Shown piece by piece: positions 1 through 64,000 of a DNA stretch of 64,000 nucleotides. Below the pieces are notes generated by a model. That model was not told the origin of the DNA. It did no database searches and saw only the letters and a list, made by a program, of their open reading frames with translations. The DNA lies in NCBI RefSeq assembly GCF_006385575.1, contig NZ_CP041040.1, forward strand, positions 3,038,001 through 3,102,000. The letters are read 5' to 3'. The translations under genes were made by a program, and so were the position numbers. Each line of letters starts with the position of its first letter. Position 1 is the first letter of the stretch. The DNA is from Microbacterium foliorum (GTDB lineage Bacteria > Actinomycetota > Actinomycetes > Actinomycetales > Microbacteriaceae).

Positions 1-646
1 TGTCTCGGAGGACCACGAGGCTGTGCCCCGGTGTGGCGACGAAGACCCGGCCCTGTCCCCACTCCCGCGTCCAGACGGCGGGCGAAGTGATCGGCCGGTG
101 CCAGGGGTGGAACGGCTGCACGGGATGGGTGGTCGTGGCGAGCACGTCATTCAGGTCGTCCGTGAGCACCCAGTACTGCTCGGTGCGCAGGGTGAAGTCC
201 TCGATGCCCGCCATGATCTCGTGCCCGCGTCCGAGATCGGTGACGTCGACGGTGTAGCAGAGGAAGTTGTCGGCCTCGCCGCCCTCCCGCTCGTCGGGGT
301 GCTTGCCCGGGTGGGTCGCGAACTGGCCGCCGATGAGCTGCAGATAGTCGGAGCTGCTCCGGTAGGAGTCGGCGATACCGCCGTGCCATCCGGCGAGACC
401 CGTTCCGCGCTCGACCGCACCGCGCAGGCCTTTCAACGCGGCGTCCGAGATCTCCGACATGGTGACGCTCTGCACGATCAGGTCCGTACGATCCATCTCC
501 TCGCGGTCGGCGTAGATCTCGTTGGAGTCCTCGACTCGCACATCGAAGCCCTTGTCAGCGAGGAACGGGACGAACATGTCGGTGGACTCGACTGGGCGAT
601 GGCCGTCCCATCCCCCACGCACCACGAGTGCTCTGCGCGCGCTCAT
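1..646 (-). CDS. ThuA-domain protein, 3' end cut by window edge
   Basis: The frame is open from an ATG at 646 to the window edge, giving 215 residues with no stop. The product starts MSARRALVVRGGWDGH and contains GLAGWHGGIADSYR near residues 80-95 and a PVQPFHPWHRPI stretch near residue 180. The GWHGG loop and overall layout match the ThuA-like, class-I-amidotransferase-like fold (trehalose utilisation, PF06283). ThuA of rhizobia acts with the Gfo/Idh enzyme ThuB on 3-keto-disaccharides, so a role in cleaving oxidised glycosides is inferred. It diverges from the LacI gene at 830 and would share that gene's operator. A second ThuA homologue lies at 8328-9098. The C-terminus is outside the window. 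Confidence 0.85.
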   Translation of the reverse strand, partial: MSARRALVVRGGWDGHRPVESTDMFVPFLADKGFDVRVEDSNEIYADREEMDRTDLIVQSVTMSEISDAALKGLRGAVERGTGLAGWHGGIADSYRSSSDYLQLIGGQFATHPGKHPDEREGGEADNFLCYTVDVTDLGRGHEIMAGIEDFTLRTEQYWVLTDDLNDVLATTTHPVQPFHPWHRPITSPAVWTREWGQGRVFVATPGHSLVVLRD

Positions 647-801
647 GACCGCGCACCTCGCAGGGGACCCGGTCGGGCCGGGCATCCCTCGGATCCGCGC
701 GCGATCAGCGCTGTCGGCAGCGTCGTCTTCATCGACTCGTCCCTCCGCATTGACGGGCATGTGTGCAACGTCCGCCACCATGCCATCGACCCGTGGCGGA
801 A

Positions 802-829
802 CGCACCCATTTTGCGCAAAAATGGTGCG
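802..829. promoter_or_regulatory. LacI-type operator abutting the lacI-like start codon
   Basis: This is a 28-nt inverted repeat with a perfect 12-nt core TTTTGCGCAAAA (810-821) and outer arms CGCACC/GGTGCG. Only two base pairs mismatch. A central CG in an A/T-flanked palindrome is the usual LacI/GalR operator form. It ends one base before the ATG at 830, and no Shine-Dalgarno sequence fits, so the downstream mRNA may be leaderless or its ribosome entry may be occluded. The divergent ThuA gene starts at 646. The rest of 647-801 shows nothing I can name. Confidence 0.7.
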
Positions 830-1855
830 ATGAGCCCTCGACCGCGCATCACGCTCACCGATGTCGCAGGGCGTGCGGGCGTCAGCGTCGCCACAGCATC
901 GCGCGCTCTGCGCGCGCGGGGCGAGATGGCGGCAGACACGCGGTCCCGTGTGCTGCATGCGGCGAGCGAGCTCGGCTACTCGACCGTCGGCCAGTCGCAG
1001 GGCCGTCCGCGGCGCGGGACCTCGCTGATGTTCGACCTGGTGCTCGGGCACTTCCACGATCCGTACACGGAGGAGATCACGGCAGGTGCCCGCACCACGG
1101 CCTCCGGACTGGGGTACGACCTCGTGCTGACGGCGGAGCGCGACGACCCGGCGGACGACTGGCCGGAGCGCATCCGCTCCCGAGGGTCGGCCGGTGTCAT
1201 CGTCGGCCTGATCGTGCCGACCAGCACGCAGATAGCCGCCATGCGGCGGGCCTCGATACCGCTGGTGCTGATGGAGCCGCCTTCCGAGGCGTCGAGTCCC
1301 TTGCCGAGCCTGCGCACGACCGACAGCGCTGGCGGAGCGGCTGCGGCCAGGCACCTGGTCGAACGTGGCGCACGACGATTCGTGGTGATCGGCGGCGCAC
1401 CGTCGTACCGCTACGGACGCGCCCGCGTCGACGGCTTCGTCCGCACCATCGACGGGGTCGCCCCCGGCGCCCCGTGCGTGCGCACCAGCGCGGACTGGAG
1501 CGCATGGGACGCGAGGAGGGCGTGCGCCCGCGCGCTCGCGGAGCTGCCGGGCGGCGGACCGATCGGAGTGTTCGCCTGCTCGGACGAGATGGCGGCCGGC
1601 GCGTACCGGGCGATCGCCGACAGCGGCCGCAGCATCCCCCACGATGTCATGGTCGTGGGCTTCGACGACGTGCGAGGGGCGCGATGGCTGCATCCACCGC
1701 TCACCACCATCCGTCAGCCGATCCGCGAGATGGCTTCAGAGGCCGTGCGCATCCTCGCTCAGGCGACGGCAGGCGGCGAGGTCTCGACCGAGGCCATCAT
1801 CATGCCGACCGAGCTCGTCGAGCGCGGCTCGACCCGACGACTCCTCATCGAGTGA
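830..1855 (+). CDS. LacI-family transcriptional regulator
   Basis: This 341-residue regulator has an N-terminal LacI helix-turn-helix (ITLTDVAGRAGVSVATASRAL, about residues 7-27). A hinge and a periplasmic-binding-protein-like sensor domain follow, with the typical VFACSDEMAAGAYRA and VVGFDDVRGARWLHPPLTTIRQP motifs in the C-terminal third. The reading frame is open far upstream, but the ATG at 830 places the HTH at the normal distance from the N-terminus. It probably represses itself and the divergent ThuA gene through the palindrome at 802-829. Its stop overlaps the convergent GH127 gene by 11 nt. The inducer is not evident, but the enzymes around it point to a plant-type glycoside. Confidence 0.92.
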   Translation: MSPRPRITLTDVAGRAGVSVATASRALRARGEMAADTRSRVLHAASELGYSTVGQSQGRPRRGTSLMFDLVLGHFHDPYTEEITAGARTTASGLGYDLVLTAERDDPADDWPERIRSRGSAGVIVGLIVPTSTQIAAMRRASIPLVLMEPPSEASSPLPSLRTTDSAGGAAAARHLVERGARRFVVIGGAPSYRYGRARVDGFVRTIDGVAPGAPCVRTSADWSAWDARRACARALAELPGGGPIGVFACSDEMAAGAYRAIADSGRSIPHDVMVVGFDDVRGARWLHPPLTTIRQPIREMASEAVRILAQATAGGEVSTEAIIMPTELVERGSTRRLLIE

Positions 1856-3677
1856 CGGTCGGCCGCACCGGGAAGTAGACCGAGTACCGCTCGTCAGTCA
1901 CCTCGTTGAGCGGGATGAAGCGCACGCCGGCATCTCGCCCGGTCGTGCGGTACCGCACCAGCCACTGCGTCCACTGCCGCTCGTCGTCGGCAGCGAGAAG
2001 GGTGGACGGCTCGAGGGGGTCGCCCTCGAGGAAGACCTCACGGTCGACGAGTCCTGCGAGGACGATCGGCCCTTCGGCGAATGCGACGGTGTCGGGCTCA
2101 TCAGGGATCGACACGGTGCGCAGCGCGAACGGGAATTCGAGCTCGACGGTCGATTCGCCACCCGGGTGGTCCAGCTCGAGGAAGCGGCCGTCGCCGCGCC
2201 AGGACGCGGTCGACATCACCACCGGTTCGCCCGACGTCCACTCTGGGATCCTGAGTCGCACCCGCGCCGAGGCCCCGTCTGCCGACGTGACGGCGACCCG
2301 CACCCGCAACGACTTCGGACGGTGCAACTCACCACCCGGCCCGCCGTTCGCATCGGGACCGACGTAGCTCGCATCGTCACGGAGGTGAACCTCGACGCAC
2401 ACCCGCTCTCCCGCGGTCATCGCCTCCGCCCGCACCGGAAGATACTGGGCCACGGTGAGCGCGTCGTCGGCAGCGTAGATCGCAAGGGGCGCGACACGCG
2501 TATGCGCCTGCACGAGGGTCCCGTGACAGCACCAGAAGTCCTCGGTCGGCGTGCCCCACTGCTTGCGGGCGCCGCCCTCGAGAGGAAGGAAGTAGGCGAC
2601 CATCCCCGTCTCCGGATGCTGCTGCGCGAGCAGTCCGTTGTGCAGATTCGCCTCGATGTAGTCGAGGTGCGCGGGGTCGCCGCGCCAGCGGTAGAGCACG
2701 TCGGCGAGACGGATCATGTTGTACACCGTGCAGTGCTCCTGCGTCTTCGCTCCGCGTCGCGCTGCGAAGGAGAACGGCGGCGTCCAGATCTCCCCGGAGG
2801 TCTGCCCGCCGGTGCAGAAGGTTCCACGGCGAGTGACCGCCCACTCCCAGTATTGCTCCACGACGCGCTTCCAGCGTTCTTCGCCCGTGACCTCGTATGC
2901 ACGCGCCGCGCCGAGCACCTCGGGGATCGTTGTGTTGGCGTGCATGTTGGTGAGCGCGTCTTCCCCAGCCGAGAGCGCGTCGAACAGCGAGGAGTGCCAG
3001 TAGAGCTCGAGGAGCTCGCGATACAGGTCGTCGCCTGTGGCCTCGAGAAGATCGGCCCACACCTCCAGCATCCCCCCGGTCTCCATGTCGAGGATGCGCT
3101 GGAACCTCTCCCGTTCGAAGCCACGGGCCCAAGCGGCGATGGAGCCGGCCGCGCGATGGGCGATCTGCAGCGCTCGCTCCTCCCCGAGGTCTCGATAGAC
3201 GTCGACGAGCCCCATGAAGGTCTTGTGGATCGCATACTGGGGCGCCCAGACGTCGCGCTCCTCCGCGAGCCGTCGGAGGAACGACGGCGGCGTCGCGAAG
3301 ACCCATGCACCCCCGTTCTCCTCCTGGCATCGCGCGAGCAGTTCGAGCACGCCATCGAGCTTGGCGCGCAACACGACATCGCCCGTCACCGCGGTCTCCC
3401 GGGCCGCCGCCGACATCCAGTGCCCGAGGAAGTGCCCGCGCAGTAGCGAGCCCGGCGTCTCCCACCCCCAGTGCCGATCCAGCCCCCTGTCGATAGCTGA
3501 CGAGCCGGAGGGCTGCAGATGCCACGCCTGGTCTCCGATCCCCGCCTCGATCAGGTGGTTCTGCACCAGGTTCCGCTCCGAGAGCGAAACGAGGTACTCG
3601 CGGTTGCGGCGTTGACGCCGGTCGAACGTCCCCGCCGTCAGGCGCACTGACGAGGGAGGGAGAGCGTAAGCGAACAT
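1845..3677 (-). CDS. GH127-type beta-L-arabinofuranosidase (DUF1680 family)
   Basis: This 610-residue protein has no signal peptide, so a cytoplasmic exo-glycosidase is likely. The (alpha/alpha)6-barrel region carries the family signature: Glu296, Glu314-x-Cys316 within EHCTVYNM, and Cys383-Cys384 within FWCCHGTLVQ. In the characterised GH127 enzyme HypBA1 the equivalent cysteines and glutamate bind zinc, and one cysteine is the nucleophile, so all catalytic residues appear present. Start 3677 has a strong AGGAGG upstream. It diverges from the GH36 gene across a 60-nt gap holding a GAGATCGATCTC operator. The expected substrate is beta-L-arabinofuranosyl residues, as on hydroxyproline-rich glycoproteins. 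GH146-like or other DUF1680 specificities cannot be excluded. Confidence 0.85.
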   Translation of the reverse strand: MFAYALPPSSVRLTAGTFDRRQRRNREYLVSLSERNLVQNHLIEAGIGDQAWHLQPSGSSAIDRGLDRHWGWETPGSLLRGHFLGHWMSAAARETAVTGDVVLRAKLDGVLELLARCQEENGGAWVFATPPSFLRRLAEERDVWAPQYAIHKTFMGLVDVYRDLGEERALQIAHRAAGSIAAWARGFERERFQRILDMETGGMLEVWADLLEATGDDLYRELLELYWHSSLFDALSAGEDALTNMHANTTIPEVLGAARAYEVTGEERWKRVVEQYWEWAVTRRGTFCTGGQTSGEIWTPPFSFAARRGAKTQEHCTVYNMIRLADVLYRWRGDPAHLDYIEANLHNGLLAQQHPETGMVAYFLPLEGGARKQWGTPTEDFWCCHGTLVQAHTRVAPLAIYAADDALTVAQYLPVRAEAMTAGERVCVEVHLRDDASYVGPDANGGPGGELHRPKSLRVRVAVTSADGASARVRLRIPEWTSGEPVVMSTASWRGDGRFLELDHPGGESTVELEFPFALRTVSIPDEPDTVAFAEGPIVLAGLVDREVFLEGDPLEPSTLLAADDERQWTQWLVRYRTTGRDAGVRFIPLNEVTDERYSVYFPVRPTVTR

Positions 3678-3694
3678 GGATCCTCCTGAATCGC

Positions 3695-3706
3695 GAGATC
3701 GATCTC
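3695..3706. promoter_or_regulatory. LacI-type operator GAGATCGATCTC between GH127 and GH36 genes
   Basis: This is a perfect 12-nt palindrome with a central CG. It lies 17 bp upstream of the GH127 start and 31 bp upstream of the GH36 start, so one site could control both divergent genes. It is the core of the 16-nt palindrome at 14671-14686 upstream of the ABC operon. A further identical 12-mer lies inside the GH36 coding region at 4143-4154 and might be an auxiliary site or chance. Confidence 0.65.
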
Positions 3707-3737
3707 TGACTGTACTGCAGTGAGGTGGGCGTGCAGA

Positions 3738-5945
3738 ATGGTCGACATGCAATCCGCTCGTGTGATCCACCTCACTGCTCGCGATGTCTCGCTCGTTCTC
3801 GCAGCATTCACGGACGAACTCCCGGTCATCCTTCATTGGGGAGCGCGGATCAGCGCGACCGATGACGACCTGCTCACCTTCGCTCTCGCCGGCCGAAGGC
3901 CTGGTCTCTCCGACATTTCTGACATTCCCTACCGCCCTTCTCTCCTCCCCGAGCACAGCCGTGGGTGGTTCGGCCGCCCCGGAGTGAGCGCGCATCGCGC
4001 GGGTCGCGGATGGGCACCGTCGTTCGTCCTCGCCAAGATCGATGTCGACGGATCGCCCGTGTCGGCACCTGTGACGCAGGCGGGAGCAACGTCGATCCGC
4101 CTCGATGCACGCGACGACGAAGCCCAGATCGACCTCCGACTGGAGATCGATCTCACCACTGCGGGCCTTCTGCGACTGAGAGGCTGCATCCGCAACGGCG
4201 CAGCGAGCGGAGCGGAGGTCGACCTGCTCGAGGTCGAGGACCTCATGGTGGCGGTGCCGGTCCCGACCAAAGCGACCGAGATCCTCGACTTCTCAGGCCG
4301 CTGGGCGCACGAGCGCATTCCGCAACGGCACCGCGTGGCGCGTGGCGCGCACACACGTCCATCACGGCGCGGGCGCACGGGGCTGGACGCCACGACCGTG
4401 ATGCTCGCCGGCACGCCGGGGTTCTCGTCAGAGTCGGGTGAGGTCTGGATGTTCCACGTCGGCTTCAGCGGCGACCACGAGCACGCCCTCGAACGCGGGG
4501 ACGGGTCTCTGGCGTTTCGCGGCGGAGAGCTTTTGCTGCCGGGGGAGATCCGACTCGCGCCCGGAGCCGAGTACGTCGGCCCATGGGTGTACGGCAGCTA
4601 CGGCGAGGGCTGGGACGACGCGTCCGCCCGGTTCCATGCGTTCCTGCGCGGCATCTCACGATCTGCGAAACGGAACAGACCGGTCACTCTCAATGTCTGG
4701 GAAGCGGTGCACTTCGACCAGGATGCCGCCAGTCTGATCGATCTCGCGGAGCGCGGCGCTGCGCTCGGGGTCGAGCGGTTCGTGCTCGACGACGGCTGGT
4801 TCCGTGGGCGCAGCGACGACCGCGCTGGGCTCGGCGACTGGTCGCCCGATCCCGTCGCCTGGCCGGAGGGTCTGCAACCGCTCGCGGACCGCGTCAGAGA
4901 CCTGGGGATGGAGTTCGGTCTGTGGGTCGAGCCCGAGATGATCAACGAGGACTCCGCTCTCGCCCGCGCCCATCCCGACTGGATTCTGCGTGCCCGGGCG
5001 GAGGTTCCCGCGCGATACCGCTTCCAGCAAGTGCTCGATCTCACGCAGCCCGGAGCGTTCGGGCACATACTCGAGTCGCTCGATGCGCTGATCCGTGACA
5101 TCGGCGTGAGCTACCTCAAGTGGGACCACAATCGCGACCTCGTGTCGGCCGGGCACCCGGCGACGGGTGCGCCAGCCGTGCACGCCCAGACCCTCGCGCT
5201 CTACCGGCTGCTCGACGAACTGCGCACGCGCCACCCCGACCTCGAGATCGAGAGCTGCGCTTCCGGTGGCGGCAGGGTCGACCTCGGCATCCTGGAGCGC
5301 AGCGATCGCATCCACCCCTCCGACAGCCATGATCCGGTCGATCGCTTCGAGATCCTGCGGAACACCGGGCTCCTCGTGCCGCCCGAGATGATGGGTTCGC
5401 ACGTCGCATCTCCGATCTCGAGCGCGACGGGACGCACATCCGACCTGCACTTCCGGTGTGCCGTGGCCTTTCTCGGGCACTTCGGCATCGAGTGGGACAT
5501 CCGCGAGCTGAGCGACGCCGAGCAGACCCAACTGTCCAGGTGGATCGCCCGGTTCCGCCGTCATCGCCCGCTCATCCAGACCGGGCGCACCGTCGGCAGC
5601 GGGGAGGACGACCCGTCTGCACCGTCGATGCGCGGCATCATCGCCCCCGACGGCAGCGAGGCGCTGTACACGGTGGTGACACCCAGCAAGACGGCCGACA
5701 CTCTGGCGCCCCTCCGCTTCCTCGGACTGGACGCCGAGCGCCGGTACCGGCTGACAGCGAGCGTGCCGGAAACGCTCGGACCGCCCTGGCAGGTTCCCGA
5801 CTGGCTGCGTGCCCCCGATCTCGACGACGACGGGCCCGCACCGGTGCTCTCCGGAGCGCTGCTGTCGACCGCAGGGCTGGAGTTCCCGACGTTCCATCCG
5901 GAGCGCGCGGTGGTCGTGCACCTGCGCGCCGAGGCGTCGTCATGA
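3738..5945 (+). CDS. GH36 alpha-galactosidase
   Basis: This is a 735-residue clan GH-D glycosidase: an N-terminal beta-sandwich (about 1-310), a (beta/alpha)8 barrel, then a C-terminal beta domain. Motifs in order are FVLDDGWF, GMEFGLWVEPEMIN, YLKWDHNRD with nucleophile Asp463, IESCASGGGRVDLG, and SDSHDP with acid/base Asp529. It releases alpha-galactosyl groups from raffinose-type sugars or glycans. No signal peptide is present, so it should act on imported sugars. I chose the ATG at 3738 because GAGGTGG lies 9 nt upstream; 3720 and 3747 are alternatives. The next gene overlaps by ATGA. A paralogue with the same motifs lies at 22340-24484. Confidence 0.92.
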   Translation: MVDMQSARVIHLTARDVSLVLAAFTDELPVILHWGARISATDDDLLTFALAGRRPGLSDISDIPYRPSLLPEHSRGWFGRPGVSAHRAGRGWAPSFVLAKIDVDGSPVSAPVTQAGATSIRLDARDDEAQIDLRLEIDLTTAGLLRLRGCIRNGAASGAEVDLLEVEDLMVAVPVPTKATEILDFSGRWAHERIPQRHRVARGAHTRPSRRGRTGLDATTVMLAGTPGFSSESGEVWMFHVGFSGDHEHALERGDGSLAFRGGELLLPGEIRLAPGAEYVGPWVYGSYGEGWDDASARFHAFLRGISRSAKRNRPVTLNVWEAVHFDQDAASLIDLAERGAALGVERFVLDDGWFRGRSDDRAGLGDWSPDPVAWPEGLQPLADRVRDLGMEFGLWVEPEMINEDSALARAHPDWILRARAEVPARYRFQQVLDLTQPGAFGHILESLDALIRDIGVSYLKWDHNRDLVSAGHPATGAPAVHAQTLALYRLLDELRTRHPDLEIESCASGGGRVDLGILERSDRIHPSDSHDPVDRFEILRNTGLLVPPEMMGSHVASPISSATGRTSDLHFRCAVAFLGHFGIEWDIRELSDAEQTQLSRWIARFRRHRPLIQTGRTVGSGEDDPSAPSMRGIIAPDGSEALYTVVTPSKTADTLAPLRFLGLDAERRYRLTASVPETLGPPWQVPDWLRAPDLDDDGPAPVLSGALLSTAGLEFPTFHPERAVVVHLRAEASS

Positions 5946-7219
5946 TCTCCGCCAGGCGAGCCGCCGCACTGCTGCCGCCGATGGGCTGGAACAGCTGGGA
6001 CTGCTTCGGCTCCTCGGTCACCGAGGAGGAGGTCATCCGCAACGCCGAATTCCTTGCCGAGCACCTCGCTCCGTTCGGCTGGGACACGGTGGTGGTCGAC
6101 ATCCAGTGGTACGAGTCCGATCCGGGGCATCACGACTATCGCGAGGAGTCTCGGCCGGAGCTCGACCCGTGGGGGCGACCGCTTCCGGCCCTGAGCCGAT
6201 TCCCGTCGGCATCCGCGGGTTCGTTCCGTCCGCTGGCCGACCGCATCCACTCGCTCGGACTGCGCTTCGGTGTGCATGTCATGCGCGGTGTGCCGCGAGC
6301 GGCTGCAAAGCGGCGTCTGCCGGTGCGTGGCGCTCCCGGCGCGACGTGCGCGAGCATCGCGGATCAGACGAATATCTGCCCCTGGAACCCCGACAACTTC
6401 GGCGTCGACATGAGCACACAGGGGGCGCAGGAGTACTACGACTCCTTGGCGGCGCAGTTCGCCGAGTGGGGAGTGGACTTCATCAAGCTCGACGATGTGC
6501 TCTACCCGCCCGTGCAGGCAAAGGAGATCGCAGCGTTCTCGCGCGCCATCGATCGCAGTGGCCGGCCGATGCTCCTGAGCCTCTCCCCCGGCAAGCAGCT
6601 GTCGACCGAGCATCTGGAGGCGCTGCGTACCCATGCGCAGCTCTGGCGGGTCTCCGACGATCTCTGGGACGAGTGGCCTCAGGTGCGCGAGCAGTTCCAG
6701 CGAGCGGCCCGATGGGCACCGCTCCAGCAGACGGGAGCCTGGGCGGATGCTGACATGCTGCCTTTCGGGCGGATCGGCATCCGCGGGCACGTCGGCCGCG
6801 ATCGGCTCAGCCGGCTCACGATCGAAGAGCAGCGCACAGTGATGACGCTCTGGTGCCTGATGCGCTCCCCGCTGATGTTCGGAGGGCACCTGCCGGACAC
6901 TCCGGGCGACACCCTAGAGCTGCTGACCCGGCGTGAGGTGCTGGCGCTGCGCGAGGGCCGCGATGCGAGGGAGATCGTGCGCGACGGAGATCTCGTGATC
7001 TGGAGGGCCCGCGTCGGAGGCCGCGAGTACCGAGCCCTGTTCTGGTTGGGTGATGAGCCGAAGACGCTCCGTGCACACGTCGACGATCTCGGTCTGGCTG
7101 CGGACGCATCCGTCAGGGGGTGCACCGACGCATGGTCGGGCACGACGGTGTCGTTGGATGACGGATGGCTCGAGGTCGACGTCCCGACGCACGGAACTCG
7201 CCTGCTCGTCTTCGGCTGA
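5942..7219 (+). CDS. GH27-like alpha-galactosidase
   Basis: This 425-residue protein starts in a 4-nt ATGA overlap with the GH36 gene. It contains PPMGWNSWDCFG near the N-terminus, FIKLDDV with the presumed nucleophile Asp184, and WRVSDDLWD, where Asp240 stands four residues after the Arg as in the GH27 acid/base motif. A short beta-sandwich closes the protein. No secretion signal is seen. Having GH27 and GH36 enzymes translated together suggests two alpha-galactosyl linkages or aglycones in one substrate, or an alpha-galactosidase paired with an alpha-N-acetylgalactosaminidase or beta-L-arabinopyranosidase, both activities known within GH27. It converges on the Gfo/Idh gene, 17 nt apart. Confidence 0.87.
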   Translation: MISARRAAALLPPMGWNSWDCFGSSVTEEEVIRNAEFLAEHLAPFGWDTVVVDIQWYESDPGHHDYREESRPELDPWGRPLPALSRFPSASAGSFRPLADRIHSLGLRFGVHVMRGVPRAAAKRRLPVRGAPGATCASIADQTNICPWNPDNFGVDMSTQGAQEYYDSLAAQFAEWGVDFIKLDDVLYPPVQAKEIAAFSRAIDRSGRPMLLSLSPGKQLSTEHLEALRTHAQLWRVSDDLWDEWPQVREQFQRAARWAPLQQTGAWADADMLPFGRIGIRGHVGRDRLSRLTIEEQRTVMTLWCLMRSPLMFGGHLPDTPGDTLELLTRREVLALREGRDAREIVRDGDLVIWRARVGGREYRALFWLGDEPKTLRAHVDDLGLAADASVRGCTDAWSGTTVSLDDGWLEVDVPTHGTRLLVFG

Positions 7220-7236
7220 GTCGCGACCCGGAGGAG

Positions 7237-8331
7237 TCAGCGCGGCGGGCCCCCGGCCCACTCGCTCAGCCGGTCGGCGATCTCGTCCTCCCCTGCGGCG
7301 TGGGCTTCGGCAAGCGCGACCGCCCCCGCCCGCGCGAAGACCGCGTCCAGCTCGACGCGAGCGCCGGTCGCCGAGGACTCCACCGCGGCCTCGACCATCG
7401 CAAGGCTGCGGATGTTGCGACTGATCTCGCCGGACGGCGCCTCCCGCCCGTCCAGCGCCGACAGGAACTCGGTGAGCGCAGCGTCCAGCCCCTCCTGATC
7501 TGGAATCACCGGCAGATGCCGAACCGGACCTTCCTCCCTCTGGAGCCGCACGGCGTTCTCTCCGTCCCATGTCGCCGAGCCACCGGGAGCGCTCGCGCGC
7601 CAGTCCCCGTTCCACGACGTCGTCAGCCCGTCGGCGCACCAGCTTCCTGCATAGCCGAAGCGCGAGCCGTTCGAGAAGCGGAAGGTCGCCTGCGCCGCAG
7701 CCGCCCCGCGATACCAGCTCCATGACGGCGAGAACTCCTCGCAGTACACCGACTCAGGTTCGCTGCCGAGCAGGTATCGCGCCTGGTCGAACTGGTGGAT
7801 CGCCATGTCGACCAGGAGCGGCGAAGGCATCTCGTCACGGAACCCGCCGAAGCGCGGGTTCTGAAAGAACTGCGTCTCGAGGTGCTCCGCGCCGCCGAGA
7901 TCGCGCAGCGCGTGGTGGAACGCACTGATCCCGGCCGAATGCCGACGCGACTGACTCGTCGCGAGAAGCACCCCTCGAGCGGCGCTCAGTGCGCTGAGCC
8001 ACATGGCGTCCGCCACCGTCGGAGTCGCCGGCTTCTCGCTGAGCACGGGCACGTCGGCGCGGATCGCGGTCTCGCTCACCGCCCGGTGAGCCTCCGGGAT
8101 CGTGACGTTCAGCAGCAGATCGGCCGGCGCCTCGCGGAGCGCTTCCGCCACGTCGTCGAAGACCGGCACGTTCCAGCCGCGCTCGGTCGCTGCAGCACGC
8201 GCCGTCGATGTGTCGATATCGACGACGGCCGCTGGGCGCAGACCTTCCCTCGCCTCCACGACGTCCATCCATGCGCGCCCCATCCCCCCGGCGCCCACGA
8301 CGACGACGTCACGCACCACGGCATCCGTCAC
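7237..8331 (-). CDS. Gfo/Idh/MocA-family oxidoreductase
   Basis: This 364-residue dehydrogenase has an N-terminal Rossmann motif [13 protein letters not shown], an acidic residue ending beta-2 (VVDIDT), and the family's [13 protein letters not shown] motif near residue 100, then a C-terminal alpha/beta substrate domain. I chose the GTG at 8331 because it makes a GTGA overlap with the upstream ThuA gene; a GTG at 8349 is also in frame. It is the last gene of the minus-strand operon. Next to a ThuA protein it resembles ThuB, which oxidises sugars at C3 with NAD(P). A role in making 3-keto-glycosides, or simple polyol/sugar oxidation, is inferred. Confidence 0.85.
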
Positions 8332-9098
8332 TGCAGCGTCCCGTCCCACTCGCGCGGCGTCTGGAACTCGCCCTCGCGGTGCATCGTGATCCGCGGTCGG
8401 GTGCGCGGTCGGTCCTGGAACGCCCAGGCGACGGCGTTGGCGAGCACCCGTTTGATCTCCGGCTGGTGGTACACCGGGTAGTCCTGGTCGCCGGGCGAGA
8501 AATAGAAGATGCGCCCATAGCCGCGTGTGAAGGTCATCCCCGAGCGGAAGACCTCACCCCCGGTGAAGCTCGACACGAACACCAGCTCATCGGGAGCAGG
8601 CAGGTCGAAGAACTCTCCGTACATCTCCTGCGCGGGGATCACGAGCGGTTGCGGTACGCCCTCTGCGATCGGATGCGCCGGGGCGACCGTCCACACCACC
8701 TCGCGATCGGTGCCCTGCCGCCAGCGCAGACTGCAGGTCGTCCCCATGAGACGGATGAAGATCTTCGAGAAGTGCGCCGAATGCAGGGGGATGAACCCCA
8801 TCCCGCCGAGCACATGCCGATGCACGCGCTCCACCACCTCGTCGTCCACGGCATCATGTCGCAGATGCCCCCACCAGAGCAGCACATCTGTGTCGGCGAG
8901 CCGATCGTCACCGAGGCCGTGTTCGGGATCATCGAGCGTGGCCGTCTCGACCACCGCGCGGCCCCCGAGGAGCTCGCGCAGACCCGCCGCGATCGTACCG
9001 TGCATCGTGTCGGGGTAGATCCGCTGCGGGATCTCGTCGTGCTTCTCGTGATGATTCTCGCCCCACACCAGCACGCGCGTCGGCCGCTCGGCACTCAT
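8328..9098 (-). CDS. ThuA-like trehalose-utilisation domain protein
   Basis: This 256-residue ThuA-domain protein has [11 protein letters not shown] at the N-terminus, [11 protein letters not shown] and [13 protein letters not shown] in the middle, and [18 protein letters not shown] near the end, all typical of the family. It starts inside the GH3 stop (ATGA) and overlaps the oxidoreductase, so the three are translationally coupled. Rhizobial ThuA hydrolyses 3-keto-trehalose made by ThuB. Its placement between a beta-glucosidase-type GH3 and a Gfo/Idh enzyme suggests handling of an oxidised disaccharide. It is more divergent from the ThuA gene at the window start than a recent duplicate would be. 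Confidence 0.87.
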
Positions 9099-11404
9099 TC
9101 CTCATCCTCTCCGTGGTCGACGTCCCATGCGGTTCTTCCCGCGCGGGCAAGCACCAGATGCCGCCGTCCCGTGATCCTGACGGAGGTCGCACAGGAGCGG
9201 TCGGCGACCGAAGGCCCCGCGGCGAGCACGACGGTGCCGGGGTCGACGCTGAGCCTCCCGTCGACACCGGTCGCGGCGAGACGCGCAGCCTCCAGAGTGA
9301 AACGCACGATACGGCGTGCTCCTGAAGGGATGCCGACACGAGCGAAACCGACGAGCTGCGCCTCCGGACGCACGACCGGGCCCGATGCGAACGACACGTA
9401 GAGCTGCACCACCTCGACCGCCGACGCACCCGAATTCCGCACGGTGACGGCTATCTCGACCGCGCCGTCAGTGGGGAGCTCCGCCGGCGCGTCAATGGAC
9501 TCGTATTCGACGCGACCTCGCGTCAGGCCGTGGCCGAACGAGTAGAGCGGCGTCGGGTCGGCCACCGTGATGCCCGCGTTGTGCCGACCGAGCGGAGGCT
9601 CGAGGTAGGTGGTCGACGCCGAGGGCGAGCGCGGTATTTGCACTGGCAGCCGCCCGCTCGGCTCGACGCGACCCGACAGGATCCCGGCGATCGCCCCGGC
9701 GCCCTCGGCACCGGGGAAGAAAGCCTGCACGATCGCGCGCGATGCGCCGTACTCCCCCAACGCGTACGGCCGCCCGGAGACGACGACGAGCACCGTCGGC
9801 ACCCCGGTGGCAAGCACCGCCCGCACGAGGTCGTGCTGACGGCCGGGCAGTCGGAGATCGGGGGCGTCGCATCCCTCGCCCGACGTGCCTGCGCCGAAAA
9901 GGCCCGCCACATCGCCCACGACGACCACCGCGACGTCGCTCTCGCGCGCCGCCTGCACCGCCGCCGCGATCTCCTCGGCGTCGTCGAGGATCTCGCAGCC
10001 GCGGACGAAGCGCACCTCGCCCAGCCCTGGTTCGGTGCGCAGCGCCGCCTCGATCGTCGGGATGGTGATGCCGGGGTCGTGCCCGGGGTACTTCGTGAGC
10101 ACGTGGTTCGGAAAGGCGTAGCACCCGAGCAGACTCCGATACTCGGCCGCGGCGGGTCCGATCAGCGCGACGCGGGAATCGCCGGAGAGCGGCAGGATGC
10201 CGTCGTCCTCCAGCAGCACGATCGACTCCTCGGCGATCCGCAGGGACAGCGCACGGTTTCGGTCGCTGTCGAGATCGACGTCCTCGGCCCCTTCCGGCAC
10301 AGCCGAGGCAGCGTCGAGGAGGCCAGCTTCGATCTTGTGTCGCAGATGACGCACGGCTGCGCGATCGATGTCGCTCTCGTCGACGAGACCCTCACGGACC
10401 AGACGAGGCAGCGCGGCGTACGCGACCGTCGACGGCAGTTCGACGTCGACCCCCGCGCGGAGCGCGAGCGCGGCGGCTTCGGCGGCATCCGCCGCAACCC
10501 GGTGCATGGAGACGAGGAAGGGGATCGCCCAATAGTCGGCGACGACGGTGCCGTCGAACCCCCACTCCGTGCGCAGGACGCCGTCGAGCAGTGCGCGGTT
10601 GCCGGTGCTCGGGATCCCGTCGACGTCGGTGTACGCGGTCATGACGCTACGCGCACCTCCCTGTCTCAGCGCTGTCTCGAACGGCGGGAGTACGGTGTCG
10701 GCGAACTCGCGCGGGCCCATGCTGACCGGTCCGTGATTGCGCGCGCCCCTCGACGCGGCATAGCCGGCGAAGTGCTTCAACGTGGCGATGATCCCGGCGC
10801 TTTCGAGCCCTGCCACGTACGCGGCACCGAGCTGCCCGACGAGGTACGGGTCTTCGCCGAGGGTCTCCTCGACCCGCCCCCATCGGTAGTCCCGCACCAC
10901 GTCGAGCACGGGCGCGAGCCCCTGGTGCACGCCGATGGCCCGCATGTCGTCGCCGATCGCCCGGGCCATCTCCCGCACCAGATCGTCGTCGAAGGTCGCA
11001 GCCCATGCGAGCGGCGCGGGGAACGCGGTCGCCCCGAAGGCCGCGAGACCGGTCAGACATTCCTCGTGCACGATCGCGGGAATCCCCAGCCGTTGGTTCC
11101 CGATCACCCGACGCTGCAGGGTGCGCAACTTCGTGACCCCCTCACGCAGGCTGATCGGTGCCGTGCCGAAAACCCGGGTGAGCTGGCCGAGGCCCTGCGC
11201 GAACGGATCGACGACGGCATCCGCGAGGTCGTCCGACAGTCGGGGCGCGAAGGCGTCGGCGCTGTCGGTGAGCCACACCGACCCCAGCTGGGCGACCTTC
11301 TCCTCGAGGGTCAGCTGATCGACCAGCGCCTGCGCACGCTCGCGCGCGCTCAGCGTCGGGTCGCGCCATCGATCCTGATCGACGACGCTCAGCTCGACCG
11401 TCAT
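9095..11404 (-). CDS. GH3 beta-glycosidase
   Basis: This 769-residue GH3 enzyme has the N-terminal barrel ([21 protein letters not shown]), the nucleophile motif [11 protein letters not shown] with Asp290, and the alpha/beta sandwich domain containing VVVVGDVAG and [12 protein letters not shown]-terminal fibronectin-III-like domain ([14 protein letters not shown]) completes it. There is no signal peptide, so it is probably intracellular. Start 11404 overlaps the permease stop by ATGA and the stop overlaps thuA. It likely removes a beta-linked glucose, xylose or galactose from imported oligosaccharides. The long open frame on the opposite strand is a codon-bias artefact. Confidence 0.92.
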
Positions 11405-12306
11405 CCCTTGAACGCCCCGTCCATGATGCCCGCGACCATGCGGCGTCCGACGAAGAAGAAGACGATGAGCAGCGGCAGGGTCGCCATGAACGAGCCGCCC
11501 ATCGTCAGCGCCAGGTCGATGGTGCGGTTCGCCTGCAGCTGCTTGAGCGCGATCTGCACGGTGAAGAGTTCAGGCGACTTGAGCACGATGAACGGCCACA
11601 TGAAGTCGTTCCACACGCCCGTGAAGGTGATCAGCCCCAGCACGAACGCAGCTGGCCGCACGACGGGAAAGCCGATGCGCCAGAAGATCTGCCAGCTGTT
11701 GGCGCCGTCGATACGCGCCGCGGCCATCAGCTCGTCGTTCAGCGTCGTCGAGAGGTGCTGACGCATCCAAAAGATCCCGAACGCGCTCGCGAGGCCCGGC
11801 AGGATGATCGCCTGCAGGGTGTCGACCCAGTCGAGCCACGAGATGATCAGGTACTGCGGGATCACGCTGAGCTGGGCCGGCACCGTCATCGTCAGAAGCA
11901 CGATGAGGAATAGAGCGTTGCGGCCGGGGAACTGCAGCTTCGCGAATGCGAATCCCGCCAGTGCGCACAGCAGCGAGGTGACGACGGCCACCGTGAGCGA
12001 CACGATCACGCTGTTCAACAGCGACTGCAGGAACGGTACGGTCGCGAACACCTTGGCGGCGATGTCGAAGAAGTTGAAGCCGGGGTACAGCCGCGGCGGG
12101 ATCGACGTGACGGCCGAGGCTCCCACCGAGGCGATCACGAACATGTAGTACAGCGGGAAGACGCTGATCAGGACCGCGACGATCAGCAGCGCGTAGACGG
12201 GCCACGACACCTTGCCGACACGACCGCCGCGGCCGCGGCGACGACGCCCGGGGGCCTCTGGCTCGACCGGCGACACCAGCGTCGCCTCCTGCGTCACGTG
12301 GGTCAT
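11401..12306 (-). CDS. ABC sugar transporter permease (MalG type)
   Basis: This 301-residue inner-membrane permease has a basic N-terminal tail (about residues 18-30) and six predicted transmembrane helices. The EAA loop MAAARIDGANSWQIFWRIGFP, which contacts the ATPase, is in the last third. It ends [12 protein letters not shown], a typical MalG-type C-terminus. Start 12306 overlaps the first permease by ATGA and the stop overlaps GH3. No ATP-binding subunit is encoded nearby. In actinobacteria such importers commonly share one MsiK-type ATPase encoded elsewhere. Confidence 0.93.
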   Translation of the reverse strand: MTHVTQEATLVSPVEPEAPGRRRRGRGGRVGKVSWPVYALLIVAVLISVFPLYYMFVIASVGASAVTSIPPRLYPGFNFFDIAAKVFATVPFLQSLLNSVIVSLTVAVVTSLLCALAGFAFAKLQFPGRNALFLIVLLTMTVPAQLSVIPQYLIISWLDWVDTLQAIILPGLASAFGIFWMRQHLSTTLNDELMAAARIDGANSWQIFWRIGFPVVRPAAFVLGLITFTGVWNDFMWPFIVLKSPELFTVQIALKQLQANRTIDLALTMGGSFMATLPLLIVFFFVGRRMVAGIMDGAFKG

Positions 12307-13268
12307 GCGCGTGCCTTCCTGGTGCGGGTGGTGAGGTAGAAGTTGATCAGCGAGACGACCACCACGATGACGAACAGCGCCACCCCGATCGCCGAGCCGT
12401 ACCCAAATTCGAACTGCCCGAAGCCCTGTTCGTAAAGGAAGAGGGCGAGCGTCTGGCACTGACGACCGCCGCCGCAGGTCAGCCCGGATTCGGGTGCGAC
12501 GAGCAGCGGCTCGGTGAAGATCTGGAGTCCGCCGATCGTCGACATGATCACGGTGAAGATGATGATCGGCCGGAGTGACGGAATCGTCAGGTGGATGAAC
12601 TGCTGCCAGCCGGACGCCCCGTCAACGGATGCCGCTTCATACATCTCGCGCGGAAGCGCCTGGAGCCCCGCCAGATACAGCAGGGTGTTGTAACCGAACC
12701 AGCGCCACATCACCATCGACGAGATGACGATCCACGAACCCAGCTGCGACGACATGAAGTTAACCGCCGGCGCCCCGACGAGATCGAGGATCCAGTTGAT
12801 GAGGCCGAAGTTCTTGTCGAAGATCTGCGCGAACACGAGCGCCGTCGCGGCGACCGACGTGATGTACGGGATGAGCAGCGCCATCCGGAAGAAGTTCGCC
12901 ATCTTGAGCGTGGCGTGATTGAGCAGATGCGCGAGGCCCAGGGCGAGCAGCAGCTGCGGGATCGTGGAGATCAGGAAGATCCCGAAGGTGTTGACGAAGG
13001 CGTTCCAGAACCGCGGGTCCTGGAAGAGCCGCTCGAAGTTCGCCAGCCCGACGAACGTCTGCTCGCCGATCGGATTCCAGTCGAAGAGCGCCACGTAGAA
13101 CGTGAACACCAGCGGGAAGAGTCCGAAGACCGCGAAGATGACGAAGAACGGCGCGACGTAGAGGTACGGCGCGAGGCGTTCGGCGAACGGCTGTGTGATC
13201 TTGCGGGTCGGTGGCCGGTCACGCCGGCGGATCTTCTGGACGGGAATTGCGGTCGCTGTCGCGGTCAT
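12303..13268 (-). CDS. ABC sugar transporter permease (MalF type)
   Basis: This 321-residue permease has six or more hydrophobic helices and the EAA motif YEAASVDGASGWQQFIHLTIP. A cysteine-containing loop (LTCGGGRQCQ) before the final helix is unusual for the family but seen in some sugar permeases. The start 13268 has GAGGTAGGA upstream. It lies 64 nt after the binding-protein gene, across a strong hairpin, and overlaps the second permease. It forms the heterodimeric channel with the 11401-12306 product. Confidence 0.93.
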   Translation of the reverse strand: MTATATAIPVQKIRRRDRPPTRKITQPFAERLAPYLYVAPFFVIFAVFGLFPLVFTFYVALFDWNPIGEQTFVGLANFERLFQDPRFWNAFVNTFGIFLISTIPQLLLALGLAHLLNHATLKMANFFRMALLIPYITSVAATALVFAQIFDKNFGLINWILDLVGAPAVNFMSSQLGSWIVISSMVMWRWFGYNTLLYLAGLQALPREMYEAASVDGASGWQQFIHLTIPSLRPIIIFTVIMSTIGGLQIFTEPLLVAPESGLTCGGGRQCQTLALFLYEQGFGQFEFGYGSAIGVALFVIVVVVSLINFYLTTRTRKARA

Positions 13269-13285
13269 GGTCCTACCTCGGTGGG

Positions 13286-13320
13286 GATGGTGGCCCGCCG
13301 TCCCTGCGCGGGCCACCATC
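13286..13320 (-). terminator. Intercistronic hairpin after the binding-protein gene
   Basis: Perfect 13-bp arms GATGGTGGCCCGC and GCGGGCCACCATC enclose a 9-nt loop, between the binding-protein stop and the permease start. There is no T-run. Such hairpins usually protect the upstream binding-protein message or partially terminate, giving more binding protein than permease. Confidence 0.65.
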
Positions 13321-13332
13321 GGTCGATGGGTG

Positions 13333-14616
13333 TCAGCCGCCGATCGCGGCTTTGGCGCTGTCCAGGCCCGTATTCCAGGCGTCGGACGGCTTGACGTTGC
13401 CGGCCTCCATGTCGACCAGGGCGTTTAGCAGCGCAGCGCCGATCGCGCTGGTGTCAGGACCGTTGTAGAAGGAGCTGAACTCCAGCACCGAGTCGCTGAT
13501 GGTCGCACCGATCGGGGTGTCACCGAAGAACGGGTCTGTGTAGCTGCGCACCTCCTCGCTCTCGAGTGCTTCGTTCGCGGCGGGGAAGGTGCCGGTCGTC
13601 GCGAAGTGCTCGGTCTGCCCTTCGGGGGAAAGCATGGTCTCGATGTACTGCCAGGCCGCCTCTGGGTTGTCGGCTCGCGCGGGGATCGCGATGACGCTGC
13701 CACCCCAGTTGCCGCCGACACCCGGGATCGAAGCGAGACGCCACAGGCCCTCGGTGTCGGGCGCATCGGTCTTGATACCGGAGAGCATCCACGAGGGAGC
13801 GGTCGTGACGGCGAAGGCGCCGTTCGCCTTGCCGGGAGCCCAGCCGGATGACCAGGCCGGGATGCTGGCGCTGATGCCGGCGTCGTACGTACGCACGGCG
13901 ATGTCGAACGCCTCTTCGACCTCGGGGTTCTTGTCGTAGACCAGTTCGCCGTCGGGTGAGTAGTACTTCTCGCTCACCTGATTGACCGTCGAGAAGAACA
14001 CGCTCGTCTCGACGTTGTCGACGAACGGCTCGCCGGTCGCGGCCGTGTACTTCTCGCCCATCTCGATGAACTTGTCCCACGTCGACCACATCTCGGCCAC
14101 CTCCGCCGGATCTGTCGGAAGCCCCGCCGCTTCGAAGAGATCGGCGCGGTAGGCGAAGCTCAGCCCGCCGACGTCGGTCGGGATGCCGATGATCGAGCCG
14201 TCTTCGGCCGTCGCGCCGGCGATCGCCCAATCGAGGTAGTCGTCGCCGACGTCGTCGCCGCCGAGCGTGCGGAGGTCGACGAAGTTCCCCGGGTTCTCAA
14301 CGAACTTGGGCAGATCGTCGCTCTGGATCATGACGAGGTCGGGCACGCGGCCGCCGGCGAGGGCAGCGGTGAGAGCGGTGGCCGTCTCGGTCGTGCTGCC
14401 GACCTCGCTCAGCTTCACCTTGGCGTCGGGATTCTTCTCCAGGTATCTGTCGACGGAGTCCTTCTGTCCGATGCCGGTGAACGACCAGAACTCGAACTCG
14501 GCGTTCGGATCCCCCGATCCGGATTCCGATCCTGATCCGCCGGACGAGCATCCGGAGATCAGCAGCGCGAATGCGCCGAGTGCGGCGATGGGCAGGGCCA
14601 GTTTGCGACGGTTCAC
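13333..14616 (-). CDS. ABC sugar-binding lipoprotein
   Basis: This 427-residue extracellular solute-binding protein (family 1) has a lipoprotein signal: basic NRRKLALP, a hydrophobic stretch, and the lipobox LISGC, with Cys at about residue 23, then a Ser/Gly-rich linker. FEFWSFTG begins the mature domain. The GTG start at 14616 is supported by GAGGAG 6-7 nt upstream. It is the first gene of the operon, behind the 16-nt palindrome at 14671. It would capture the oligosaccharide that the GH3, GH36, GH27 and GH127 enzymes then degrade. Confidence 0.93.
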   Translation of the reverse strand: MNRRKLALPIAALGAFALLISGCSSGGSGSESGSGDPNAEFEFWSFTGIGQKDSVDRYLEKNPDAKVKLSEVGSTTETATALTAALAGGRVPDLVMIQSDDLPKFVENPGNFVDLRTLGGDDVGDDYLDWAIAGATAEDGSIIGIPTDVGGLSFAYRADLFEAAGLPTDPAEVAEMWSTWDKFIEMGEKYTAATGEPFVDNVETSVFFSTVNQVSEKYYSPDGELVYDKNPEVEEAFDIAVRTYDAGISASIPAWSSGWAPGKANGAFAVTTAPSWMLSGIKTDAPDTEGLWRLASIPGVGGNWGGSVIAIPARADNPEAAWQYIETMLSPEGQTEHFATTGTFPAANEALESEEVRSYTDPFFGDTPIGATISDSVLEFSSFYNGPDTSAIGAALLNALVDMEAGNVKPSDAWNTGLDSAKAAIGG

Positions 14617-14670
14617 AACAGCTCCTCTTCTTCGGGGATTTGTGAGTGCGGACGACTTGACGATCAGTCT

Positions 14671-14686
14671 GAGAGATCGATCTCTC
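14671..14686. promoter_or_regulatory. 16-nt LacI-type operator upstream of the ABC operon
   Basis: GAGAGATCGATCTCTC is a perfect palindrome with a central CG, 55 nt upstream of the binding-protein start and 167 nt upstream of the divergent LacI gene. Its 12-nt core recurs at 3695-3706. It is the best candidate site for the LacI protein encoded at 14853. Confidence 0.75.
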
Positions 14687-14807
14687 GTTTGCGTCACAGT
14701 AGCCAAGATCCCCGGGGAGGGCAACCCTCTGATTGACGGATCGAGGATCTCATTTCTCGGACTTGCACCGGGAGAACGCGCCGGATTCGTGCAATGATCT
14801 CTTCATC

Positions 14808-14820
14808 GAGAGAACGATCT
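14808..14820. promoter_or_regulatory. Second, degenerate LacI-type site before the lacI gene
   Basis: GAGAGAACGATCT matches 12 of 16 positions of the palindrome at 14671 when the following three bases are included. It lies 33 nt upstream of the LacI start, and overlaps a stretch between the divergent genes, fitting autoregulation. The match is imperfect in the right half-site, so affinity would be lower. Confidence 0.45.
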
Positions 14821-14852
14821 TCGATCCATCACCGAACTCTGCGGAGAGAGCC

Positions 14853-15854
14853 ATGGCCAGACCCACCGTCGTCGACGTCGCGCAGGCAGCGGGAGTCTCG
14901 CGCGCCACAGCAGCCCGCGTGCTGGCCGGCGCGACCAATGTGGACCCCGTGATGACGCAGGCCGTCGTGCGGGAGGCCGAGCGCCTCGGCTACGAGACGA
15001 ACTTCGCGGCCAGGGTCCTGCGCGGCGGGCGCGCCGGGGCCGTCGGACTCGTCATCGCCTTCGAGGAACTCGGCAGCCACAGCGGCACGTTCTTCACTGC
15101 GGTGCTCAAGGGAGCGGCCAAAGGTCTGGCGGCCGGCGAAGTGCAGCCGGTGCTGCTGCCGGCCGACCAGGAGGACCTCGATCGCATCCCGCGCTTCCTC
15201 CGCTCCGGCGCCCTCGACGGCGCCATCGTCATCCTGCAGCACGAGATCACGCACCTCGTCGATCGATTGGCCGACTCACCCGTTCCGATCGCCTGGGTCG
15301 GTCGCCCGCACGCCGACATCGGTCCCGACCCCATCGTGATCGACTCAGACAACTACGGCGGCGGCGTGCTCGCCGCCCGCGCCCTCGTAGAGGCGGGTCG
15401 CCGGTCGATCGGGATCATCACCGGCCCGCTCGATCTCGAGCAGGCGAGGGACCGCACGCGCGGCTGGACCGATGAGCTCGCACGGCACGGCATCACCCCA
15501 GGTCCGATCGTTCACGGAGACTTCACGCTCGACAGCGGGACGGCCGCGATGGCGAGACTGCTGCAGCGCGCCCCCGACCTCGACGGCATCTTCGCCTCCT
15601 CCGACCTGATGGCCGCAGGGGCGCTGCGGGTCCTGCAGGCCGCCGGACGACGCGTGCCGACAGACGTCTCGGTCGTCGGGTTCGACGACATCCTCATCGC
15701 CGGCACCTCCGATCCGCCGCTGACGACTGTCCGTCAGCCCCTCGAGGAGATGGGGAGAGCAGCGGCCGACACGCTGCTGGCCACGATCCGCGGCCTCCCG
15801 GCCGAGAAAGAGCAGCTACTGCCGACCTCCCTGATCCACCGCGAATCTCTCTGA
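14853..15854 (+). CDS. LacI-family transcriptional regulator of the glycoside regulon
   Basis: This 333-residue regulator has the HTH TVVDVAQAAGVSRATAARVLA at residues 5-25, a hinge, and a sensor domain with GIFASSDLMAAGALRVLQ and SVVGFDDILIAG near the C-terminus. The start 14853 follows GGAGAGAG. It diverges from the ABC operon. Palindromes at 14671 and 14808 lie between them, and the same core lies between the GH127 and GH36 genes 11 kb away, so it probably controls that pair too. The effector is unknown; a galactose- or arabinose-containing oligosaccharide is an inference from the target enzymes. Confidence 0.92.
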   Translation: MARPTVVDVAQAAGVSRATAARVLAGATNVDPVMTQAVVREAERLGYETNFAARVLRGGRAGAVGLVIAFEELGSHSGTFFTAVLKGAAKGLAAGEVQPVLLPADQEDLDRIPRFLRSGALDGAIVILQHEITHLVDRLADSPVPIAWVGRPHADIGPDPIVIDSDNYGGGVLAARALVEAGRRSIGIITGPLDLEQARDRTRGWTDELARHGITPGPIVHGDFTLDSGTAAMARLLQRAPDLDGIFASSDLMAAGALRVLQAAGRRVPTDVSVVGFDDILIAGTSDPPLTTVRQPLEEMGRAAADTLLATIRGLPAEKEQLLPTSLIHRESL

Positions 15855-15899
15855 CCCTTCGCCGATTCACACCCGACGCGAGGTACAGCGGCGCGGCCC

Positions 15900-16514
15900 T
15901 CACCAGCCCAGCAGAGCGAGCAGTCCCGTAGCAGCCGCCGCGACGGCTCCTGTCCACAGCACGATCGCGATGATCTGCCACAGGATGACCCACTCCTTGC
16001 GCACGCCGGATGCGACGAAGAAGGCAGCGGTGAGCATCGTCGGAAGGGCGATGGGTGCCAGGATGCTGGCGCCGGGGACGCCGAACCTGACCAGCCAGCG
16101 CCGCAGCTTGGTGCGTCCCTTCCCGCGCCGCGTCGTGTCATCCTCGCCGGCAGCCGCGGATCCGGAGACCGAGTCGGCATCGGATGCCGTCGCCGTGGCG
16201 ATCGTCGACATCGCCAGCCCGGAGCCTCCGCCCTCTGCTGCGGACGAGGTCGCCGCCGATCGCGACGCGCGACGCGCGACGACGCCGCCGCGGATCCGCG
16301 AGCCGAGCAGCACGACCGCGATCACGCAGAGCACGTTGCCGGTGATGGCGGCGAGCGCAGCGACGATCGGGTTGATCCCCGCGATGATGCCGAACGCCGC
16401 GGCACCCTCGCCCTCGATGTACGGGATGGCTGCGACGAGCGCGACCATGACCGGCTGCAGGATCTCGGGAACCTGGTTGATGAAGTCCTGCAACCAGGGA
16501 TAGGGGTTGTCCAT
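15900..16514 (-). CDS. Small multidrug-export-type membrane protein (PF06695-like)
   Basis: This 204-residue membrane protein has an N-terminal helical pair containing PYIEGEGAAAFGIIAGINP and an AAITGNVLCVIAVVLLG segment, matching the COG2426/PF06695 pattern (E/G-rich re-entrant loop, GN in the second helix). A 60-residue Ser/Ala-rich hydrophilic insert follows, then two C-terminal helices. The insert is longer than usual for the family. AGGAGAT precedes the ATG at 16514. Its promoter region has a MerR-type 19-bp-spaced element shared in form with the divergent GPP34 gene. The transport function of the family is unproven. Confidence 0.7.
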   Translation of the reverse strand: MDNPYPWLQDFINQVPEILQPVMVALVAAIPYIEGEGAAAFGIIAGINPIVAALAAITGNVLCVIAVVLLGSRIRGGVVARRASRSAATSSAAEGGGSGLAMSTIATATASDADSVSGSAAAGEDDTTRRGKGRTKLRRWLVRFGVPGASILAPIALPTMLTAAFFVASGVRKEWVILWQIIAIVLWTGAVAAAATGLLALLGW

Positions 16515-16572
16515 CGGTCGTATCTCCTTCTGTCGGATGCCGCGAACGGGTGTGCCGCGGATGTCTGCAGGC

Positions 16573-16603
16573 AGTCAAGACCGTGTGCCCGGGACAGGGT
16601 CAA
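16573..16603 (-). promoter_or_regulatory. MerR-type promoter/operator for the 15900-16514 gene
   Basis: Read on the minus strand, TTGACC (16603-16598) and TTGACT (16578-16573) are separated by 19 nt. The spacer carries an imperfect dyad (GACCctgt with acacGGTC). A 19-bp spacer with a dyad between the hexamers is the hallmark of MerR-activated promoters. The element is a near copy of the divergent one at 16632-16662. Confidence 0.6.
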
Positions 16604-16631
16604 GCGTGAAGTCTCTGCTCACCCGATCCCC

Positions 16632-16662
16632 TTGACCGTGTGGTCGGAACAGGGTCTTGAGT
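16632..16662 (+). promoter_or_regulatory. MerR-type promoter/operator for the GPP34 gene
   Basis: TTGACC at 16632-16637, a 19-nt spacer containing the dyad GACCgtgt/acaGGGTC, then TTGAGT at 16657-16662. This repeats the architecture of 16573-16603 in the opposite direction. Both dyads share the half-sites GACC and GGTC. The likely regulator is the MerR protein encoded at 17451-18179. Confidence 0.6.
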
Positions 16663-16735
16663 GTGTGTCTACAGGCGTTCGTGACGACCGTGACGACGGG
16701 TCGCGGCCGCGACGCCGCAGACCCAAGGAGCACCC

Positions 16736-17404
16736 ATGTCGGAAGAACCCCTGATCGTCGAAGACACCCTGCTCCTGCTCTTCCAACCCGATTCGGGCAT
16801 CATCGCCGGCGAGAACATCCTCTTCTACGTGCTCGGCGGTGCCGTGCTGGCCGACCTGGCGCTCGCCGGTCGGGTCGAGGCCGAAGAACAAGGACTCTTC
16901 ACCCGGGTGCGCGCAGCCGGCGACGGCGATGCGCCCGACCCGCTCCTCGCACCGGCACTGACGTCGCTGTCGAAGAAGCCTCAGGACGTCCAGGCCGTTC
17001 TCGCCGGCATCGGCCCCCAGCTGCGGGGCCCGGTCCTCGACCGTGTCGTCGCACGGGGTGACCTGCACCGTGCGGAAGGCAAGGTCCTCGGGCTCTTCCC
17101 GACGACCAAGCTCACTCTCGCCAGCGAACGTCGCTCCGACCTCATCCGCAGCGTGCGAGCGGCGCTCATCGACGGCGACGCTCCCGACCCCCGCACCGCC
17201 GCGAGCATCGCCCTCCTGTCGGCGAGCGGCACCCTCCCCCAGTTCCACGCGGAGATCCCCTGGGGCAGCGACGTCTATACGCGGGCGAAGCAGCTCGAGG
17301 ACGGCGACTGGGGTGCCGCCGCGGCATCGAGCGCAGTGGTGCGCACGATGAACGCCGTCATCATGAACACCGTGATCGCGGCGACCGTGCTTCCGCGTCT
17401 GTGA
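16736..17404 (+). CDS. GPP34 (GOLPH3/VPS74-like) domain protein
   Basis: This 222-residue protein begins LIVEDTLLLLFQPDSGIIAG and has LGGAVLADLALAGRVEAEE, the helical GPP34 core, followed by DRVVARGDLHRAEGKVLGLFPTTKL. These match PF05719, whose eukaryotic members bind phosphatidylinositol-4-phosphate in the Golgi. Actinobacteria have many copies of unknown role, probably membrane-lipid-associated. The C-terminus is a hydrophobic helix. The gene stands alone behind a MerR-type promoter and converges on the merR gene. No function beyond the domain assignment can be supported. Confidence 0.85.
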   Translation: MSEEPLIVEDTLLLLFQPDSGIIAGENILFYVLGGAVLADLALAGRVEAEEQGLFTRVRAAGDGDAPDPLLAPALTSLSKKPQDVQAVLAGIGPQLRGPVLDRVVARGDLHRAEGKVLGLFPTTKLTLASERRSDLIRSVRAALIDGDAPDPRTAASIALLSASGTLPQFHAEIPWGSDVYTRAKQLEDGDWGAAAASSAVVRTMNAVIMNTVIAATVLPRL

Positions 17405-17408
17405 GTCG

Positions 17409-17432
17409 GGGCGCCTGTGAGTCAGGGCGCCC
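17409..17432. terminator. Hairpin between convergent GPP34 and merR genes
   Basis: Arms GGGCGCC and GGCGCCC with a 10-nt loop, in the 46-nt convergent gap. There is no T-run. It could act in both directions. Confidence 0.4.
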
Positions 17433-17450
17433 GGAATCGTCGCCTCCCGC

Positions 17451-18179
17451 TCAGCCGCCGGCGATCTTCGCCAGCGCGATGACATGCGCTCGCGCGATCA
17501 CATCGAGCTGGGCGGGGTTGTAGAGCGCGGCGATCGACTCCGCGACCGCCTCCCATGTCATCTGCGGTCGCCCCCGGTGATGCGCCAGCGGATCCTGAAG
17601 CCAGGGATAGGTCGTCAGATCGTGGGCGAGTCCGACGGCGTACCTCTCGGCCATGCGGATGCGCGTCTGCTCGTCGGCATCCGGCGGTAGCCCATCGAAA
17701 TCGACGCGCACGTCGGCCGGATCGGATTCGAGCATCGTCCGGAGGTCCCTCATGGCCTCGTCGTCGTACACCTGAGAGTAGATGAGCATCAGCGATCGTT
17801 CGGTGTCGGTGAGTCGTGCGGAGAGGTTCTCGAAACCCCGCGGCAGATCCGTCGTCGTCGCGCCGTCGATGATCGTGCGGATCTCAGCGCGAGCCTGCTG
17901 CAGACGTTCTATCGTGACGGCGAGCTCGGCATCGATGTCCTCCAGCGCTGCGAGGGCACGATCGTCACCGGCCGCGACACGATCGATCTGATCGAGGGGA
18001 ACCCCGAGTTCGCGCAGACGACGGATGCGGAGCAGCTGCACGAGGTGACTCACCTCGTAGCTCTTGTACCCGTTCGACGACCTGCTCGGCTGCTCGAGCA
18101 GGCCCACCTGGTGATAGTGCCGCACGGTGTTCACCGTGGTCCCGGCGAGGTCGGCGACCTCTCTCGTGCTCCACGCCAT
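17451..18179 (-). CDS. MerR-family transcriptional regulator
   Basis: This 242-residue protein has an N-terminal MerR winged HTH (STREVADLAGTTVNTVRHYHQ, then GYKSYEVSHLVQLLRIRRLRELG). A coiled-coil dimerisation helix spans about residues 70-110. The 120-residue helical C-terminal domain is where small-molecule-sensing MerR proteins of the TipA type bind ligands; no cysteine metal-site motif is present, so a metal sensor is unlikely. Start 18179 follows GAGGAAAGGGG. Two MerR-type promoters lie 0.8 kb away upstream of GPP34 and the export-type protein, which makes those genes the likely targets. Confidence 0.88.
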   Translation of the reverse strand: MAWSTREVADLAGTTVNTVRHYHQVGLLEQPSRSSNGYKSYEVSHLVQLLRIRRLRELGVPLDQIDRVAAGDDRALAALEDIDAELAVTIERLQQARAEIRTIIDGATTTDLPRGFENLSARLTDTERSLMLIYSQVYDDEAMRDLRTMLESDPADVRVDFDGLPPDADEQTRIRMAERYAVGLAHDLTTYPWLQDPLAHHRGRPQMTWEAVAESIAALYNPAQLDVIARAHVIALAKIAGG

Positions 18180-18380
18180 GAAGAGCCCCTTTCCTCCGCG
18201 GCCGTCTGTTGACTCATTCTGGCTCGATCGCGAGCAATCCGACGTCAGTTTTGTTGACGCGGGCGCAGGTCCGCACGCAGATCTCACGAGCAGCGCTCGG
18301 AGCAGAAGAAGCGCCTGAGGCATCTGACAATCCCGTGAGAATCGGCGGGCGATACGCCGCTGCGCCGTTAACGTCGAAGG

Positions 18381-19034
18381 ATGGATATCGACACGAGACG
18401 ACCCCGCGCTCGCAGTGCACGCATCCTCTCTCCTCTGTTCGGGATGGCCGTCACCGGTGCGCTTCTGGCCGGGTGCGCCGCTCCCGCTTCGCCGACCCCG
18501 ACGGTCACGCAGACCGTGACGGCATCCGCCGATCCCGCCCCGAGTGCCTCACCCAGCGCGTCGACCCCGGCCGCGGACGCCAGCCCGTCCGGCATCGGAG
18601 ATGTCCAGCTGGGCGCGCCCTACGACGACGCAGCGGCGGGGGCGGGGGCGACTCCGGTCGAAGCCTGTCCCTGGCTCGCGTCCGCTGAGGCCGACGGATA
18701 CACGTTGATCCTCCAGCGCGCCGAACCCCAGGAACAGGACCCGGCGGTCGTCGAGCTCGTACAGGTCTCCGCCTCGCCCGCCGACCTCGAAGGCGGGTCG
18801 ACCATCGGACCGGTGACGGCCGAGGGGATCGGTGTCGGTTCCCGCGTGGACCAGGCCCTGGCGGCATACCCCGACGCGGCCGAGATCGAGAGCGTCGGCG
18901 ATCGCCGGTATCTCGCGATCGAGTCGGAGGCCGGCGCCGGTTCCGTCTTCCTGACCTATACGGCCGGAACCGACACCATCTGGGCGGTGACGGCGACGAC
19001 CCTCGAAGAGCCACCGTACGAGTCCTGCGGCTGA
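18381..19034 (+). CDS. Putative secreted lipoprotein
   Basis: This 217-residue protein has a signal sequence with Arg-rich start, hydrophobic stretch and lipobox LLAGC (Cys near residue 32). A Thr/Ser/Pro/Ala-rich linker of about 45 residues follows, then a compact domain starting GIGDVQLGAPYDDA and containing a CPWLAS and a terminal SCG, which could form a disulfide. I do not recognise the domain. It is separated from both neighbours (divergent MerR, convergent permease operon), so context gives no clear role. Confidence 0.75.
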   Translation: MDIDTRRPRARSARILSPLFGMAVTGALLAGCAAPASPTPTVTQTVTASADPAPSASPSASTPAADASPSGIGDVQLGAPYDDAAAGAGATPVEACPWLASAEADGYTLILQRAEPQEQDPAVVELVQVSASPADLEGGSTIGPVTAEGIGVGSRVDQALAAYPDAAEIESVGDRRYLAIESEAGAGSVFLTYTAGTDTIWAVTATTLEEPPYESCG

Positions 19035-19164
19035 GCCCGGCACTCCGTCATCAACATCATCCTCGACCACCTCGGCATCCTTGCTGGGTGCCGCCACCGA
19101 CCGCCGAACCACTGCTCCCGCCGCACGATCACCTGCTCTCCGTCTACGGCGCCGATATCGCCGC

Positions 19165-20073
19165 CTACTTGATGGATCCTCGGGTGACCCCGGAGATGAC
19201 CCACCGCTGCGAGAAGATGTAGACGATCAGCAGCGGCGCCATCGCCATCAGGTATGAGGCGAAGGCGGTCGTGTAGTCGGTGTTGTACTGGCCCTGGAAC
19301 ACGTACTGCGCCAGCGGGATCGTGCGCGCACCCGGGTCGGTGAGCACCACGAGCGGCATGATGAAGTCGTTCCACGCCCACACGCAGGTGAGGATGCCGA
19401 CGGTGGCGTTCATCGGGGTCAGCAGCGGGAACACGATCTGCCAGAACACCCGCCAGGTGGATGCTCCGTCGACGCGCGCCGCCTCTTCGAGCTCGATCGG
19501 AATCGAGCGGATGTAGGCGCTGTAGATGAAGACGTTCAGCGAGATCCCGAAGATCGTGTAGAGCACGATCATGCCGACCTGGTTGTCGAGCCCGAGCAGC
19601 GACGTCTGTTTGACCAGCGGCAGCATGATGATCGGGAATGGGATGAACAGCGCGGCGAGGAAGTAGAAGAACACTCCCTTGAAGAACGGCCGGTGGCTGT
19701 TGCGTGCCAGCGCGTAGGCCACGACCGAGCTGGTCAGCAGGGTGAAGACCACGGCTCCGAGGGTGATCAGCGCGGTGTTGAGCAGTGCCTGCGGGAACGC
19801 GGTGCGCGCCCACGCATCGGCGAAGTTCTCCCACCGGATCGGGTTCGGCCATTCGAACCCGTTGCCGGCGGCCAGCTGCTCGGGTGTCTTCAGGGCGACC
19901 GCGACCGCCAGGTAGAGCGGGATGAGCACGGTGAGCGAGCAGACGGCGATGAGCGCGGTGGCCCACCAGTTCGTCTTGCGGGTGTCGTCGTTCTCGGCGG
20001 CGCGACGGGCGCGCCATCCCGGGCGCGGTGTCGTCGCCTCGGCTTCGGCGAGGATCGTGGTTGCGGTGGTCAT
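19165..20073 (-). CDS. ABC sugar transporter permease (MalG type), second cluster
   Basis: This 302-residue permease has six predicted transmembrane helices and the EAA motif LEEAARVDGASTWRVFWQIVFP. It ends QRWVISGVTRGSIK, the common MalG-type tail. Its ATG overlaps the upstream permease stop by one base (TGATG). It is the last gene of a four-gene minus-strand operon: GH36, binding protein, two permeases. No ATPase gene accompanies it, so a shared ATPase elsewhere is expected. Confidence 0.93.
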   Translation of the reverse strand: MTTATTILAEAEATTPRPGWRARRAAENDDTRKTNWWATALIAVCSLTVLIPLYLAVAVALKTPEQLAAGNGFEWPNPIRWENFADAWARTAFPQALLNTALITLGAVVFTLLTSSVVAYALARNSHRPFFKGVFFYFLAALFIPFPIIMLPLVKQTSLLGLDNQVGMIVLYTIFGISLNVFIYSAYIRSIPIELEEAARVDGASTWRVFWQIVFPLLTPMNATVGILTCVWAWNDFIMPLVVLTDPGARTIPLAQYVFQGQYNTDYTTAFASYLMAMAPLLIVYIFSQRWVISGVTRGSIK

Positions 20074-21011
20074 CAGATATCCGCCTCTCTGCGCTGAAGG
20101 ACCCGGAACTGCAGGAGCGAGACGATCGTGATCACGATGAAGAAGATCACGGCGTTCGCGGTCTGGTAGGCGAACTCTCCTCCGGAGAATCCGCCGCGGA
20201 AGACGAGCAGGGTGACCGACTCGGTCGAGGTGCCCGGCCCTCCGTTGGTGAGGGCGACGATCGGGTCGAACACCTGCAGGAAGCCCTTGAGACTCAGCAC
20301 GACGTTGATCGTGAAGAACGCGCTGATGAGCGGGAAGGTGATGGACCCGAACTGACGCCACGATGACGCACCGTCGAGAGATGCGGCTTCGTAGAGCTCG
20401 CTCGGGATCGTCTGCAGCCCCGAGAGGTAGATGATGATCGAGAACGCGCAGGCCTGCCAGACGGCGAGCGCGACGATCGCCGTCCATGCCCAGTCGGGGT
20501 TGGTGAGGATGTTGTCGCGGAAGAGCGGGATACCGGAGAGGATTTTCGGCAGCGAGTTCGAGAACAGGAACTGGAAGACGTAGCCGATCACCAGGATCGC
20601 GAGCACGTACGGCACGAAGTAGACGCCGCGCCAGAAGTTGCGTGCGCGGATCTTGGCGTTGAGTCCCATCGCGATCGAGAGCGAGATCACGTTCGTGAGA
20701 ATCGTGGCGACGATCGCGAACAGGAACGAGAACCCGTAAGCCTTCAGCACGCGGTCGTCTTTGAACAGGTTGAGGTAATTCGAGATGCCGACGAAGTTCC
20801 AGTCGCCATAACCCGCATAGTTCGTGAAGCTGAAGAAGATGCCCACGATGACGGGGATGGTGTGGAACGCCGCGAACGCGATGACGGCGGGCCAGACCAT
20901 CCAGTAGTAGGCCGGCAGGGCTCGGGAACTCGCGGTGCGGACACGCCGCGCCCGCTTCGTTCCCTCGGGACCCGGAGTCGTGGCGCGCACGGCGCTGGTG
21001 AGAGTGCTCAT
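20073..21011 (-). CDS. ABC sugar transporter permease (MalF type), second cluster
   Basis: This 312-residue permease has six membrane helices and the EAA motif YEAASLDGASSWRQFGSITFP, and the conserved PIVALTNGGPGTSTESVTLLVF segment before the last helices. Start 21011 overlaps the binding-protein stop (ATGA). It pairs with the 19165-20073 product. The set resembles CUT1 importers for raffinose or melibiose, which fits the adjacent alpha-galactosidase. Confidence 0.93.
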   Translation of the reverse strand: MSTLTSAVRATTPGPEGTKRARRVRTASSRALPAYYWMVWPAVIAFAAFHTIPVIVGIFFSFTNYAGYGDWNFVGISNYLNLFKDDRVLKAYGFSFLFAIVATILTNVISLSIAMGLNAKIRARNFWRGVYFVPYVLAILVIGYVFQFLFSNSLPKILSGIPLFRDNILTNPDWAWTAIVALAVWQACAFSIIIYLSGLQTIPSELYEAASLDGASSWRQFGSITFPLISAFFTINVVLSLKGFLQVFDPIVALTNGGPGTSTESVTLLVFRGGFSGGEFAYQTANAVIFFIVITIVSLLQFRVLQRREADI

Positions 21012-22303
21012 TCTTCGTCTCCCGTCACGGGGATCGTGCGGGCAGCGACTTTTCGCCACTCGCTGTCGAGGGTCGACAGCGCCGCATCCGCGTCACCGTC
21101 GAAGAGGAACTGCTGCACGATCGCGACCAGCGGGATGCTCGGCGGCACCTGGTGATCGATGAACCCGGTGATCTTGCCCTCGTCGAAGTACGGCTTGACC
21201 GACTGCAGAGCAGGATCGTCACTCAGCTCGGCGCCCGTCACGGACGGGATCATGTTCTGGGAGGCGGCGAATTCCTCGATCACCCCGACATCGAACAGGT
21301 ACTCGATGAAGCGCAGCGCCTCCTCGCGATGAGGGGTGTCCTTCGCCATCGTGACGACGACGTCGACACCCGAGACCAGCAGGCGATCGTCGGGATCGTC
21401 GGCCGCCGGGTACGGGAAGATCGCCGCGTTGATGTCGGGGTTGATGGCCTTCACCGGGTTGAGTGCCCAGATCCCCTGCAGCAGCATCGCGGACTCGCCC
21501 CGCGCGAAGGCGGCATTCCCGTCGTCGTACGTGCGGCCCCGGTACCCCTCCTGCATGTACGAGAAGAGCTGCGCCTGCTGCTCCATGACCTCGGGGAAGT
21601 CCTTCTGGAACGACACGGCCGAATCGGCGCCGACGTCCTCCCCCTCAGCCCTCATGTCATCGAAGAAGCCGTCCTGCGAGGCGTAAGCCCCCAGGGCGTT
21701 CCACGACGGCATGCCGGTCCATGAGTCCGCGAGGGTGCCATAGAACGGCGTGATTCCCGCAGCCTCGAGCGCGTCGCACACCGCGATGAACTCCTCCCAC
21801 GTCTCGGGGACCTCGAGCCCCTGCTCCGCGAAGATGTCCTGGTTGTAGATGACGCCGTTTGCGTTGTTGACGTACCCGAGCCCATTGACCTCGCCCTGCT
21901 TGGTGCCGAGCTCGGCGAGGATCTCCTGCACGGCGGGGTTGAGGGTCTGGAGCACCGGCTCGTCGGAGAAGTCGTAGAAGACTCCGGCTTGAGCGAGGTC
22001 CCCGAATCCGCCGTTCGCGTTGAGGGTGATGACGTCCGGCGCCTTGTCCTTGACGAGCAGCGTGCGGATCAGGGTCTCGGAGTCCGCGACCTGGTTCTGC
22101 ACGATGCGGATGTCAGGATTCTCGGCCTCGAAGTCCGCGATGATCTCGTTGAAATCTTCGAGCGCCTCTCCCTTGAACTGGAAGAAGCTGAGGGTGGTGA
22201 TGCCATCACTCGGCGACGCCGCGCATCCCCCCAGTGCCACGACGGTGCCGAGTGCGGCCGCCATCGCAACCGCCCTGGCGGTCTTTCGATATCTGATTCT
22301 CAT
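21008..22303 (-). CDS. ABC sugar-binding lipoprotein, second cluster
   Basis: This 431-residue family-1 solute-binding protein has a lipoprotein signal (RIRYRKTARAVAMAAALG, then lipobox VALGGC). The mature part starts LSFFQFKGEALEDFNEI. AAGGAGG precedes the ATG at 22303. It follows the GH36 gene by 36 nt, a gap that holds the imperfect palindrome GAACAACTGTTC. It should deliver alpha-galactosides to the permeases encoded downstream. Confidence 0.93.
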   Translation of the reverse strand: MRIRYRKTARAVAMAAALGTVVALGGCAASPSDGITTLSFFQFKGEALEDFNEIIADFEAENPDIRIVQNQVADSETLIRTLLVKDKAPDVITLNANGGFGDLAQAGVFYDFSDEPVLQTLNPAVQEILAELGTKQGEVNGLGYVNNANGVIYNQDIFAEQGLEVPETWEEFIAVCDALEAAGITPFYGTLADSWTGMPSWNALGAYASQDGFFDDMRAEGEDVGADSAVSFQKDFPEVMEQQAQLFSYMQEGYRGRTYDDGNAAFARGESAMLLQGIWALNPVKAINPDINAAIFPYPAADDPDDRLLVSGVDVVVTMAKDTPHREEALRFIEYLFDVGVIEEFAASQNMIPSVTGAELSDDPALQSVKPYFDEGKITGFIDHQVPPSIPLVAIVQQFLFDGDADAALSTLDSEWRKVAARTIPVTGDEE

Positions 22304-22322
22304 GTGTGCGCCTCCTTGCGCG

Positions 22323-22334
22323 GAACAACTGTTC
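22323..22334. promoter_or_regulatory. Small palindrome before the second binding-protein gene
   Basis: GAACAACTGTTC has perfect 5-bp arms GAACA/TGTTC around two central bases, 20 nt upstream of the binding-protein start and 6 nt after the GH36 stop. It may be an internal operator or a chance dyad. It does not resemble the LacI sites of the first cluster. Confidence 0.35.
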
Positions 22335-22339
22335 AGTGG

Positions 22340-24484
22340 TCAGTGCTGTGAAACGATCTCGACGACGGTCGCCTGCTGAGGGAACTGCACGGGCGGTCGA
22401 ACTCCGATGCTCCCGAGCTCACGGCCCGTCATGGTGACCGGCTCCTCCGCCCACGCGAGCGGTGATTGCGCCGGGTCGTGCGTGGGTCGCGAGAGGATGC
22501 GGAGCTCGTACGTGCGCGCGGGGTCGAGCCCCGGGAAACGGACGCGCCCTGCCGGGTAGGCCGCGCTGGTCGCGACCTGGGTGACGGTGAACACGGCGGA
22601 CTCCGCATCGTCGGCGACGATCCCGCGCACGTCGATTCCCGGTTCGACACCGTCGACATGGACGACTGTGCCGCCCGCGATCAGCGGTCGCAGGCGCTTG
22701 GCGAGGGCGATCCAGCCGGCGACGCGACCCCGGGTCTGCTCGTCGGCGGAGGTGAGGTCCCATTCGACGCCGAAGTGACCGAGAAGCGCGACGGCAGCGC
22801 TCAGCTCGAGAGAGACGGTGCGCCCGGACGAGTGCACCACCGGGCTGGTGAGGTGCATGCCCATCATCTCGGGAGGCACGACCAGACCGGTGTAGCGCTG
22901 GTTCTCGAGCCGCTCGATCGGGTCGAGACTGTCGCTCGTCCAGATGCGGTCGGTGCGGTCGAGGATGCCGAGGTCGACCCGCGCACCACCCGATGCGCAG
23001 CTCTCGATCTCGAGATCCGGATGGGCGGCCTTGAGCTCATCGAGCAGTCGGTACAGGGCGAGCGTGTGCTGGCGCACCCGCGGCGATCCCCCCGGTCCGC
23101 TGCCCGCATCGACGAGATCGCGGTTGTGATCCCATTTGAGATAGGCGATCGGGTACTCGACCAGGAGGGCCAGCAGGCGATCCGCGATGTGCCGGTAGGC
23201 GTCGGGATTCGCGAGATCCAGCACCTGCTGCTGCCGCGCGGAGGGCGGCAGCGACGTGCGTCCACGGAGGATCCAGTCGGGATGCGCGCGGGCGAGATCG
23301 CTGTCGGGATTCACCATCTCGGGCTCCACCCAGAGTCCGAACTCCATGCCGAGAGCGGTGACCTTGCGCACGAGGGGATGCAGGCCCTCGGGCCACACCT
23401 CGGCATCCACCTGCCAGTCACCGAGCCCTCGGGTGTCGTCACGGCGCCCGGTGAACCACCCGTCGTCGAGCACGAAGCGCTCGATCCCGACCTCTGCCGC
23501 GGCGTCGGCGAGCGCTGCGAGCCGATCGAGATCGTGATCGAAGTAGACGGCTTCCCACGTGTTCAGGGTGACCGGACGCGCTCGGCGCGGGTGCTGCGGG
23601 CGGTCGCGCCACTCGGCGTGGAAGCGCTGCGAGAGCTGGTTGAGACCGTCGCCCCACGAGCCGATGACCCAGGGCGATGACACGGAGGCTCCCGGAGCGA
23701 TCACGACCCCACCGGGCGCGAACAGCTCGCCTCCTGCGAGGAAGGAATCACCCGTCACGACCCGCTCGGCGAGCACTCGGTGGTTTCCGCTCCACGCGAC
23801 GTGGATGCCGTGCACCCGACCGGACTCGAACCCGAAGCCGGAGCGTCCCGCAGCCAGCAGCACCGTCGCATCCGCGCCCGGCCGCCCACGCCGGCTCTCG
23901 CGCAGGTGGGTGCCGAGCGTGAAGCTGTGCCGCTGGGCGGTGCGCTCGCGAAGGTGGTGACCCGTGGTGTCGAGCAGTTCCGTGGCATCCCAGGGGGTGG
24001 GGAAAGCGAGCTGCAGAGCCTCCAGGGAATAGCCGCCGTCAGCCGTGTTCGTCACCGTCATGCGCTGGTGCAGAAGCCCTCCGGTGCCCACCTCGATATC
24101 CCAGCAAAGGCGAAGTCCGGCCTCCGGGTCGTCGAGCACGACTGTGGCCGCGTGGCGATCGGCGCGGACCTCGACGACGTCGGGCTTGATACTGAAGCCC
24201 GAGCCGCCGCGATGTCCCTCGATCGTCGGGGTGCCCAGCCAGCCGGATGCCTCGGTGGCGACGGCGCTGAGGCGTGCCGTGTGGTCAAGGCCGCCCGACA
24301 CTCGCTGCGGACGCGCGGCGGCGGCGAGGTTGCGCAACGTCTCCCGAGTCGAGTCAAGCAGTTCTTCGCCCCAGTGGACGATGACGGGCACCTCTTCGGA
24401 CTCGAGGTCAATGACGACACTCGTCCCACCCCGGTGGAGGTGGATCACGCGATCGTGGGTGGGCGGGGACTCGAGATCATCCAT
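22340..24484 (-). CDS. GH36 alpha-galactosidase, second copy
   Basis: This 714-residue GH36 enzyme has the same motif order as the first copy: FVLDDGWFTGRRDD, GMEFGLWVEPEMVNPDSD, YLKWDHNRD with nucleophile Asp452, ESCASGGARVDLG, and WTSDSLDP with acid/base Asp518. No signal peptide is present. I set the start at 24484 because AGGAGA lies 6-7 nt upstream; the ATG at 24520 has no ribosome site. It heads the second transport operon and diverges from the ROK regulator, so it likely splits raffinose- or melibiose-type sugars inside the cell. The two GH36 proteins are related across their length but not near-identical, so this is an old duplication or separate acquisition. Confidence 0.92.
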   Translation of the reverse strand: MDDLESPPTHDRVIHLHRGGTSVVIDLESEEVPVIVHWGEELLDSTRETLRNLAAAARPQRVSGGLDHTARLSAVATEASGWLGTPTIEGHRGGSGFSIKPDVVEVRADRHAATVVLDDPEAGLRLCWDIEVGTGGLLHQRMTVTNTADGGYSLEALQLAFPTPWDATELLDTTGHHLRERTAQRHSFTLGTHLRESRRGRPGADATVLLAAGRSGFGFESGRVHGIHVAWSGNHRVLAERVVTGDSFLAGGELFAPGGVVIAPGASVSSPWVIGSWGDGLNQLSQRFHAEWRDRPQHPRRARPVTLNTWEAVYFDHDLDRLAALADAAAEVGIERFVLDDGWFTGRRDDTRGLGDWQVDAEVWPEGLHPLVRKVTALGMEFGLWVEPEMVNPDSDLARAHPDWILRGRTSLPPSARQQQVLDLANPDAYRHIADRLLALLVEYPIAYLKWDHNRDLVDAGSGPGGSPRVRQHTLALYRLLDELKAAHPDLEIESCASGGARVDLGILDRTDRIWTSDSLDPIERLENQRYTGLVVPPEMMGMHLTSPVVHSSGRTVSLELSAAVALLGHFGVEWDLTSADEQTRGRVAGWIALAKRLRPLIAGGTVVHVDGVEPGIDVRGIVADDAESAVFTVTQVATSAAYPAGRVRFPGLDPARTYELRILSRPTHDPAQSPLAWAEEPVTMTGRELGSIGVRPPVQFPQQATVVEIVSQH

Positions 24485-24539
24485 CACGCTCTCCTGCAGA
24501 GCCTCATTGCTGAAATGCATGGATTAGTTCTATCACGAA

Positions 24540-24601
24540 AGTAAAGGGCTGCCAAGAGTGACGTCGGAACGGGGTTTCGCGCGCCACATCGCCCTTTTAC
24601 T
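24540..24601. promoter_or_regulatory. Inverted AGTAAAGGGC sites between GH36 and ROK genes
   Basis: AGTAAAGGGC at 24540-24549 faces its inverted counterpart GCCCTTTTACT at 24591-24601 (one extra A). They sit symmetrically in the divergent 146-nt intergenic region. They are candidate half-sites or twin operators for the ROK regulator, or mirrored promoter elements. Confidence 0.5.
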
Positions 24602-24630
24602 GCCAGAATGGAAGCAACGAGGAGGTGACC

Positions 24631-25746
24631 GTGCTCACAGAGAGTGAAACCGCGCTCGCTGAAGCGGTGCTGATCCACGGCCCTATCTCCCGCTCCGCAC
24701 TCACCACCCGGTTGGGGCTCTCCGCCGCGAGCCTCACCCGCCTGGCGAAGCCATTCCTCGACACCGGCCTCCTCATCGAACTCGACGACGTCGTCGACGG
24801 GTCTGTGGGTCGACCGACCAGGCCCCTCGACATCGCCCCCGATCGGGGCTTCTTCGTCGGCATGAAGCTCACCGGTGACACTCTGCACGCGGTTCTCACC
24901 GACGTCCGCGCTGCTCTCGTCGATTCCTTCACCCGTCCCCTCACTGCTCCCGATCCATCGAGCGTGATCACGGACATCCGGGCGGCGATCGACGATTTCG
25001 ATGGCGACATCCGCGGCATCGGCGTCAGCCTCGGCGGCTCGGTCGACGACGGCGTCGTCGAGTTCGCCCCCTTCCTCGACTGGCACGACGTACCGTTCGC
25101 CGCAATGCTCGCCGACGCGACCGGACTACCCGTCACCGTCGAGAACGACCTCGTCGCGCTCGCCGAAGCCGAGAGGTGGTTCGGCATGGGCCGCGGCCTG
25201 CCCGGGTTCTCGGTGATCACGATCGGCGAGGGCATCGGCTATGCGGTCGTCGCGCACAACGAGGTCGTGCGCACCCGCGAGGTCGGCGCAGGTCTCGGCG
25301 GACACATCCCCCTCGCGGCCCAAGGCCCCCTCTGCGACCGAGGGCACCGCGGATGCGCGCAGGCGATGCTCACCTCGGGATCGATCACTGCGCAGGTCTC
25401 CGGCGCCCTGCGGCGACCGATCGACTACGAGGAATTCCTGGCGCTCGCCGCGGGTCGAGACCCGGCGGCGACAGCGGTGGCGGATGCCGCGGGCGAGGCC
25501 CTCGGACGCTTCATCGCGCTCGCCGCGAACCTCACGATGCAGCCCGCCACCGTGCTCGCCGGAGATGGCATCGGGCTGTTTGCGGTCGCCGAACCCGCCA
25601 TCCGTCGAGCCATCGCCACCGACCGCGACCCCCTCGCGGATCCCATCGAGCTCTATATCGACGAGCCCGGTTTCACCGCCTGGGCCCGAGGTGCCGCGGC
25701 CGTGGCGATCCAGGCGGCCATCGCGACCTTGTCGTTCTCCTCCTGA
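24631..25746 (+). CDS. ROK-family transcriptional regulator
   Basis: This 371-residue protein has an N-terminal winged HTH (LAEAVLIHGPISRSALTTRLG), then the ROK sugar-kinase-like fold with GIGVSLGGSVDDG, VENDLVALAEAERWFG, and GHIPLAAQGPLCDRGHRGC. The usual zinc-site signature is CxCGxxGC; here the second Cys is replaced (CDRGHRGC), so metal binding may differ. I chose the GTG at 24631 because AGGAGG ends 5 nt upstream; the GTG at 24625 overlaps that site. It most likely represses the divergent GH36/ABC operon and responds to an alpha-galactoside or its product. Confidence 0.9.
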   Translation: MLTESETALAEAVLIHGPISRSALTTRLGLSAASLTRLAKPFLDTGLLIELDDVVDGSVGRPTRPLDIAPDRGFFVGMKLTGDTLHAVLTDVRAALVDSFTRPLTAPDPSSVITDIRAAIDDFDGDIRGIGVSLGGSVDDGVVEFAPFLDWHDVPFAAMLADATGLPVTVENDLVALAEAERWFGMGRGLPGFSVITIGEGIGYAVVAHNEVVRTREVGAGLGGHIPLAAQGPLCDRGHRGCAQAMLTSGSITAQVSGALRRPIDYEEFLALAAGRDPAATAVADAAGEALGRFIALAANLTMQPATVLAGDGIGLFAVAEPAIRRAIATDRDPLADPIELYIDEPGFTAWARGAAAVAIQAAIATLSFSS

Positions 25747-25826
25747 CCGTCAGTCAACGGGAGCGAGGATTTGCTCCGGTTGACGCGACGGACCCGAACC
25801 GGGCTGTCAGGCGGGATACTTTCCGA

Positions 25827-25961
25827 CTAGATCCCCGTGTTCCCTCTCCGGCGCCGCTGCATGAGGAGGACTGCACCTGCGACTAGGAGCAAGCCCGCTG
25901 CGGCGGCTGCGGGAGCTGCGATGTCCGAACCGGACGAAGATGCGCGTCGCCTTCCAGGTGT
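25827..25961 (-). pseudogene. Remnant of a cell-wall-anchored surface protein C-terminus
   Basis: On the minus strand a frame closed by a stop at 25962-25964 and ending at TAG 25827 encodes a serine-rich stretch, a 20-residue hydrophobic helix (Ala/Leu/Val) and a terminal QRRRRGNTGI tail. This is the layout of a sortase-anchored or type-I membrane C-terminus, but no LPxTG motif, no start codon and no ectodomain remain. It sits at the boundary between the sugar cluster and the metal-resistance island. It is probably a decayed gene end. The rest of 25747-26127 holds no gene I can support. Confidence 0.45.
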
Positions 25962-26127
25962 TCAACGCCCGCGTCTGAAGCGCTCTCTCAGAGCCAGCCG
26001 GAACGGCTCGAATCGGCCAGCCGGAAACGCTACACCACCGGTTTCGGTGCTCTTGGGTTTCGGCAGGGGGTTACGGCGGGTCAATCCACGGCGTGTCGGG
26101 CCGTCGATCAAGACAATCGGTCAGCCC

Positions 26128-26148
26128 GCCGCAAACGATCGTTTTCGG
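26128..26148 (+). repeat. Left copy of the 21-bp direct repeat flanking the cadmium cassette
   Basis: It is identical over 21 bases to 30326-30346, 4,198 bp away. It contains the perfect palindrome AAACGATCGTTT flanked by CCG/CGG. TGGTAGCC follows immediately here and 8 nt later in the right copy, and TTACGGCG precedes both copies by 40-50 nt. Confidence 0.75.
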
Positions 26149-26196
26149 TGGTAGCCCGGGCACGACATCAACAGCGAAGTCGAGGATGATTGAGTC

Positions 26197-26508
26197 GTGG
26201 AGATTGAGCTGCTTTATATCGCCGGTTGCCCCAGCTGGGTTGAGGCTGGCCGTCGTGTTTCTGAGGCGCTACGAGAAACAGGCCACGACGAATCGGAGGT
26301 TCACTACCGACTCATCCGGACGGAGGAGGACGCGGGCGCAGTCTCGTTCGCGGGCTCCCCCACGATCACCCTGGATGGCAACGATCTCTTTCCGGGGTCG
26401 GGGCGAAGCAATGACCTCGCCTGCCGTATTTACAGCACCCCTGCTGGGCTGGCCGGGATGCCAACGGTTGAACAGATTCGAGAGGCGCTCTCCGCTCATG
26501 GCGACTGA
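26197..26508 (+). CDS. Thioredoxin-like protein of metal-resistance loci
   Basis: This 103-residue protein starts MEIELLYIAGCPSW and contains FAGSPTITLDGNDLF and CRIYSTPAGLAGMPTVEQI. The thioredoxin-fold CxxC site is reduced to CPSW, leaving one cysteine (Cys11), plus a second near residue 77. Proteins of this length and motif are found next to mercury and cadmium resistance genes in actinobacteria, sometimes annotated as alkylmercury-lyase-like. A thiol-based metal handling role is inferred. The start is GTG 26197. The next gene overlaps it by 11 nt. Confidence 0.65.
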   Translation: MEIELLYIAGCPSWVEAGRRVSEALRETGHDESEVHYRLIRTEEDAGAVSFAGSPTITLDGNDLFPGSGRSNDLACRIYSTPAGLAGMPTVEQIREALSAHGD

Positions 26509-26650
26509 CGAGGACGTTGCGTGCACGTGCTGCGGGCGACATCTGCCACGCAAGAAGCTGCACGCACTCGGAGACGATCGCGCTTTCATCTGTCGACGAT
26601 GCGGCTGGTGGGTGGCTCTGCGCCTACATCGCGACCGCCCGCCTGCCTAA
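26498..26650 (+). CDS. Tiny zinc-ribbon-like protein
   Basis: This 50-residue product has two knuckles, CTCC near residue 9 and CRRC near residue 32, separated by 19-20 residues with a basic HLPRKKLH stretch. This is the spacing of a four-cysteine zinc ribbon. The ATG at 26498 overlaps the preceding gene by 11 nt, which suggests translational coupling. I do not recognise a family. In a cadmium cassette it could bind metal itself or be a small nucleic-acid-binding protein. Confidence 0.6.
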   Translation: MATDEDVACTCCGRHLPRKKLHALGDDRAFICRRCGWWVALRLHRDRPPA

Positions 26651-26735
26651 GCGTGAACTCACTCAACGGCTGCCCACGGCGATCGCGCCGATGTAGAGGG
26701 CGAGTTGATGGGTGTCCACCACCGCACAACGGATC

Positions 26736-27269
26736 TCACTCGGTGCTCTCATCCCCGGCGCGGATCATGAAAACTGCTCCGGTGATCGCTGCGGCGAAGA
26801 TTACGATGTCGGCGATGTTGCCGATGAACCAGTTTCCGTAGGCGAGGAAGTCCACGACGTGACCACGGGCGAATCCGGGGTCCCGGAAAAGGCGGTCGCC
26901 TGCGTGTGAGGCGGAAGCGCCGCCGAGCGCGCCGATGACGATCGCCCATCTCACGCGTTGCACTCGGAACGCGAACACGATCGCTGTGACCGTGGCGGCG
27001 ACAGCGAGCAGCGCGAACACCCAGGTGAAGCCTTCCCCGAAGGAGAATGCCGCTCCGGGGTTATAGGCGAGCTGCAAACCCAGCAGGTCACCGATCAGCG
27101 GGATGCGCTCACGGTCGGTGAGGGTCGCTTCGGCCCACACCTTGGTTCCCTGATCGATCAGCACGACGACCACGGCGATCAAGAGCGCTCCACCAGTGAG
27201 CTGCCGCCGCCGGGTCGACGACAGCTTGCGCGCAGCGGGCGGATGAGCCTCTGACTGGGAGGAGGTCAT
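26736..27269 (-). CDS. lspA: Signal peptidase II homologue of a cadmium/lead operon
   Basis: This 177-residue protein has four transmembrane helices, the NPGAAFSFGEG motif (residues 70-80), and both catalytic-type aspartates, Asp125 in HAGDR and Asp154 in NIAD. The conserved Asn of the GNxxDR motif is missing (ASHAGDR), an unusual change near the active site. Extra lspA copies occur in lead/cadmium operons (PbrB/PbrC type). It is the last gene of the operon and overlaps cadD by ATGA. Its substrate may be a cassette lipoprotein, none of which is visible here, or the domain may have a metal-specific role. Confidence 0.82.
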   Translation of the reverse strand: MTSSQSEAHPPAARKLSSTRRRQLTGGALLIAVVVVLIDQGTKVWAEATLTDRERIPLIGDLLGLQLAYNPGAAFSFGEGFTWVFALLAVAATVTAIVFAFRVQRVRWAIVIGALGGASASHAGDRLFRDPGFARGHVVDFLAYGNWFIGNIADIVIFAAAITGAVFMIRAGDESTE

Positions 27270-27874
27270 GCGAGCACCTCGATCAGACGGACGATGACCC
27301 CAGATTCGATCAGGATGAACAGGCCCAGGCCGATGAACACGGCCGGTACGAGCCAGTGCTCGACGCGCTCCAGCCCCTCGGTAACAGCCTTGTTGGTGCC
27401 GATCAGCCGGCCGGCCGCGCACCAGACCGCGACGAGGATCAGGAATACGACGATCATGATCGCGACGTCGCTGGGGGCGCTGGTGCGGAAGATCGGCGTG
27501 TAGAGGGAGATGTTGTCGGCCCCGTTGGCGATCGTGATCCCTGCGACGCCCCATAGTCCGACCGCGGTGATCTTGGAGTCGTCATCATCGTCATCGCTGT
27601 TACGGCGCAGGCCGCGAATGAGCGTCCAGATGCCGATGCCGAGCGGGATCAGACCCAGGAAACCGACCCATTCGTCCGGAACGATGGTGAGACCGAGAGC
27701 GGCGATCACGCTGATCACGACGAGGGTGATGAACCCGAGATACTGGCCCGCGACGATCTGCCACGGCCGGGGCTTCCCTCGACTGGAAGCCAGGAACAGC
27801 ACGGTGAGCACGACAATGTCGTCGATGTTGGTTGCCGCGAACAGGCCGATCGCTGAACCGATAGTTGCGAGCAT
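27266..27874 (-). CDS. cadD: CadD-type cadmium resistance transporter
   Basis: This 202-residue protein has about five membrane helices, NIDDIVVLTVLFLASSRG at the N-terminus and TIANGADNISLYTPIF in the second half, matching the CadD family (PF03596). An acidic DDDDDD loop near residue 95 could attract divalent cations. It overlaps lspA (ATGA) and the cadA stop by one base. In staphylococci CadD confers modest cadmium resistance. Here it would support CadA. Confidence 0.88.
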   Translation of the reverse strand: MLATIGSAIGLFAATNIDDIVVLTVLFLASSRGKPRPWQIVAGQYLGFITLVVISVIAALGLTIVPDEWVGFLGLIPLGIGIWTLIRGLRRNSDDDDDDSKITAVGLWGVAGITIANGADNISLYTPIFRTSAPSDVAIMIVVFLILVAVWCAAGRLIGTNKAVTEGLERVEHWLVPAVFIGLGLFILIESGVIVRLIEVLA

Positions 27875-29799
27875 CAGCTTTCCAGTCGTGGCGTGCGGGT
27901 GCGTGCGGCGCGCAGACCGTTGAGGATCACGATGACCTCCGCGACCTCGTGGACCAGGACGACGGCCGCGAGCCCCAGGACGCCGAAGAGCGCGAGCGGG
28001 AGCAGTGCAGTGATGATCAGCAGCGACAGGATGATGTTCTGGTTGATGATCCGTCGACCGCGGCGGGCGTGATCGAACGCTCGCGGGATGAGGCGCAGAT
28101 CATGGCCGGTGAAGGCCACGTCGGCGGATTCGATTGCCGTGTCGGAGCCGGTGGCGCCCATCGCGATACCGATGTCTGCGCCAGCGAGGGCCGGTGCGTC
28201 GTTGATTCCGTCGCCGATCATCGCGACCGGCCCCGCCTTTGACAGCTCGCCGATCGCGGTTGCCTTATCCTCGGGACGCAGTTCCGCGCGCACGTTGCTG
28301 ATCCCGGCCTGCGCGGTCAGTGCACGAGCGGTGCGGGCGTTGTCTCCGGTGAGCATCGTCACGCCGACGCCTTGGTTGGTGAGCGTCCGGACTACCTCGG
28401 GGACTTCAGGGCGCAGTTCGTCGCGGACGCCGATCGCGGCGACGGGGGTTCCGTCGCGGTGGACGATCACGACGGTCATGCCCTGCTCCTCCAACTCCGC
28501 GACCTGCTTCCCGAGGTCGCCCGCGTCCAGCCAGCGAGGACTGCCGACGGTGATTCTCGATCCGCCGACAGTGCCGTCGATGCCGTGCCCGGCCTGCTCG
28601 GTCACATCTGCAGCTGCCGGTGTGCCCGGGGCCGCGGCGGTGATCGCAGAGGCAAGGGGATGCGTGCTGTGCTGCTCCAGTGCGGCCGCCCAGGCCAGCG
28701 CCTGTGTCTCGGTCACGCCGTTCGCAGTGAGCACCGCTGTGACCGCAGGTTCGTTGCGGGTGAGGGTGCCGGTCTTGTCGACCGCGACGTGGCGGACCGT
28801 GCCGAAGCGCTCGAAGACGGCGCCGGACTTGATGATCACGCCGAACTTGCTTGCTGCGCCGATCGCGGCGACGACCGTCAGCGGCACCGAGATCGCCAGC
28901 GCACACGGAGAAGCGGCGACCAGCACGACAAGCGCGCGGGTGATCCACACCTCTGGATCGCCCAGCAGCGACCCGATGATCGCGACGAGCGCTGCGAGGA
29001 TCAGAACGCCGGGTACGAGCGGGCGGGCGATCCTGTCCGCGAGACGTGCACGCTCGCCCTTCTCGGTCTGCGCCTTCTCGACCAGCTCCACGATCGTGGT
29101 GAGCGAGTTGTCGGTGCCCGCAGCGGTCGTTTCGACCTCCAGCGCGCCGGCGCTGTTGATCGCACCGGCCGACACCGCATCGCCGGGCTCGACCTCGACG
29201 GGGATCGACTCCCCGGTGATCGCCGAGGTGTCCAGGCTGGAGCGGCCAGAACGGACGATCCCGTCGGTTGCGATCCGCTCGCCGGGACGGACCACCATGA
29301 CCTGGCCGACCGTCAGCTCTCTCGCGGGCACCTGCGCAGAGACGCCGTTCTGCAGCACGGTCGCTGTCTCCGGCACGAGCTTCAGCAGCGCCCTCAGCCC
29401 GCCCCGGGCACGGTCCATCGCCTTGTCCTCGAGCGCCTCAGCAATCGAGTACAAGAACGCCAGAGCCGCAGCCTCCTCCACGTAGCCGAGGATGACCGCG
29501 CCGATCGCGCTGATCGTCATCAGCAGCCCGATACCGAGCTTGCCCTTGAACAGTTTCCGGATCGCGCCGGGCGTGAACGTCGACGCACCGAGGAGCAGAC
29601 CGGCCCAGAACAACACCAGCGCCGGGATCTCGAGGCCGGACCATTCAAGGATCAGACCGGCCAGGAATGCGACACCGGAGAAGACCGGCACCATGATCCC
29701 ACGGTCCCTCCACCAGGGCCGCACAACCTCTTCGGTCTCATCCTCCGCCGCAGTGGCAGGCTGGGCAGGCTCGTGCTCGCAGCCACACGCCGCGCTCAC
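27874..29799 (-). CDS. cadA: CadA-like heavy-metal P1B-type ATPase
   Basis: This 641-residue P-type ATPase has TGES, the metal-translocating SPCALA with Cys299, DKTGTLT with phosphorylated Asp341, the THPLASA His-Pro motif, and GDGINDAPAL. No N-terminal HMA domain is present; only a short leader with CGC at residues 5-7 precedes the first helix. The GTG start at 29799 gives a GTGA overlap with cmtR; a longer frame exists but lies inside cmtR. The SPC motif and the CmtR partner point to Cd, Pb and possibly Zn export (P1B-2). Confidence 0.93.
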   Translation of the reverse strand: MSAACGCEHEPAQPATAAEDETEEVVRPWWRDRGIMVPVFSGVAFLAGLILEWSGLEIPALVLFWAGLLLGASTFTPGAIRKLFKGKLGIGLLMTISAIGAVILGYVEEAAALAFLYSIAEALEDKAMDRARGGLRALLKLVPETATVLQNGVSAQVPARELTVGQVMVVRPGERIATDGIVRSGRSSLDTSAITGESIPVEVEPGDAVSAGAINSAGALEVETTAAGTDNSLTTIVELVEKAQTEKGERARLADRIARPLVPGVLILAALVAIIGSLLGDPEVWITRALVVLVAASPCALAISVPLTVVAAIGAASKFGVIIKSGAVFERFGTVRHVAVDKTGTLTRNEPAVTAVLTANGVTETQALAWAAALEQHSTHPLASAITAAAPGTPAAADVTEQAGHGIDGTVGGSRITVGSPRWLDAGDLGKQVAELEEQGMTVVIVHRDGTPVAAIGVRDELRPEVPEVVRTLTNQGVGVTMLTGDNARTARALTAQAGISNVRAELRPEDKATAIGELSKAGPVAMIGDGINDAPALAGADIGIAMGATGSDTAIESADVAFTGHDLRLIPRAFDHARRGRRIINQNIILSLLIITALLPLALFGVLGLAAVVLVHEVAEVIVILNGLRAARTRTPRLES

Positions 29800-30155
29800 G
29801 CGTCCGCCCCCGTCCCACAGCAGCCAGCCACCGTGCACGCAGAGTCCACGCACGGCGCGTGCTCATCGACCGCCAGCGTCACGTCCACGAGCGCGACGAG
29901 CGCAGCCGTAAGATGCGGGTCGGCGATCTCGTAACGAGTCTGGCGACCCTCCGGCTCGGCAACGACAATCCCGCAGTCACGCAGGCAGGTGAGATGGTTC
30001 GACACGTTCGAACGCGTCAGCTCCAGCTCACGAGAGAGCACAGCCGGGTAGCTCGGTCCACCGAGCAGAGACATTAGGATTCGGGAACGCGTGGGATCGG
30101 CCATGGCCCGGCCGAGCCGGTTCATGACATCGAGGCGTGAGGAAATAGTCAGCAC
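29796..30155 (-). CDS. cmtR: CmtR-type Cd(II)/Pb(II)-sensing repressor
   Basis: This 119-residue ArsR/SmtB-family protein aligns residue for residue with mycobacterial CmtR over the core (ADPTRSRIL, LTRSNVSNHL). Its cysteines fall at 57, 61 and 102, the same numbers as the three Cd/Pb ligands established for M. tuberculosis CmtR. Extra cysteines follow at 107, 112 and 113. The GTG start at 30155 matches the N-terminus of that protein; no Shine-Dalgarno precedes it, and a TATAGT box ends 7 nt upstream, so translation is probably leaderless. It heads the cmtR-cadA-cadD-lspA operon. Confidence 0.93.
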   Translation of the reverse strand: MLTISSRLDVMNRLGRAMADPTRSRILMSLLGGPSYPAVLSRELELTRSNVSNHLTCLRDCGIVVAEPEGRQTRYEIADPHLTAALVALVDVTLAVDEHAPCVDSACTVAGCCGTGADA

Positions 30156-30156
30156 A

Positions 30157-30173
30157 CACTGAACTATACAGTG
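30157..30173 (-). promoter_or_regulatory. cmtR promoter and operator
   Basis: CACTG (30157-30161) and CAGTG (30169-30173) form an inverted repeat around a TATAGT -10 box read on the minus strand (30168-30163). Its position immediately before the GTG start fits an operator that blocks RNA polymerase when apo-CmtR binds. No good -35 hexamer is seen. Confidence 0.6.
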
Positions 30174-30325
30174 ATTGATGACCTATTGGAACGGCTTCAC
30201 CCCAGGCGACATCTCTGGGGCCTGGGTGTAAGTACATCCGGCTCACACCCCACCGAATACGCCTACCGAAACCCGCTTACGGCGCACGTTTCTGGCATTC
30301 GATCTGGTGTGCCTTCACTCACCGC

Positions 30326-30346
30326 GCCGCAAACGATCGTTTTCGG
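30326..30346 (+). repeat. Right copy of the 21-bp direct repeat flanking the cadmium cassette
   Basis: It is identical to 26128-26148 and in the same orientation. Between cmtR and this copy there is no gene. After it, 30347-30499 contains TGGTAGCC, also present beside the left copy, and a small hairpin CGACGGC/GCCGTCG at 30416-30432. Confidence 0.75.
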
Positions 30347-30499
30347 CAGGACGATGGTAGCCGCGCTTCAGTGAAGTAGCGGCACCGCGCCTGACGGTTC
30401 TCCGGAGGTGGGCTGCGACGGCGTAGCCGTCGACGGGGAGGCTATGACGGTTCCGCGGTGTGCGGACCACGATCCTCATGCCGACCACGAAGGAGCATC

Positions 30500-31138
30500 A
30501 TGCAGACGCCCACCATCGCCGCCGCCATCAGCTCGCTCAGCGGGCTGCTGACTGCGCCCGAGCCGACGTTCGAAGGCCTCGCGACACTTCATGGGGTGCG
30601 CGAGCAGATCAACGAACTCTTCGAGACCTACGCCTCCGAACTTCGCGCGGACCCGTCCGTAGAGCCCATGTGGAACGCCATCGCCGCGGCCATGTCCACG
30701 CCCTCGGCGGCCTCGATCCCGAGCGCGTCGAAGTCCTGTCACGAACTCCGTGTCGAGGCTTTCTGGGGCGGGCATGTTGAGCAGGCCACCTGGGACTTCG
30801 TCCCCATGGAGGTCGTGCACGAGATCTACAGCGACTGGATGCGCCGCCGGCACCCCGACGAGGCAGTTCTGACCAAAGCGGTGTTCAACAAGCGACTGCG
30901 GAAGGCGCTGCCCGAGTGCGGAGCCTGGCGGTACACCCGTGCTCGTACTGGCGTGATCATGCGCGTCTACGAACCGCTGGCGCAGGAGGTCAGCTGGCGC
31001 CCGACGGCACGAACGCAGCGATCTACGGGCTTCGTCGCCACGCGGCATGACACTCTCCGCCGGACCCCTCCCTCGCAGATGCCGGGTGCGGGACGCCTCG
31101 CGCGAGGGAGGAACGCTGATGCGAGGCGCCCCGAGTGA
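30500..31138 (+). CDS. Unrecognised protein with a primase-C-terminal-like segment
   Basis: This 212-residue product starts at an ATG with AAGGAG upstream. Residues about 95-160 (VPMEVVHEIYSDWMRRRHP followed by an RLRKALPECG stretch) resemble the small winged-helix module at the C-terminus of phage and plasmid primase-helicases, where it helps DNA binding. No primase or ATPase domain precedes it. The last 45 residues are Arg/Thr-rich and look unstructured. It may be a stand-alone accessory or the remnant of a larger replication gene. A terminator follows at 31202. Confidence 0.5.
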   Translation: MQTPTIAAAISSLSGLLTAPEPTFEGLATLHGVREQINELFETYASELRADPSVEPMWNAIAAAMSTPSAASIPSASKSCHELRVEAFWGGHVEQATWDFVPMEVVHEIYSDWMRRRHPDEAVLTKAVFNKRLRKALPECGAWRYTRARTGVIMRVYEPLAQEVSWRPTARTQRSTGFVATRHDTLRRTPPSQMPGAGRLARGRNADARRPE

Positions 31139-31201
31139 CGCCTATGCCCGCCGGAGTCACTCCGGCCAGATGATCGCCCCCCGGCGCCATCCGGCAGATT
31201 C

Positions 31202-31224
31202 AGGATCCTCGCTCGGATCCTTTT
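31202..31224 (+). terminator. Rho-independent terminator
   Basis: Arms AGGATCC and GGATCCT enclose a 6-nt loop and are followed by TTTT. It lies 64 nt after the stop of the 30500 gene, on the plus strand. Confidence 0.65.
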
Positions 31225-31237
31225 CCGCAAGACTCAG

Positions 31238-31738
31238 CTAGGCGTCGAGTGAGACGAGGTACTCCGCGTTGCCGCGCATCGCCGGCTTGTACCGCTCGAG
31301 CTCGTCGGCGTGAACGTGATCCGCGAGCAGAGTGAGCACACTACCCAGCGCGGCGCTCATGTGCCCCTGCGCATGCAGTGTCAGTGCTTCGAATGCGCCG
31401 AGCGCCACGTCGTCTGGGAACTCTTCGCGAGCCGTGCGGAACACCTCTGCTGATCTGTCCAGATCGCCGAGGTTGCGCAGCGTGGATCCGTACTGGAGGA
31501 AGCACCGGCGGCGGGTGTCGCCGTGGAGTCCGTTCTCGAGGGCGCGTCGGTAGTAACCCTTCGCCATGACCCCTTCGCCCGCCGTATCGAACGCGCCGCC
31601 GACTTCGTAGAGCACGCGCGGATCGTGTGGGTGCTTATCCAGGATCGGACGAAGGGCCGCGATCGTCGGCGCCATGTTCTCGCGGTCTCGCTCCTGGAAG
31701 ATCCGATCCAGCTCAGCGTTCAGCTTGTTCGTTGCCAT
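31238..31738 (-). CDS. Tetratricopeptide-repeat protein
   Basis: This 166-residue all-helical protein contains TPR-like units: VLYEVGGAFDTAGEGVMAKGYYRRALENG, CFLQYGSTLRNLGDLDRSAEVFRTAREEFP and a third degenerate unit. It starts MATNKLNAELDRIFQERDR; a longer frame to 31780 lacks a better start. Such proteins mediate protein contacts. Neighbours (cupin, primase-like) do not suggest a partner. Confidence 0.75.
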   Translation of the reverse strand: MATNKLNAELDRIFQERDRENMAPTIAALRPILDKHPHDPRVLYEVGGAFDTAGEGVMAKGYYRRALENGLHGDTRRRCFLQYGSTLRNLGDLDRSAEVFRTAREEFPDDVALGAFEALTLHAQGHMSAALGSVLTLLADHVHADELERYKPAMRGNAEYLVSLDA

Positions 31739-31799
31739 CGTGGCCCCCCGGTGCACGGTGGTGGAACCGTACTCGGTCACGCTATCCGAGGCGCACGCC

Positions 31800-32156
31800 T
31801 CAGAGCGCGACGTGGACGGGGCGTCGGTCTCCTCGAGTGTTCGGGGTGCTGATCACGAGGAACCGCGTCTCCGCGGCACCTGGATTGAAGAATCGGTGCG
31901 CGAGCCCAGGCCGGACCTCGACACCCTGTCTGGCCTCGAGGTCGACGGCGCCCTCGGCGGTCTGCATCTGGGCGGTTCCTTCGAGCACGTAGAAGAACTG
32001 GGTCGCCGTGTCGTGCACGTGCCACTCTTCGCCGGCTCCGGCCGGGACTCGCTCCTCGATCACCGACAGCCCTGGGCTGTCGAGTAGTCGCCACCCGTCG
32101 GAGACCTCGCCCCACACGTAGTGATCAGCATTGGTGACATCGACAGCTTCGGGCAT
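31800..32156 (-). CDS. Small cupin-domain protein
   Basis: This 118-residue single cupin has EEWHVHDTATQFFYVLEG (metal-binding His-x-His ... Glu) and GLAHRFFNPGAAETRFLVIS (second His). It fits a mononuclear metal cupin of unknown substrate. GAGGA lies 7 nt before the ATG at 32156. It ends 61 nt before the TPR gene on the same strand. Confidence 0.82.
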   Translation of the reverse strand: MPEAVDVTNADHYVWGEVSDGWRLLDSPGLSVIEERVPAGAGEEWHVHDTATQFFYVLEGTAQMQTAEGAVDLEARQGVEVRPGLAHRFFNPGAAETRFLVISTPNTRGDRRPVHVAL

Positions 32157-32466
32157 CCTTCGATCCTCGCAGACGCATCTACTTTGCAGGAGCACGCACC
32201 CTCGCGATCCCGCTCGAGCACTGCTCAAACGCCAGATACCAACTCAGCCCCATCTCACTTCAACGTCTGGCCCATTGGCCACGATAAGACCACTTATCCC
32301 GACTATCCGGGGGTAGATACAGCGCGGGACAGGTGCTTTTCGGGAACTGCCGGAGTGCATGGATGGAATCTGCAGGGCCAGTCCTTCCCCAAGTCGGGCT
32401 TGCTCTGCATCCGCGAGCAGTGGAGATCCAAGGGCCGATGTGAGCGGCATCAGCATCTGGAGGCCC
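32157..32466. other. Gene-free stretch in the accessory region
   Basis: These 310 nt hold no open frame with a ribosome site and no strong dyad. Base composition is lower in GC than the flanks. I see nothing to name here beyond the presumed promoter of the cupin gene. Confidence 0.5.
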
Positions 32467-33323
32467 TCAGTTCAGATTCATCCCGTGCGCTCGGCTGTCC
32501 AGCGCATGCTTCCAGAACGACTCGCGCGCCAGGATCGTGTCGGCCCGGGTTTTGGGGTCGAAGATCTCCAGGATGGAGTACTGAAAGTTCTCCACGATGT
32601 GCGCATCACCGAGGTCCTGGCGGAGCTGTTCGAGCTCCCGGTTGCCGCCGGTGAGGTTCTTCAGATGCGCGTACCCGGACCAGCGCTGCCACAGCCCGTT
32701 GGCCTCCCCGGACGCCGACCCGACGTACAGCCGTCCGCTGCTGAGATCGGTGATGACGTAAACGCCCTTCACGCTGGAAAGCGCGTCCTTCCAGCTGGGC
32801 TCGTCGCCGACGATGATGCGCTGAAGCTCGTGGTGCCGCAGCCGCACGTTCTGGTATCCGGGGAACGTGCCGAGCTTGACATCCGGTGCGAGCTCGCAGA
32901 CCTCCGGGGAGAGCAGGCTCTGCTGCAACCCCACGTAGTGGCGGAGGTACGGGGCCCGCCCGATGGTCCTGTCGAGCTTATGATCAGGCGCTTGATGTAG
33001 CTCTCGTGCAGCGGCCTCGCGGTCAGCTCATACCCCAGTCCGTCGAAGCGATCGGGCTTGATCTCCCGCACCTCGAATGCGCCCCCGAAGATGAAGTATT
33101 GGGGCCCGTAGGGGTAGTACTGCGCGAAGGCGAGCAGGTAGCGAGCGTCACCCATGTTGTTGTTCGTCTGCTTCGTTCGCCACTGATTCAGCCGGAGCCA
33201 GTGGTCATGGTCGTCCATGAGGAAGTCCCAGGCTTCGCCGCTGCCATCGCCGGCACGCATGTTGAACTTCACCTTCGTGCGCTCGGGCTCCGGGACGGGC
33301 AGGAAGTCGGTGAAGGTGATCAC
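32467..33323 (-). pseudogene. Frameshifted GIY-YIG-domain gene
   Basis: Two frames join into one protein of about 285 residues. The 5' frame from GTG 33323 (GGGAG upstream) reads through RLII near 32980. The other frame continues KLDRTIGRAPYLRHYVGLQQ to the stop at 32467 and contains the GIY-YIG core GVYVITDLSSGRLYVGSAS, with YVGSASG, Arg and a later Glu. A single missing base near 32980 explains the break. The intact family are GIY-YIG nuclease-like proteins of unknown target. It is either a real pseudogene or a sequencing error. The N-terminal 115 residues are not recognised. Confidence 0.75.
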
Positions 33324-33527
33324 GAGTTGCTCCCATCGGTGCTGGCGTCGAGCGAACGGACGCTCCCACAGGTCACTCTACGGATACGCCCAGTTCCAGA
33401 TGAGCGGTGGCGGAACGACCACTCACTCGACGTGCTCGCACTCGTCCTTCGACCGACCGTCCAGCCGATATGCTCGCGATGACCCGGCGGCGAGTTGTTC
33501 TCCCGGGACCAGGAGAGGGAGAACCCA

Positions 33528-34256
33528 ATGACGGACAGTGGCGTGCGCGCTAAGGCCGAGACCGCGAAGTACGACACCAGGAGCGTCCAGACGGTCCGCG
33601 GCACCGAGAAGCTCATGATCGCGAAGTGGGAGAAAGATGGCTGGGAACTCGTCACCCAGAACGCCGGCAAGCTCCGCAGTGAGCTCGTCTTCCGCCGCCC
33701 GAAGCCGCCGTTCCAGTGGAAGCCGCTTGCGATCATCGGCGGTGTGCTCGCGGTTCTGTTCACGATTATCGGCATCATGGCCGCGATTACAGGCGGCGAA
33801 GACGATGACACCCCGGCGCCGGCAGATACCCCCAGCGCGGAAGTTGTTGCGCAGCGAGACGATCCTTCTACGGAGCCAGACGAGCCCGTCGAGACAGCTC
33901 CCGCCAAGGAGCCCGCGCCTGACCTCGCAGTTGCCGTGCCGATCACCGTCGACGAGCTGCTCGATAAACTCAACTCCGCCGGCATGGGCGGCATCAAGAC
34001 TGGCGACCTCTTCAAGGTCACAGGCGAGCTGTTCATGTCTGATCTGTGGATGACCGGGGCCACCGGCGACTACCTCGTCATGTTGAAGGCGCAGGGCGGC
34101 GGCCAGGATCTGACGGTCTTCGCAGAAGAGTCCGAGGCTGCCAGTTGGACGGACGGCACGAAGGTCGAGATGGTGCTGCGATCAGAGGAAGCTACGATCG
34201 ACGGCGAGACTAGCGGCGGTTGGCTGCGTGCAGTGTCGACGACGGTGCTCCCGTAG
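33528..34256 (+). CDS. Single-pass membrane protein, unknown
   Basis: This 242-residue protein has a charged N-terminal domain (about 1-62, with IAKWEKDGWELVTQN, reminiscent of short cytoplasmic DUF4177-like segments), one transmembrane helix (about 67-88, AIIGGVLAVLFTIIGIMAA), an acidic Pro/Ala/Glu linker and a C-terminal domain starting ITVDELLDKLNSAG. AGGAGAGGG precedes the ATG. I do not recognise the C-terminal domain. It may be an envelope or island-encoded accessory protein. Confidence 0.7.
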   Translation: MTDSGVRAKAETAKYDTRSVQTVRGTEKLMIAKWEKDGWELVTQNAGKLRSELVFRRPKPPFQWKPLAIIGGVLAVLFTIIGIMAAITGGEDDDTPAPADTPSAEVVAQRDDPSTEPDEPVETAPAKEPAPDLAVAVPITVDELLDKLNSAGMGGIKTGDLFKVTGELFMSDLWMTGATGDYLVMLKAQGGGQDLTVFAEESEAASWTDGTKVEMVLRSEEATIDGETSGGWLRAVSTTVLP

Positions 34257-34331
34257 GGACACCCGCAGCCCTCTTCCAGATCGCGCCGACGGATCTCTTC
34301 CACGACCTCCCGTCGGTGGGAGGATCGCACC

Positions 34332-34844
34332 GTGAACACCTCGCGCGCCGATGACCGCCATGCCCGCGCCGCGATCGCTGCTTTCGATGTCATCGAGACG
34401 GAGATCCGCCCGTACCTGGTCGCCGGCGGCCGGTTGTGGACCAAAGGATCAGGAGGGTACCCGCGCCGGCTTCGGCAGATGCTTCGTGCGCTCGACGACG
34501 GCCATGCGGTGACCTTCGCGACCCGGGACGCGATGCAGCTGTCGTCGGGCGAACGGGTCGTCGAGCACGTGATCCCGTTCAAGCGGATCATCGTCGAGAT
34601 TGTCGATCCGAGCCAGGCTGACCCGCGATCAAACACGCACCAGGAGCCGATCGCGGGTGGTCCGGCCACGTCGCCAAAGCACCTGCTGTCGATCTTCAAC
34701 CGACTCCTGCACAAGTGCTGGGTCACCAAGGACGAGCACGACCGCCTGAACCGCGCCGGCCGCAGTCTCCAGCGGGATGCGCCCGATGGCGACGGCTGGG
34801 CTCGGTATCGCCTCGCGGACGTGGTCGCGTACCCGCTTACCTAG
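34332..34844 (+). CDS. Hypothetical protein
   Basis: This 170-residue soluble protein starts at GTG 34332 with GGGAGG upstream. It contains FDVIETEIRPYLVAGG and RVVEHVIPFKRIIVEIVDPSQ, then a basic helical C-terminus. No family comes to mind. It follows the 33528 gene by 75 nt on the same strand, so the two may be co-transcribed. Confidence 0.6.
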   Translation: MNTSRADDRHARAAIAAFDVIETEIRPYLVAGGRLWTKGSGGYPRRLRQMLRALDDGHAVTFATRDAMQLSSGERVVEHVIPFKRIIVEIVDPSQADPRSNTHQEPIAGGPATSPKHLLSIFNRLLHKCWVTKDEHDRLNRAGRSLQRDAPDGDGWARYRLADVVAYPLT

Positions 34845-35305
34845 CCTTTTGGACACACACAGTCTTCGGGGCGGGCGCCTCCAGCACAGCACCCCGGCGC
34901 CTGCCATCTCAGCGGCAGAGAGCTCGCGGCTGGAGACCTCGCCGTCTACGAACCCGCCGCACGTCGAGTGCGCTGCTTGACATGGCCGGCTGAGGCGCTC
35001 GGACGGGCCTGGCGCTTCTCGCGGCCGCGGCGAGACTCGCGCCGCGGGGACATCGCCCTTGCGACACAGGACAGCAACTCCTCGGCGCGTGCTACGAACG
35101 AGAAGTTCGCCGGCCAGATCGGCGCGAACATCCGACAGGTCAACCTCGGCACCTACCGGAACTCGGACCTCGGTATCCGCCGAGGAGACGGCTACCGAGT
35201 TTGGCTCATTGAACAGGACCTGTCGCGAGGAGAGTTTGAGAACGGCACGCCGAAGTCACCCGGAGTGCACAGCGACCGTAACGGTGTGACTCCGAACCAG
35301 TGGGC
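34845..35305. other. Gene-poor stretch in the accessory region
   Basis: About 460 nt with no confident gene. A plus-strand frame 34968-35309 (113 codons, GTG start) encodes FAGQIGANIRQVNLGTYRNS and might be a fragment of a larger gene. It lacks a ribosome site and runs into the convergent DUF1508-like gene. I leave it uncalled. Confidence 0.4.
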
Positions 35306-35623
35306 CTAAATTCCGGAGGCGAGGCCGGCGTTCTGGCGAACATTGTCCGCCGCGCGCTGCGCGTTGCTTTGAGAGGCGAACGATTCCCCGGACGCAGCGA
35401 CCTTGTCACTTCCCCGCCATGCACGCCACCGATAGTGATTGCCGGCATCTGGGTATACCTCGAACCGTGCGGCAACGGCACCGGCCTTGAACGCGAGGGC
35501 CGCTCGCTGAGCGTTGTAGGGGCTGTCGAACTTTTCGCCGGCCCACGCGACTTGTTGATCGTTGTCGCCGTAGAGCCACCAGGACGGATTGCCTGTCGTG
35601 CTTTCTCCCACGCTGAAGTACAT
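35306..35623 (-). CDS. YegP/DUF1508-like tandem-repeat protein
   Basis: This 105-residue protein has two DUF1508 units, WWLYGDNDQQVAWAGEKFDS and YRWRAWRGSDKVAASGESFA, each followed by a helix with NAQRAA. Family members are small alpha/beta proteins of unknown function. I chose the ATG at 35623 (MYFSVGES) because GGAG lies 6 nt upstream; in-frame ATGs at 35650 and 35638 lack one. It is the gene nearest the tRNA-Ser 3' end. Confidence 0.75.
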   Translation of the reverse strand: MYFSVGESTTGNPSWWLYGDNDQQVAWAGEKFDSPYNAQRAALAFKAGAVAARFEVYPDAGNHYRWRAWRGSDKVAASGESFASQSNAQRAADNVRQNAGLASGI

Positions 35624-35787
35624 CGCTTCTCCGCTCATGGGCTTCGCCATCGAAGCCGATCGGTGACACGCTATCGGGACTCAAGGGGGCGTCACCACTG
35701 TCACTGGAAACGCATGCAAGACAGAACGCGCGAGGTGAGATGCCGAAACATGCACCAAAAATGCACCACGCCACACCCCACACACGG

Positions 35788-35813
35788 AAAAACCCCCGAT
35801 TTCTCGGGGGTTT
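35788..35813 (-). terminator. Terminator of tRNA-Ser
   Basis: Minus-strand reading gives CCCCCGA, a short loop and TCGGGGG followed by five T. It lies 7 nt past the tRNA 3' end. Confidence 0.8.
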
Positions 35814-35819
35814 CCATGG

Positions 35820-35906
35820 CGGTGACGGTGGGATTTGAACCCACGGTAGGGATTAACCTACACAACATTTCGAGTGTTGCACCTTCGGCCGCTCGGACAC
35901 GTCACC
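35820..35906 (-). tRNA. tRNA-Ser(CGA)
   Basis: An 87-nt class II tRNA: acceptor GGTGACG pairs with CGTCACC, the anticodon stem CAACA/TGTTG encloses CTCGAAA with anticodon CGA, a long variable arm follows, and the T arm is GTGGG TTCAAAT CCCAC. CCA is not encoded. The accessory region 25.8-35.8 kb abuts its 3' end, the usual side for integration, but no duplicated tRNA 3' end was found. Upstream, 35907-36196 carries the presumed tRNA promoter and no gene. Confidence 0.97.
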
Positions 35907-36196
35907 GCGGACTAGCTTACGACAACCCGCGCTACGGCGCGAATCGGCGGCATCTCTCGGTCGAGATCTTGATTCTCGGACGAGACCCCCGGTCTGCACG
36001 TGGGTCTCGTTCGATCAGGCGGGTCTCGGCAGCACAGGCCGACCGGCGCAGGGCTTTCGGACGGCAAGGAGGGTCTCGTCAGAGGCAGGACCCCCTTCCG
36101 CGTGGCAACCCGTCCGGTTTTACCCCGCCCCTCCCCCGGCGTCCGCCCGGTCGCCTGGTTAGGATGGCCTAAGGCATCGGGCACGGAGGGGACGCA

Positions 36197-36973
36197 ATGG
36201 GCTTCATCACATCAGAGGCGCTCGCAGAGACCGGCTATGTCGTGCTCGATGACCACGACCAGGCGTCCGACCCCGCCGAGTGGCTCGACCTCGAGTACAT
36301 CGGCTGGCGCTCGTCGGGCGTCACGCGCTTCGCCCCGCTCGCGAGCTATGCCGGCGCCATCGAGTGCAACGGGTTCTGGAACCACACCCCTCCCCGCACC
36401 GACAAGGACGGCGTCTGGATCGAGTCGCAGGTCGCGATCGCACCGACCCTGCAGCGCCGCGCCCTCGAACCCGGCGCAGGCGTGGGCCGCTGCCGCGTGA
36501 TCGAGCTGCAGCCCAACGAATACGCGGATGCCGTCTACAACCTGCACCAGGACGACAACAACCGCCTCAACGAAGACGGCACCGGCTGGGTCGTGCGCGG
36601 TTACTACAACCTCTCGGACGACACCGACTCGCTGCTGCTCCTGCGCTCCGACCGCTTCGACCCGGCGACAGAGATCCGTCTGCCGCTGCGCGAAGGGTCG
36701 CGCATCATCGTCGACACCCAGCGCTTCTGGCACGCGGTCTGGCACCGCGGCACCGCCCCGCGCTACGCCCTGATCACGTCATGGACGTCGGGTCCCGAGC
36801 TCGACGCCTACATCGAGGCCAACCACGGAGACCCACGCCCCGCGACCGTCGACCTCGACCCCCAGCTGGTCGACGACGCGCAGGTCGAACTGCACCGTCG
36901 CATCGAAGAGCGCCGCCGCGTCTTCGAGGCCCAGGGCATCGTGATGGAGCCGCGCGCAGACCTCAACGTCTGA
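36197..36973 (+). CDS. Putative Fe(II)/2-oxoglutarate dioxygenase-like protein
   Basis: This 258-residue protein has NLHQDDNNR (His-x-Asp) near residue 116 and, about 68 residues later, FWHAVWHRGTAPRYALITSW (His plus downstream Arg). This is the His-x-Asp...His facial triad and 2-oxoglutarate-binding Arg layout of double-stranded beta-helix dioxygenases, with the strand pattern between. Phytanoyl-CoA-type relatives are possible. The assignment rests on motifs only. GGAGGGG precedes the ATG. It stands alone next to the tRNA. Confidence 0.5.
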   Translation: MGFITSEALAETGYVVLDDHDQASDPAEWLDLEYIGWRSSGVTRFAPLASYAGAIECNGFWNHTPPRTDKDGVWIESQVAIAPTLQRRALEPGAGVGRCRVIELQPNEYADAVYNLHQDDNNRLNEDGTGWVVRGYYNLSDDTDSLLLLRSDRFDPATEIRLPLREGSRIIVDTQRFWHAVWHRGTAPRYALITSWTSGPELDAYIEANHGDPRPATVDLDPQLVDDAQVELHRRIEERRRVFEAQGIVMEPRADLNV

Positions 36974-37049
36974 CCCCGGTCTCGGACCGCCCCGCCCCCG
37001 TAGCGTCCGCCTACTCCGTCGGCTGACCGCCTGCAGGGCCGAAGCACGT

Positions 37050-37102
37050 CTGCAGGACCAGAGCCCGGTTCTCGACCCGGCATCCGTACCTGCGTCCTGC
37101 AG
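37050..37102. repeat. CTGCAGGAC palindromic repeat, copy 1
   Basis: A 53-nt unit starting CTGCAGGAC and ending GTCCTGCAG, with a core CCCGGTTCTCGACCCGG then CATCCGT. Copy 2 is at 37176. A solitary CTGCAGG lies at 37031. It is part of a 418-nt gap (36974-37391) without a gene. Confidence 0.7.
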
Positions 37103-37175
37103 CTGGCCTCACCGACACCATCCAGGTCCCGTTCACCGGCCTCCTCGGCGTACCGTCTGCAGGACCGCCTCACGC

Positions 37176-37228
37176 CTGCAGGACTGAGACCCCGGTTCTC
37201 GACCCGGCATCCGTGCCCAGGTCCTGCA
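37176..37228. repeat. CTGCAGGAC palindromic repeat, copy 2
   Basis: It has the same orientation as copy 1, 126 nt later, with CTGCAGGAC and GTCCTGCA ends and the same core over 24 nt. A partial CTGCAGGAC lies just before at 37157. The inverted ends could form a stem of 8-9 bp. Confidence 0.7.
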
Positions 37229-37391
37229 AACGGACGCTCTGCACGGAGAAACTTCGCCGCCGCAGCGAGCACACCTTCGGACGCCGAGACCGACACACCG
37301 CACGGGACGACGGATGCCACGGCGCGGCGCCCCCACCCTCCGAAGTTGTGCCCGCGGGCCAGGCCCACGGACGGGGACGACGGCCCCCGGC

Positions 37392-39065
37392 TCACCCCGA
37401 AACCGTGCGCCCGTCTTCCAGCCTGACGACGCGATCGACGGTTCCCGCCGGCGGAGCGACGTGCGAGATCAGCAGCACTGACTGCTCCCGCGCCGCCTGC
37501 AGCAGGTCACGCAGCAGGGCGTCGGATGCATCGGGATCGACGCCCGCCGTCGGCTCATCGAGCACGAGCACCGGGAATCCCCGCAACAGAGCGCGAGCGA
37601 GGGCGATGCGCTGCGCCTGGCCACCCGACACGAGGCCGCCGCGGTCGCCGACCCGCGCGTCGAGTCCCCCGCGCTCGCGCACCCACGAGCCGAGTCCCAC
37701 TCTGTCGAGCACGGCGAGCAGCTCGTCGTCCGCCGCCGAGTCGCGGGCGAACAGCAGGTTCTGCCTGATGTCCTCATCGAACAGCTGCGGGCTCTGCTCG
37801 CACAGCCCGATCGTGCGCCGCAGAGCGGGGCCGGAGAGCACCGACGCATCCATGCCGCCGACGGAATACTCGCCCTCGACCCGCAGGAATCCGACGAGCG
37901 CCGCGGCCAGCGAACTCTTGCCCGCACCACTCGGCCCCGACACGAGCACGCGCTCGCCCGGATGCAGATCGAGATCGACTCCGCGCAGCGCGGGCGTCCC
38001 GCCCGGCCACCACGCCCGCACGCCCCGCAGCCGCAGCGCGGGAACGCCCTCGACCTCGGCGTCGTCACCGTCGTCGGACCGCAGCTCGGCGGGCACCTCG
38101 GAAGGCAGCACGTCGACGATGCGCTCGGCGCTCGACCGCACACTGCGCCAGGATGCCGCCGCGATCGGCACCGCGCCGAAGACCTCGAACACGACCATCG
38201 GCACGAGTACGGCGACCGCCATCCAAGGGCCGTCGATTGCGCCGGTCTGCAGACCCGGCGCCGCAACGGCCAGCGCCCAGACGGATGCGGCACCCGCCAC
38301 CGCAGACACGACCCCGGCCGCGATCGCCTGCGCCAAGGACGCTCTGCTCACCGCGCGGCGTAGCGCGGCATCCGCCACCGCCAGGCGCTCGCGAGCATGA
38401 GCCTCGGCACCGAACGCGAGCAGCACGTCGAGCCCGCCGAAGTAGTCGGTCAGCGCCGCCGAGAGGTCGCCACGTCGCTGCGACACCGCTGCCTCGGCAC
38501 GAGACCCGAACACCCAGCCGAGGCCGATCGCCGCGGCGGCGGCGATGACCAGGCAGGCTGCCAGGGTCAGCGAGGCCGGCACCGACACGAACGCGAGGAA
38601 CCCCACTGCTCCGAGCGCCACGAGCCCCGACACCGCGAGCGGCTGAACCACGCGCAGCGGCAGGTTCTGCAGATTCTCGACGTCGTCGACCAGAGCCGAC
38701 AGCACCCGTCCGTGGTCGGTGCGTCCGAGCCCGGCAGGCGACAGCGGAGTCAGCCGCCGCACCATGTCGGCGCGGGTCGACGCGAGTTGGCGCAGCGCCG
38801 CATCATGACCGCTCAGCCGCTCGAGATACCGCGTCACCGCGCGCGACACCGCGAAGAACCGCACGCCCACCACTGCGATCGACAGCGGCACGAGCGAATC
38901 CACGATCGACGCGCTGACGATCAGCCAGCCGCTGACCGCGAGCAGACTGACCGCGGCGCCCGCCGACAGGAAGCCCCAGATCGCACCGGGGAGGAAACGA
39001 CGAAGCGGCGGTTGCGCGAGACGAAGGATGCCGCGCACGCCTGCAGCGGTGCTGGTGTCGCTCAT
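37392..39065 (-). CDS. cydC: Cysteine/glutathione ABC exporter subunit CydC
   Basis: This 557-residue half-transporter has six N-terminal membrane helices with a VTRYLERLSGHDAALRQLA segment conserved in CydC. Its nucleotide-binding domain has GPSGAGKSS, LVSGGQAQR and VLVLDEPTAG. CydDC exports thiols needed to assemble cytochrome bd. It overlaps cydD by ATGA and ends the cydAB-DC run. The product starts MSDTSTAAGVRG; the frame is open further upstream but that lies inside cydD. Confidence 0.93.
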   Translation of the reverse strand: MSDTSTAAGVRGILRLAQPPLRRFLPGAIWGFLSAGAAVSLLAVSGWLIVSASIVDSLVPLSIAVVGVRFFAVSRAVTRYLERLSGHDAALRQLASTRADMVRRLTPLSPAGLGRTDHGRVLSALVDDVENLQNLPLRVVQPLAVSGLVALGAVGFLAFVSVPASLTLAACLVIAAAAAIGLGWVFGSRAEAAVSQRRGDLSAALTDYFGGLDVLLAFGAEAHARERLAVADAALRRAVSRASLAQAIAAGVVSAVAGAASVWALAVAAPGLQTGAIDGPWMAVAVLVPMVVFEVFGAVPIAAASWRSVRSSAERIVDVLPSEVPAELRSDDGDDAEVEGVPALRLRGVRAWWPGGTPALRGVDLDLHPGERVLVSGPSGAGKSSLAAALVGFLRVEGEYSVGGMDASVLSGPALRRTIGLCEQSPQLFDEDIRQNLLFARDSAADDELLAVLDRVGLGSWVRERGGLDARVGDRGGLVSGGQAQRIALARALLRGFPVLVLDEPTAGVDPDASDALLRDLLQAAREQSVLLISHVAPPAGTVDRVVRLEDGRTVSG

Positions 39066-40729
39066 ACGCTCACCCCCAGCTCGACGACCTGATCGGCCAC
39101 GTCCCGTGCCGACCGACGGTGCGAGACGAGCAGCACCGTCGCCCCGGCATCCGCACGTGCTCGCAGCGAGTGCCAGAGGCGCTGCTCGGTCTCTGGGTCC
39201 AAGGCGCTGGAGGGCTCGTCTAGCGCCAGCACCGCGCGAGGGTTGCCGGCCTGGCGATACAGCGCCCGTGCGACCGCGACCCGCTGCGCCTGTCCGCCCG
39301 AGAGCCCACTGCCCTGCACACCCAGCTCGAGCGCCGGGTCGAGGTCGTTCGCGCACGCCTCATCCAGGGCACGGCGGATGCCGTCGGCATCCGGTGCCGG
39401 ATCCCCCAGCGCCACATTCGCGGCGATCGTGCCGCGACTCAGCTGAGGGCGCTGCCCGCTCCAGGCCAGCCACTCTGACGGCGCGAGCCCGCGCACATCG
39501 ACTCCGCCGACCGCAGCCGCGCCTTCGAACTCGACCGCACCGCGCAGAGCCGCGAGCAGACTCGACTTGCCTGCGCCGCTCGGTCCTTCGATCAGCGTGA
39601 TGGTTCCGGGAACGGCTGTGAACGAGACCGGCGGCAGATCGCGCACACGCAGGTCGGTGACGACCAGGTCTCGCGCGTTGCCCGTTCGCAATTCAGCATG
39701 AACACGGCCGAAACCAGCGCTCCGTCCTTCATACGGCGCTGCGCCGGCGTTTCGTGCTGAATTGTGAACGCCGGCCTCCCGAGCCCCGGCCGCATCGAGC
39801 ACCTCGAACACGTCCTCCGTCGCGGCCACGCCCTCGGCGGCGGCATGGAACTGCACCCCGACCTGGCGAATCGGCAGGAAGGCCTCGGGCGCGAGCAGCA
39901 GCACGAACAGACCGACCTCGAGCGACAGGTCGCCCGACAGCAGGCGGAATCCGACCGCCACGGCGATCAGCGCCACGGCGATCGAGGCCAGCAGTTCCAT
40001 CGAGAAGCCCGAGAGGAACGAGAACCGCAGCACCTTCATGGTCTCGCGGCGGTAGTCGTCGGCCGTCTGCTCGATCTGCGCGGCCGCGCGGCGCTCGCGT
40101 CCGAAGAGACGCAAGGTCGAGAGGCCCTGCACGGTGTCGGCGAAGCGCGCGGCGAGCCGCTGCAGCGTCTGCCACTGCTTGCGCTGCACCGTGCGGGTGG
40201 CGATGCCGATCAGGATCAGGAACAGCGGGATCAGCGGCAGCGTGATCACCGCGGTCAGTCCACTCGGCCAGTCCTGCCACCACATGACCGCGACCAGCAC
40301 CGGCGTCGCGACGACCGTGAGCACGAGCTGCGGGATGTATCGGGCGAAGTACGCGTCGAGGGCCTCGAGTCCATGCCCCGCCGTCACGGCGAGCTCCGCC
40401 TGATTGCGCTGTGCGAGCCAGCCGGGCCCGAGACGCCCGACGGCCGCGATCAGCGCGGCCCGCAGCTGCATCCCGGTCTTCGCCGCAGCGCGGGTTCCTG
40501 CGGCATCCGAGGCGGCGATCAGCACGCCCCGCAGCGCCGCGAGACCCAGCAGCCACAGCAGGGATGCCGTGACATCGCGCCCGGCGAGCGCACCGGTGAC
40601 GGCATCCGTCAGCATCCACGCGAACGCGATCGTGACCGCCGTCTGAACGACGCCGATCACGCCCGACAGCAGCAGGAAACCACGGGCCGCAGCGGCATAC
40701 CTCAGCAAGCGAGGGTCGACGGGCCTCAT
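39062..40729 (-). CDS. cydD: Cysteine/glutathione ABC exporter subunit CydD
   Basis: This 555-residue half-transporter has six membrane helices and an ATPase domain with GPSGAGKSS, LSGGQAQR and VLALDEPSSALD. Between the two, about residues 320-350, lies a low-complexity linker VHNSARNAGAAPYEGRS encoded by a 76-bp palindromic insert that keeps the frame (39689-39764). It partners CydC. It is separated from cydB by 163 nt of repeat-rich DNA. Confidence 0.92.
   Translation of the reverse strand: MRPVDPRLLRYAAAARGFLLLSGVIGVVQTAVTIAFAWMLTDAVTGALAGRDVTASLLWLLGLAALRGVLIAASDAAGTRAAAKTGMQLRAALIAAVGRLGPGWLAQRNQAELAVTAGHGLEALDAYFARYIPQLVLTVVATPVLVAVMWWQDWPSGLTAVITLPLIPLFLILIGIATRTVQRKQWQTLQRLAARFADTVQGLSTLRLFGRERRAAAQIEQTADDYRRETMKVLRFSFLSGFSMELLASIAVALIAVAVGFRLLSGDLSLEVGLFVLLLAPEAFLPIRQVGVQFHAAAEGVAATEDVFEVLDAAGAREAGVHNSARNAGAAPYEGRSAGFGRVHAELRTGNARDLVVTDLRVRDLPPVSFTAVPGTITLIEGPSGAGKSSLLAALRGAVEFEGAAAVGGVDVRGLAPSEWLAWSGQRPQLSRGTIAANVALGDPAPDADGIRRALDEACANDLDPALELGVQGSGLSGGQAQRVAVARALYRQAGNPRAVLALDEPSSALDPETEQRLWHSLRARADAGATVLLVSHRRSARDVADQVVELGVSV
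39689..39764. repeat. Palindromic element inserted in frame in cydD
   Basis: CAATTCAGCATGAA at one end and TTCGTGCTGAATTG at the other are inverted copies (13 of 14 pair) around a GC-rich core that itself folds. It lies exactly in the linker between the membrane and ATPase domains. I see no second copy in this window. Confidence 0.6.
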
Positions 40730-40745
40730 GCGTCAGCCCGTTTCG

Positions 40746-40823
40746 TCTCGGGCACGCTTCGCGCGGTCTCGCTCAACGACCGGCTCTCGGGCACGCTTCG
40801 CGCGGCCTCGCTCAACGACCGGT
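40746..40823. repeat. 39-bp tandem duplication between cydD and cydB
   Basis: Two adjacent 39-nt copies starting TCTCGGGCACGCTTCGCGCG differ at about two positions. They are followed by the dyad CTCGCTCG/CGAGCGAAGCGAG near 40840. The gap 40730-40892 has no gene. Confidence 0.75.
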
Positions 40824-40892
40824 GGGCAGACCGCGCCTCCTCGCTCGTTGCGCGAGCGAAGCGAGGCGAGACGTCGTTCGCGAAAACAGCTC

Positions 40893-41915
40893 TCACGCGT
40901 GCGCCGGAGCCCCCTCGATCGAGCTGCGGGTGACGCGCTTGCGGAAGATCCAGTAGGTCCACGTCTGGTACGCGAGCACCAGGGGCAGGGCGATCAGGGC
41001 GGTCCAGCTCATGATGGTCAGCGTATACGGGGTGCTCGATGCGTTCTCGATCGTCAGGCTGAAGGCCGGGTCGATCGTCGACGGCATCACGTAGGGGAAC
41101 AGCGCCGCGAACAGCATCACGACAGCGGATGCCACGGTGACCGCGCCCGCGGTGAACGCCCGCCCGTCGTGTCCGCGCATCGAGAAGAGCACCGACGCGA
41201 TCAGTGCGAGCGCCGCGACGAGACCGCATCCGATGACCATCAGCATGAGCGGAGATTCACGGTCCCAGGCGATGCCGATGGTCCAGATAACGGTGCCGGC
41301 GGCGGCGAGCACCGTCGGCCCCGCGGCGAGCTTCACCAGGCGACGAGCATCCGCGTGCACCTGCCCGTCGGTCTTGAGCGACACGAACAGCACGCCGTGC
41401 AGGAAGAAGAGCAGCAGCGTCGTGACGCCGACGAGCAGCGAATAGGGGTTGAGCAGCGCGAAGAAGCCACCGACGTAGATGTGGCTCTCATTGATCGCCA
41501 CCCCCTGCACGATGTTGCCGAAGGCAACGCCCCACAGCAGCGCGGGAACGGCAGAGCCGATCACGATCATCCGGTCGAAGCCGCGCTTCCACTGCGCCGA
41601 CTCGCGCTGGTGCCGGTACTCGAACGAGACGCCTCGAAGGATCAGCGCGAGCAGGATCAGCAGCAGCGGCAGATAGAACCCGCTGAACAGCGTCGCGTAC
41701 CACTCGGGGAACGACGCGAACAGGCACGCACCGGCGACGATGACCCAGGTCTCGTTGAGATCCCAGATCGGGCCGATCGTGTTGATCACCTGGCGACGCG
41801 AGACGTCGTTCTTGCCGAGGAACGGCAGCGACATTCCCACGCCGAAGTCGAACCCGTCGAGCACGAAGTAGCCGACGAAGAGGAAGGCGACGATCCAGAA
41901 CCACATGTATTCCAT
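40893..41915 (-). CDS. cydB: Cytochrome bd ubiquinol oxidase subunit II
   Basis: This 340-residue CydB has nine predicted helices and GYFVLDGFDFGVGMSLPFLG, GPIWDLNETWVI and the GVSFEYRHQ segment of the family. It starts 14 nt after cydA. With CydA it forms a high-affinity menaquinol oxidase used at low oxygen or when the cytochrome bcc-aa3 branch is impaired. Confidence 0.96.
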   Translation of the reverse strand: MEYMWFWIVAFLFVGYFVLDGFDFGVGMSLPFLGKNDVSRRQVINTIGPIWDLNETWVIVAGACLFASFPEWYATLFSGFYLPLLLILLALILRGVSFEYRHQRESAQWKRGFDRMIVIGSAVPALLWGVAFGNIVQGVAINESHIYVGGFFALLNPYSLLVGVTTLLLFFLHGVLFVSLKTDGQVHADARRLVKLAAGPTVLAAAGTVIWTIGIAWDRESPLMLMVIGCGLVAALALIASVLFSMRGHDGRAFTAGAVTVASAVVMLFAALFPYVMPSTIDPAFSLTIENASSTPYTLTIMSWTALIALPLVLAYQTWTYWIFRKRVTRSSIEGAPAHA

Positions 41916-41929
41916 GACTGATCCCTTTC

Positions 41930-43345
41930 TCAGTACACGACCGACGGCAGCTGGGCCGTCTCCTCGTGGGGCTGCTCTTCGGTGTCAGGGCCCTTCTGGG
42001 CCGCTTTGATGATGAGGCGGATCTCGACCACGGCGAGCGCGGCGTAGATCGCGGTGAAGGCGATCAGCGAGATGAGGACCTCGACGCCGCTGACTCCTGG
42101 CGAGACGCCGTCTTGAGTGGTCATCAGCCCGAACACGATCCAGGGCTGTCTGCCCATCTCGGTGAAGACCCAGCCCATGATGTTGGCGACGAGCGCGAGC
42201 GGGAACGACCAGATCGCGAGCTTCCACATCCACGGGGCCGGCGGGTTCTTGGCGCCCTTGCGGGTGACCCACAGTCCGACGACGGCGACGAGGGCCGCGG
42301 CCATACCGAGGCCGATCATCCAGCGGAACGCCCAGTACGTGACCCACAGGATCGGGGCGAACTCGGTGAGACCGGTGTCGGCGAAGGTCGTGGCGTACTC
42401 GGCGTTGAGGTCGTTGATGCCGTGCACGCACGAGTCGAGCGTGTGCGTCGACAGCAGCGAGAGCAGATACGGCACTCTGATCGAGAACAGCTCGGAGCTG
42501 CCGTCCGGGGTTCCGAGCGTGAACAGGCTGAACGACGCGTCGTAGCCGCAGACCGTGTCGAAGGTCGCTTCGGCCGCGGCCATCTTCATGGGCTGCGCGG
42601 CGTACATCGCGAGACCCAGTTGGTCACCCGTGAGCACGACGCCGGCGGTCGAGAAGATCATCGCCCACAGGCCGAACTTCAGCGAGATGCGCATGGTGTC
42701 GAAGTGCTGTCCGCGGGCGAGGTGCCAGGCCGAAACCGAGATCACGACACCGGCGGCGAACATCAGCGCACCGAAGATCGTGTGAGGGAAGGCGGCGAGC
42801 GCGACCGGGTTGGTCAGCAGCGCCCAGAAGTCGGTGAGCTCGGCGCGGTTGGTCTCAGGGTTGAAGACGTAGCCGACCGGGTTCTGCATGAAGGCGTTGG
42901 CGGCGATGATGAAGTACGCCGACAGGATGCTGCCGATCGAGACGCACCAGATCGTGGCGAGGTGCAGCTTCTGCGGGAGCTTGTCCCAGCCGAAGATCCA
43001 CAGACCGATGAACGTCGCCTCGAAGAAGAAGGCGAGCAGGCCCTCGAACGCCAGCGGGGCGCCGAACACGTCGCCGACGAAGCGCGAGTAGTCCGACCAG
43101 TTCATGCCGAACTGGAACTCCTGCACGATGCCGGTCACGACGCCCATGGCGAAGTTGATCAGGAAGATCTTGCCGAAGAACCGCGTGAGGTGCAGGTACT
43201 GCACCTTGCCGGTGCGCACCCACGCGGTCTGGAAGATCGCGGCGACGAGCGCCATGCCGATCGTCAGCGGCACGAACAGGTAGTGGTACACGGTCGTCAG
43301 ACCGAACTGCCATCGAGACAGGACCAGCGGGTCTAGCCATTCCAT
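41930..43345 (-). CDS. cydA: Cytochrome bd ubiquinol oxidase subunit I
   Basis: This 471-residue CydA starts MEWLDPLVLSRWQFGLTTVYHYLF with the haem b595 His near residue 21. GIVQEFQFGMNWSDYSRFVGDVFGAPLAFE carries the proton-path Glu and later helices bring a Met ligand. The quinol loop is the short actinobacterial form. AAGGAGTGG precedes the ATG. It follows the SufR-like regulator by 125 nt on the same strand. Confidence 0.97.
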   Translation of the reverse strand: MEWLDPLVLSRWQFGLTTVYHYLFVPLTIGMALVAAIFQTAWVRTGKVQYLHLTRFFGKIFLINFAMGVVTGIVQEFQFGMNWSDYSRFVGDVFGAPLAFEGLLAFFFEATFIGLWIFGWDKLPQKLHLATIWCVSIGSILSAYFIIAANAFMQNPVGYVFNPETNRAELTDFWALLTNPVALAAFPHTIFGALMFAAGVVISVSAWHLARGQHFDTMRISLKFGLWAMIFSTAGVVLTGDQLGLAMYAAQPMKMAAAEATFDTVCGYDASFSLFTLGTPDGSSELFSIRVPYLLSLLSTHTLDSCVHGINDLNAEYATTFADTGLTEFAPILWVTYWAFRWMIGLGMAAALVAVVGLWVTRKGAKNPPAPWMWKLAIWSFPLALVANIMGWVFTEMGRQPWIVFGLMTTQDGVSPGVSGVEVLISLIAFTAIYAALAVVEIRLIIKAAQKGPDTEEQPHEETAQLPSVVY

Positions 43346-43470
43346 GAGCCACTCCTTCTTCCGTGCCCTGGTACTTCTGTGCGCGTGTTCATCTGTGCGC
43401 CGGGTGCCACGCTAACGACGGGCCTGCCGCCCCCGATGGGCCGCCGACCGTGAATAAGACAGATGCTCGC

Positions 43471-44130
43471 CTAGGCGGCGGTCATCTCCGTCAGGCGCAG
43501 CTGCACGGTGCAATCCGCCGGAAGGGCGGAGGTGCGCACGGCCTCGGCAGCGAGCGGTCCACCGGCTTCGGTGAGCACCCCCTGCATGAGACCGAGGTGC
43601 ACGGAGCACAGCATCGGACGGTCTTCGGCGCGACCCGCGGCGTGCGGGCACGGGCTGAGATCGACGGTGAGCTGCTCGTCATCGACGACGGGCTCGAAGC
43701 CGCTCTCCTCCAAGTGTTCGATCAGGGCGTCCAGCTGGTAGGTCGCGTCGCGGCCCAGAGCGGATGCCGAAGCAGGCAGGACTCGACGCAGCAGATCGCC
43801 GCGGACGGCGGCCGCCTTCGCCTTGTTGCGAGCGATGGGGCTGGAGGCATCCGCTGCGCCCGTCACCGCGCTGTAGAGCGTGCGCGGGCGGCCGCGGGTG
43901 GTGCGGTGCTCGCTGGCCTGGATGACGTAGCCGCCCTCGATCAGGCGCTGCAGGTGCTCGCGCACCGTGTTGGGGTGCAGCCCGGTGGCATCGCAGAGCT
44001 CGCCGATCGTGAGCTCCGCGCGCGTCCGGGCGGTGTCGTCCTGCGCGGAGCCGCCCTCGAACAGCGCGTGCAGGATCCGCACTCGCGAGAAGGTCGAGAT
44101 CGGCCCGCAGACGGGCCCGCCGTTGGCCAT
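43471..44130 (-). CDS. SufR-like (COG2345) transcriptional regulator
   Basis: This 219-residue protein has an N-terminal winged HTH (TIGELCDATGLHPNTVREHLQRL). Its C-terminal domain carries DLSPCPHAAGRAEDRPMLCSVHLGLMQG, the Cys...Cys-x-x-His arrangement that in SufR binds an iron-sulfur cluster, plus another Cys near the end. It is encoded just before cydA on the same strand and diverges from radA. An oxygen- or redox-dependent control of cydABDC is the natural inference. The ATG at 44130 gives the best HTH placement; the frame is open further upstream. Confidence 0.8.
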   Translation of the reverse strand: MANGGPVCGPISTFSRVRILHALFEGGSAQDDTARTRAELTIGELCDATGLHPNTVREHLQRLIEGGYVIQASEHRTTRGRPRTLYSAVTGAADASSPIARNKAKAAAVRGDLLRRVLPASASALGRDATYQLDALIEHLEESGFEPVVDDEQLTVDLSPCPHAAGRAEDRPMLCSVHLGLMQGVLTEAGGPLAAEAVRTSALPADCTVQLRLTEMTAA

Positions 44131-44230
44131 GACTCCAGTATTCCGTGGCCGCTGCGCGACATCGAGGGGTTGGGCCGTGAATAATGCCCGAACCGATAGG
44201 GATGTCTGATCCCGGCGATAGCCTGGCTGC

Positions 44231-45598
44231 ATGGCCACCCGAAAACCTGCCCCTCCCGCGTACGTCTGCACCGAATGCGGGTGGACGACGGCCAAGTGGG
44301 TGGGTCGGTGCGCCGAGTGCCAGCAGTGGGGCACGGTGCAGGAGCAGGGCGCGCAGACCGGCATCCTGAGCCGCATCACTCCCCTCGCGCCGACGGCGGC
44401 GAAGGCCGCTCGACCGATCACGCAGATCACCACCGAAGACGCTCCTCGCCGCACGAGCGGGGTGGGCGAGTTCGACCGCGTGCTCGGCGGCGGCATCGTG
44501 CCCGGTGCGGCGATCCTGCTCAGCGGCGAACCGGGTGTCGGCAAGTCGACGCTGCTGCTCGAGGTCGCAGCCCAGGCGGCTCGTTCGGGGCGTCGAGTGC
44601 TCTACGCCAGCGCCGAGGAGTCGCCCGCCCAGGTGCGGCTGCGCGCAGAGCGCACCGGAGCCCTGCACGACGAGCTCTATCTGGCGAGCGAGACCGATCT
44701 CGCCACGATCCTCGGCCACATCGACGAGGTCGCACCGCAGCTCGTCATCGTCGACTCTGTGCAGACGGTGTCGTCATCGCTCATCGACGGCGCGGCCGGT
44801 CAGCCCAGCCAGGTGCGCGAGGTCGCGGCGACCCTCATCCGGGTGGCGAAAGACCGCGGGCTGCCGGTCATCCTCGTCGGCCACGTCACGAAAGACGGCA
44901 CCGTCGCCGGGCCTCGCGTGCTCGAGCACCTGGTCGATGTCGTCTGTCACTTCGAGGGTGACCGCCAGACCTCGCTGCGCTTCATCCGCGCGCTGAAGAA
45001 CCGATTCGGCCCGACCGATGAGGTCGGATGCTTCGAGATGACGGGTGCGGGCATCTCCGAGGTCCCCGACCCTTCGGGCCTCTTCCTGTCGCAGGGCGCG
45101 ACCGAGCCGGGCACGTGCGTGGCCATCTCGCTCGAGGGCCGCAGGGCACTGCCCGTCGAGGTGCAGGCGCTCACGATCAACACCACTGCGCCGAATCCCC
45201 GTCGTGTCGTGCACGGGCTCGACTCCTCGCGCGTGGCGATGGTGCTGGCGATCCTCGAGCGGAGAGCGCACATCAAGACCAGCAATCTCGACGTGTACGT
45301 TTCGACCGTCGGCGGCGTGCGTTTCACCGAACCGGCCGCCGACCTGGCGATCGCGATCGCCGTGGCGGGGTCGATCCAGCAGATCTCGGTGCCTCGAACC
45401 GTCGCCGCGGTCGGAGAGCTCAGCCTGGCGGGCGAGATCCGCCCTGTCACGCAATCGGCGCAGCGCCGCTCCGAGGCCGCGCGGCTCGGCTATGACCAGG
45501 TGGTCGACGACCGCTCGAAGACTCTGCGCGCGGCACTGAACGACGTGCGCGCCCGCAACACCACCCGGCGCAGCGAAGCAGACATCCCGCCGTTCTGA
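44231..45598 (+). CDS. radA: DNA repair protein RadA
   Basis: This 455-residue RadA/Sms has an N-terminal zinc finger (CTECGWTTAKWVGRCAEC), Walker A GEPGVGKST near residue 100, the KNRFGPTDEVGCFEM motif, and a C-terminal Lon-protease-like domain lacking catalytic residues. It acts in branch migration during recombination. It diverges from the SufR-like gene. A repeat array fills the downstream gap. Confidence 0.97.
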   Translation: MATRKPAPPAYVCTECGWTTAKWVGRCAECQQWGTVQEQGAQTGILSRITPLAPTAAKAARPITQITTEDAPRRTSGVGEFDRVLGGGIVPGAAILLSGEPGVGKSTLLLEVAAQAARSGRRVLYASAEESPAQVRLRAERTGALHDELYLASETDLATILGHIDEVAPQLVIVDSVQTVSSSLIDGAAGQPSQVREVAATLIRVAKDRGLPVILVGHVTKDGTVAGPRVLEHLVDVVCHFEGDRQTSLRFIRALKNRFGPTDEVGCFEMTGAGISEVPDPSGLFLSQGATEPGTCVAISLEGRRALPVEVQALTINTTAPNPRRVVHGLDSSRVAMVLAILERRAHIKTSNLDVYVSTVGGVRFTEPAADLAIAIAVAGSIQQISVPRTVAAVGELSLAGEIRPVTQSAQRRSEAARLGYDQVVDDRSKTLRAALNDVRARNTTRRSEADIPPF

Positions 45599-45627
45599 TC
45601 CGGCGAGGGCTCGACGCGCACCCCAGA

Positions 45628-45863
45628 CGGGGCCACTTTCGCACCCCAATCACCAGGCGGGGCCACTTCCGCACCCGAATCGGGCAATGGGGATGCCGAA
45701 GTGACCCCGCACCAACCCGCAGATGCCGAAGTGACCCCGCATCGCACCCGCAGAGGTCACGCACCGCGTGCACACGCCAGCCGGGGTCAAAAACGCACTC
45801 AAAACGCTCGCATCCGATGCCGAAGTGGCCCCGCACAGACCGCAGATGCGAAAGTGACCCCGC
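45628..45863. repeat. GTGACCCCGC repeat array 1
   Basis: At least six copies of a 19-20-nt unit (consensus GGATGCGAAAGTGACCCCGC): minus-oriented at 45628 and 45657, plus-oriented at 45691, 45721, 45816 and 45844. Neighbouring copies are 29-30 nt apart. The two orientations face each other, so the array can fold into a long hairpin. It occupies the convergent gap 45599-45936 between radA and the SseB-like gene. Confidence 0.85.
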
Positions 45864-45936
45864 ACGGGCCGTGCCGCCCTGCACCGGTCGCACAAGCCAA
45901 CGCCGCGCCACCACGCGGTCACCCAGAAGGGCGGCG

Positions 45937-46347
45937 TCAGGCGTCGAGCGCCTTGAGCAGTTCGTCAGGCGAAGCCTGCATCGGATGCGGACCCGCGATG
46001 TCCAGGAAGACGGTCGTGATCGGGTGCGCGCCGAGGAACTTGCGCAACCAGTCGGCCGTGTAGATCCCGACCCCCGGAGGAAGGTTCGCCGGCTTGTTCT
46101 TGGCATCGCTGAACAGCAGCAGCGCCAGATCGCCCGACTTCGGGTCGCGGTAGGTCCAGACCTCTCCGCTGTCGAGTGGATTGTCGCGAGCGCCGGGCTT
46201 CACGAGCGGCACGACCGTGGTGCCATGGCGCAGTGCCAGAGCCACCGCAGCGATGTCCTGCTTCTCCAGCGCCTGAGCGAGGGCATCCGACCGGAAATCC
46301 TCGGGTACGGGCTTGCTCTTCGCCGATTTCGACTTCTTCGCTGCCAT
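45937..46347 (-). CDS. SseB-domain-like protein
   Basis: This 136-residue protein has a lysine-rich start (MAAKKSKSAKSKPVPEDF), then AALALRHGTTVVPLVKPG and LALLLFSDAKNKPANLPPGVGI, resembling the SseB N-terminal domain (PF07179) common in actinobacteria with unknown function. It ends DELLKALDA. The 46348-46626 region upstream contains a strong hairpin but no other gene. Confidence 0.65.
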   Translation of the reverse strand: MAAKKSKSAKSKPVPEDFRSDALAQALEKQDIAAVALALRHGTTVVPLVKPGARDNPLDSGEVWTYRDPKSGDLALLLFSDAKNKPANLPPGVGIYTADWLRKFLGAHPITTVFLDIAGPHPMQASPDELLKALDA

Positions 46348-46407
46348 GCATCCAGCATATTCAGCGGATGCCGACGCGTGCGCCGAAACGGGAGCGGAGA
46401 TGGAAAG

Positions 46408-46455
46408 GGGCCCTCTCGAGTCATCCATTGGGGACTGGGGTACTCGAGAGGGCCC
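46408..46455. repeat. Perfect 14-bp inverted repeat in an intergenic region
   Basis: GGGCCCTCTCGAGT and ACTCGAGAGGGCCC enclose a 20-nt loop. It lies 61 nt before the SseB-like start and 172 nt after the end of the upstream gene on the same strand. There is no T-run. It could be an operator, a terminator without U-tract, or part of a small RNA. Confidence 0.65.
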
Positions 46456-46626
46456 TCGGACCCTCGGGCGGCATGTCGAAGCGCTGGGGACGCTGTGCTC
46501 GACGCCACTGGGGATGGCATGCGCCGCAAGTCTGCGAGGGTCACTCCAATGGTATCCCAAAGAAAGAGCAGTGTCACTCGAAACTGAGTGCAGGACTGTA
46601 TTCGAGACGTTTGGCCAGTTTCGGCG

Positions 46627-47286
46627 TCAATAGAGCAGGATCTGCTTCGTCGTCGTGCCCTTGAAGCCGCCGATCTCGACAGCGACGTGGTACGACGCAC
46701 CGCCCCCGGGCGCGCGCGGACGATTCTCGTCGGCGCAGGTCTCGACACTCGACCGGGTGCGATCCCAGGTGACCGGCACCTTGCTCGTCACGGTCGCGCC
46801 CGCAGTGAGCGTGGCGACCATGCTGCTCGAATTCTCCTGGCAGTCGGTCGACGTCCACCAGACATCGGATCCGCTCGATACCGTGAGCCTCTGTGTCGTC
46901 GACCCCACGTCGATCGCGCAGTCGGTGGAACCGCGGTTGGTCAGTGAGATCGACAGCTGCGGCAGCACGCCTGGGTCGTAGGTGTCGGCATCCGTGACAG
47001 CAGCCACCTCGACGTCCCTGGCCTCGCACGCGACGATTCCCGGGGTCTCCTCCGCCGACGACTCAGGCGAGGGCGACTCGGCTGCGGGTGACTCGCCCGC
47101 AGTGGGATCAGGCGTCGGCGAGTCGGACGCCGATGCGCTGGGCGACGGCGTCACCTCGGCCGCATTCGCCCACGGACGCGCCAGCAGCAGCCACACAGCG
47201 ACGCCGACGACCGCGACCAACAGGATCGCCGCGACGAGGGTCACCAATCTCCGGCGGCGATACACGGCGGCGGAGTGACGAGGCAT
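46627..47286 (-). CDS. Membrane-anchored secreted protein, unknown
   Basis: This 219-residue protein has a basic N-terminus, one transmembrane or signal-anchor helix (about 14-36), a Ser/Pro/Glu/Thr-rich spacer of about 45 residues and an exported domain starting IVACEARDVEVAAVTDADTY with four cysteines. The domain looks like an immunoglobulin-type beta-sandwich (DUF4232-like) but I cannot confirm the family. It lies 9 nt after the acetyltransferase gene and is likely co-transcribed. No clear ribosome site. Confidence 0.7.
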   Translation of the reverse strand: MPRHSAAVYRRRRLVTLVAAILLVAVVGVAVWLLLARPWANAAEVTPSPSASASDSPTPDPTAGESPAAESPSPESSAEETPGIVACEARDVEVAAVTDADTYDPGVLPQLSISLTNRGSTDCAIDVGSTTQRLTVSSGSDVWWTSTDCQENSSSMVATLTAGATVTSKVPVTWDRTRSSVETCADENRPRAPGGGASYHVAVEIGGFKGTTTKQILLY

Positions 47287-47295
47287 TAGTTCAGG

Positions 47296-47799
47296 TTAGT
47301 TGAGGCTTTTCAGCATCCTGGTGTTGCCGAGCGTGTTCGGCTTGACGTGCGCGAGATCGAGGAACTCCTCGACACCCGCGTCGCCGCTGCGCAGCAGCTG
47401 CGAGTACACGTCAGGGTCGACGACCTGTTCGCCGATGATCGAATAGCCGCGGCGGCCGAAGAAGTCGACTTCGAAGGTGAGGCAGAACAGTCGGCTGAGG
47501 CCGAGTTCCCGCGCCTGCTCCTCGAGCGCGCCGACGATCGCACCGCCGACTCCGTGGTGCAGCCAGTCCCCGCGCACCATGAGGGTGCGGACCTCGCCGA
47601 GGTCCTCCCAGAACACGTGCAGCGCACCGCATCCGATCAGCTCGCCGTCGGCCTCGGCGACGACGAACTCCTGCACCGCGCCGTAGAGCACGGCGAGGTC
47701 TTTGCCGAGCAGGATGCGCTGCTCGACCATCGGCTGCAGGAGGTTGCGGATGCCGATGATGTCAGCGCTGCGCGCCGGCCGGACGATGTACTCGCTCAC
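47296..47799 (-). CDS. argA: Short-form amino-acid N-acetyltransferase (ArgA-like GNAT)
   Basis: This 167-residue GNAT protein has IVRPARSADIIGIRNLLQPM, the acetyl-CoA-binding loop region RGDWLHHGVGGAIVGALEEQA, and FEVDFFGRRGYSIIGEQVVDPDVY. It matches the short mycobacterial N-acetylglutamate synthase type (Rv2747-like), the first step of arginine synthesis, without the kinase-like domain of E. coli ArgA. The start is GTG 47799. The symbol rests on motif similarity. Confidence 0.8.
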   Translation of the reverse strand: MSEYIVRPARSADIIGIRNLLQPMVEQRILLGKDLAVLYGAVQEFVVAEADGELIGCGALHVFWEDLGEVRTLMVRGDWLHHGVGGAIVGALEEQARELGLSRLFCLTFEVDFFGRRGYSIIGEQVVDPDVYSQLLRSGDAGVEEFLDLAHVKPNTLGNTRMLKSLN

Positions 47800-47879
47800 A
47801 TGTCAAGCCTAGAACCCGTCACCTCCCGAGACCCTGAGCGGCCCCGGAATGCCGGAGTGCTGGATCACTCCGGACACGC

Positions 47880-47914
47880 AGAAGGGGCGGATGCAGCTCG
47901 CATCCGCCCCTTCT
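47880..47914 (-). terminator. clpC terminator hairpin
   Basis: A perfect 15-bp stem AGAAGGGGCGGATGC/GCATCCGCCCCTTCT with a 5-nt loop lies 9 nt past the clpC stop. There is no U-run, as is common in high-GC actinobacteria. Confidence 0.75.
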
Positions 47915-47923
47915 GTGATCAGG

Positions 47924-50449
<2,526 letters not shown>

Positions 50450-50463
50450 GCTGTGACTCCTTA

Positions 50464-50478
50464 TTCGCACGGGGCGAA
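50464..50478 (-). promoter_or_regulatory. ClgR-type operator upstream of clpC
   Basis: TTCGC, five bases, then GCGAA is a perfect dyad 15 nt before the clpC start. It matches the form of ClgR boxes known upstream of clpC and clpP1P2 in actinobacteria. It is very close to the start, so a transcription start downstream or within it must be assumed. Confidence 0.6.
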
Positions 50479-50615
50479 GCGCTGAGTCCTCGACGGGTCT
50501 CCGCGCCTGTACATCGAGAGTAACCACCGTGCGGATGCTGTATGCCCGTGTTCGCCGTCGGCATAGCGCCATGACGGTCGGTGACGGCGCTCTCGCATGG
50601 CCGGGGTTGACTCAC

Positions 50616-50666
50616 TTATCGACAGTCGTTATGTTAACGATTATCGGTAATAACGACTCTCGATAA
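50616..50666. promoter_or_regulatory. Large inverted repeat before the DUF2975-like operon
   Basis: Arms of 17 nt, TTATCGACAGTCGTTAT (50616-50632) and ATAACGACTCTCGATAA (50650-50666), pair at 16 of 17 positions. The 17-nt spacer holds another TTATCG. The right arm overlaps the ribosome site of the 50677 gene. It is AT-rich against its surroundings. It is a likely operator for the HTH protein encoded by the operon's last gene. Confidence 0.7.
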
Positions 50667-50676
50667 GGAGTGGATG

Positions 50677-51297
50677 ATGACCTCGACGAAAGACCGCACG
50701 ATCTCTCGCGGCGACTCCGGCGCCCTGATCGGCTTCTGCATCGCAGGAGTCCTGATCGCCGCCTACATCACGGTGTTCTCGATCATCCGGATCGTAGAAC
50801 TCGCCCGCGGCGTCGATGTGCCGGTGCTGATCGAGTTCGCCCCGGATGCGTCCGCCGTCGACCTGCCGCTCTCGACCGGAGGCAGCGTGGCCGTGGGGCT
50901 CGACAGCGGCACGATCATCGCTCCTCAGCTGCCGGCGATCGCCGCGGTGCCCGGCATCATCGGCCAGGTGCTGCAGATCATCACGATCCTGGTCGTGATC
51001 GGATGCCTGATCCTGCTCGCGCGCAGCACCGTCAGCGGCCGCATCTTCGGCCGCGGTCGCACGGCCCTCGTGGCCACCGCCGGCATCACCGGCCTCCTCG
51101 GATTCGCGTCGGTGCGCTTCTTCGACAACATGCTCGCGAACGCCACCGTCGCCCGGATCACCGACAACGGCATCGACAACGCCGTGATGAGCGTCCAGCC
51201 GTTCACCTTCATCCTCGGGGCGTTCGTCATCGCCCTCATCTGCACGGTGTTCTCCATCGGCGACCGACTGCAGCGCGACACGGACGGGCTCGTCTGA
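50677..51297 (+). CDS. DUF2975-like membrane protein
   Basis: This 206-residue protein has four predicted helices (about 20-42, 95-120, 130-150, 170-190) with VSGRIFGRGR between helices 2 and 3 and VRFFDNMLA after the third, the layout of DUF2975. It ends RDTDGLV. I chose the ATG at 50677 because AAGGAG is 6 nt upstream; the ATG at 50674 is too close. It overlaps the next gene (TGATG). Function unknown. Confidence 0.6.
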   Translation: MTSTKDRTISRGDSGALIGFCIAGVLIAAYITVFSIIRIVELARGVDVPVLIEFAPDASAVDLPLSTGGSVAVGLDSGTIIAPQLPAIAAVPGIIGQVLQIITILVVIGCLILLARSTVSGRIFGRGRTALVATAGITGLLGFASVRFFDNMLANATVARITDNGIDNAVMSVQPFTFILGAFVIALICTVFSIGDRLQRDTDGLV

Positions 51298-51932
51298 TGA
51301 GCACCGTGACCGCGACACGTTCCCAGACCGCCGATGCGATCACCGTGATCCTCTTCGGTGCGGCCGCTCTGGTGGTGACGGCGATCAGCACCGTCCTGCG
51401 CGTGCTCGGAACCTTCCGAGATCAGGGCATCGCGTGGTCCATCCCGATCGACGAGCAGCCGATCGACGCGACCGTCGGCTCAGGAGCCGCGTCGGTCGAG
51501 GGGATCGCTCAGGAGGTGATGGTGTTCGCCACCGGAGTGGATGCCGCTTCGACCGCAGCGATCATCGGCTCTCTCGTGCTGTGGGCGCTCGCCCCGTTGA
51601 TCGTCATCGTCGGCGTGATGCTCGTCGCCTGGAACTTCCTCCGCGGACGCTTCTTCGTGCGGAGCAACGCACGGGCCTTCGACGCGATCGGCTGGACCCT
51701 CGTGCTCGCCCCGATGTTCATCGTGCTGCTCGAGAAACTGGGGCTGAACGGGGTGTCCGCCGCGTTGGGCCTCGGATCCGGCGAGCCGGTGCATCCGATC
51801 GAGTTCTGGTCGATCGTCCCGATCTTCGCGACCGGCGTCGCGGTGGGCCTCATCGCGGCAGCGTTCCGGCAGGGCATCCGCCTGCAGCGCGAGAAGGCTC
51901 TGCTCGAGGACGACACGAGAGGCCTCGTATGA
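51297..51932 (+). CDS. Second DUF2975-like membrane protein
   Basis: This 211-residue protein has the same four-helix plan as its upstream neighbour, with NFLRGRFFVRSNARAFDAIGW between helices 2 and 3 and the same style of C-terminus (DDTRGLV). The two probably form a heteromer. It starts in the upstream stop and overlaps the HTH gene by ATGA, so the three are coupled. Confidence 0.6.
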   Translation: MSTVTATRSQTADAITVILFGAAALVVTAISTVLRVLGTFRDQGIAWSIPIDEQPIDATVGSGAASVEGIAQEVMVFATGVDAASTAAIIGSLVLWALAPLIVIVGVMLVAWNFLRGRFFVRSNARAFDAIGWTLVLAPMFIVLLEKLGLNGVSAALGLGSGEPVHPIEFWSIVPIFATGVAVGLIAAAFRQGIRLQREKALLEDDTRGLV

Positions 51933-52159
51933 GCCCGGCGGAGAACGACGACGAGCTCACTGGCATCCACTGTCGCCTCGACGAGCTGCTCGCGGAGCGC
52001 GGGATGACCCTGACCGAGCTGAGCGCTCGCGTCGGCGTCAGCATCGTGAACCTGTCGGTGCTCAAGAACGACCGCGCTCGGGCGATCAGGTACTCGACGC
52101 TGCGCGCGATCTGCGATGCCCTCGGCTGCGAGGTCGGCGACCTGCTGGTGCTGGCGTAG
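51929..52159 (+). CDS. YozG-like Cro/CI-type HTH regulator
   Basis: This 76-residue protein is a single helix-turn-helix (RLDELLAERGMTLTELSARVG, VGVSIVNLSVLKNDRARAIR, LRAICDALGCEVGDLLVL). Small XRE proteins of this type accompany DUF2975 genes in Firmicutes and actinobacteria. It likely binds the 50616-50666 inverted repeat and may be controlled by the membrane proteins. Confidence 0.88.
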   Translation: MSPAENDDELTGIHCRLDELLAERGMTLTELSARVGVSIVNLSVLKNDRARAIRYSTLRAICDALGCEVGDLLVLA

Positions 52160-52200
52160 CGTCAGGCGACGCGAGCTGAATGCCGGTGGACTCTCGCGCG

Positions 52201-52229
52201 TAATACGTTGCGGACGTAACATGTAATAC
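52201..52229. promoter_or_regulatory. vapBC operator
   Basis: Two direct TAATAC copies (52201-52206 and 52224-52229) flank an imperfect 14-nt palindrome GTTGCGGACGTAAC. It lies 22 nt before vapB. AbrB-type antitoxins usually autoregulate through such repeated sites. Confidence 0.5.
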
Positions 52230-52251
52230 ACGCGATCGGAGGAGGGATCGA

Positions 52252-52476
52252 ATGAGGCTCAACAGCAAAGGGCAGGTGACGATCCCCGCCGAGCTGCGTC
52301 ATCGACTCGGTTTCGCAACGGGCGACGAGGTCGACGTGATCGACGACGGCGGCGTACTGCGAATCGTCCGAGCCCAGGACCTGACTCGCGGCGAGCAGGC
52401 GGTCCTGCGCGTTCGCGGCATCCTCGGCGCAGGCCGAACCACCGCCGAGGTGATGGAACTCACGCGTGGCGAGTGA
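52252..52476 (+). CDS. vapB: VapB antitoxin (AbrB/SpoVT fold)
   Basis: This 74-residue protein has the swapped-hairpin motif MRLNSKGQVTIPAELRHRLGF and GDEVDVIDDGGVLRIVRA, then a helical toxin-binding tail [21 protein letters not shown] precedes the ATG. It overlaps vapC by 11 nt. Confidence 0.9.
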   Translation: MRLNSKGQVTIPAELRHRLGFATGDEVDVIDDGGVLRIVRAQDLTRGEQAVLRVRGILGAGRTTAEVMELTRGE

Positions 52477-52897
52477 GGTCGCAACTCTCGTCGACACGAA
52501 CGTCCTGCTGGACGTCTTCTCCGACGACCCCGACTGGGCTGATTGGTCGAGTTCCGCCCTCGCTGCAGCCCGTGATGCAGGCCGACTGATCATCAACCCG
52601 ATCATCTATGCGGAGCTCTCTGTCCGCTTCGATACAGCCGCTGCGTTGGACAGAGCACTCGGAACGCTGGATGTGCAGCGCGACGATCTTCCGTACGAGG
52701 CGGCGTTCGCCGCGGCCGCCGCGTTCCTCGAATACAGACGACGGCGTGGGTCTCGTACGTCACCGCTCCCTGACTTCTACATCGGCGCGCACGCGCTGGA
52801 GCGTCGGTACCGTCTGCTGACGAGAGACGGCTCGCGCTACTTCACGTACTTTCCCCAGCTGACGGTGGTCGCGCCGAACGAGCGTCGACGCAGCTGA
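52466..52897 (+). CDS. vapC: VapC toxin (PIN-domain ribonuclease)
   Basis: This 143-residue PIN protein has TLVDTNVLLDVFSDDP with the first acidic residue at position 10, PIIYAELSVRFD with Glu near 49, LPDFYIGAHALERRYRLLTRDGSRY with two more acids, completing the Mg-binding quartet. It cleaves RNA when VapB is lost. Start GTG 52466 lies inside vapB. It is followed by the convergent YbjQ-like gene 10 nt away. Confidence 0.9.
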   Translation: MASEVATLVDTNVLLDVFSDDPDWADWSSSALAAARDAGRLIINPIIYAELSVRFDTAAALDRALGTLDVQRDDLPYEAAFAAAAAFLEYRRRRGSRTSPLPDFYIGAHALERRYRLLTRDGSRYFTYFPQLTVVAPNERRRS

Positions 52898-52906
52898 CGC
52901 GAGCCG

Positions 52907-53260
52907 TCAGGCCTGCGGCGGCTGGGGCGGCTGCGCGACCGGCGCGAGGGGCTCGACGACCACGGCGGTGCCATAGGCGCAGATCTCGGTGAAGTTCTGG
53001 ATCGACCCGGCGTCGAAGCGCATGGCGACGATCGCGTTGCCGCCCCGCTGCTGAGCCTCGGCCCACATGCGACCCATCACGACCTGGCGCGCCTCGTACA
53101 TGACCTGCGTGTACTCGGGGATCTCGCCACCGCCGAGCGAGCGGAACCCGGCGGCGAAGCCCTGTCCGAAGTCGGTCGATCGCACCGTGAGGCCCATGAC
53201 CTCTCCGAGCACCTGGGTGATGCGGTAGCCGGGGATGTCGTTCGTCGTCACCATGAACAT
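52907..53260 (-). CDS. YbjQ/UPF0145-family protein
   Basis: This 117-residue protein has TTNDIPGYRITQVLGEVMGLTVRS, FGQGFAAGFRSLGGGEIPEY and AQQRGGNAIVAMRFDAGS, typical of PF01906 pentameric proteins of unknown role. A Pro/Gln-rich tail ends the protein. The start at 53260 (MFMVTT) or 53254 cannot be decided; no strong ribosome site. Confidence 0.85.
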   Translation of the reverse strand: MFMVTTNDIPGYRITQVLGEVMGLTVRSTDFGQGFAAGFRSLGGGEIPEYTQVMYEARQVVMGRMWAEAQQRGGNAIVAMRFDAGSIQNFTEICAYGTAVVVEPLAPVAQPPQPPQA

Positions 53261-53372
53261 GAGGCCATCGTGGCAGAACAGGGTGATCGCGACCAGGCCA
53301 GGCAGCATCACACACTGCATACCCCGCGCAACCCCTTCTATGAATCTTCTGTGGGTCGATAGCGTCGACGAC

Positions 53373-53711
53373 ATGAAGCTCAACGACCGGAACCTGCGCA
53401 CACCCGCCCGCATCCTCATGGCATTGCCCATCACGGCACTGGCCTTCTCGCTCGCCGCCTGCGGTGGCTCGTCGCGCCCTGCGGTCGACGACGTCGCCGA
53501 CGGCATCCAGAAGGTCTACGAAGACCAGGGGCTCGGCGACACCGTCACCGACGAGGTCGCCACCTGCTTCGCCGAGGCCCTCGTCGACTCCGACCTGAGC
53601 AACGAGACCCTCACCTACATCGCCAACGGCGAGGACAAGCAGTCCAGCCAGGATGACAAGGCTCTGACCACGCAGATCCTCACCGACAACCTGGAGAAGT
53701 GCGCGGGCTGA
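53373..53711 (+). CDS. Small putative lipoprotein
   Basis: This 112-residue product has a signal peptide (LRTPARILMALPITALAFSL) with lipobox LAAC (Cys about residue 30). The mature part is acidic and Gln/Asp-rich, with two further cysteines (TCFAEA, KCAG). No family recognised. A near-perfect terminator follows 17 nt after the stop. Confidence 0.75.
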   Translation: MKLNDRNLRTPARILMALPITALAFSLAACGGSSRPAVDDVADGIQKVYEDQGLGDTVTDEVATCFAEALVDSDLSNETLTYIANGEDKQSSQDDKALTTQILTDNLEKCAG

Positions 53712-53728
53712 CGCGCGCCACCCTGATC

Positions 53729-53770
53729 GACGAAGGATGACGGATGCCGCGGCATCCGTCATCCTTCGTC
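53729..53770 (+). terminator. Terminator palindrome
   Basis: A perfect 42-nt palindrome centred on GCCGCGGC, with outer GACGAAGG/CCTTCGTC. It follows the lipoprotein gene and precedes the symporter by 86 nt. Confidence 0.8.
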
Positions 53771-53856
53771 ATCTCGACCTCGGGATTCCGGCGTGACTCC
53801 TAGCGTGGACGGATAGCGCGCACACGGCGCGCACCGATTCTGGAGTCCTCGATCCC

Positions 53857-55299
53857 ATGAGCACCACCGCCCGCCCCACGAAGGCGCCCGACACTCGCGG
53901 TCCCGTCCGGAAGCTGCTGACCTCGTTCGGCTTCCAGATCCTCGCGGCCCTCGTCCTCGGCATCGCCGCCGGCCTGATCGCGCGCCAGCTGGGTGCCCCC
54001 GCCGACAGCCCCAACGGCCTCTCCGCCACGCTCGACACGATCGGCAGCTCGTACGTCACGCTGCTGCGCGCCGCCGTCGTGCCGCTGATCTTCACCGCGA
54101 TCGTCGCCAGCATCTCGAACCTGCGCCGCGTGCAGAACGCCGCACGCCTCGCGGGCCAGACCCTGCTGTGGTTCGCGATCACCGCGTTCATCGCCGTGAT
54201 CATCGGCATCACGCTCGGACTGGTCATCCAGCCGGGCAACCGCGCCGGTGCAGGCCTCGAGCCCGGCGAACCGTACACGGTCGGCACGTGGTGGAACTTC
54301 CTCCTCGGTCTGATCCCGCAGAACTTCCTCGGACTCAGCGTCAGCACGAACCCGGGCGCCACGGACGGCACATTCACGTCGAGCGTGAACTTCAACATCC
54401 TGCAGGTCATCGTGATCGCGGTCGCCGTCGGCATCGCGGCGCTCAAGGCCGGCAAGAAGGCCGAGCCGTTCCTCTCGTTCACCGAGTCGCTGCTCAAGGT
54501 CATCCAGCGGGTGCTGTGGTGGATCATCCGCATCGCCCCGCTCGGCACGTTCGGCCTCATCGGCGCCGCGGTCGTCAAGTACGGCTGGGAGAAGCTGGCC
54601 TCGCTCGGCTGGTTCGCGATCGCCGTCTACATCGGCCTCGCGCTCGTGCTCTTCGTCGTCTACCCCGTGCTCGTCAAGACGCACGGCCTGTCGATCACGC
54701 AGTACTTCTCCGGCGTCTGGCCGGCTGTGCAGCTCGCCTTCGTCAGCCGTTCGTCGATCGGCACGCTGCCCCTCACCGAGCGCGTGACCGAGCGCAACCT
54801 CGGCGTACCCCGCTCGTACGCTTCGTTCGCCGTGCCGTTCGGCGCGACCACGAAGATGGACGGCTGCGCCGCGATCTACCCGGCCATCGCCGCGATCTTC
54901 GTGGCACAGTTCTTCGGCATCGAGCTGAACCTCGTGCAGTACCTGCTGATCGTGCTCGTCTCGGTCGTCGGCTCGGCCGCCACCGCGGGAACCACGGGTG
55001 CGACCGTCATGCTCACGCTGACGCTGTCGACCCTGGGCCTGCCGCTCGAGGGCGTCGGCCTGCTGCTCGCGATCGACCCGATCCTCGACATGGGCCGCAC
55101 TGCGGTCAACGTCGCAGGCCAGGCGCTCGTGCCGACCATCGTCGCCAAGCGCGAGGGCATCCTCGACGAGGGGCTCTACAACGCACCGCGCGAGGGCCTG
55201 CCGTTCGCCGACGACTCGGCCGACGACGATGCACCCGAGGCGGATGCCGCAGCGTCCGGCTCCCCGGAATCCGAGACCGAGCCGGCCGGCACCCGCTGA
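53857..55299 (+). CDS. Dicarboxylate/amino-acid:cation symporter (DAACS family)
   Basis: This 480-residue transporter has about eight helices plus the two hairpin loops: SRSSIGTLPL (HP1), TKMDGCAAIYPAIAA replacing the usual NMDGT, AGTTGATVM (HP2) and LAIDPILDMGRTAVNV with the substrate-binding Asp and Arg. These resemble DctA/GltP. An acidic C-terminal tail is longer than in DctA. The Cys in MDGCA where Thr is usual may alter specificity. Its exact substrate is unknown. Confidence 0.9.
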   Translation: MSTTARPTKAPDTRGPVRKLLTSFGFQILAALVLGIAAGLIARQLGAPADSPNGLSATLDTIGSSYVTLLRAAVVPLIFTAIVASISNLRRVQNAARLAGQTLLWFAITAFIAVIIGITLGLVIQPGNRAGAGLEPGEPYTVGTWWNFLLGLIPQNFLGLSVSTNPGATDGTFTSSVNFNILQVIVIAVAVGIAALKAGKKAEPFLSFTESLLKVIQRVLWWIIRIAPLGTFGLIGAAVVKYGWEKLASLGWFAIAVYIGLALVLFVVYPVLVKTHGLSITQYFSGVWPAVQLAFVSRSSIGTLPLTERVTERNLGVPRSYASFAVPFGATTKMDGCAAIYPAIAAIFVAQFFGIELNLVQYLLIVLVSVVGSAATAGTTGATVMLTLTLSTLGLPLEGVGLLLAIDPILDMGRTAVNVAGQALVPTIVAKREGILDEGLYNAPREGLPFADDSADDDAPEADAAASGSPESETEPAGTR

Positions 55300-55313
55300 C
55301 CCGCCGTCTGATC

Positions 55314-55357
55314 GACAGAGCGCCTCACTCCATCCCGGGGTGGGGCGCTCGTCTGTC
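55314..55357. terminator. Bidirectional hairpin between convergent symporter and antiporter genes
   Basis: GACAGAGCGCCTCAC pairs with GTGGGGCGCTC then GTCTGTC across a short loop, with two mismatches. It fills the 63-nt convergent gap. Confidence 0.65.
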
Positions 55358-55362
55358 TCCCG

Positions 55363-57093
55363 CTAGGCGCGACCCTGCAGACGCGTAGCGGCACGGGTGT
55401 CGAGGGCGAGCTCCTCGGCATCCATCGCGGCCATCAGCTCGCGCATGACCTCCTCGTCGAGGTTGCCGGCGTCTCGCTCCGCGAGCAGGATGTCGCGGCG
55501 CACCTGCAGCCATCCGCGTGTCAGTGCTGCGAGGTCTTCGTAGGAGGGCCGAGTGACCGCCTCCTCGACCTCCTGCGCCTCGTCGGCGGCCTTCTCGACC
55601 CTGGTCATGCGCTTCGTGAACGCGTCGAAGACGCCGATGTCGACGCTGCCGTACTTGTCGACCCACTCGACGCGCTTCTCGGCGAGGAAGGCCTTGCCCG
55701 CCTCGCGGCTCTTGGCCTTGACGTCGGCGATCGCGCGCTCGTCCTCTTCCTCGTCGACGTCGCTGGCGATGCCGAGCCCGCGGATCAGCAGCGGCAGAGT
55801 CAGACCCTGCAGCAGCAGTGTGCCGACGGTGACGACGTACGCGACGACGACGATCGCATGCGACGGCTCGGTGTCGAGAGCCGCGAGATCCGCCGCGGCG
55901 AGCGCGGTGGCCAGCGTCACCACGCCGCGCATGCCCGCCCACGAGATGACGGCGATGTCCTTCCAGGTGAGCTGCAGGCCCGCCATGCGATCGCGCACGA
56001 TCTTCGACCGCAGCTCTTCGGCGCTGTACTGCTTCCAGCGTTTCGAGTCGCGGCGGCGTTCGTCGAATGCCCCGGATTCGACCGTGCGATCCCAGCGTTC
56101 CAGTCGTCTGCGGTCTTGGAAGTTCGCCCACCCGTTCGCCGGGTAGACGTAGAGCGGACGCACGACCAGCACCACGAGCAGCACCACTCCCGACAGCAGC
56201 AGGATGCGGCCGACCTCCTCGCCGCCGAGGTCGCTGAGCACGCGCGGGAACTGCAGACCGATGTACGCGAACACGAAGCTCTCGAGCAGCAGGTCGGCCG
56301 ACAACCACAGCGGCGCCTCCTGCTGGCGGGTCGTGTAGTCGGTGCGGGGCGAGTTGTATCCGACATAGAGGCCCATCGCGACGACCGCGAGCACACCCGA
56401 GCCGAGCAGGTGCTCGGCGATCGCATAGGCCCCGAACGGTGCGAGCAGCCCGAAGGTGCCGATCACGACGGGGTCGCTGATGCGCATGCGCAGCTGGTGC
56501 AGCACGATGCCGAAGACGAGTCCGACGGCGACGCCCACGCCGACCGCGAGCAGGAACTGCCAGATGCCGTCCCAGACGGTGAGCGTCGCCCCTGCGATGA
56601 TCGCCGCGAACACCCGGTAGAGGGTGAGCGAGGTCGCGTCGTTGATCAGACTCTCCCCCGAGAGCACCGTCATGATGCGGCGTGGAAGCCCGAGCTTGCG
56701 GCCGATCGCCGCGGCCGAGACCGCGTCGGGTGGTGCCACGATGGCGCCGAGCAGGAGGGCGCCGGGAAGGGTGAGCGACGGCAGGATCCACCACGCCACC
56801 AGGCCCACGGCGACCGCGGTGAGCAGCACGAGGGTGACGCCGAGCCGCCGGATCTGCGGCAGGCTGCGCTTGAAGCCGACGAACGACACGTCGAGCGCCG
56901 CCGAGTACAGCAGCGGCGGCAGCACGAGGTTCAGCAGCAGATGCCCGTCGATCTCGACCTCGGGCACGAAGGGCAGGAAGGATGCCGCCAGCGCGACCAC
57001 CGTGACTAGCAGCGGAGCCGGCCAGCCGCGCCATCGGGCGATCGCCGCCACGACGACAGCACCGACGAGCACGTAGAAGATCTCGGCATCCAT
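55363..57093 (-). CDS. CPA1-family Na+/H+ antiporter
   Basis: This 576-residue protein has about twelve helices with APPDAVSAAAIGRKLGLPRR and SGESLINDATSLTLYRVFA, the Asp-bearing NhaP/NhaE-type ion-site motifs. A C-terminal cytoplasmic helical region of about 180 residues is rich in Glu/Lys/Arg. It exports Na+ or K+ for protons. The start 57093 follows AGGGG. Confidence 0.9.
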   Translation of the reverse strand: MDAEIFYVLVGAVVVAAIARWRGWPAPLLVTVVALAASFLPFVPEVEIDGHLLLNLVLPPLLYSAALDVSFVGFKRSLPQIRRLGVTLVLLTAVAVGLVAWWILPSLTLPGALLLGAIVAPPDAVSAAAIGRKLGLPRRIMTVLSGESLINDATSLTLYRVFAAIIAGATLTVWDGIWQFLLAVGVGVAVGLVFGIVLHQLRMRISDPVVIGTFGLLAPFGAYAIAEHLLGSGVLAVVAMGLYVGYNSPRTDYTTRQQEAPLWLSADLLLESFVFAYIGLQFPRVLSDLGGEEVGRILLLSGVVLLVVLVVRPLYVYPANGWANFQDRRRLERWDRTVESGAFDERRRDSKRWKQYSAEELRSKIVRDRMAGLQLTWKDIAVISWAGMRGVVTLATALAAADLAALDTEPSHAIVVVAYVVTVGTLLLQGLTLPLLIRGLGIASDVDEEEDERAIADVKAKSREAGKAFLAEKRVEWVDKYGSVDIGVFDAFTKRMTRVEKAADEAQEVEEAVTRPSYEDLAALTRGWLQVRRDILLAERDAGNLDEEVMRELMAAMDAEELALDTRAATRLQGRA

Positions 57094-57142
57094 GCCCCTA
57101 AAGTACTGCCCGACAGCCTCGAGGCCAGGCGCGTCCAGGGGG

Positions 57143-57427
57143 TCAGGGACGGTCGTCGGCCAGTTCGTCGCGGAGTCCGGCGTTCTCATCCTCCAGATCG
57201 AGGACTCGTCGGATGCCGACGATGTTGATGCCCTCGACACGCAGGCCCGTCACCCGACGGATGCGTGCGAGATCGTCGTCGCTGTACCGACGCGTGCCTC
57301 CGTCGCTGCGCGCGGGGGTGACCAGACCTTTCGCCTCGAAGAGCCGCAGGCTCGCCTCGGGGACGCCGCTGAGCTGGGCGGCGACGGCGATGCCGTACAC
57401 CGGCATGCTCGGATCACGGTCAGCCAT
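57143..57427 (-). CDS. HspR-like MerR-family regulator
   Basis: This 94-residue protein has PVYGIAVAAQLSGVPEASLRLFEAKGLVTPARSDGGTRRYSDDDLARI, the HspR-type HTH, and a C-terminal coil. HspR represses chaperone genes in actinobacteria through HAIR elements. It diverges from an Hsp20 gene, which it presumably controls, but no HAIR-type CTTGAGT repeat is present in the intergenic region. Confidence 0.85.
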   Translation of the reverse strand: MADRDPSMPVYGIAVAAQLSGVPEASLRLFEAKGLVTPARSDGGTRRYSDDDLARIRRVTGLRVEGINIVGIRRVLDLEDENAGLRDELADDRP

Positions 57428-57495
57428 CGGCACCTCCCTCTCTCGGCACTTGCATTCTATCTCGCGTTGTTCTATAAAAAATCTATAGCAATGGA

Positions 57496-57510
57496 TGCAG
57501 ATAATCTGCA
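57496..57510. promoter_or_regulatory. Palindrome between hspR-like and hsp20 genes
   Basis: TGCAGAT, one base, ATCTGCA is perfect, 39 nt upstream of hsp20. The 122-nt intergenic region is AT-rich, including TCTATA twice, and is the presumed divergent promoter. This palindrome is the only strong dyad. Confidence 0.5.
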
Positions 57511-57549
57511 CCCGAAACGCCCATCCGGGCCACACGAAAGGAGACACTC

Positions 57550-57972
57550 ATGGCCATGTCCTTCGATCCGTTCAGTCAGCTCGACCGCTTCGCTGCGAGC
57601 GTGCTGGACTCCGTCCGCGCACCGCGTCTCATGCCGGTGGACCTCTACCGCGACGGCGACAGGTACGTGCTGCACGCCGATCTTCCCGGTATCGATCCGG
57701 GCTCGATCGACGTCGACCTCGACGGCGGACAGCTCACGATCCGCGCGCAGCGCACGGCCGACGGTCGTGAGGGCGTCCGCTGGCTCGCCCGTGAGCGCGG
57801 AGCAGGCTCGTTCCTCCGTCAGTTCTCGCTCGGCGACGGCGTGGACCTCGACGCGATCAGCGCCTCATACGAGAGTGGTGTGCTCTCGGTGATCATCCCG
57901 GTCAGCGAGCGGGCGAAGCCGCGCAAGATCGAGGTCGAGTCGAGCGACAACCGACAGTCGATCGCCGCCTGA
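57550..57972 (+). CDS. Hsp20/alpha-crystallin small heat-shock protein
   Basis: This 140-residue protein has the alpha-crystallin domain from about residue 27: MPVDLYRDGDRYVLHADLPGI, SIDVDLDGGQLTIRAQR, and YESGVLSVIIPVSE carrying the GVL version of the conserved GxL motif near residue 110. A short N-terminal segment (DPFSQLDRFAASVLD) drives oligomer assembly. AAAGGAG precedes the ATG. It binds unfolding proteins without ATP. Confidence 0.95.
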   Translation: MAMSFDPFSQLDRFAASVLDSVRAPRLMPVDLYRDGDRYVLHADLPGIDPGSIDVDLDGGQLTIRAQRTADGREGVRWLARERGAGSFLRQFSLGDGVDLDAISASYESGVLSVIIPVSERAKPRKIEVESSDNRQSIAA

Positions 57973-57977
57973 CACGA

Positions 57978-58014
57978 GGTGGGGGCGAGCGGGAATGCCC
58001 CGCCCGCCCCCACC
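57978..58014 (+). terminator. hsp20 terminator hairpin
   Basis: GGTGGGGGCG and CGCCCCCACC arms enclose a GC-rich loop just after the hsp20 stop. Confidence 0.65.
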
Positions 58015-58027
58015 GTTGCATTCGGGG

Positions 58028-59068
58028 ATGACTTCCACCGCGCTCTCCGTCCTCGACCTCGTCCCGGTTCGCACCGGCCAGACCAGTGCCGAGGCGATCT
58101 CCTCCTCCCTCGACCTCGCCGCCACCGCCGACCGCCTCGGCTACCGCCGCTACTGGTTCGCCGAGCACCACAACATGCCGGCTGTGGCATCCACCACTCC
58201 CCCGGTGCTGATCGCCGCCGCCGCGATGCGCACGACGAAGATCCGACTCGGATCGGGTGGCGTCATGCTGCCGAACCACGCGCCGCTCATCGTGGCCGAG
58301 CAGTTCGCCGCGCTCGAGGCGATCGCGCCCGGCCGCATCGACCTCGGCCTCGGCCGCGCCCCCGGCAGCGACCCGGTCATCACCCAGCTGCTGCGCGGCT
58401 CGGGCACCACGAGCGACGTCGAGCAGTTCCCCCGCAACGTGCAGGACATCGCCGCGCTCGTCTCGGGTGAGGGCGCCACCGTGCGCTTCACGTCGGGCGG
58501 CGAGTACACGGTGCACGCGACGCCCGCCGCGACCGGAAGCCCCGAGGTCTGGCTGCTCGGATCGAGCGACTACTCGGCGCAGCTCGCCGCATCGCACGGA
58601 CTGCCCTACGTCTTCGCGAACCACTTCTCGGGTCAAGGCCTCGAACGAGCGCTCGACCTCTATCGCACCGGCTACCAGCCGAGCGAAGAGCACCCCGAAC
58701 CGCGCACGTTCCTCACGGTCAACGTCGTCGCCTCGCCGACGCAGGAGGAGGCCGAGGCCCGTGCCCTGCCGCAGCTGCGCATGATGTCGCGCCTGCGGCT
58801 GAACAAGCCGCTCATCGCGCTCGAGACGGTCGAAGAGGCGCTGGCCGCGGAGTCGGATGCTGCGACCGACCAGGTCGTGGAGACCGCACGCTCACGCTGG
58901 TTCGTCGGCACGGGCGAGTCCGTCGCCGCGGAGGTGCGCGAGTTCGCCGCGAAGTACGGCGTCGACGAGGTCATGCTCTCGCCCGTCGCCGGTGCCTACG
59001 AGTCGGAGCCGCGCGACGCCGCCGCCGGCCGCGCCCAGACGCTCGAGCTCATCGCCGCCGCCCTGTAG
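58028..59068 (+). CDS. LLM-class flavin-dependent oxidoreductase
   Basis: This 346-residue luciferase-like protein has LGYRRYWFAEHHNMPAVAS and IRLGSGGVMLPNHAPL near the N-terminus and EQFAALEAIAPGRIDLGLGRAPG, typical of YhbW-like members (FMN-binding, TIM barrel). The substrate is unknown. It is monocistronic: hsp20 ends upstream across a terminator, and a repeat array follows. Confidence 0.92.
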   Translation: MTSTALSVLDLVPVRTGQTSAEAISSSLDLAATADRLGYRRYWFAEHHNMPAVASTTPPVLIAAAAMRTTKIRLGSGGVMLPNHAPLIVAEQFAALEAIAPGRIDLGLGRAPGSDPVITQLLRGSGTTSDVEQFPRNVQDIAALVSGEGATVRFTSGGEYTVHATPAATGSPEVWLLGSSDYSAQLAASHGLPYVFANHFSGQGLERALDLYRTGYQPSEEHPEPRTFLTVNVVASPTQEEAEARALPQLRMMSRLRLNKPLIALETVEEALAAESDAATDQVVETARSRWFVGTGESVAAEVREFAAKYGVDEVMLSPVAGAYESEPRDAAAGRAQTLELIAAAL

Positions 59069-59121
59069 GGGGCCGCTTCGCGGGCACCGGGCGCCCTCGC
59101 ACCCGTGCTCCGTGCTCCCGT

Positions 59122-59235
59122 GCGGGGTCAGTTTCGCATCCGAGAAGCCGCTTAGAGATGCAGAAGTGACCCCGCTCACGGCACCAGATGCAGAAGTGAC
59201 CCCGCTCACGGCGCCAGATGCAGAAGTGACCCCGC
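59122..59235. repeat. GTGACCCCGC repeat array 2
   Basis: One minus-oriented unit at 59122-59141, then three plus-oriented units starting GATGCAGAAGTGACCCCGC at 59157, 59187 and 59217, an exact 30-nt period in which the 11 nt between units are also nearly conserved. It lies in the 298-nt gap before the DUF559-like gene. Confidence 0.9.
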
Positions 59236-59366
59236 TCGCGGCACCAGAGGATCGCGCCGGGTCACTCGTTCGCGGATGCTGGCCACAGGCGCGAGTTCTC
59301 CACATCTCTCGGCATCCGCGCGATCACCGGACGAGAACGGCGCATCGGATCAACGAACCTGATCGG

Positions 59367-60290
59367 ATGCGCCATCGGATACTCCTGCCCGACGAACTCG
59401 GCCGCCATTTCACCGTGCAGCAGGCCGCCGCCGCGGGCATAGGTCGGGGCCGCGTCTCCGCGCGCGATCTCGACCGCCCTTTCCGCGGGGTGCGCTCGGT
59501 CACGGCTGCGGAGACACCGCTCGATCGAGTCGCCGCCCTTGCGCCCCGCCTGCAGCGTGGTCAGCTCATCGGCGGGGAGACGGCGATGCGGGTGTGGGGG
59601 TATCCGCATCCCGGCATCTGGACCGTCCATGCGCCGATCATCGTTGTCGTGGCGACGGGTTCTTCGCGCGTCCGGCGCAGCGGCGTCGCCGGTCGACGCC
59701 TGGCAGCGGGACGCGCCCAACCCTGGCGAATCGGCGGAATCCCGATCATCGATCCGATCGCAGCTCTGTTCATGTGCGCCGCGGCGCTGACCGAGGATCA
59801 CGTGATCATCGCCCTCGACGCCCTGATCAGCGCGGCAGACAACTATCCGGGGCTGCGTGCGGGGCGTCCGCCGCTCACCGTGACCGACATCGAGCAGCGT
59901 CTGCAGGTCTGGGGCCGTTTCCCCGGGTCTCGCCGAGTCCGTGACGCGCTGTCCCGTGCGCGCGAAGGGGTGGAATCGCCGAAGGAAACCGAGACGAGGC
60001 TGCTCATCGTGGCAGCGGGTCTACCTGAACCCGTCGTGCAGCACGAGGTCTATGAGAACGCTCTTCTCATCGCGCGCTGCGACATGGCCTACCCCGACCT
60101 CAAGATCACGATCGAATACGAGGGCGACGGGCACCGCACGAGCCGCGATCAGTGGCGGCGCGACATCCAGCGACAACGCGAGCTCGAAGACCTCGGATGG
60201 ATCGTCATCCGCGTGACCCAGCTCGACCTGGCGGGCGACCCAGGACCGCTGCTCGACCGCATCCGTCGGGCGAGATCATCCCGCCGCTGA
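59367..60290 (+). CDS. DUF559-like PD-(D/E)XK nuclease-domain protein
   Basis: This 307-residue protein has an N-terminal helical region with FTVQQAAAAGIGRGRVSARDL, like an AbiEi-type winged domain. The C-terminal part has SPKETETRLLIVAAGLPEP, RCDMAYPDLKITIEYEGDGHR and DLGWIVIRVTQLDL. The E...D...ExK pattern is that of the Vsr/DUF559 endonuclease fold common in Microbacteriaceae. The ATG at 59367 has a weak ribosome site; the frame is open further upstream into repeats. It is flanked on both sides by GTGACCCCGC arrays. Activity is not demonstrated. Confidence 0.78.
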   Translation: MRHRILLPDELGRHFTVQQAAAAGIGRGRVSARDLDRPFRGVRSVTAAETPLDRVAALAPRLQRGQLIGGETAMRVWGYPHPGIWTVHAPIIVVVATGSSRVRRSGVAGRRLAAGRAQPWRIGGIPIIDPIAALFMCAAALTEDHVIIALDALISAADNYPGLRAGRPPLTVTDIEQRLQVWGRFPGSRRVRDALSRAREGVESPKETETRLLIVAAGLPEPVVQHEVYENALLIARCDMAYPDLKITIEYEGDGHRTSRDQWRRDIQRQRELEDLGWIVIRVTQLDLAGDPGPLLDRIRRARSSRR

Positions 60291-60358
60291 CTGTTCCCTG
60301 CACTGTGCGTCTCCGCTCCCGCCTCCTCGCTCCAGCTCCCAGTGCCTCAGGCCTCAGG

Positions 60359-60622
60359 CCGGGTCACTCTCGCACCCCTGCGCACAGGCGGGGCCACTTC
60401 GGCATCCGAATCGCCCCTTCGAGGTGCGAAAGTGACCCCGCTCACGGGGTTCCGGGAGAATACAGTGGGTCCAGAATCCCCCGCTCACGACCCTCGTCAA
60501 AGCTTCCAGGCGGGGTCACTTTCGCACCCCTGCCCACAGGCGGGGTCACTTCGGCATCCGAATCACTCCTTTACGGTGCGAAAGTGACCCCGCAAACGGC
60601 GGGGATGCGAAAGTGACCCCGC
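60359..60622. repeat. GTGACCCCGC repeat array 3
   Basis: Seven copies: minus-oriented at 60359, 60388, 60510 and 60540, plus-oriented at 60423, 60575 and 60603. They form two minus-minus-plus modules, the second with an extra plus unit. Copies on the same strand are 28-30 nt apart. The gap 60291-60740 contains no gene. Confidence 0.9.
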
Positions 60623-60740
60623 AAACGGCGCACGCCCGCGGCCCCGCGACGGCGCGCTCCGCCGCGCACGCACCACCGACAAGGGCTGGTATTCCGGTGC
60701 GCCGGGGCGTAGCGTCACGAGCAACGGAAGGGGTTCGATG

Positions 60741-60950
60741 ATGAGCACGACCAAGACCCTCGCACTCTGGGTGGCCTACGGCACGAACGGAGTCGTCGGC
60801 AGCATCCGACACGATGACGAGGGATACACCGTCGTCATGGCCGGATCGGATGCCGCGACAGGCACGTACCCGAACCTGGAATCGGCCAAGGGCGCGCTGC
60901 ATTCGCACATGCTGCCAGGCAGCGGCTGGCCGATGTTCCGCGAGCACTGA
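60741..60950 (+). CDS. Small hypothetical protein
   Basis: This 69-residue protein (MSTTKTLALWVAYGTNGVVG...) has an alternating beta pattern ending LPGSGWPMFREH. AAGGGG lies 7 nt upstream; an ATG at 60738 is an alternative. Not recognised. It may be soluble and single-domain. Confidence 0.65.
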   Translation: MSTTKTLALWVAYGTNGVVGSIRHDDEGYTVVMAGSDAATGTYPNLESAKGALHSHMLPGSGWPMFREH

Positions 60951-61026
60951 CCTTCAAGCGGGGAAAAAGGGGCAGAGGGGCGACGCGGTCGCGGGGGCAT
61001 CCCCGCGACCGTCGTACGCTGACTGC

Positions 61027-62292
61027 ATGCGACACGCCACCTCCCTCGCTCCCCCGGCCATGTTGACGGTCGAGGAGCAGCAGGCGAAGGTGCTCGCCGC
61101 TGCCCGACCGCTCGACACAGAGGCGGTGCCGATCTCGCAGGCAGCCGGTCGCACCCTCGCCGCCGACGTTCACGCCAGGGTCGATGTGCCGCTTTTCGAC
61201 AACTCCGCGATGGACGGATACGCCGTCATCTTCACCGACGTCGAGGTCGCCACGGCCGAGCACCCTGCAGAACTCCGTGTCATCGCCGACCTGCCGGCGG
61301 GTTCGGCGGAGGAACCCGTGCTGAGTGCAGGGCTGGCCGTCCGGATCATGACCGGCGCTCCCGTGCCCCGCACCGCGAACACCGTCGTACCCTTCGAGCA
61401 CACGCGTGACGGGCTGCAGGCCTGGGATGCCGCGGCGATCGTGACGACCGCGCCTCTCCGGGAGGGCGCCCATATCCGCCGCCGCGGGGAGGAAGTGCGC
61501 GCCGGTGCCGTCGTCGCGCGGGCGGGGGCGATGCTCGGGCCGTTGCAGCTGACGGCCCTCGCGGCCACAGGCGTCGACACCGTGCACGTGCATCGTCGCC
61601 CTCGGGTCGCCGTGATCTCGACGGGAACCGAGCTCGCTGCCCCCGGCGCAGACCTGGCCCGCGGGCAGATCCCCGAGTCGAACTCGGTGCTGCTCGCGTC
61701 GATGTGCGCCGAGGCGGGTGCCGACGTGATCTCGGTCGACACGGTAGCCGATGAGGATGCCGCCTTCACGGCACTCCTCGACCACGCGGTGCGCGCGGGC
61801 AATGCCGATGTCGTGGTCACGTCGGGCGGCGTCAGCGCCGGTGCCCACGAGGTCGTCAAGAACGTGCTGCGCGATCGCATCGACTTCGTCGCGGTCGCCA
61901 TGCAGCCGGGCAGACCCCAGGCCTTCGGGCGCATCGACGATGCACTGATCTTCGGCCTGCCCGGCAACCCCGCCAGCGTCGCCGCATCGTTCGAGGCGTT
62001 CGTGCGCCCGGCGTTGCTCGCTCTGCAGGGGCGCGAACCGGTGCAACGCCCGGTGCTTCGTCTCGCGACCACAGCCGGGTGGCGCAGCCCGGCCCGACGA
62101 CAGCAGTATGTGCCGGTGGCTGTCGACCGATCCGACCCCGCCGCATGGTCGGTGCGCCCGGCAGCCGCCGACGGATCGTCCGGCGCGCACCTCGCCGCAG
62201 GACTCGCCGGAGCGGATGCCTACGCCATCGTGCCCGCCGAGGTCTCTGCCGTGGGCGCCGGAGACCTCGTCGACGTGATGCTGCTCTCGTGA
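61027..62292 (+). CDS. moeA: Molybdopterin molybdenumtransferase MoeA
   Basis: This 421-residue MoeA has DVPLFDNSAMDGYAV, RIMTGAPVPRTANTVVPFEHT, VISTGTELAAPG, and TSGGVSAGAHEVVKNVL and GLPGNPASVAASFEAFVRP, covering all MoeA domains. It inserts molybdate into adenylylated molybdopterin. It overlaps mobA by GTGA, forming a cofactor operon with the following two genes. Confidence 0.96.
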   Translation: MRHATSLAPPAMLTVEEQQAKVLAAARPLDTEAVPISQAAGRTLAADVHARVDVPLFDNSAMDGYAVIFTDVEVATAEHPAELRVIADLPAGSAEEPVLSAGLAVRIMTGAPVPRTANTVVPFEHTRDGLQAWDAAAIVTTAPLREGAHIRRRGEEVRAGAVVARAGAMLGPLQLTALAATGVDTVHVHRRPRVAVISTGTELAAPGADLARGQIPESNSVLLASMCAEAGADVISVDTVADEDAAFTALLDHAVRAGNADVVVTSGGVSAGAHEVVKNVLRDRIDFVAVAMQPGRPQAFGRIDDALIFGLPGNPASVAASFEAFVRPALLALQGREPVQRPVLRLATTAGWRSPARRQQYVPVAVDRSDPAAWSVRPAAADGSSGAHLAAGLAGADAYAIVPAEVSAVGAGDLVDVMLLS

Positions 62293-62972
62293 CCTCGACC
62301 AACGCAGCAATCGCGGCAAGCGCAGAAAACGCAGCCAACGCGGCAACCCCCGGTACCGCAGCGATCATCCTCGCCGGCGGGCGGGCATCGCGACTCGACG
62401 GCGCCGCCAAGCCGCTGCTCGAGGTCGCTGGCCGCACGCTGCTCGATCGGGCCATCGCGGCCGTCGCAGGCTGCGACCCGATCGTCGTGGGCCCGCCGGT
62501 GCCCGTGCACGGCGAGGTCGCCTGGACTCGCGAGGCCCCCGAGTTCGGCGGTCCGGTCGCCGGCATCGCTGCCGGGCTCGCGAACGCCGAGAGCGACGAA
62601 GTCTTCGTGCTGGCGGCCGATCTGCCCAACGCCGAAGAGGCGGTCGCGCTGCTGCGTCGGCATCCGCCCCTCGCCAGCGGCGAAGACGGCATCTGCCTGG
62701 CCGACGGCTCCGGACGGATGCAGTGGCTGATCGGTCTCTATCGCACCGACGTGCTGCGCAGGGCTGTCGCTGCCCTGCCCGACGGCGGCCGCGATGCCTC
62801 GATCCGGTCACTGCTCGCGGGCCTCGCCGTCACCGCGGTGCCGGCAGGAGACCTGGCGACGGACGTCGACACGTGGGACGATCTCGAACGTGCCCGCGCA
62901 ACGGCGCAGACACCCAGCGCAACGGCGCAGACACCCCCGCGCGGCAACGCACCGGACGAGGAGACGACATGA
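62289..62972 (+). CDS. mobA: Molybdenum cofactor nucleotidyltransferase MobA
   Basis: This 227-residue NTP-transferase starts at GTG 62289. It has IILAGGRASRLDGAAKPLLEV, where the usual GxDK is replaced by GAAKP, then EFGGPVAGIAAGL, VLAADLPNAEE and ATDVDTWDDLERA. It attaches GMP or CMP to molybdopterin. Extra Ala-rich residues precede the motif. Near the C-terminus a 19-nt unit (GCAACGGCGCAGACACCC) is duplicated, giving ATAQTPS twice. Confidence 0.9.
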   Translation: MTSTNAAIAASAENAANAATPGTAAIILAGGRASRLDGAAKPLLEVAGRTLLDRAIAAVAGCDPIVVGPPVPVHGEVAWTREAPEFGGPVAGIAAGLANAESDEVFVLAADLPNAEEAVALLRRHPPLASGEDGICLADGSGRMQWLIGLYRTDVLRRAVAALPDGGRDASIRSLLAGLAVTAVPAGDLATDVDTWDDLERARATAQTPSATAQTPPRGNAPDEETT

Positions 62973-63253
62973 CCGACAAGCCGCAGCATCTTCCGGTCGA
63001 GGCCCTCGACGACTGGACCGCCGCCGCCTCCACCGCCCTCGGGATCGACCGTGAGTCGGTCGACATCGGGCTGCTCCTCGATCTCGCCCGCGACGTCGCG
63101 CACGGCGTCGCCCGTCCGGCTGCCCCGCTCAGCGCCTACCTCGCCGGCCTCGCCGCAGGGCGCGCAGGCGGCAGCCGCGAGGACACCGCCGCGGCGGTCG
63201 CCACGATCACCGCACTGGCGGCATCCTGGCGCGCCGACGACGACGAGTCCTGA
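62969..63253 (+). CDS. DUF6457-like protein of the molybdenum-cofactor operon
   Basis: This 94-residue helical protein has VEALDDWTAAASTALGIDRE, VDIGLLLDLARDVAHGVARPAAPLSAYLAGLAAG, matching the small protein found after mobA in many actinobacteria. It overlaps mobA by ATGA. The function is unknown; a role in cofactor assembly is inferred from position. Confidence 0.8.
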   Translation: MTDKPQHLPVEALDDWTAAASTALGIDRESVDIGLLLDLARDVAHGVARPAAPLSAYLAGLAAGRAGGSREDTAAAVATITALAASWRADDDES

Positions 63254-63315
63254 ACTTCTCATCGCCGCCCTCCCCGGTGTGATCGGGAACGACCGCGGCC
63301 GGGCCAGAGTCGGTC

Positions 63316-64000
63316 TCAGTCTTCGGGTTCGCCCGAGAGGATGCCGCGCAGCCAGTCGCGCGCCTCGACGAACACGTCGTCGTCGTAGCGGTCGGGGTAC
63401 TGCACGATCTGCCGATCGGCCCGCGGGTACGACCCGAGGAAGACCACGCGTGGGCTGAACCGACGGATGCCGAGCAGGGCGTCGGCCATGCGCTCGTGCT
63501 CGATATGCCCGTCGGCGTCGATCACGAACCGGTAGCGGCCGAGCTCGTCTCCGATGGGGCGCGACTGGATGAGCGAGAGGTTGATGCCGCGGGTCGAGAA
63601 CTGCTCGAGCATCTCGAGGAGAGAGCCGGGGTGATCGTTGGGGAGTTCGACGATCAGCGACGTCTTGTCCGCGCCGGTCGGGGCCGGGGCGGAGGTGGTG
63701 CGGGTGACGAGCACGAAGCGGGTGACGGCCTGGGCGTTGTCGCCGATGCCCTCGGCCAGCACGTCGACGTCGAGGTGCTTCACGACGCCGGGAGCGGCGA
63801 TGGCCGCCTGCGCAGGAAGACTGCCGTCGAGCATGCCGACCGCCGATGCGACGTTGCTCGCCGCGGGCACGTGCGAGTGGGTGGGCAGATGTGCGCCGAG
63901 CCAGCCGTGGCACTGCCCGTAGGCGACGGGGTGCGCTGCGATCACCTTGACGTCCGACAGCGTGGTTCCCCGGGGAGCCACGAGCACGAAGTTGACCCGC
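63316..64000 (-). CDS. pheA: Prephenate dehydratase, 5' end beyond window
   Basis: The minus-strand frame is open to the right edge. It reads VAPRGTTLSDVKVIAAHPVAYGQC, FVLVTRTTSAPAP and an ACT domain with ELPNDHPGSLLEMLEQF then LIQSRPIG (the ESRP-type phenylalanine-binding site). It makes phenylpyruvate and is feedback-inhibited by phenylalanine. The N-terminal part is outside. The C-terminal tail of about 35 residues after the ACT domain is usual for actinobacterial forms. Confidence 0.93.
   Translation of the reverse strand, partial: RVNFVLVAPRGTTLSDVKVIAAHPVAYGQCHGWLGAHLPTHSHVPAASNVASAVGMLDGSLPAQAAIAAPGVVKHLDVDVLAEGIGDNAQAVTRFVLVTRTTSAPAPTGADKTSLIVELPNDHPGSLLEMLEQFSTRGINLSLIQSRPIGDELGRYRFVIDADGHIEHERMADALLGIRRFSPRVVFLGSYPRADRQIVQYPDRYDDDVFVEARDWLRGILSGEPED

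Follow-up and report, generated by a model that had tools for sequence, protein, structure and literature searches.

A predicted two-LacI catabolic locus of Microbacterium foliorum in which glycosidases are found together with ThuA-Gfo/Idh/MocA gene pairs

The window, by which we mean the whole 64,000-nucleotide stretch of Microbacterium foliorum DNA that was analysed (contig NZ_CP041040.1, positions 3,038,001 to 3,102,000), opens with a gene cluster that is probably a two-regulator catabolic locus for short arabinose- and galactose-decorated plant cell-wall oligosaccharides, equipped with oxidation modules that probably act on glycosyl residues through oxidation at C3 (a 3-keto route). We infer that the substrates are side chains of the arabinogalactan, pectin or arabinoxylan type. 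A binding protein and two permeases of the LacI-2 unit would import the oligosaccharides, which would then be trimmed in the cytoplasm, with GH36 removing alpha-galactose, a GH127/146-type enzyme removing beta-L-arabinofuranose, an optional GH27 removing beta-L-arabinopyranose, and an optional GH3 removing beta-xylose or alpha-arabinose. The same unit would also make the ThuA-2/Gfo-2 pair, and the LacI-1 unit would add GH51, GH95, a second ThuA/Gfo pair, a C3-dehydrogenase-like Gfo, and a 3-keto-glucal hydratase-like TIM barrel. Gfo-2 and Gfo-1 may oxidise at C3, and ThuA may have a part in the locus. The cluster would join oxidative and hydrolytic plant-glycan breakdown under one predicted operator, and it carries a strongly conserved operator-like site within a coding gene, GH36. 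We know of no activity for any protein of the cluster.

Results

The Pfam content of positions 1-15854 comprised ThuA, LacI, PF07944 ('GH127'), GH36, GH27 (Melibiase_2), Gfo/Idh/MocA, a further ThuA, GH3, two ABC permeases, a solute-binding protein, and a second LacI, which confirmed the gene list of the first-pass annotation. The frames are open and the gene order is identical in relatives, and therefore the cluster is far beyond chance. ThuA-1 (1..646, minus strand, 235 aa, PF06283) has its last 61 bases to the left of the window and is complete in the genome. The cluster runs about 7.2 kb past this edge, where two more Gfo/Idh/MocA genes, a GH51, a GH95, and an AP_endonuc_2 TIM barrel were found; ThuA-1 is the first gene of a leftward LacI-1 operon that continues with Gfo-1, GH51, Gfo-L2, GH95, and the TIM barrel (L004:4781-12646). 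Immediately past the left end, on the opposite strand and outside the operons, is a gene of the D-alanyl-D-alanine carboxypeptidase type (Peptidase_S11, L004:3329-4732). To the right of ThuA-1 are LacI-1 (830..1855, plus strand, LacI and Peripla_BP_3 domains, with the start chosen after the palindrome described below), the PF07944 enzyme (1845..3677, minus), the GH36 alpha-galactosidase (3747..5945, plus; the ORF opens at 3720 and the ATG at 3747 is the likely start), and GH27 (5939..7219, plus). Gfo-2, with EKP and D-x3-H motifs (7237..8349), ThuA-2 (8328..9098, 256 aa, PF06283), GH3 (9095..11404), the two permeases (ORF limits 11401..12459, true start uncertain, and 12303..13319, start probably 13268), and the solute-binding lipoprotein (ORF limits 13333..14724, start probably near 14617) are all on the minus strand, and LacI-2 follows on the plus strand (ORF limits 14733..15854, true start later). 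The genes for the importer, which is of the sugar-binding type, GH3, ThuA-2, and Gfo-2 form a tight operon with the ThuA-2/Gfo-2 pair last, in which, from the coordinates, the start and stop overlap by 4 bases at the permease-GH3 and GH3-ThuA-2 junctions, and ThuA-2 and Gfo-2 overlap by 22 bases. The enzymes start without signal peptides, as had been claimed for the whole set, but the solute-binding protein has a lipoprotein-like start (N-termini were judged by eye).

The two regulators are associated with distinct palindromes, which are predicted to be LacI sites. The LacI-2 palindrome is present between the divergent GH127 and GH36 genes (CGAGATCGATCTCT, 3694..3707), in perfect form before the importer-GH3-ThuA-2-Gfo-2 operon (AGAGATCGATCTCT, 14672..14685), and, with 2 mismatches, within the GH36 coding sequence (4142..4155). 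An operator-like sequence is thus common to the ThuA-2/Gfo-2 operon, GH127, and GH36-GH27. The window has three matches where 0.46 would be expected, and at no more than 1 mismatch the two promoter sites were the only ones in the genome (control, 0). The site between GH127 and GH36 was found with up to 2 mismatches in all 12 core loci, the LacI-2 palindrome had no match in the 1.30 Mb covered by 69 other ThuA loci, and a 2-mismatch match was found in 1 of 11 further loci. The copy within GH36 lies 448 bp from the promoter copy here and 443-451 bp from it overall. Its 12-base core (4143-4154) is identical in all 12 orthologues, and no longer stretch of GH36 is conserved among them without change. 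The LacI-1 palindrome (ATTTTGCGCAAAAA, 809..822) lies directly in front of LacI-1, in the gap that separates it from ThuA-1; it has one other genomic place at up to 2 mismatches (reversed control, none), is found in 11 of the 12 cluster loci in which this stretch was covered, and matched once in 1.30 Mb of the 69 other loci. Beyond the core it is patchy, with up to 2 mismatches in 3 of the same 11 further loci. The cluster looks like a genuine regulatory unit.

The glycosidases resembled other enzymes than their family names had suggested. The PF07944 enzyme stands as 'GH127' at the Pfam level (E 9.5e-84), and its EHC and WCC align with the ETC and WCC of 5opj (Glu-x-Cys and Cys-Cys motifs), so that it belongs to this superfamily. 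At the structure level, its nearest match was 5opj (E 3e-50), which we take to be GH146, followed by 8k7y (E 5e-34) and 8k7x (E 1e-33), which carry beta-L-arabinofuranosidase names, whereas 4qjy, the sole GH127-named row, was at E 0.0064. The known HypBA1 entry codes were absent from its eight structure rows at E up to 10, and membership in the HypBA1-type GH127 was rejected on the comparison of 5opj with 4qjy. Similarly, the GH27 protein has a Melibiase_2 domain, but its best structure match was the beta-L-arabinopyranosidase Abp (4nx0, E 5e-119), followed by 3cc1, labelled a putative alpha-N-acetylgalactosaminidase (E 1.5e-113), while rows named alpha-galactosidase reached E 1e-28 at best. 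Its VVVDIQWYE stretch has Ile, as in Abp, in contrast to the Asp of the DD motif expected in alpha-galactosidases, a residue that presumably bears on sugar binding. The alpha-galactosidase assignment was therefore dropped, and the beta-L-arabinopyranosidase is the nearer likeness. GH3 resembles beta-xylosidases and alpha-L-arabinosidases (NF052329, 945.5 bits, under the cut-off of 1050; PDB 7zb3, a beta-xylosidase, E 5e-172).

Both ThuA proteins adjoin a Gfo/Idh/MocA gene, as the pairs ThuA-1/Gfo-1 and ThuA-2/Gfo-2. Their PF06283 scores lay above the cut-off of 33.4 bits (ThuA-1, 143.1 for the whole protein and 122.5 for the part inside the window; ThuA-2, 115.4), and ThuA-2 matched PDB 1t0b at E 6e-89. 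Structure prediction for ThuA-1, which had been proposed as a check, gave a ThuA-like fold, in that the model (mean pLDDT 76.9) matched 1t0b (E 1.3e-10, TM about 0.65) and other ThuA-like structures. The model supports the same fold for ThuA-1 and ThuA-2, and a profile comparison of the two families gave a probability of only 20%. A Gfo match was located within 2.5 kb of ThuA-2 in 79 of 80 loci; ThuA-Gfo pairing is general and not specific to this cluster. Gfo-2 is only weakly like any solved enzyme, the best being 1,5-anhydro-D-fructose reductase (E 1e-14). Gfo-L2 came closest to the levoglucosan dehydrogenase family NF052479 (370.9 bits, under the cut-off of 650) and matched PDB 6a3f, listed as a putative dehydrogenase, which we take to be linked to levoglucosan, at E 2e-87. 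The TIM barrel matched 2zds, labelled a putative DNA-binding protein, and 8ro4, '2-hydroxy-3-keto-glucal hydratase', the latter at E 4e-35. We take 8ro4 and NF052479 to be markers of the route of levoglucosan or glycoside oxidation, elimination, hydration, and reduction.

Loci with this cluster were found in Microbacterium, Agromyces, and Cryobacterium, and its arrangement is repeated in 11 other loci, making 12 core loci with that of the window, which were picked because they carry the cluster. ThuA-2, Gfo-2, and GH36 were present in all 12; within the stretches covered, GH127 was absent from 1 (L022), GH27 from 6, and GH3 from 5. In L028, among the ten nearest named ThuA-2 relatives, the ThuA-2/Gfo-2 pair was the only part found. 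One genome (G034, L105/L106) keeps the importer, GH3, GH127, ThuA-1, and GH51 and lacks ThuA-2, Gfo-2, GH36, GH27, and Gfo-1 there, and therefore the oxidation modules appear to be dispensable to the rest of the cluster. Co-occurrence of ThuA with GH127, which had been set as a refuting check, failed beyond close relatives: when the proteins of this cluster were searched by tblastn up to 10 kb from ThuA-2 or to the contig end, and the ten nearest loci were set aside, GH127 was found in 1 and GH27 in 0 of the remaining 70 ThuA-2 loci, so that ThuA does not always travel with GH127. Likewise, when lists from 197 genomes across the class were compared by eye, no ThuA lay within 15 kb of a PF07944 gene among the matches listed, from which weaker ThuA matches, the window's own included, were left out.

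Co-location was counted for strong matches among those listed (ThuA-2 49 of 50, ThuA-1 49 of 60, GH27 23 of 34, PF07944 39 of 44, TIM 90 of 118), with P values that are rough as genomes are related and contig breaks are ignored. The TIM barrel was near ThuA-1 in 7 pairs within 15 kb, and near ThuA-2 in 5, against 0.45 expected for each, and GH27 had a PF07944 neighbour in 7 pairs where 0.15 would be expected. With the window's genome left out, ThuA-1 with TIM gave 6 against 0.45 (P 7e-6), ThuA-2 with GH27 gave 2 against 0.22 (P 0.02), and ThuA-2 with any PF07944 gave 1 against 0.19 (P 0.17).

Discussion

The proposal that oxidative and hydrolytic enzymes act together in this cluster was borne out in part, because both gene kinds are in one operon, this operon shares an operator-like sequence with GH127 and GH36-GH27, and the arrangement is repeated in 11 other loci; the part that named extensin as the diet did not stand. 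In that reading, imported glycopeptides would lose their Hyp-linked beta-L-arabinofuranose to GH127 and their Ser-linked alpha-galactose to GH27/GH36. The PF07944 and Melibiase domains and the common palindromes are as it would require, and the recurrence of GH27 and PF07944 as neighbours also favours it. However, GH27 most resembles a beta-L-arabinopyranosidase and is present in only half of the clusters, 5opj is a far better match to the PF07944 enzyme than 4qjy is, the importer belongs to the sugar-binding type, no peptidase domain was found among the operon genes scanned with Pfam, and GH51, GH95, and the beta-xylosidase-like GH3 would have no evident role. The structure matches of GH27 and the PF07944 enzyme led us to reject the extensin reading, which we regard as very improbable.

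The ThuA-Gfo pairs might instead cut no glycosides and carry out redox isomerisation of a monosaccharide or polyol freed by the glycosidases, such as a pentose or galactose in an unusual form, an alternative that we consider rather unlikely. It would accord with the weak likeness of Gfo-2 to solved enzymes, with the many other loci in which ThuA-2 adjoins permeases only 23-34% like those here, with four loci (L049, L059, L070, L088) where none of this cluster's glycosidases was found near the ThuA pairs, and with L113, which has genes for an FGGY sugar kinase and a xylose isomerase-like protein nearby. It does not readily account for the enrichment of hydratase-like TIM genes near ThuA or for the C3-dehydrogenase-like genes alongside in L004 and L112-L115, which together fit a 3-keto glycoside route. 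The first-pass annotation took the cleavage of 3-keto glycosides by ThuAB as known; published work on ThuAB reportedly found that 3-keto derivatives are formed and did not demonstrate that ThuA cuts them. In two decades under a name that refers to trehalose use, ThuA has, to our knowledge, been given no settled reaction. Levoglucosan-type pathways include an eliminase, and ThuA could conceivably take the eliminase's place and cut the bond in a route of four steps (oxidation, cleavage, hydration, reduction), which we think unlikely. In its favour, L112 and L113 hold a run of importer, Gfo-L2, TIM, ThuA-1, and Gfo-1 in which this cluster's glycosidases were not detected, with no glycosidase domain in the 15 proteins scanned, and L114 and L115 hold ThuA-2, Gfo-2, Gfo-L2, and TIM. 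The AP_endonuc_2 profile, which is incomplete and misses one in L113, gave no second such protein in L112-L115; by Pfam, L113 does have a further one (15549-16811), a xylose isomerase-like protein encoded on the opposite strand roughly 5 kb away from TIM, which argues against the substitution. Furthermore, among 92 TIM matches (two copies are counted twice, since L134 and L189 overlap), only 4 had ThuA within 4 kb and at least 16 had a second AP_endonuc_2 protein, a lower bound because the profile misses at least one. ThuA was near the TIM barrel in only 9 of 90 stretches, which also weighs against the reading that we favour for the locus, and one stretch (L176) has both ThuA and a second AP_endonuc_2 protein. 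That ThuA replaces the eliminase and excludes a second TIM barrel was not seen in these 90 neighbourhoods, because most TIM matches have neither nearby. The wider and similarly doubtful proposal would make ThuA the missing bond-cleaving enzyme of a non-hydrolytic 3-keto route, with L112/L113 as a complete set and two such modules wired by LacI to glycosidases here, and, if true, each linkage in the Microbacterium cluster would be met by hydrolysis or oxidation. Compact operons of ThuA with a C3-dehydrogenase-like and a 3-keto-glucal hydratase-like enzyme make the role of ThuA directly testable.

The two-regulator oligosaccharide locus that we favour can be compared with several known systems. 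As in the lac operon, where an auxiliary operator lies within the first structural gene, a promoter palindrome is accompanied by a second copy in the first gene, but the regulator and sequence differ, and the inner site here is a predicted operator. The arabinan utilisation genes of Geobacillus (Abp 4nx0, GH127 4qjy) are similar in that GH27 here is close to Abp, PF07944-GH27 neighbours recur in relatives of this cluster, and 1t0b, the closest ThuA structure, comes from Bacillus stearothermophilus, whereas the PF07944 enzyme is far from 4qjy. The levoglucosan or glycoside route shares with this locus the C3-dehydrogenase-like Gfo-L2 and the 2-hydroxy-3-keto-glucal hydratase-like TIM barrel. 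In contrast to that route, GH95 sits between the Gfo-L2 and TIM genes, ThuA is present, and the second TIM-barrel lyase (the eliminase) of the four-step route was not found among the cluster genes scanned with Pfam and with the AP_endonuc_2 profile in L004, which held one TIM barrel. Finally, the ThuAB of rhizobial thu operons for trehalose and maltitol are likewise encoded beside Gfo/Idh/MocA and ABC sugar importer genes, and the ThuA-1 fold matches ThuA-like structures, whereas here two divergent ThuA-Gfo pairs are placed among plant-wall glycosidases and a hydratase-like TIM barrel.

Results

The stretch under study occupies positions 3038001-3102000 in a genome of 3.62 Mb that consists of one contig; among named relatives, those of Microbacterium are nearest. 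All gene classes that the first-pass annotation had named in the cluster at its left end were confirmed by Pfam. A regulator gene, LacI-2, is divergent to genes for a solute-binding protein, two permeases, GH3, ThuA-2 and Gfo-2 (a Gfo/Idh/MocA protein), in this order, with overlaps of 4 bases at the permease/GH3 and GH3/ThuA-2 junctions and of up to 22 bases between ThuA-2 and Gfo-2. A second regulator gene, LacI-1, is divergent to ThuA-1, which is truncated by the window edge and full-length in the genome. Left of the window, on the same strand, follow Gfo-1 (Gfo/Idh/MocA), GH51, Gfo-L2 (also Gfo/Idh/MocA), GH95 and an AP_endonuc_2 TIM barrel (TIM); ThuA-1 overlaps Gfo-1, the Gfo-1/GH51 and GH51/Gfo-L2 junctions overlap by 4 bases, and Gfo-L2/GH95 and GH95/TIM are separated by gaps of about 35 bases each.

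A separate importer cluster lies at about 20 to 26 kb of the window (20073-25746; permease, binding protein, GH36 at 22340-24520 on the minus strand, and ROK-domain protein by Pfam); for the adjoining frame at 18956-20017, a Pfam match was not found. Genes for cytochrome bd oxidase subunits I and II beside two ABC exporter-like genes (37392-43345) form an ordinary arrangement, which we take to be of the cydABCD type.

Among the ten nearest named relatives of ThuA-2, the cluster was found in nine, and one locus (L028) had the ThuA-2/Gfo-2 pair only. Together with the window, a rearranged Cryobacterium locus (L050) and genome G052 (L102/L103), these nine made up 12 core loci. ThuA-2, Gfo-2 and GH36 were each present in all 12, the PF07944 enzyme ("GH127") in 11, GH3 in seven and GH27 in six; ThuA-1 was present in nine, and the sequence of the other three ends before its place. 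At this place, genome G034 (L105/L106) lacks ThuA-2, Gfo-2, GH36, GH27 and Gfo-1 and retains GH127, GH3, ThuA-1, GH51 and the importer.

The perfect palindrome AGAGATCGATCTCT is located upstream of the solute-binding protein gene, with further copies in the GH127/GH36 divergent promoter (one mismatch) and inside GH36 (two mismatches). With at most one mismatch it occurred in the whole genome only at the two promoter sites, and the reversed control gave 0 matches. Allowing two mismatches, the site before the binding protein was found in 12/12 cluster loci whose sequence covers that stretch (G034 included, L023 not covering it), as were the GH36/GH127 promoter site and the GH36-internal site in 12/12 cluster loci each. 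At the same threshold there were 0 matches in 69 other ThuA loci (1.30 Mb), and one (L109) of 11 further loci, all with ThuA-1, contained the palindrome. The LacI-1/ThuA-1 unit has a separate palindrome, ATTTTGCGCAAAAA, with one other near-match in the genome. It was found in 11 of the 12 cluster loci whose sequence covers the stretch (G034 included, L025 not covering it), being absent from L050; there was one match in the 1.30 Mb of other ThuA loci, and three of the 11 further loci (L109, L111 and L070) carried it within two mismatches. We infer from these sequence patterns that LacI-2 and LacI-1 are the proteins that would bind their respective palindromes. Co-regulation of the cluster genes is better supported than the first-pass annotation could know.

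The GH36-internal copy lies at window 4142-4155, with counterparts in L022-L027, L029-L031, L050 and L102. The codons GAG ATC GAT CTC were invariant in all 12 GH36 orthologues, 11 of which share 59-79% identity with that of the window, and these 12 bases are the longest invariant run of the 2289-column alignment, followed by two of 11 bases each. Among the 26 Asp columns of the alignment, GAT is used by all 12 sequences at this position alone; three of the remaining columns are all GAC, and in the others GAC is commoner than GAT. The run was missing from all six extra-cluster GH36 genes whose sequence spans this position (the second GH36 of the window, L038, L067, L074, L083 and L095). The internal site and the promoter copy are 443-451 bp apart, and the internal site is best read as a putative conserved auxiliary operator within the gene.

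Discussion

In the best 80 of at least 561 confirmed ThuA-2 relatives, a Gfo match was located within 2.5 kb of ThuA-2 at 79 loci, the exception being L097. Both ThuA pairs were near each other in L049, L059, L070 and L088, and the cluster's glycosidases were not found near them there. An importer, Gfo-L2, TIM, ThuA-1 and Gfo-1 occur together in L112 and L113, and ThuA-2, Gfo-2, Gfo-L2 and TIM in L114 and L115. TIM was found within 15 kb of ThuA-1 in seven pairs versus 0.45 expected by chance (six without the window's own genome) and of ThuA-2 in five versus 0.45 (still five). That ThuA substitutes for the eliminase is, however, no more than a hypothesis, because 65 of 92 TIMs (90 neighborhoods) had a Gfo within 400 bp, ThuA was present in only nine of the 90 neighborhood stretches, and L113 contains an additional AP_endonuc_2 protein that was missed by the profile used.

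Near its GH-free ThuA-1 operon, L113 also encodes, at 14039-16811, a sugar kinase of the FGGY type and a protein resembling xylose isomerase. A third ThuA-domain gene of the genome, in L005 (G000:C1:3205001-3217000), scored weakly (33.7 bits versus a cut-off of 33.4) and adjoins a LacI-like regulator. In a draw from the actinobacterial class, many ThuA domains among the matches listed were in very long open frames, approximately 1400-2500 aa, and a genome could have several of them; the window's ThuA are short.

In comparisons with solved structures, ThuA-2 matched 1t0b (E 6e-89), which was also the top fold match of the ThuA-1 model (mean pLDDT 76.9; E 1.3e-10). Gfo-L2 resembles levoglucosan dehydrogenase with a score under the family cut-off, and the matches of Gfo-2 were all weak. 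TIM matched 2zds (labelled putative DNA-binding protein; E 4e-150) and 8ro4 (E 4e-35). GH36 matched alpha-galactosidases, and GH3 the beta-xylosidase 7zb3 (E 5e-172), scoring 945.5 bits with the family profile NF052329, under its cut-off of 1050.

Seven pairs of an Abp-like GH27 gene and a PF07944 gene no more than 15 kb apart were counted, versus 0.15 expected (the window, G015, G028, G045, G056, G057 and G065). Within 15 kb of these pairs no strong ThuA-1 or ThuA-2 match was found outside the window; one weak match to ThuA (E 8e-4) is located about 11 kb from the G045 pair.

The import and intracellular digestion of extensin-type glycopeptides, as first proposed for this cluster, was not supported, since GH27 is closest to the beta-L-arabinopyranosidase Abp (E 5e-119; the stretch VVVDIQWYE is common to both), followed by 3cc1, labelled putative alpha-N-acetylgalactosaminidase (E 1.5e-113), with the top row named alpha-galactosidase only at E 1e-28, and since the PF07944 enzyme is nearest to 5opj (E 3e-50) and 8k7y (E 5e-34), not to GH127 4qjy (E 0.0064). 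We read the cluster as a hybrid locus for plant oligosaccharides bearing arabinose and galactose, in which the role of ThuA is the surprising part, and one that these data make testable.
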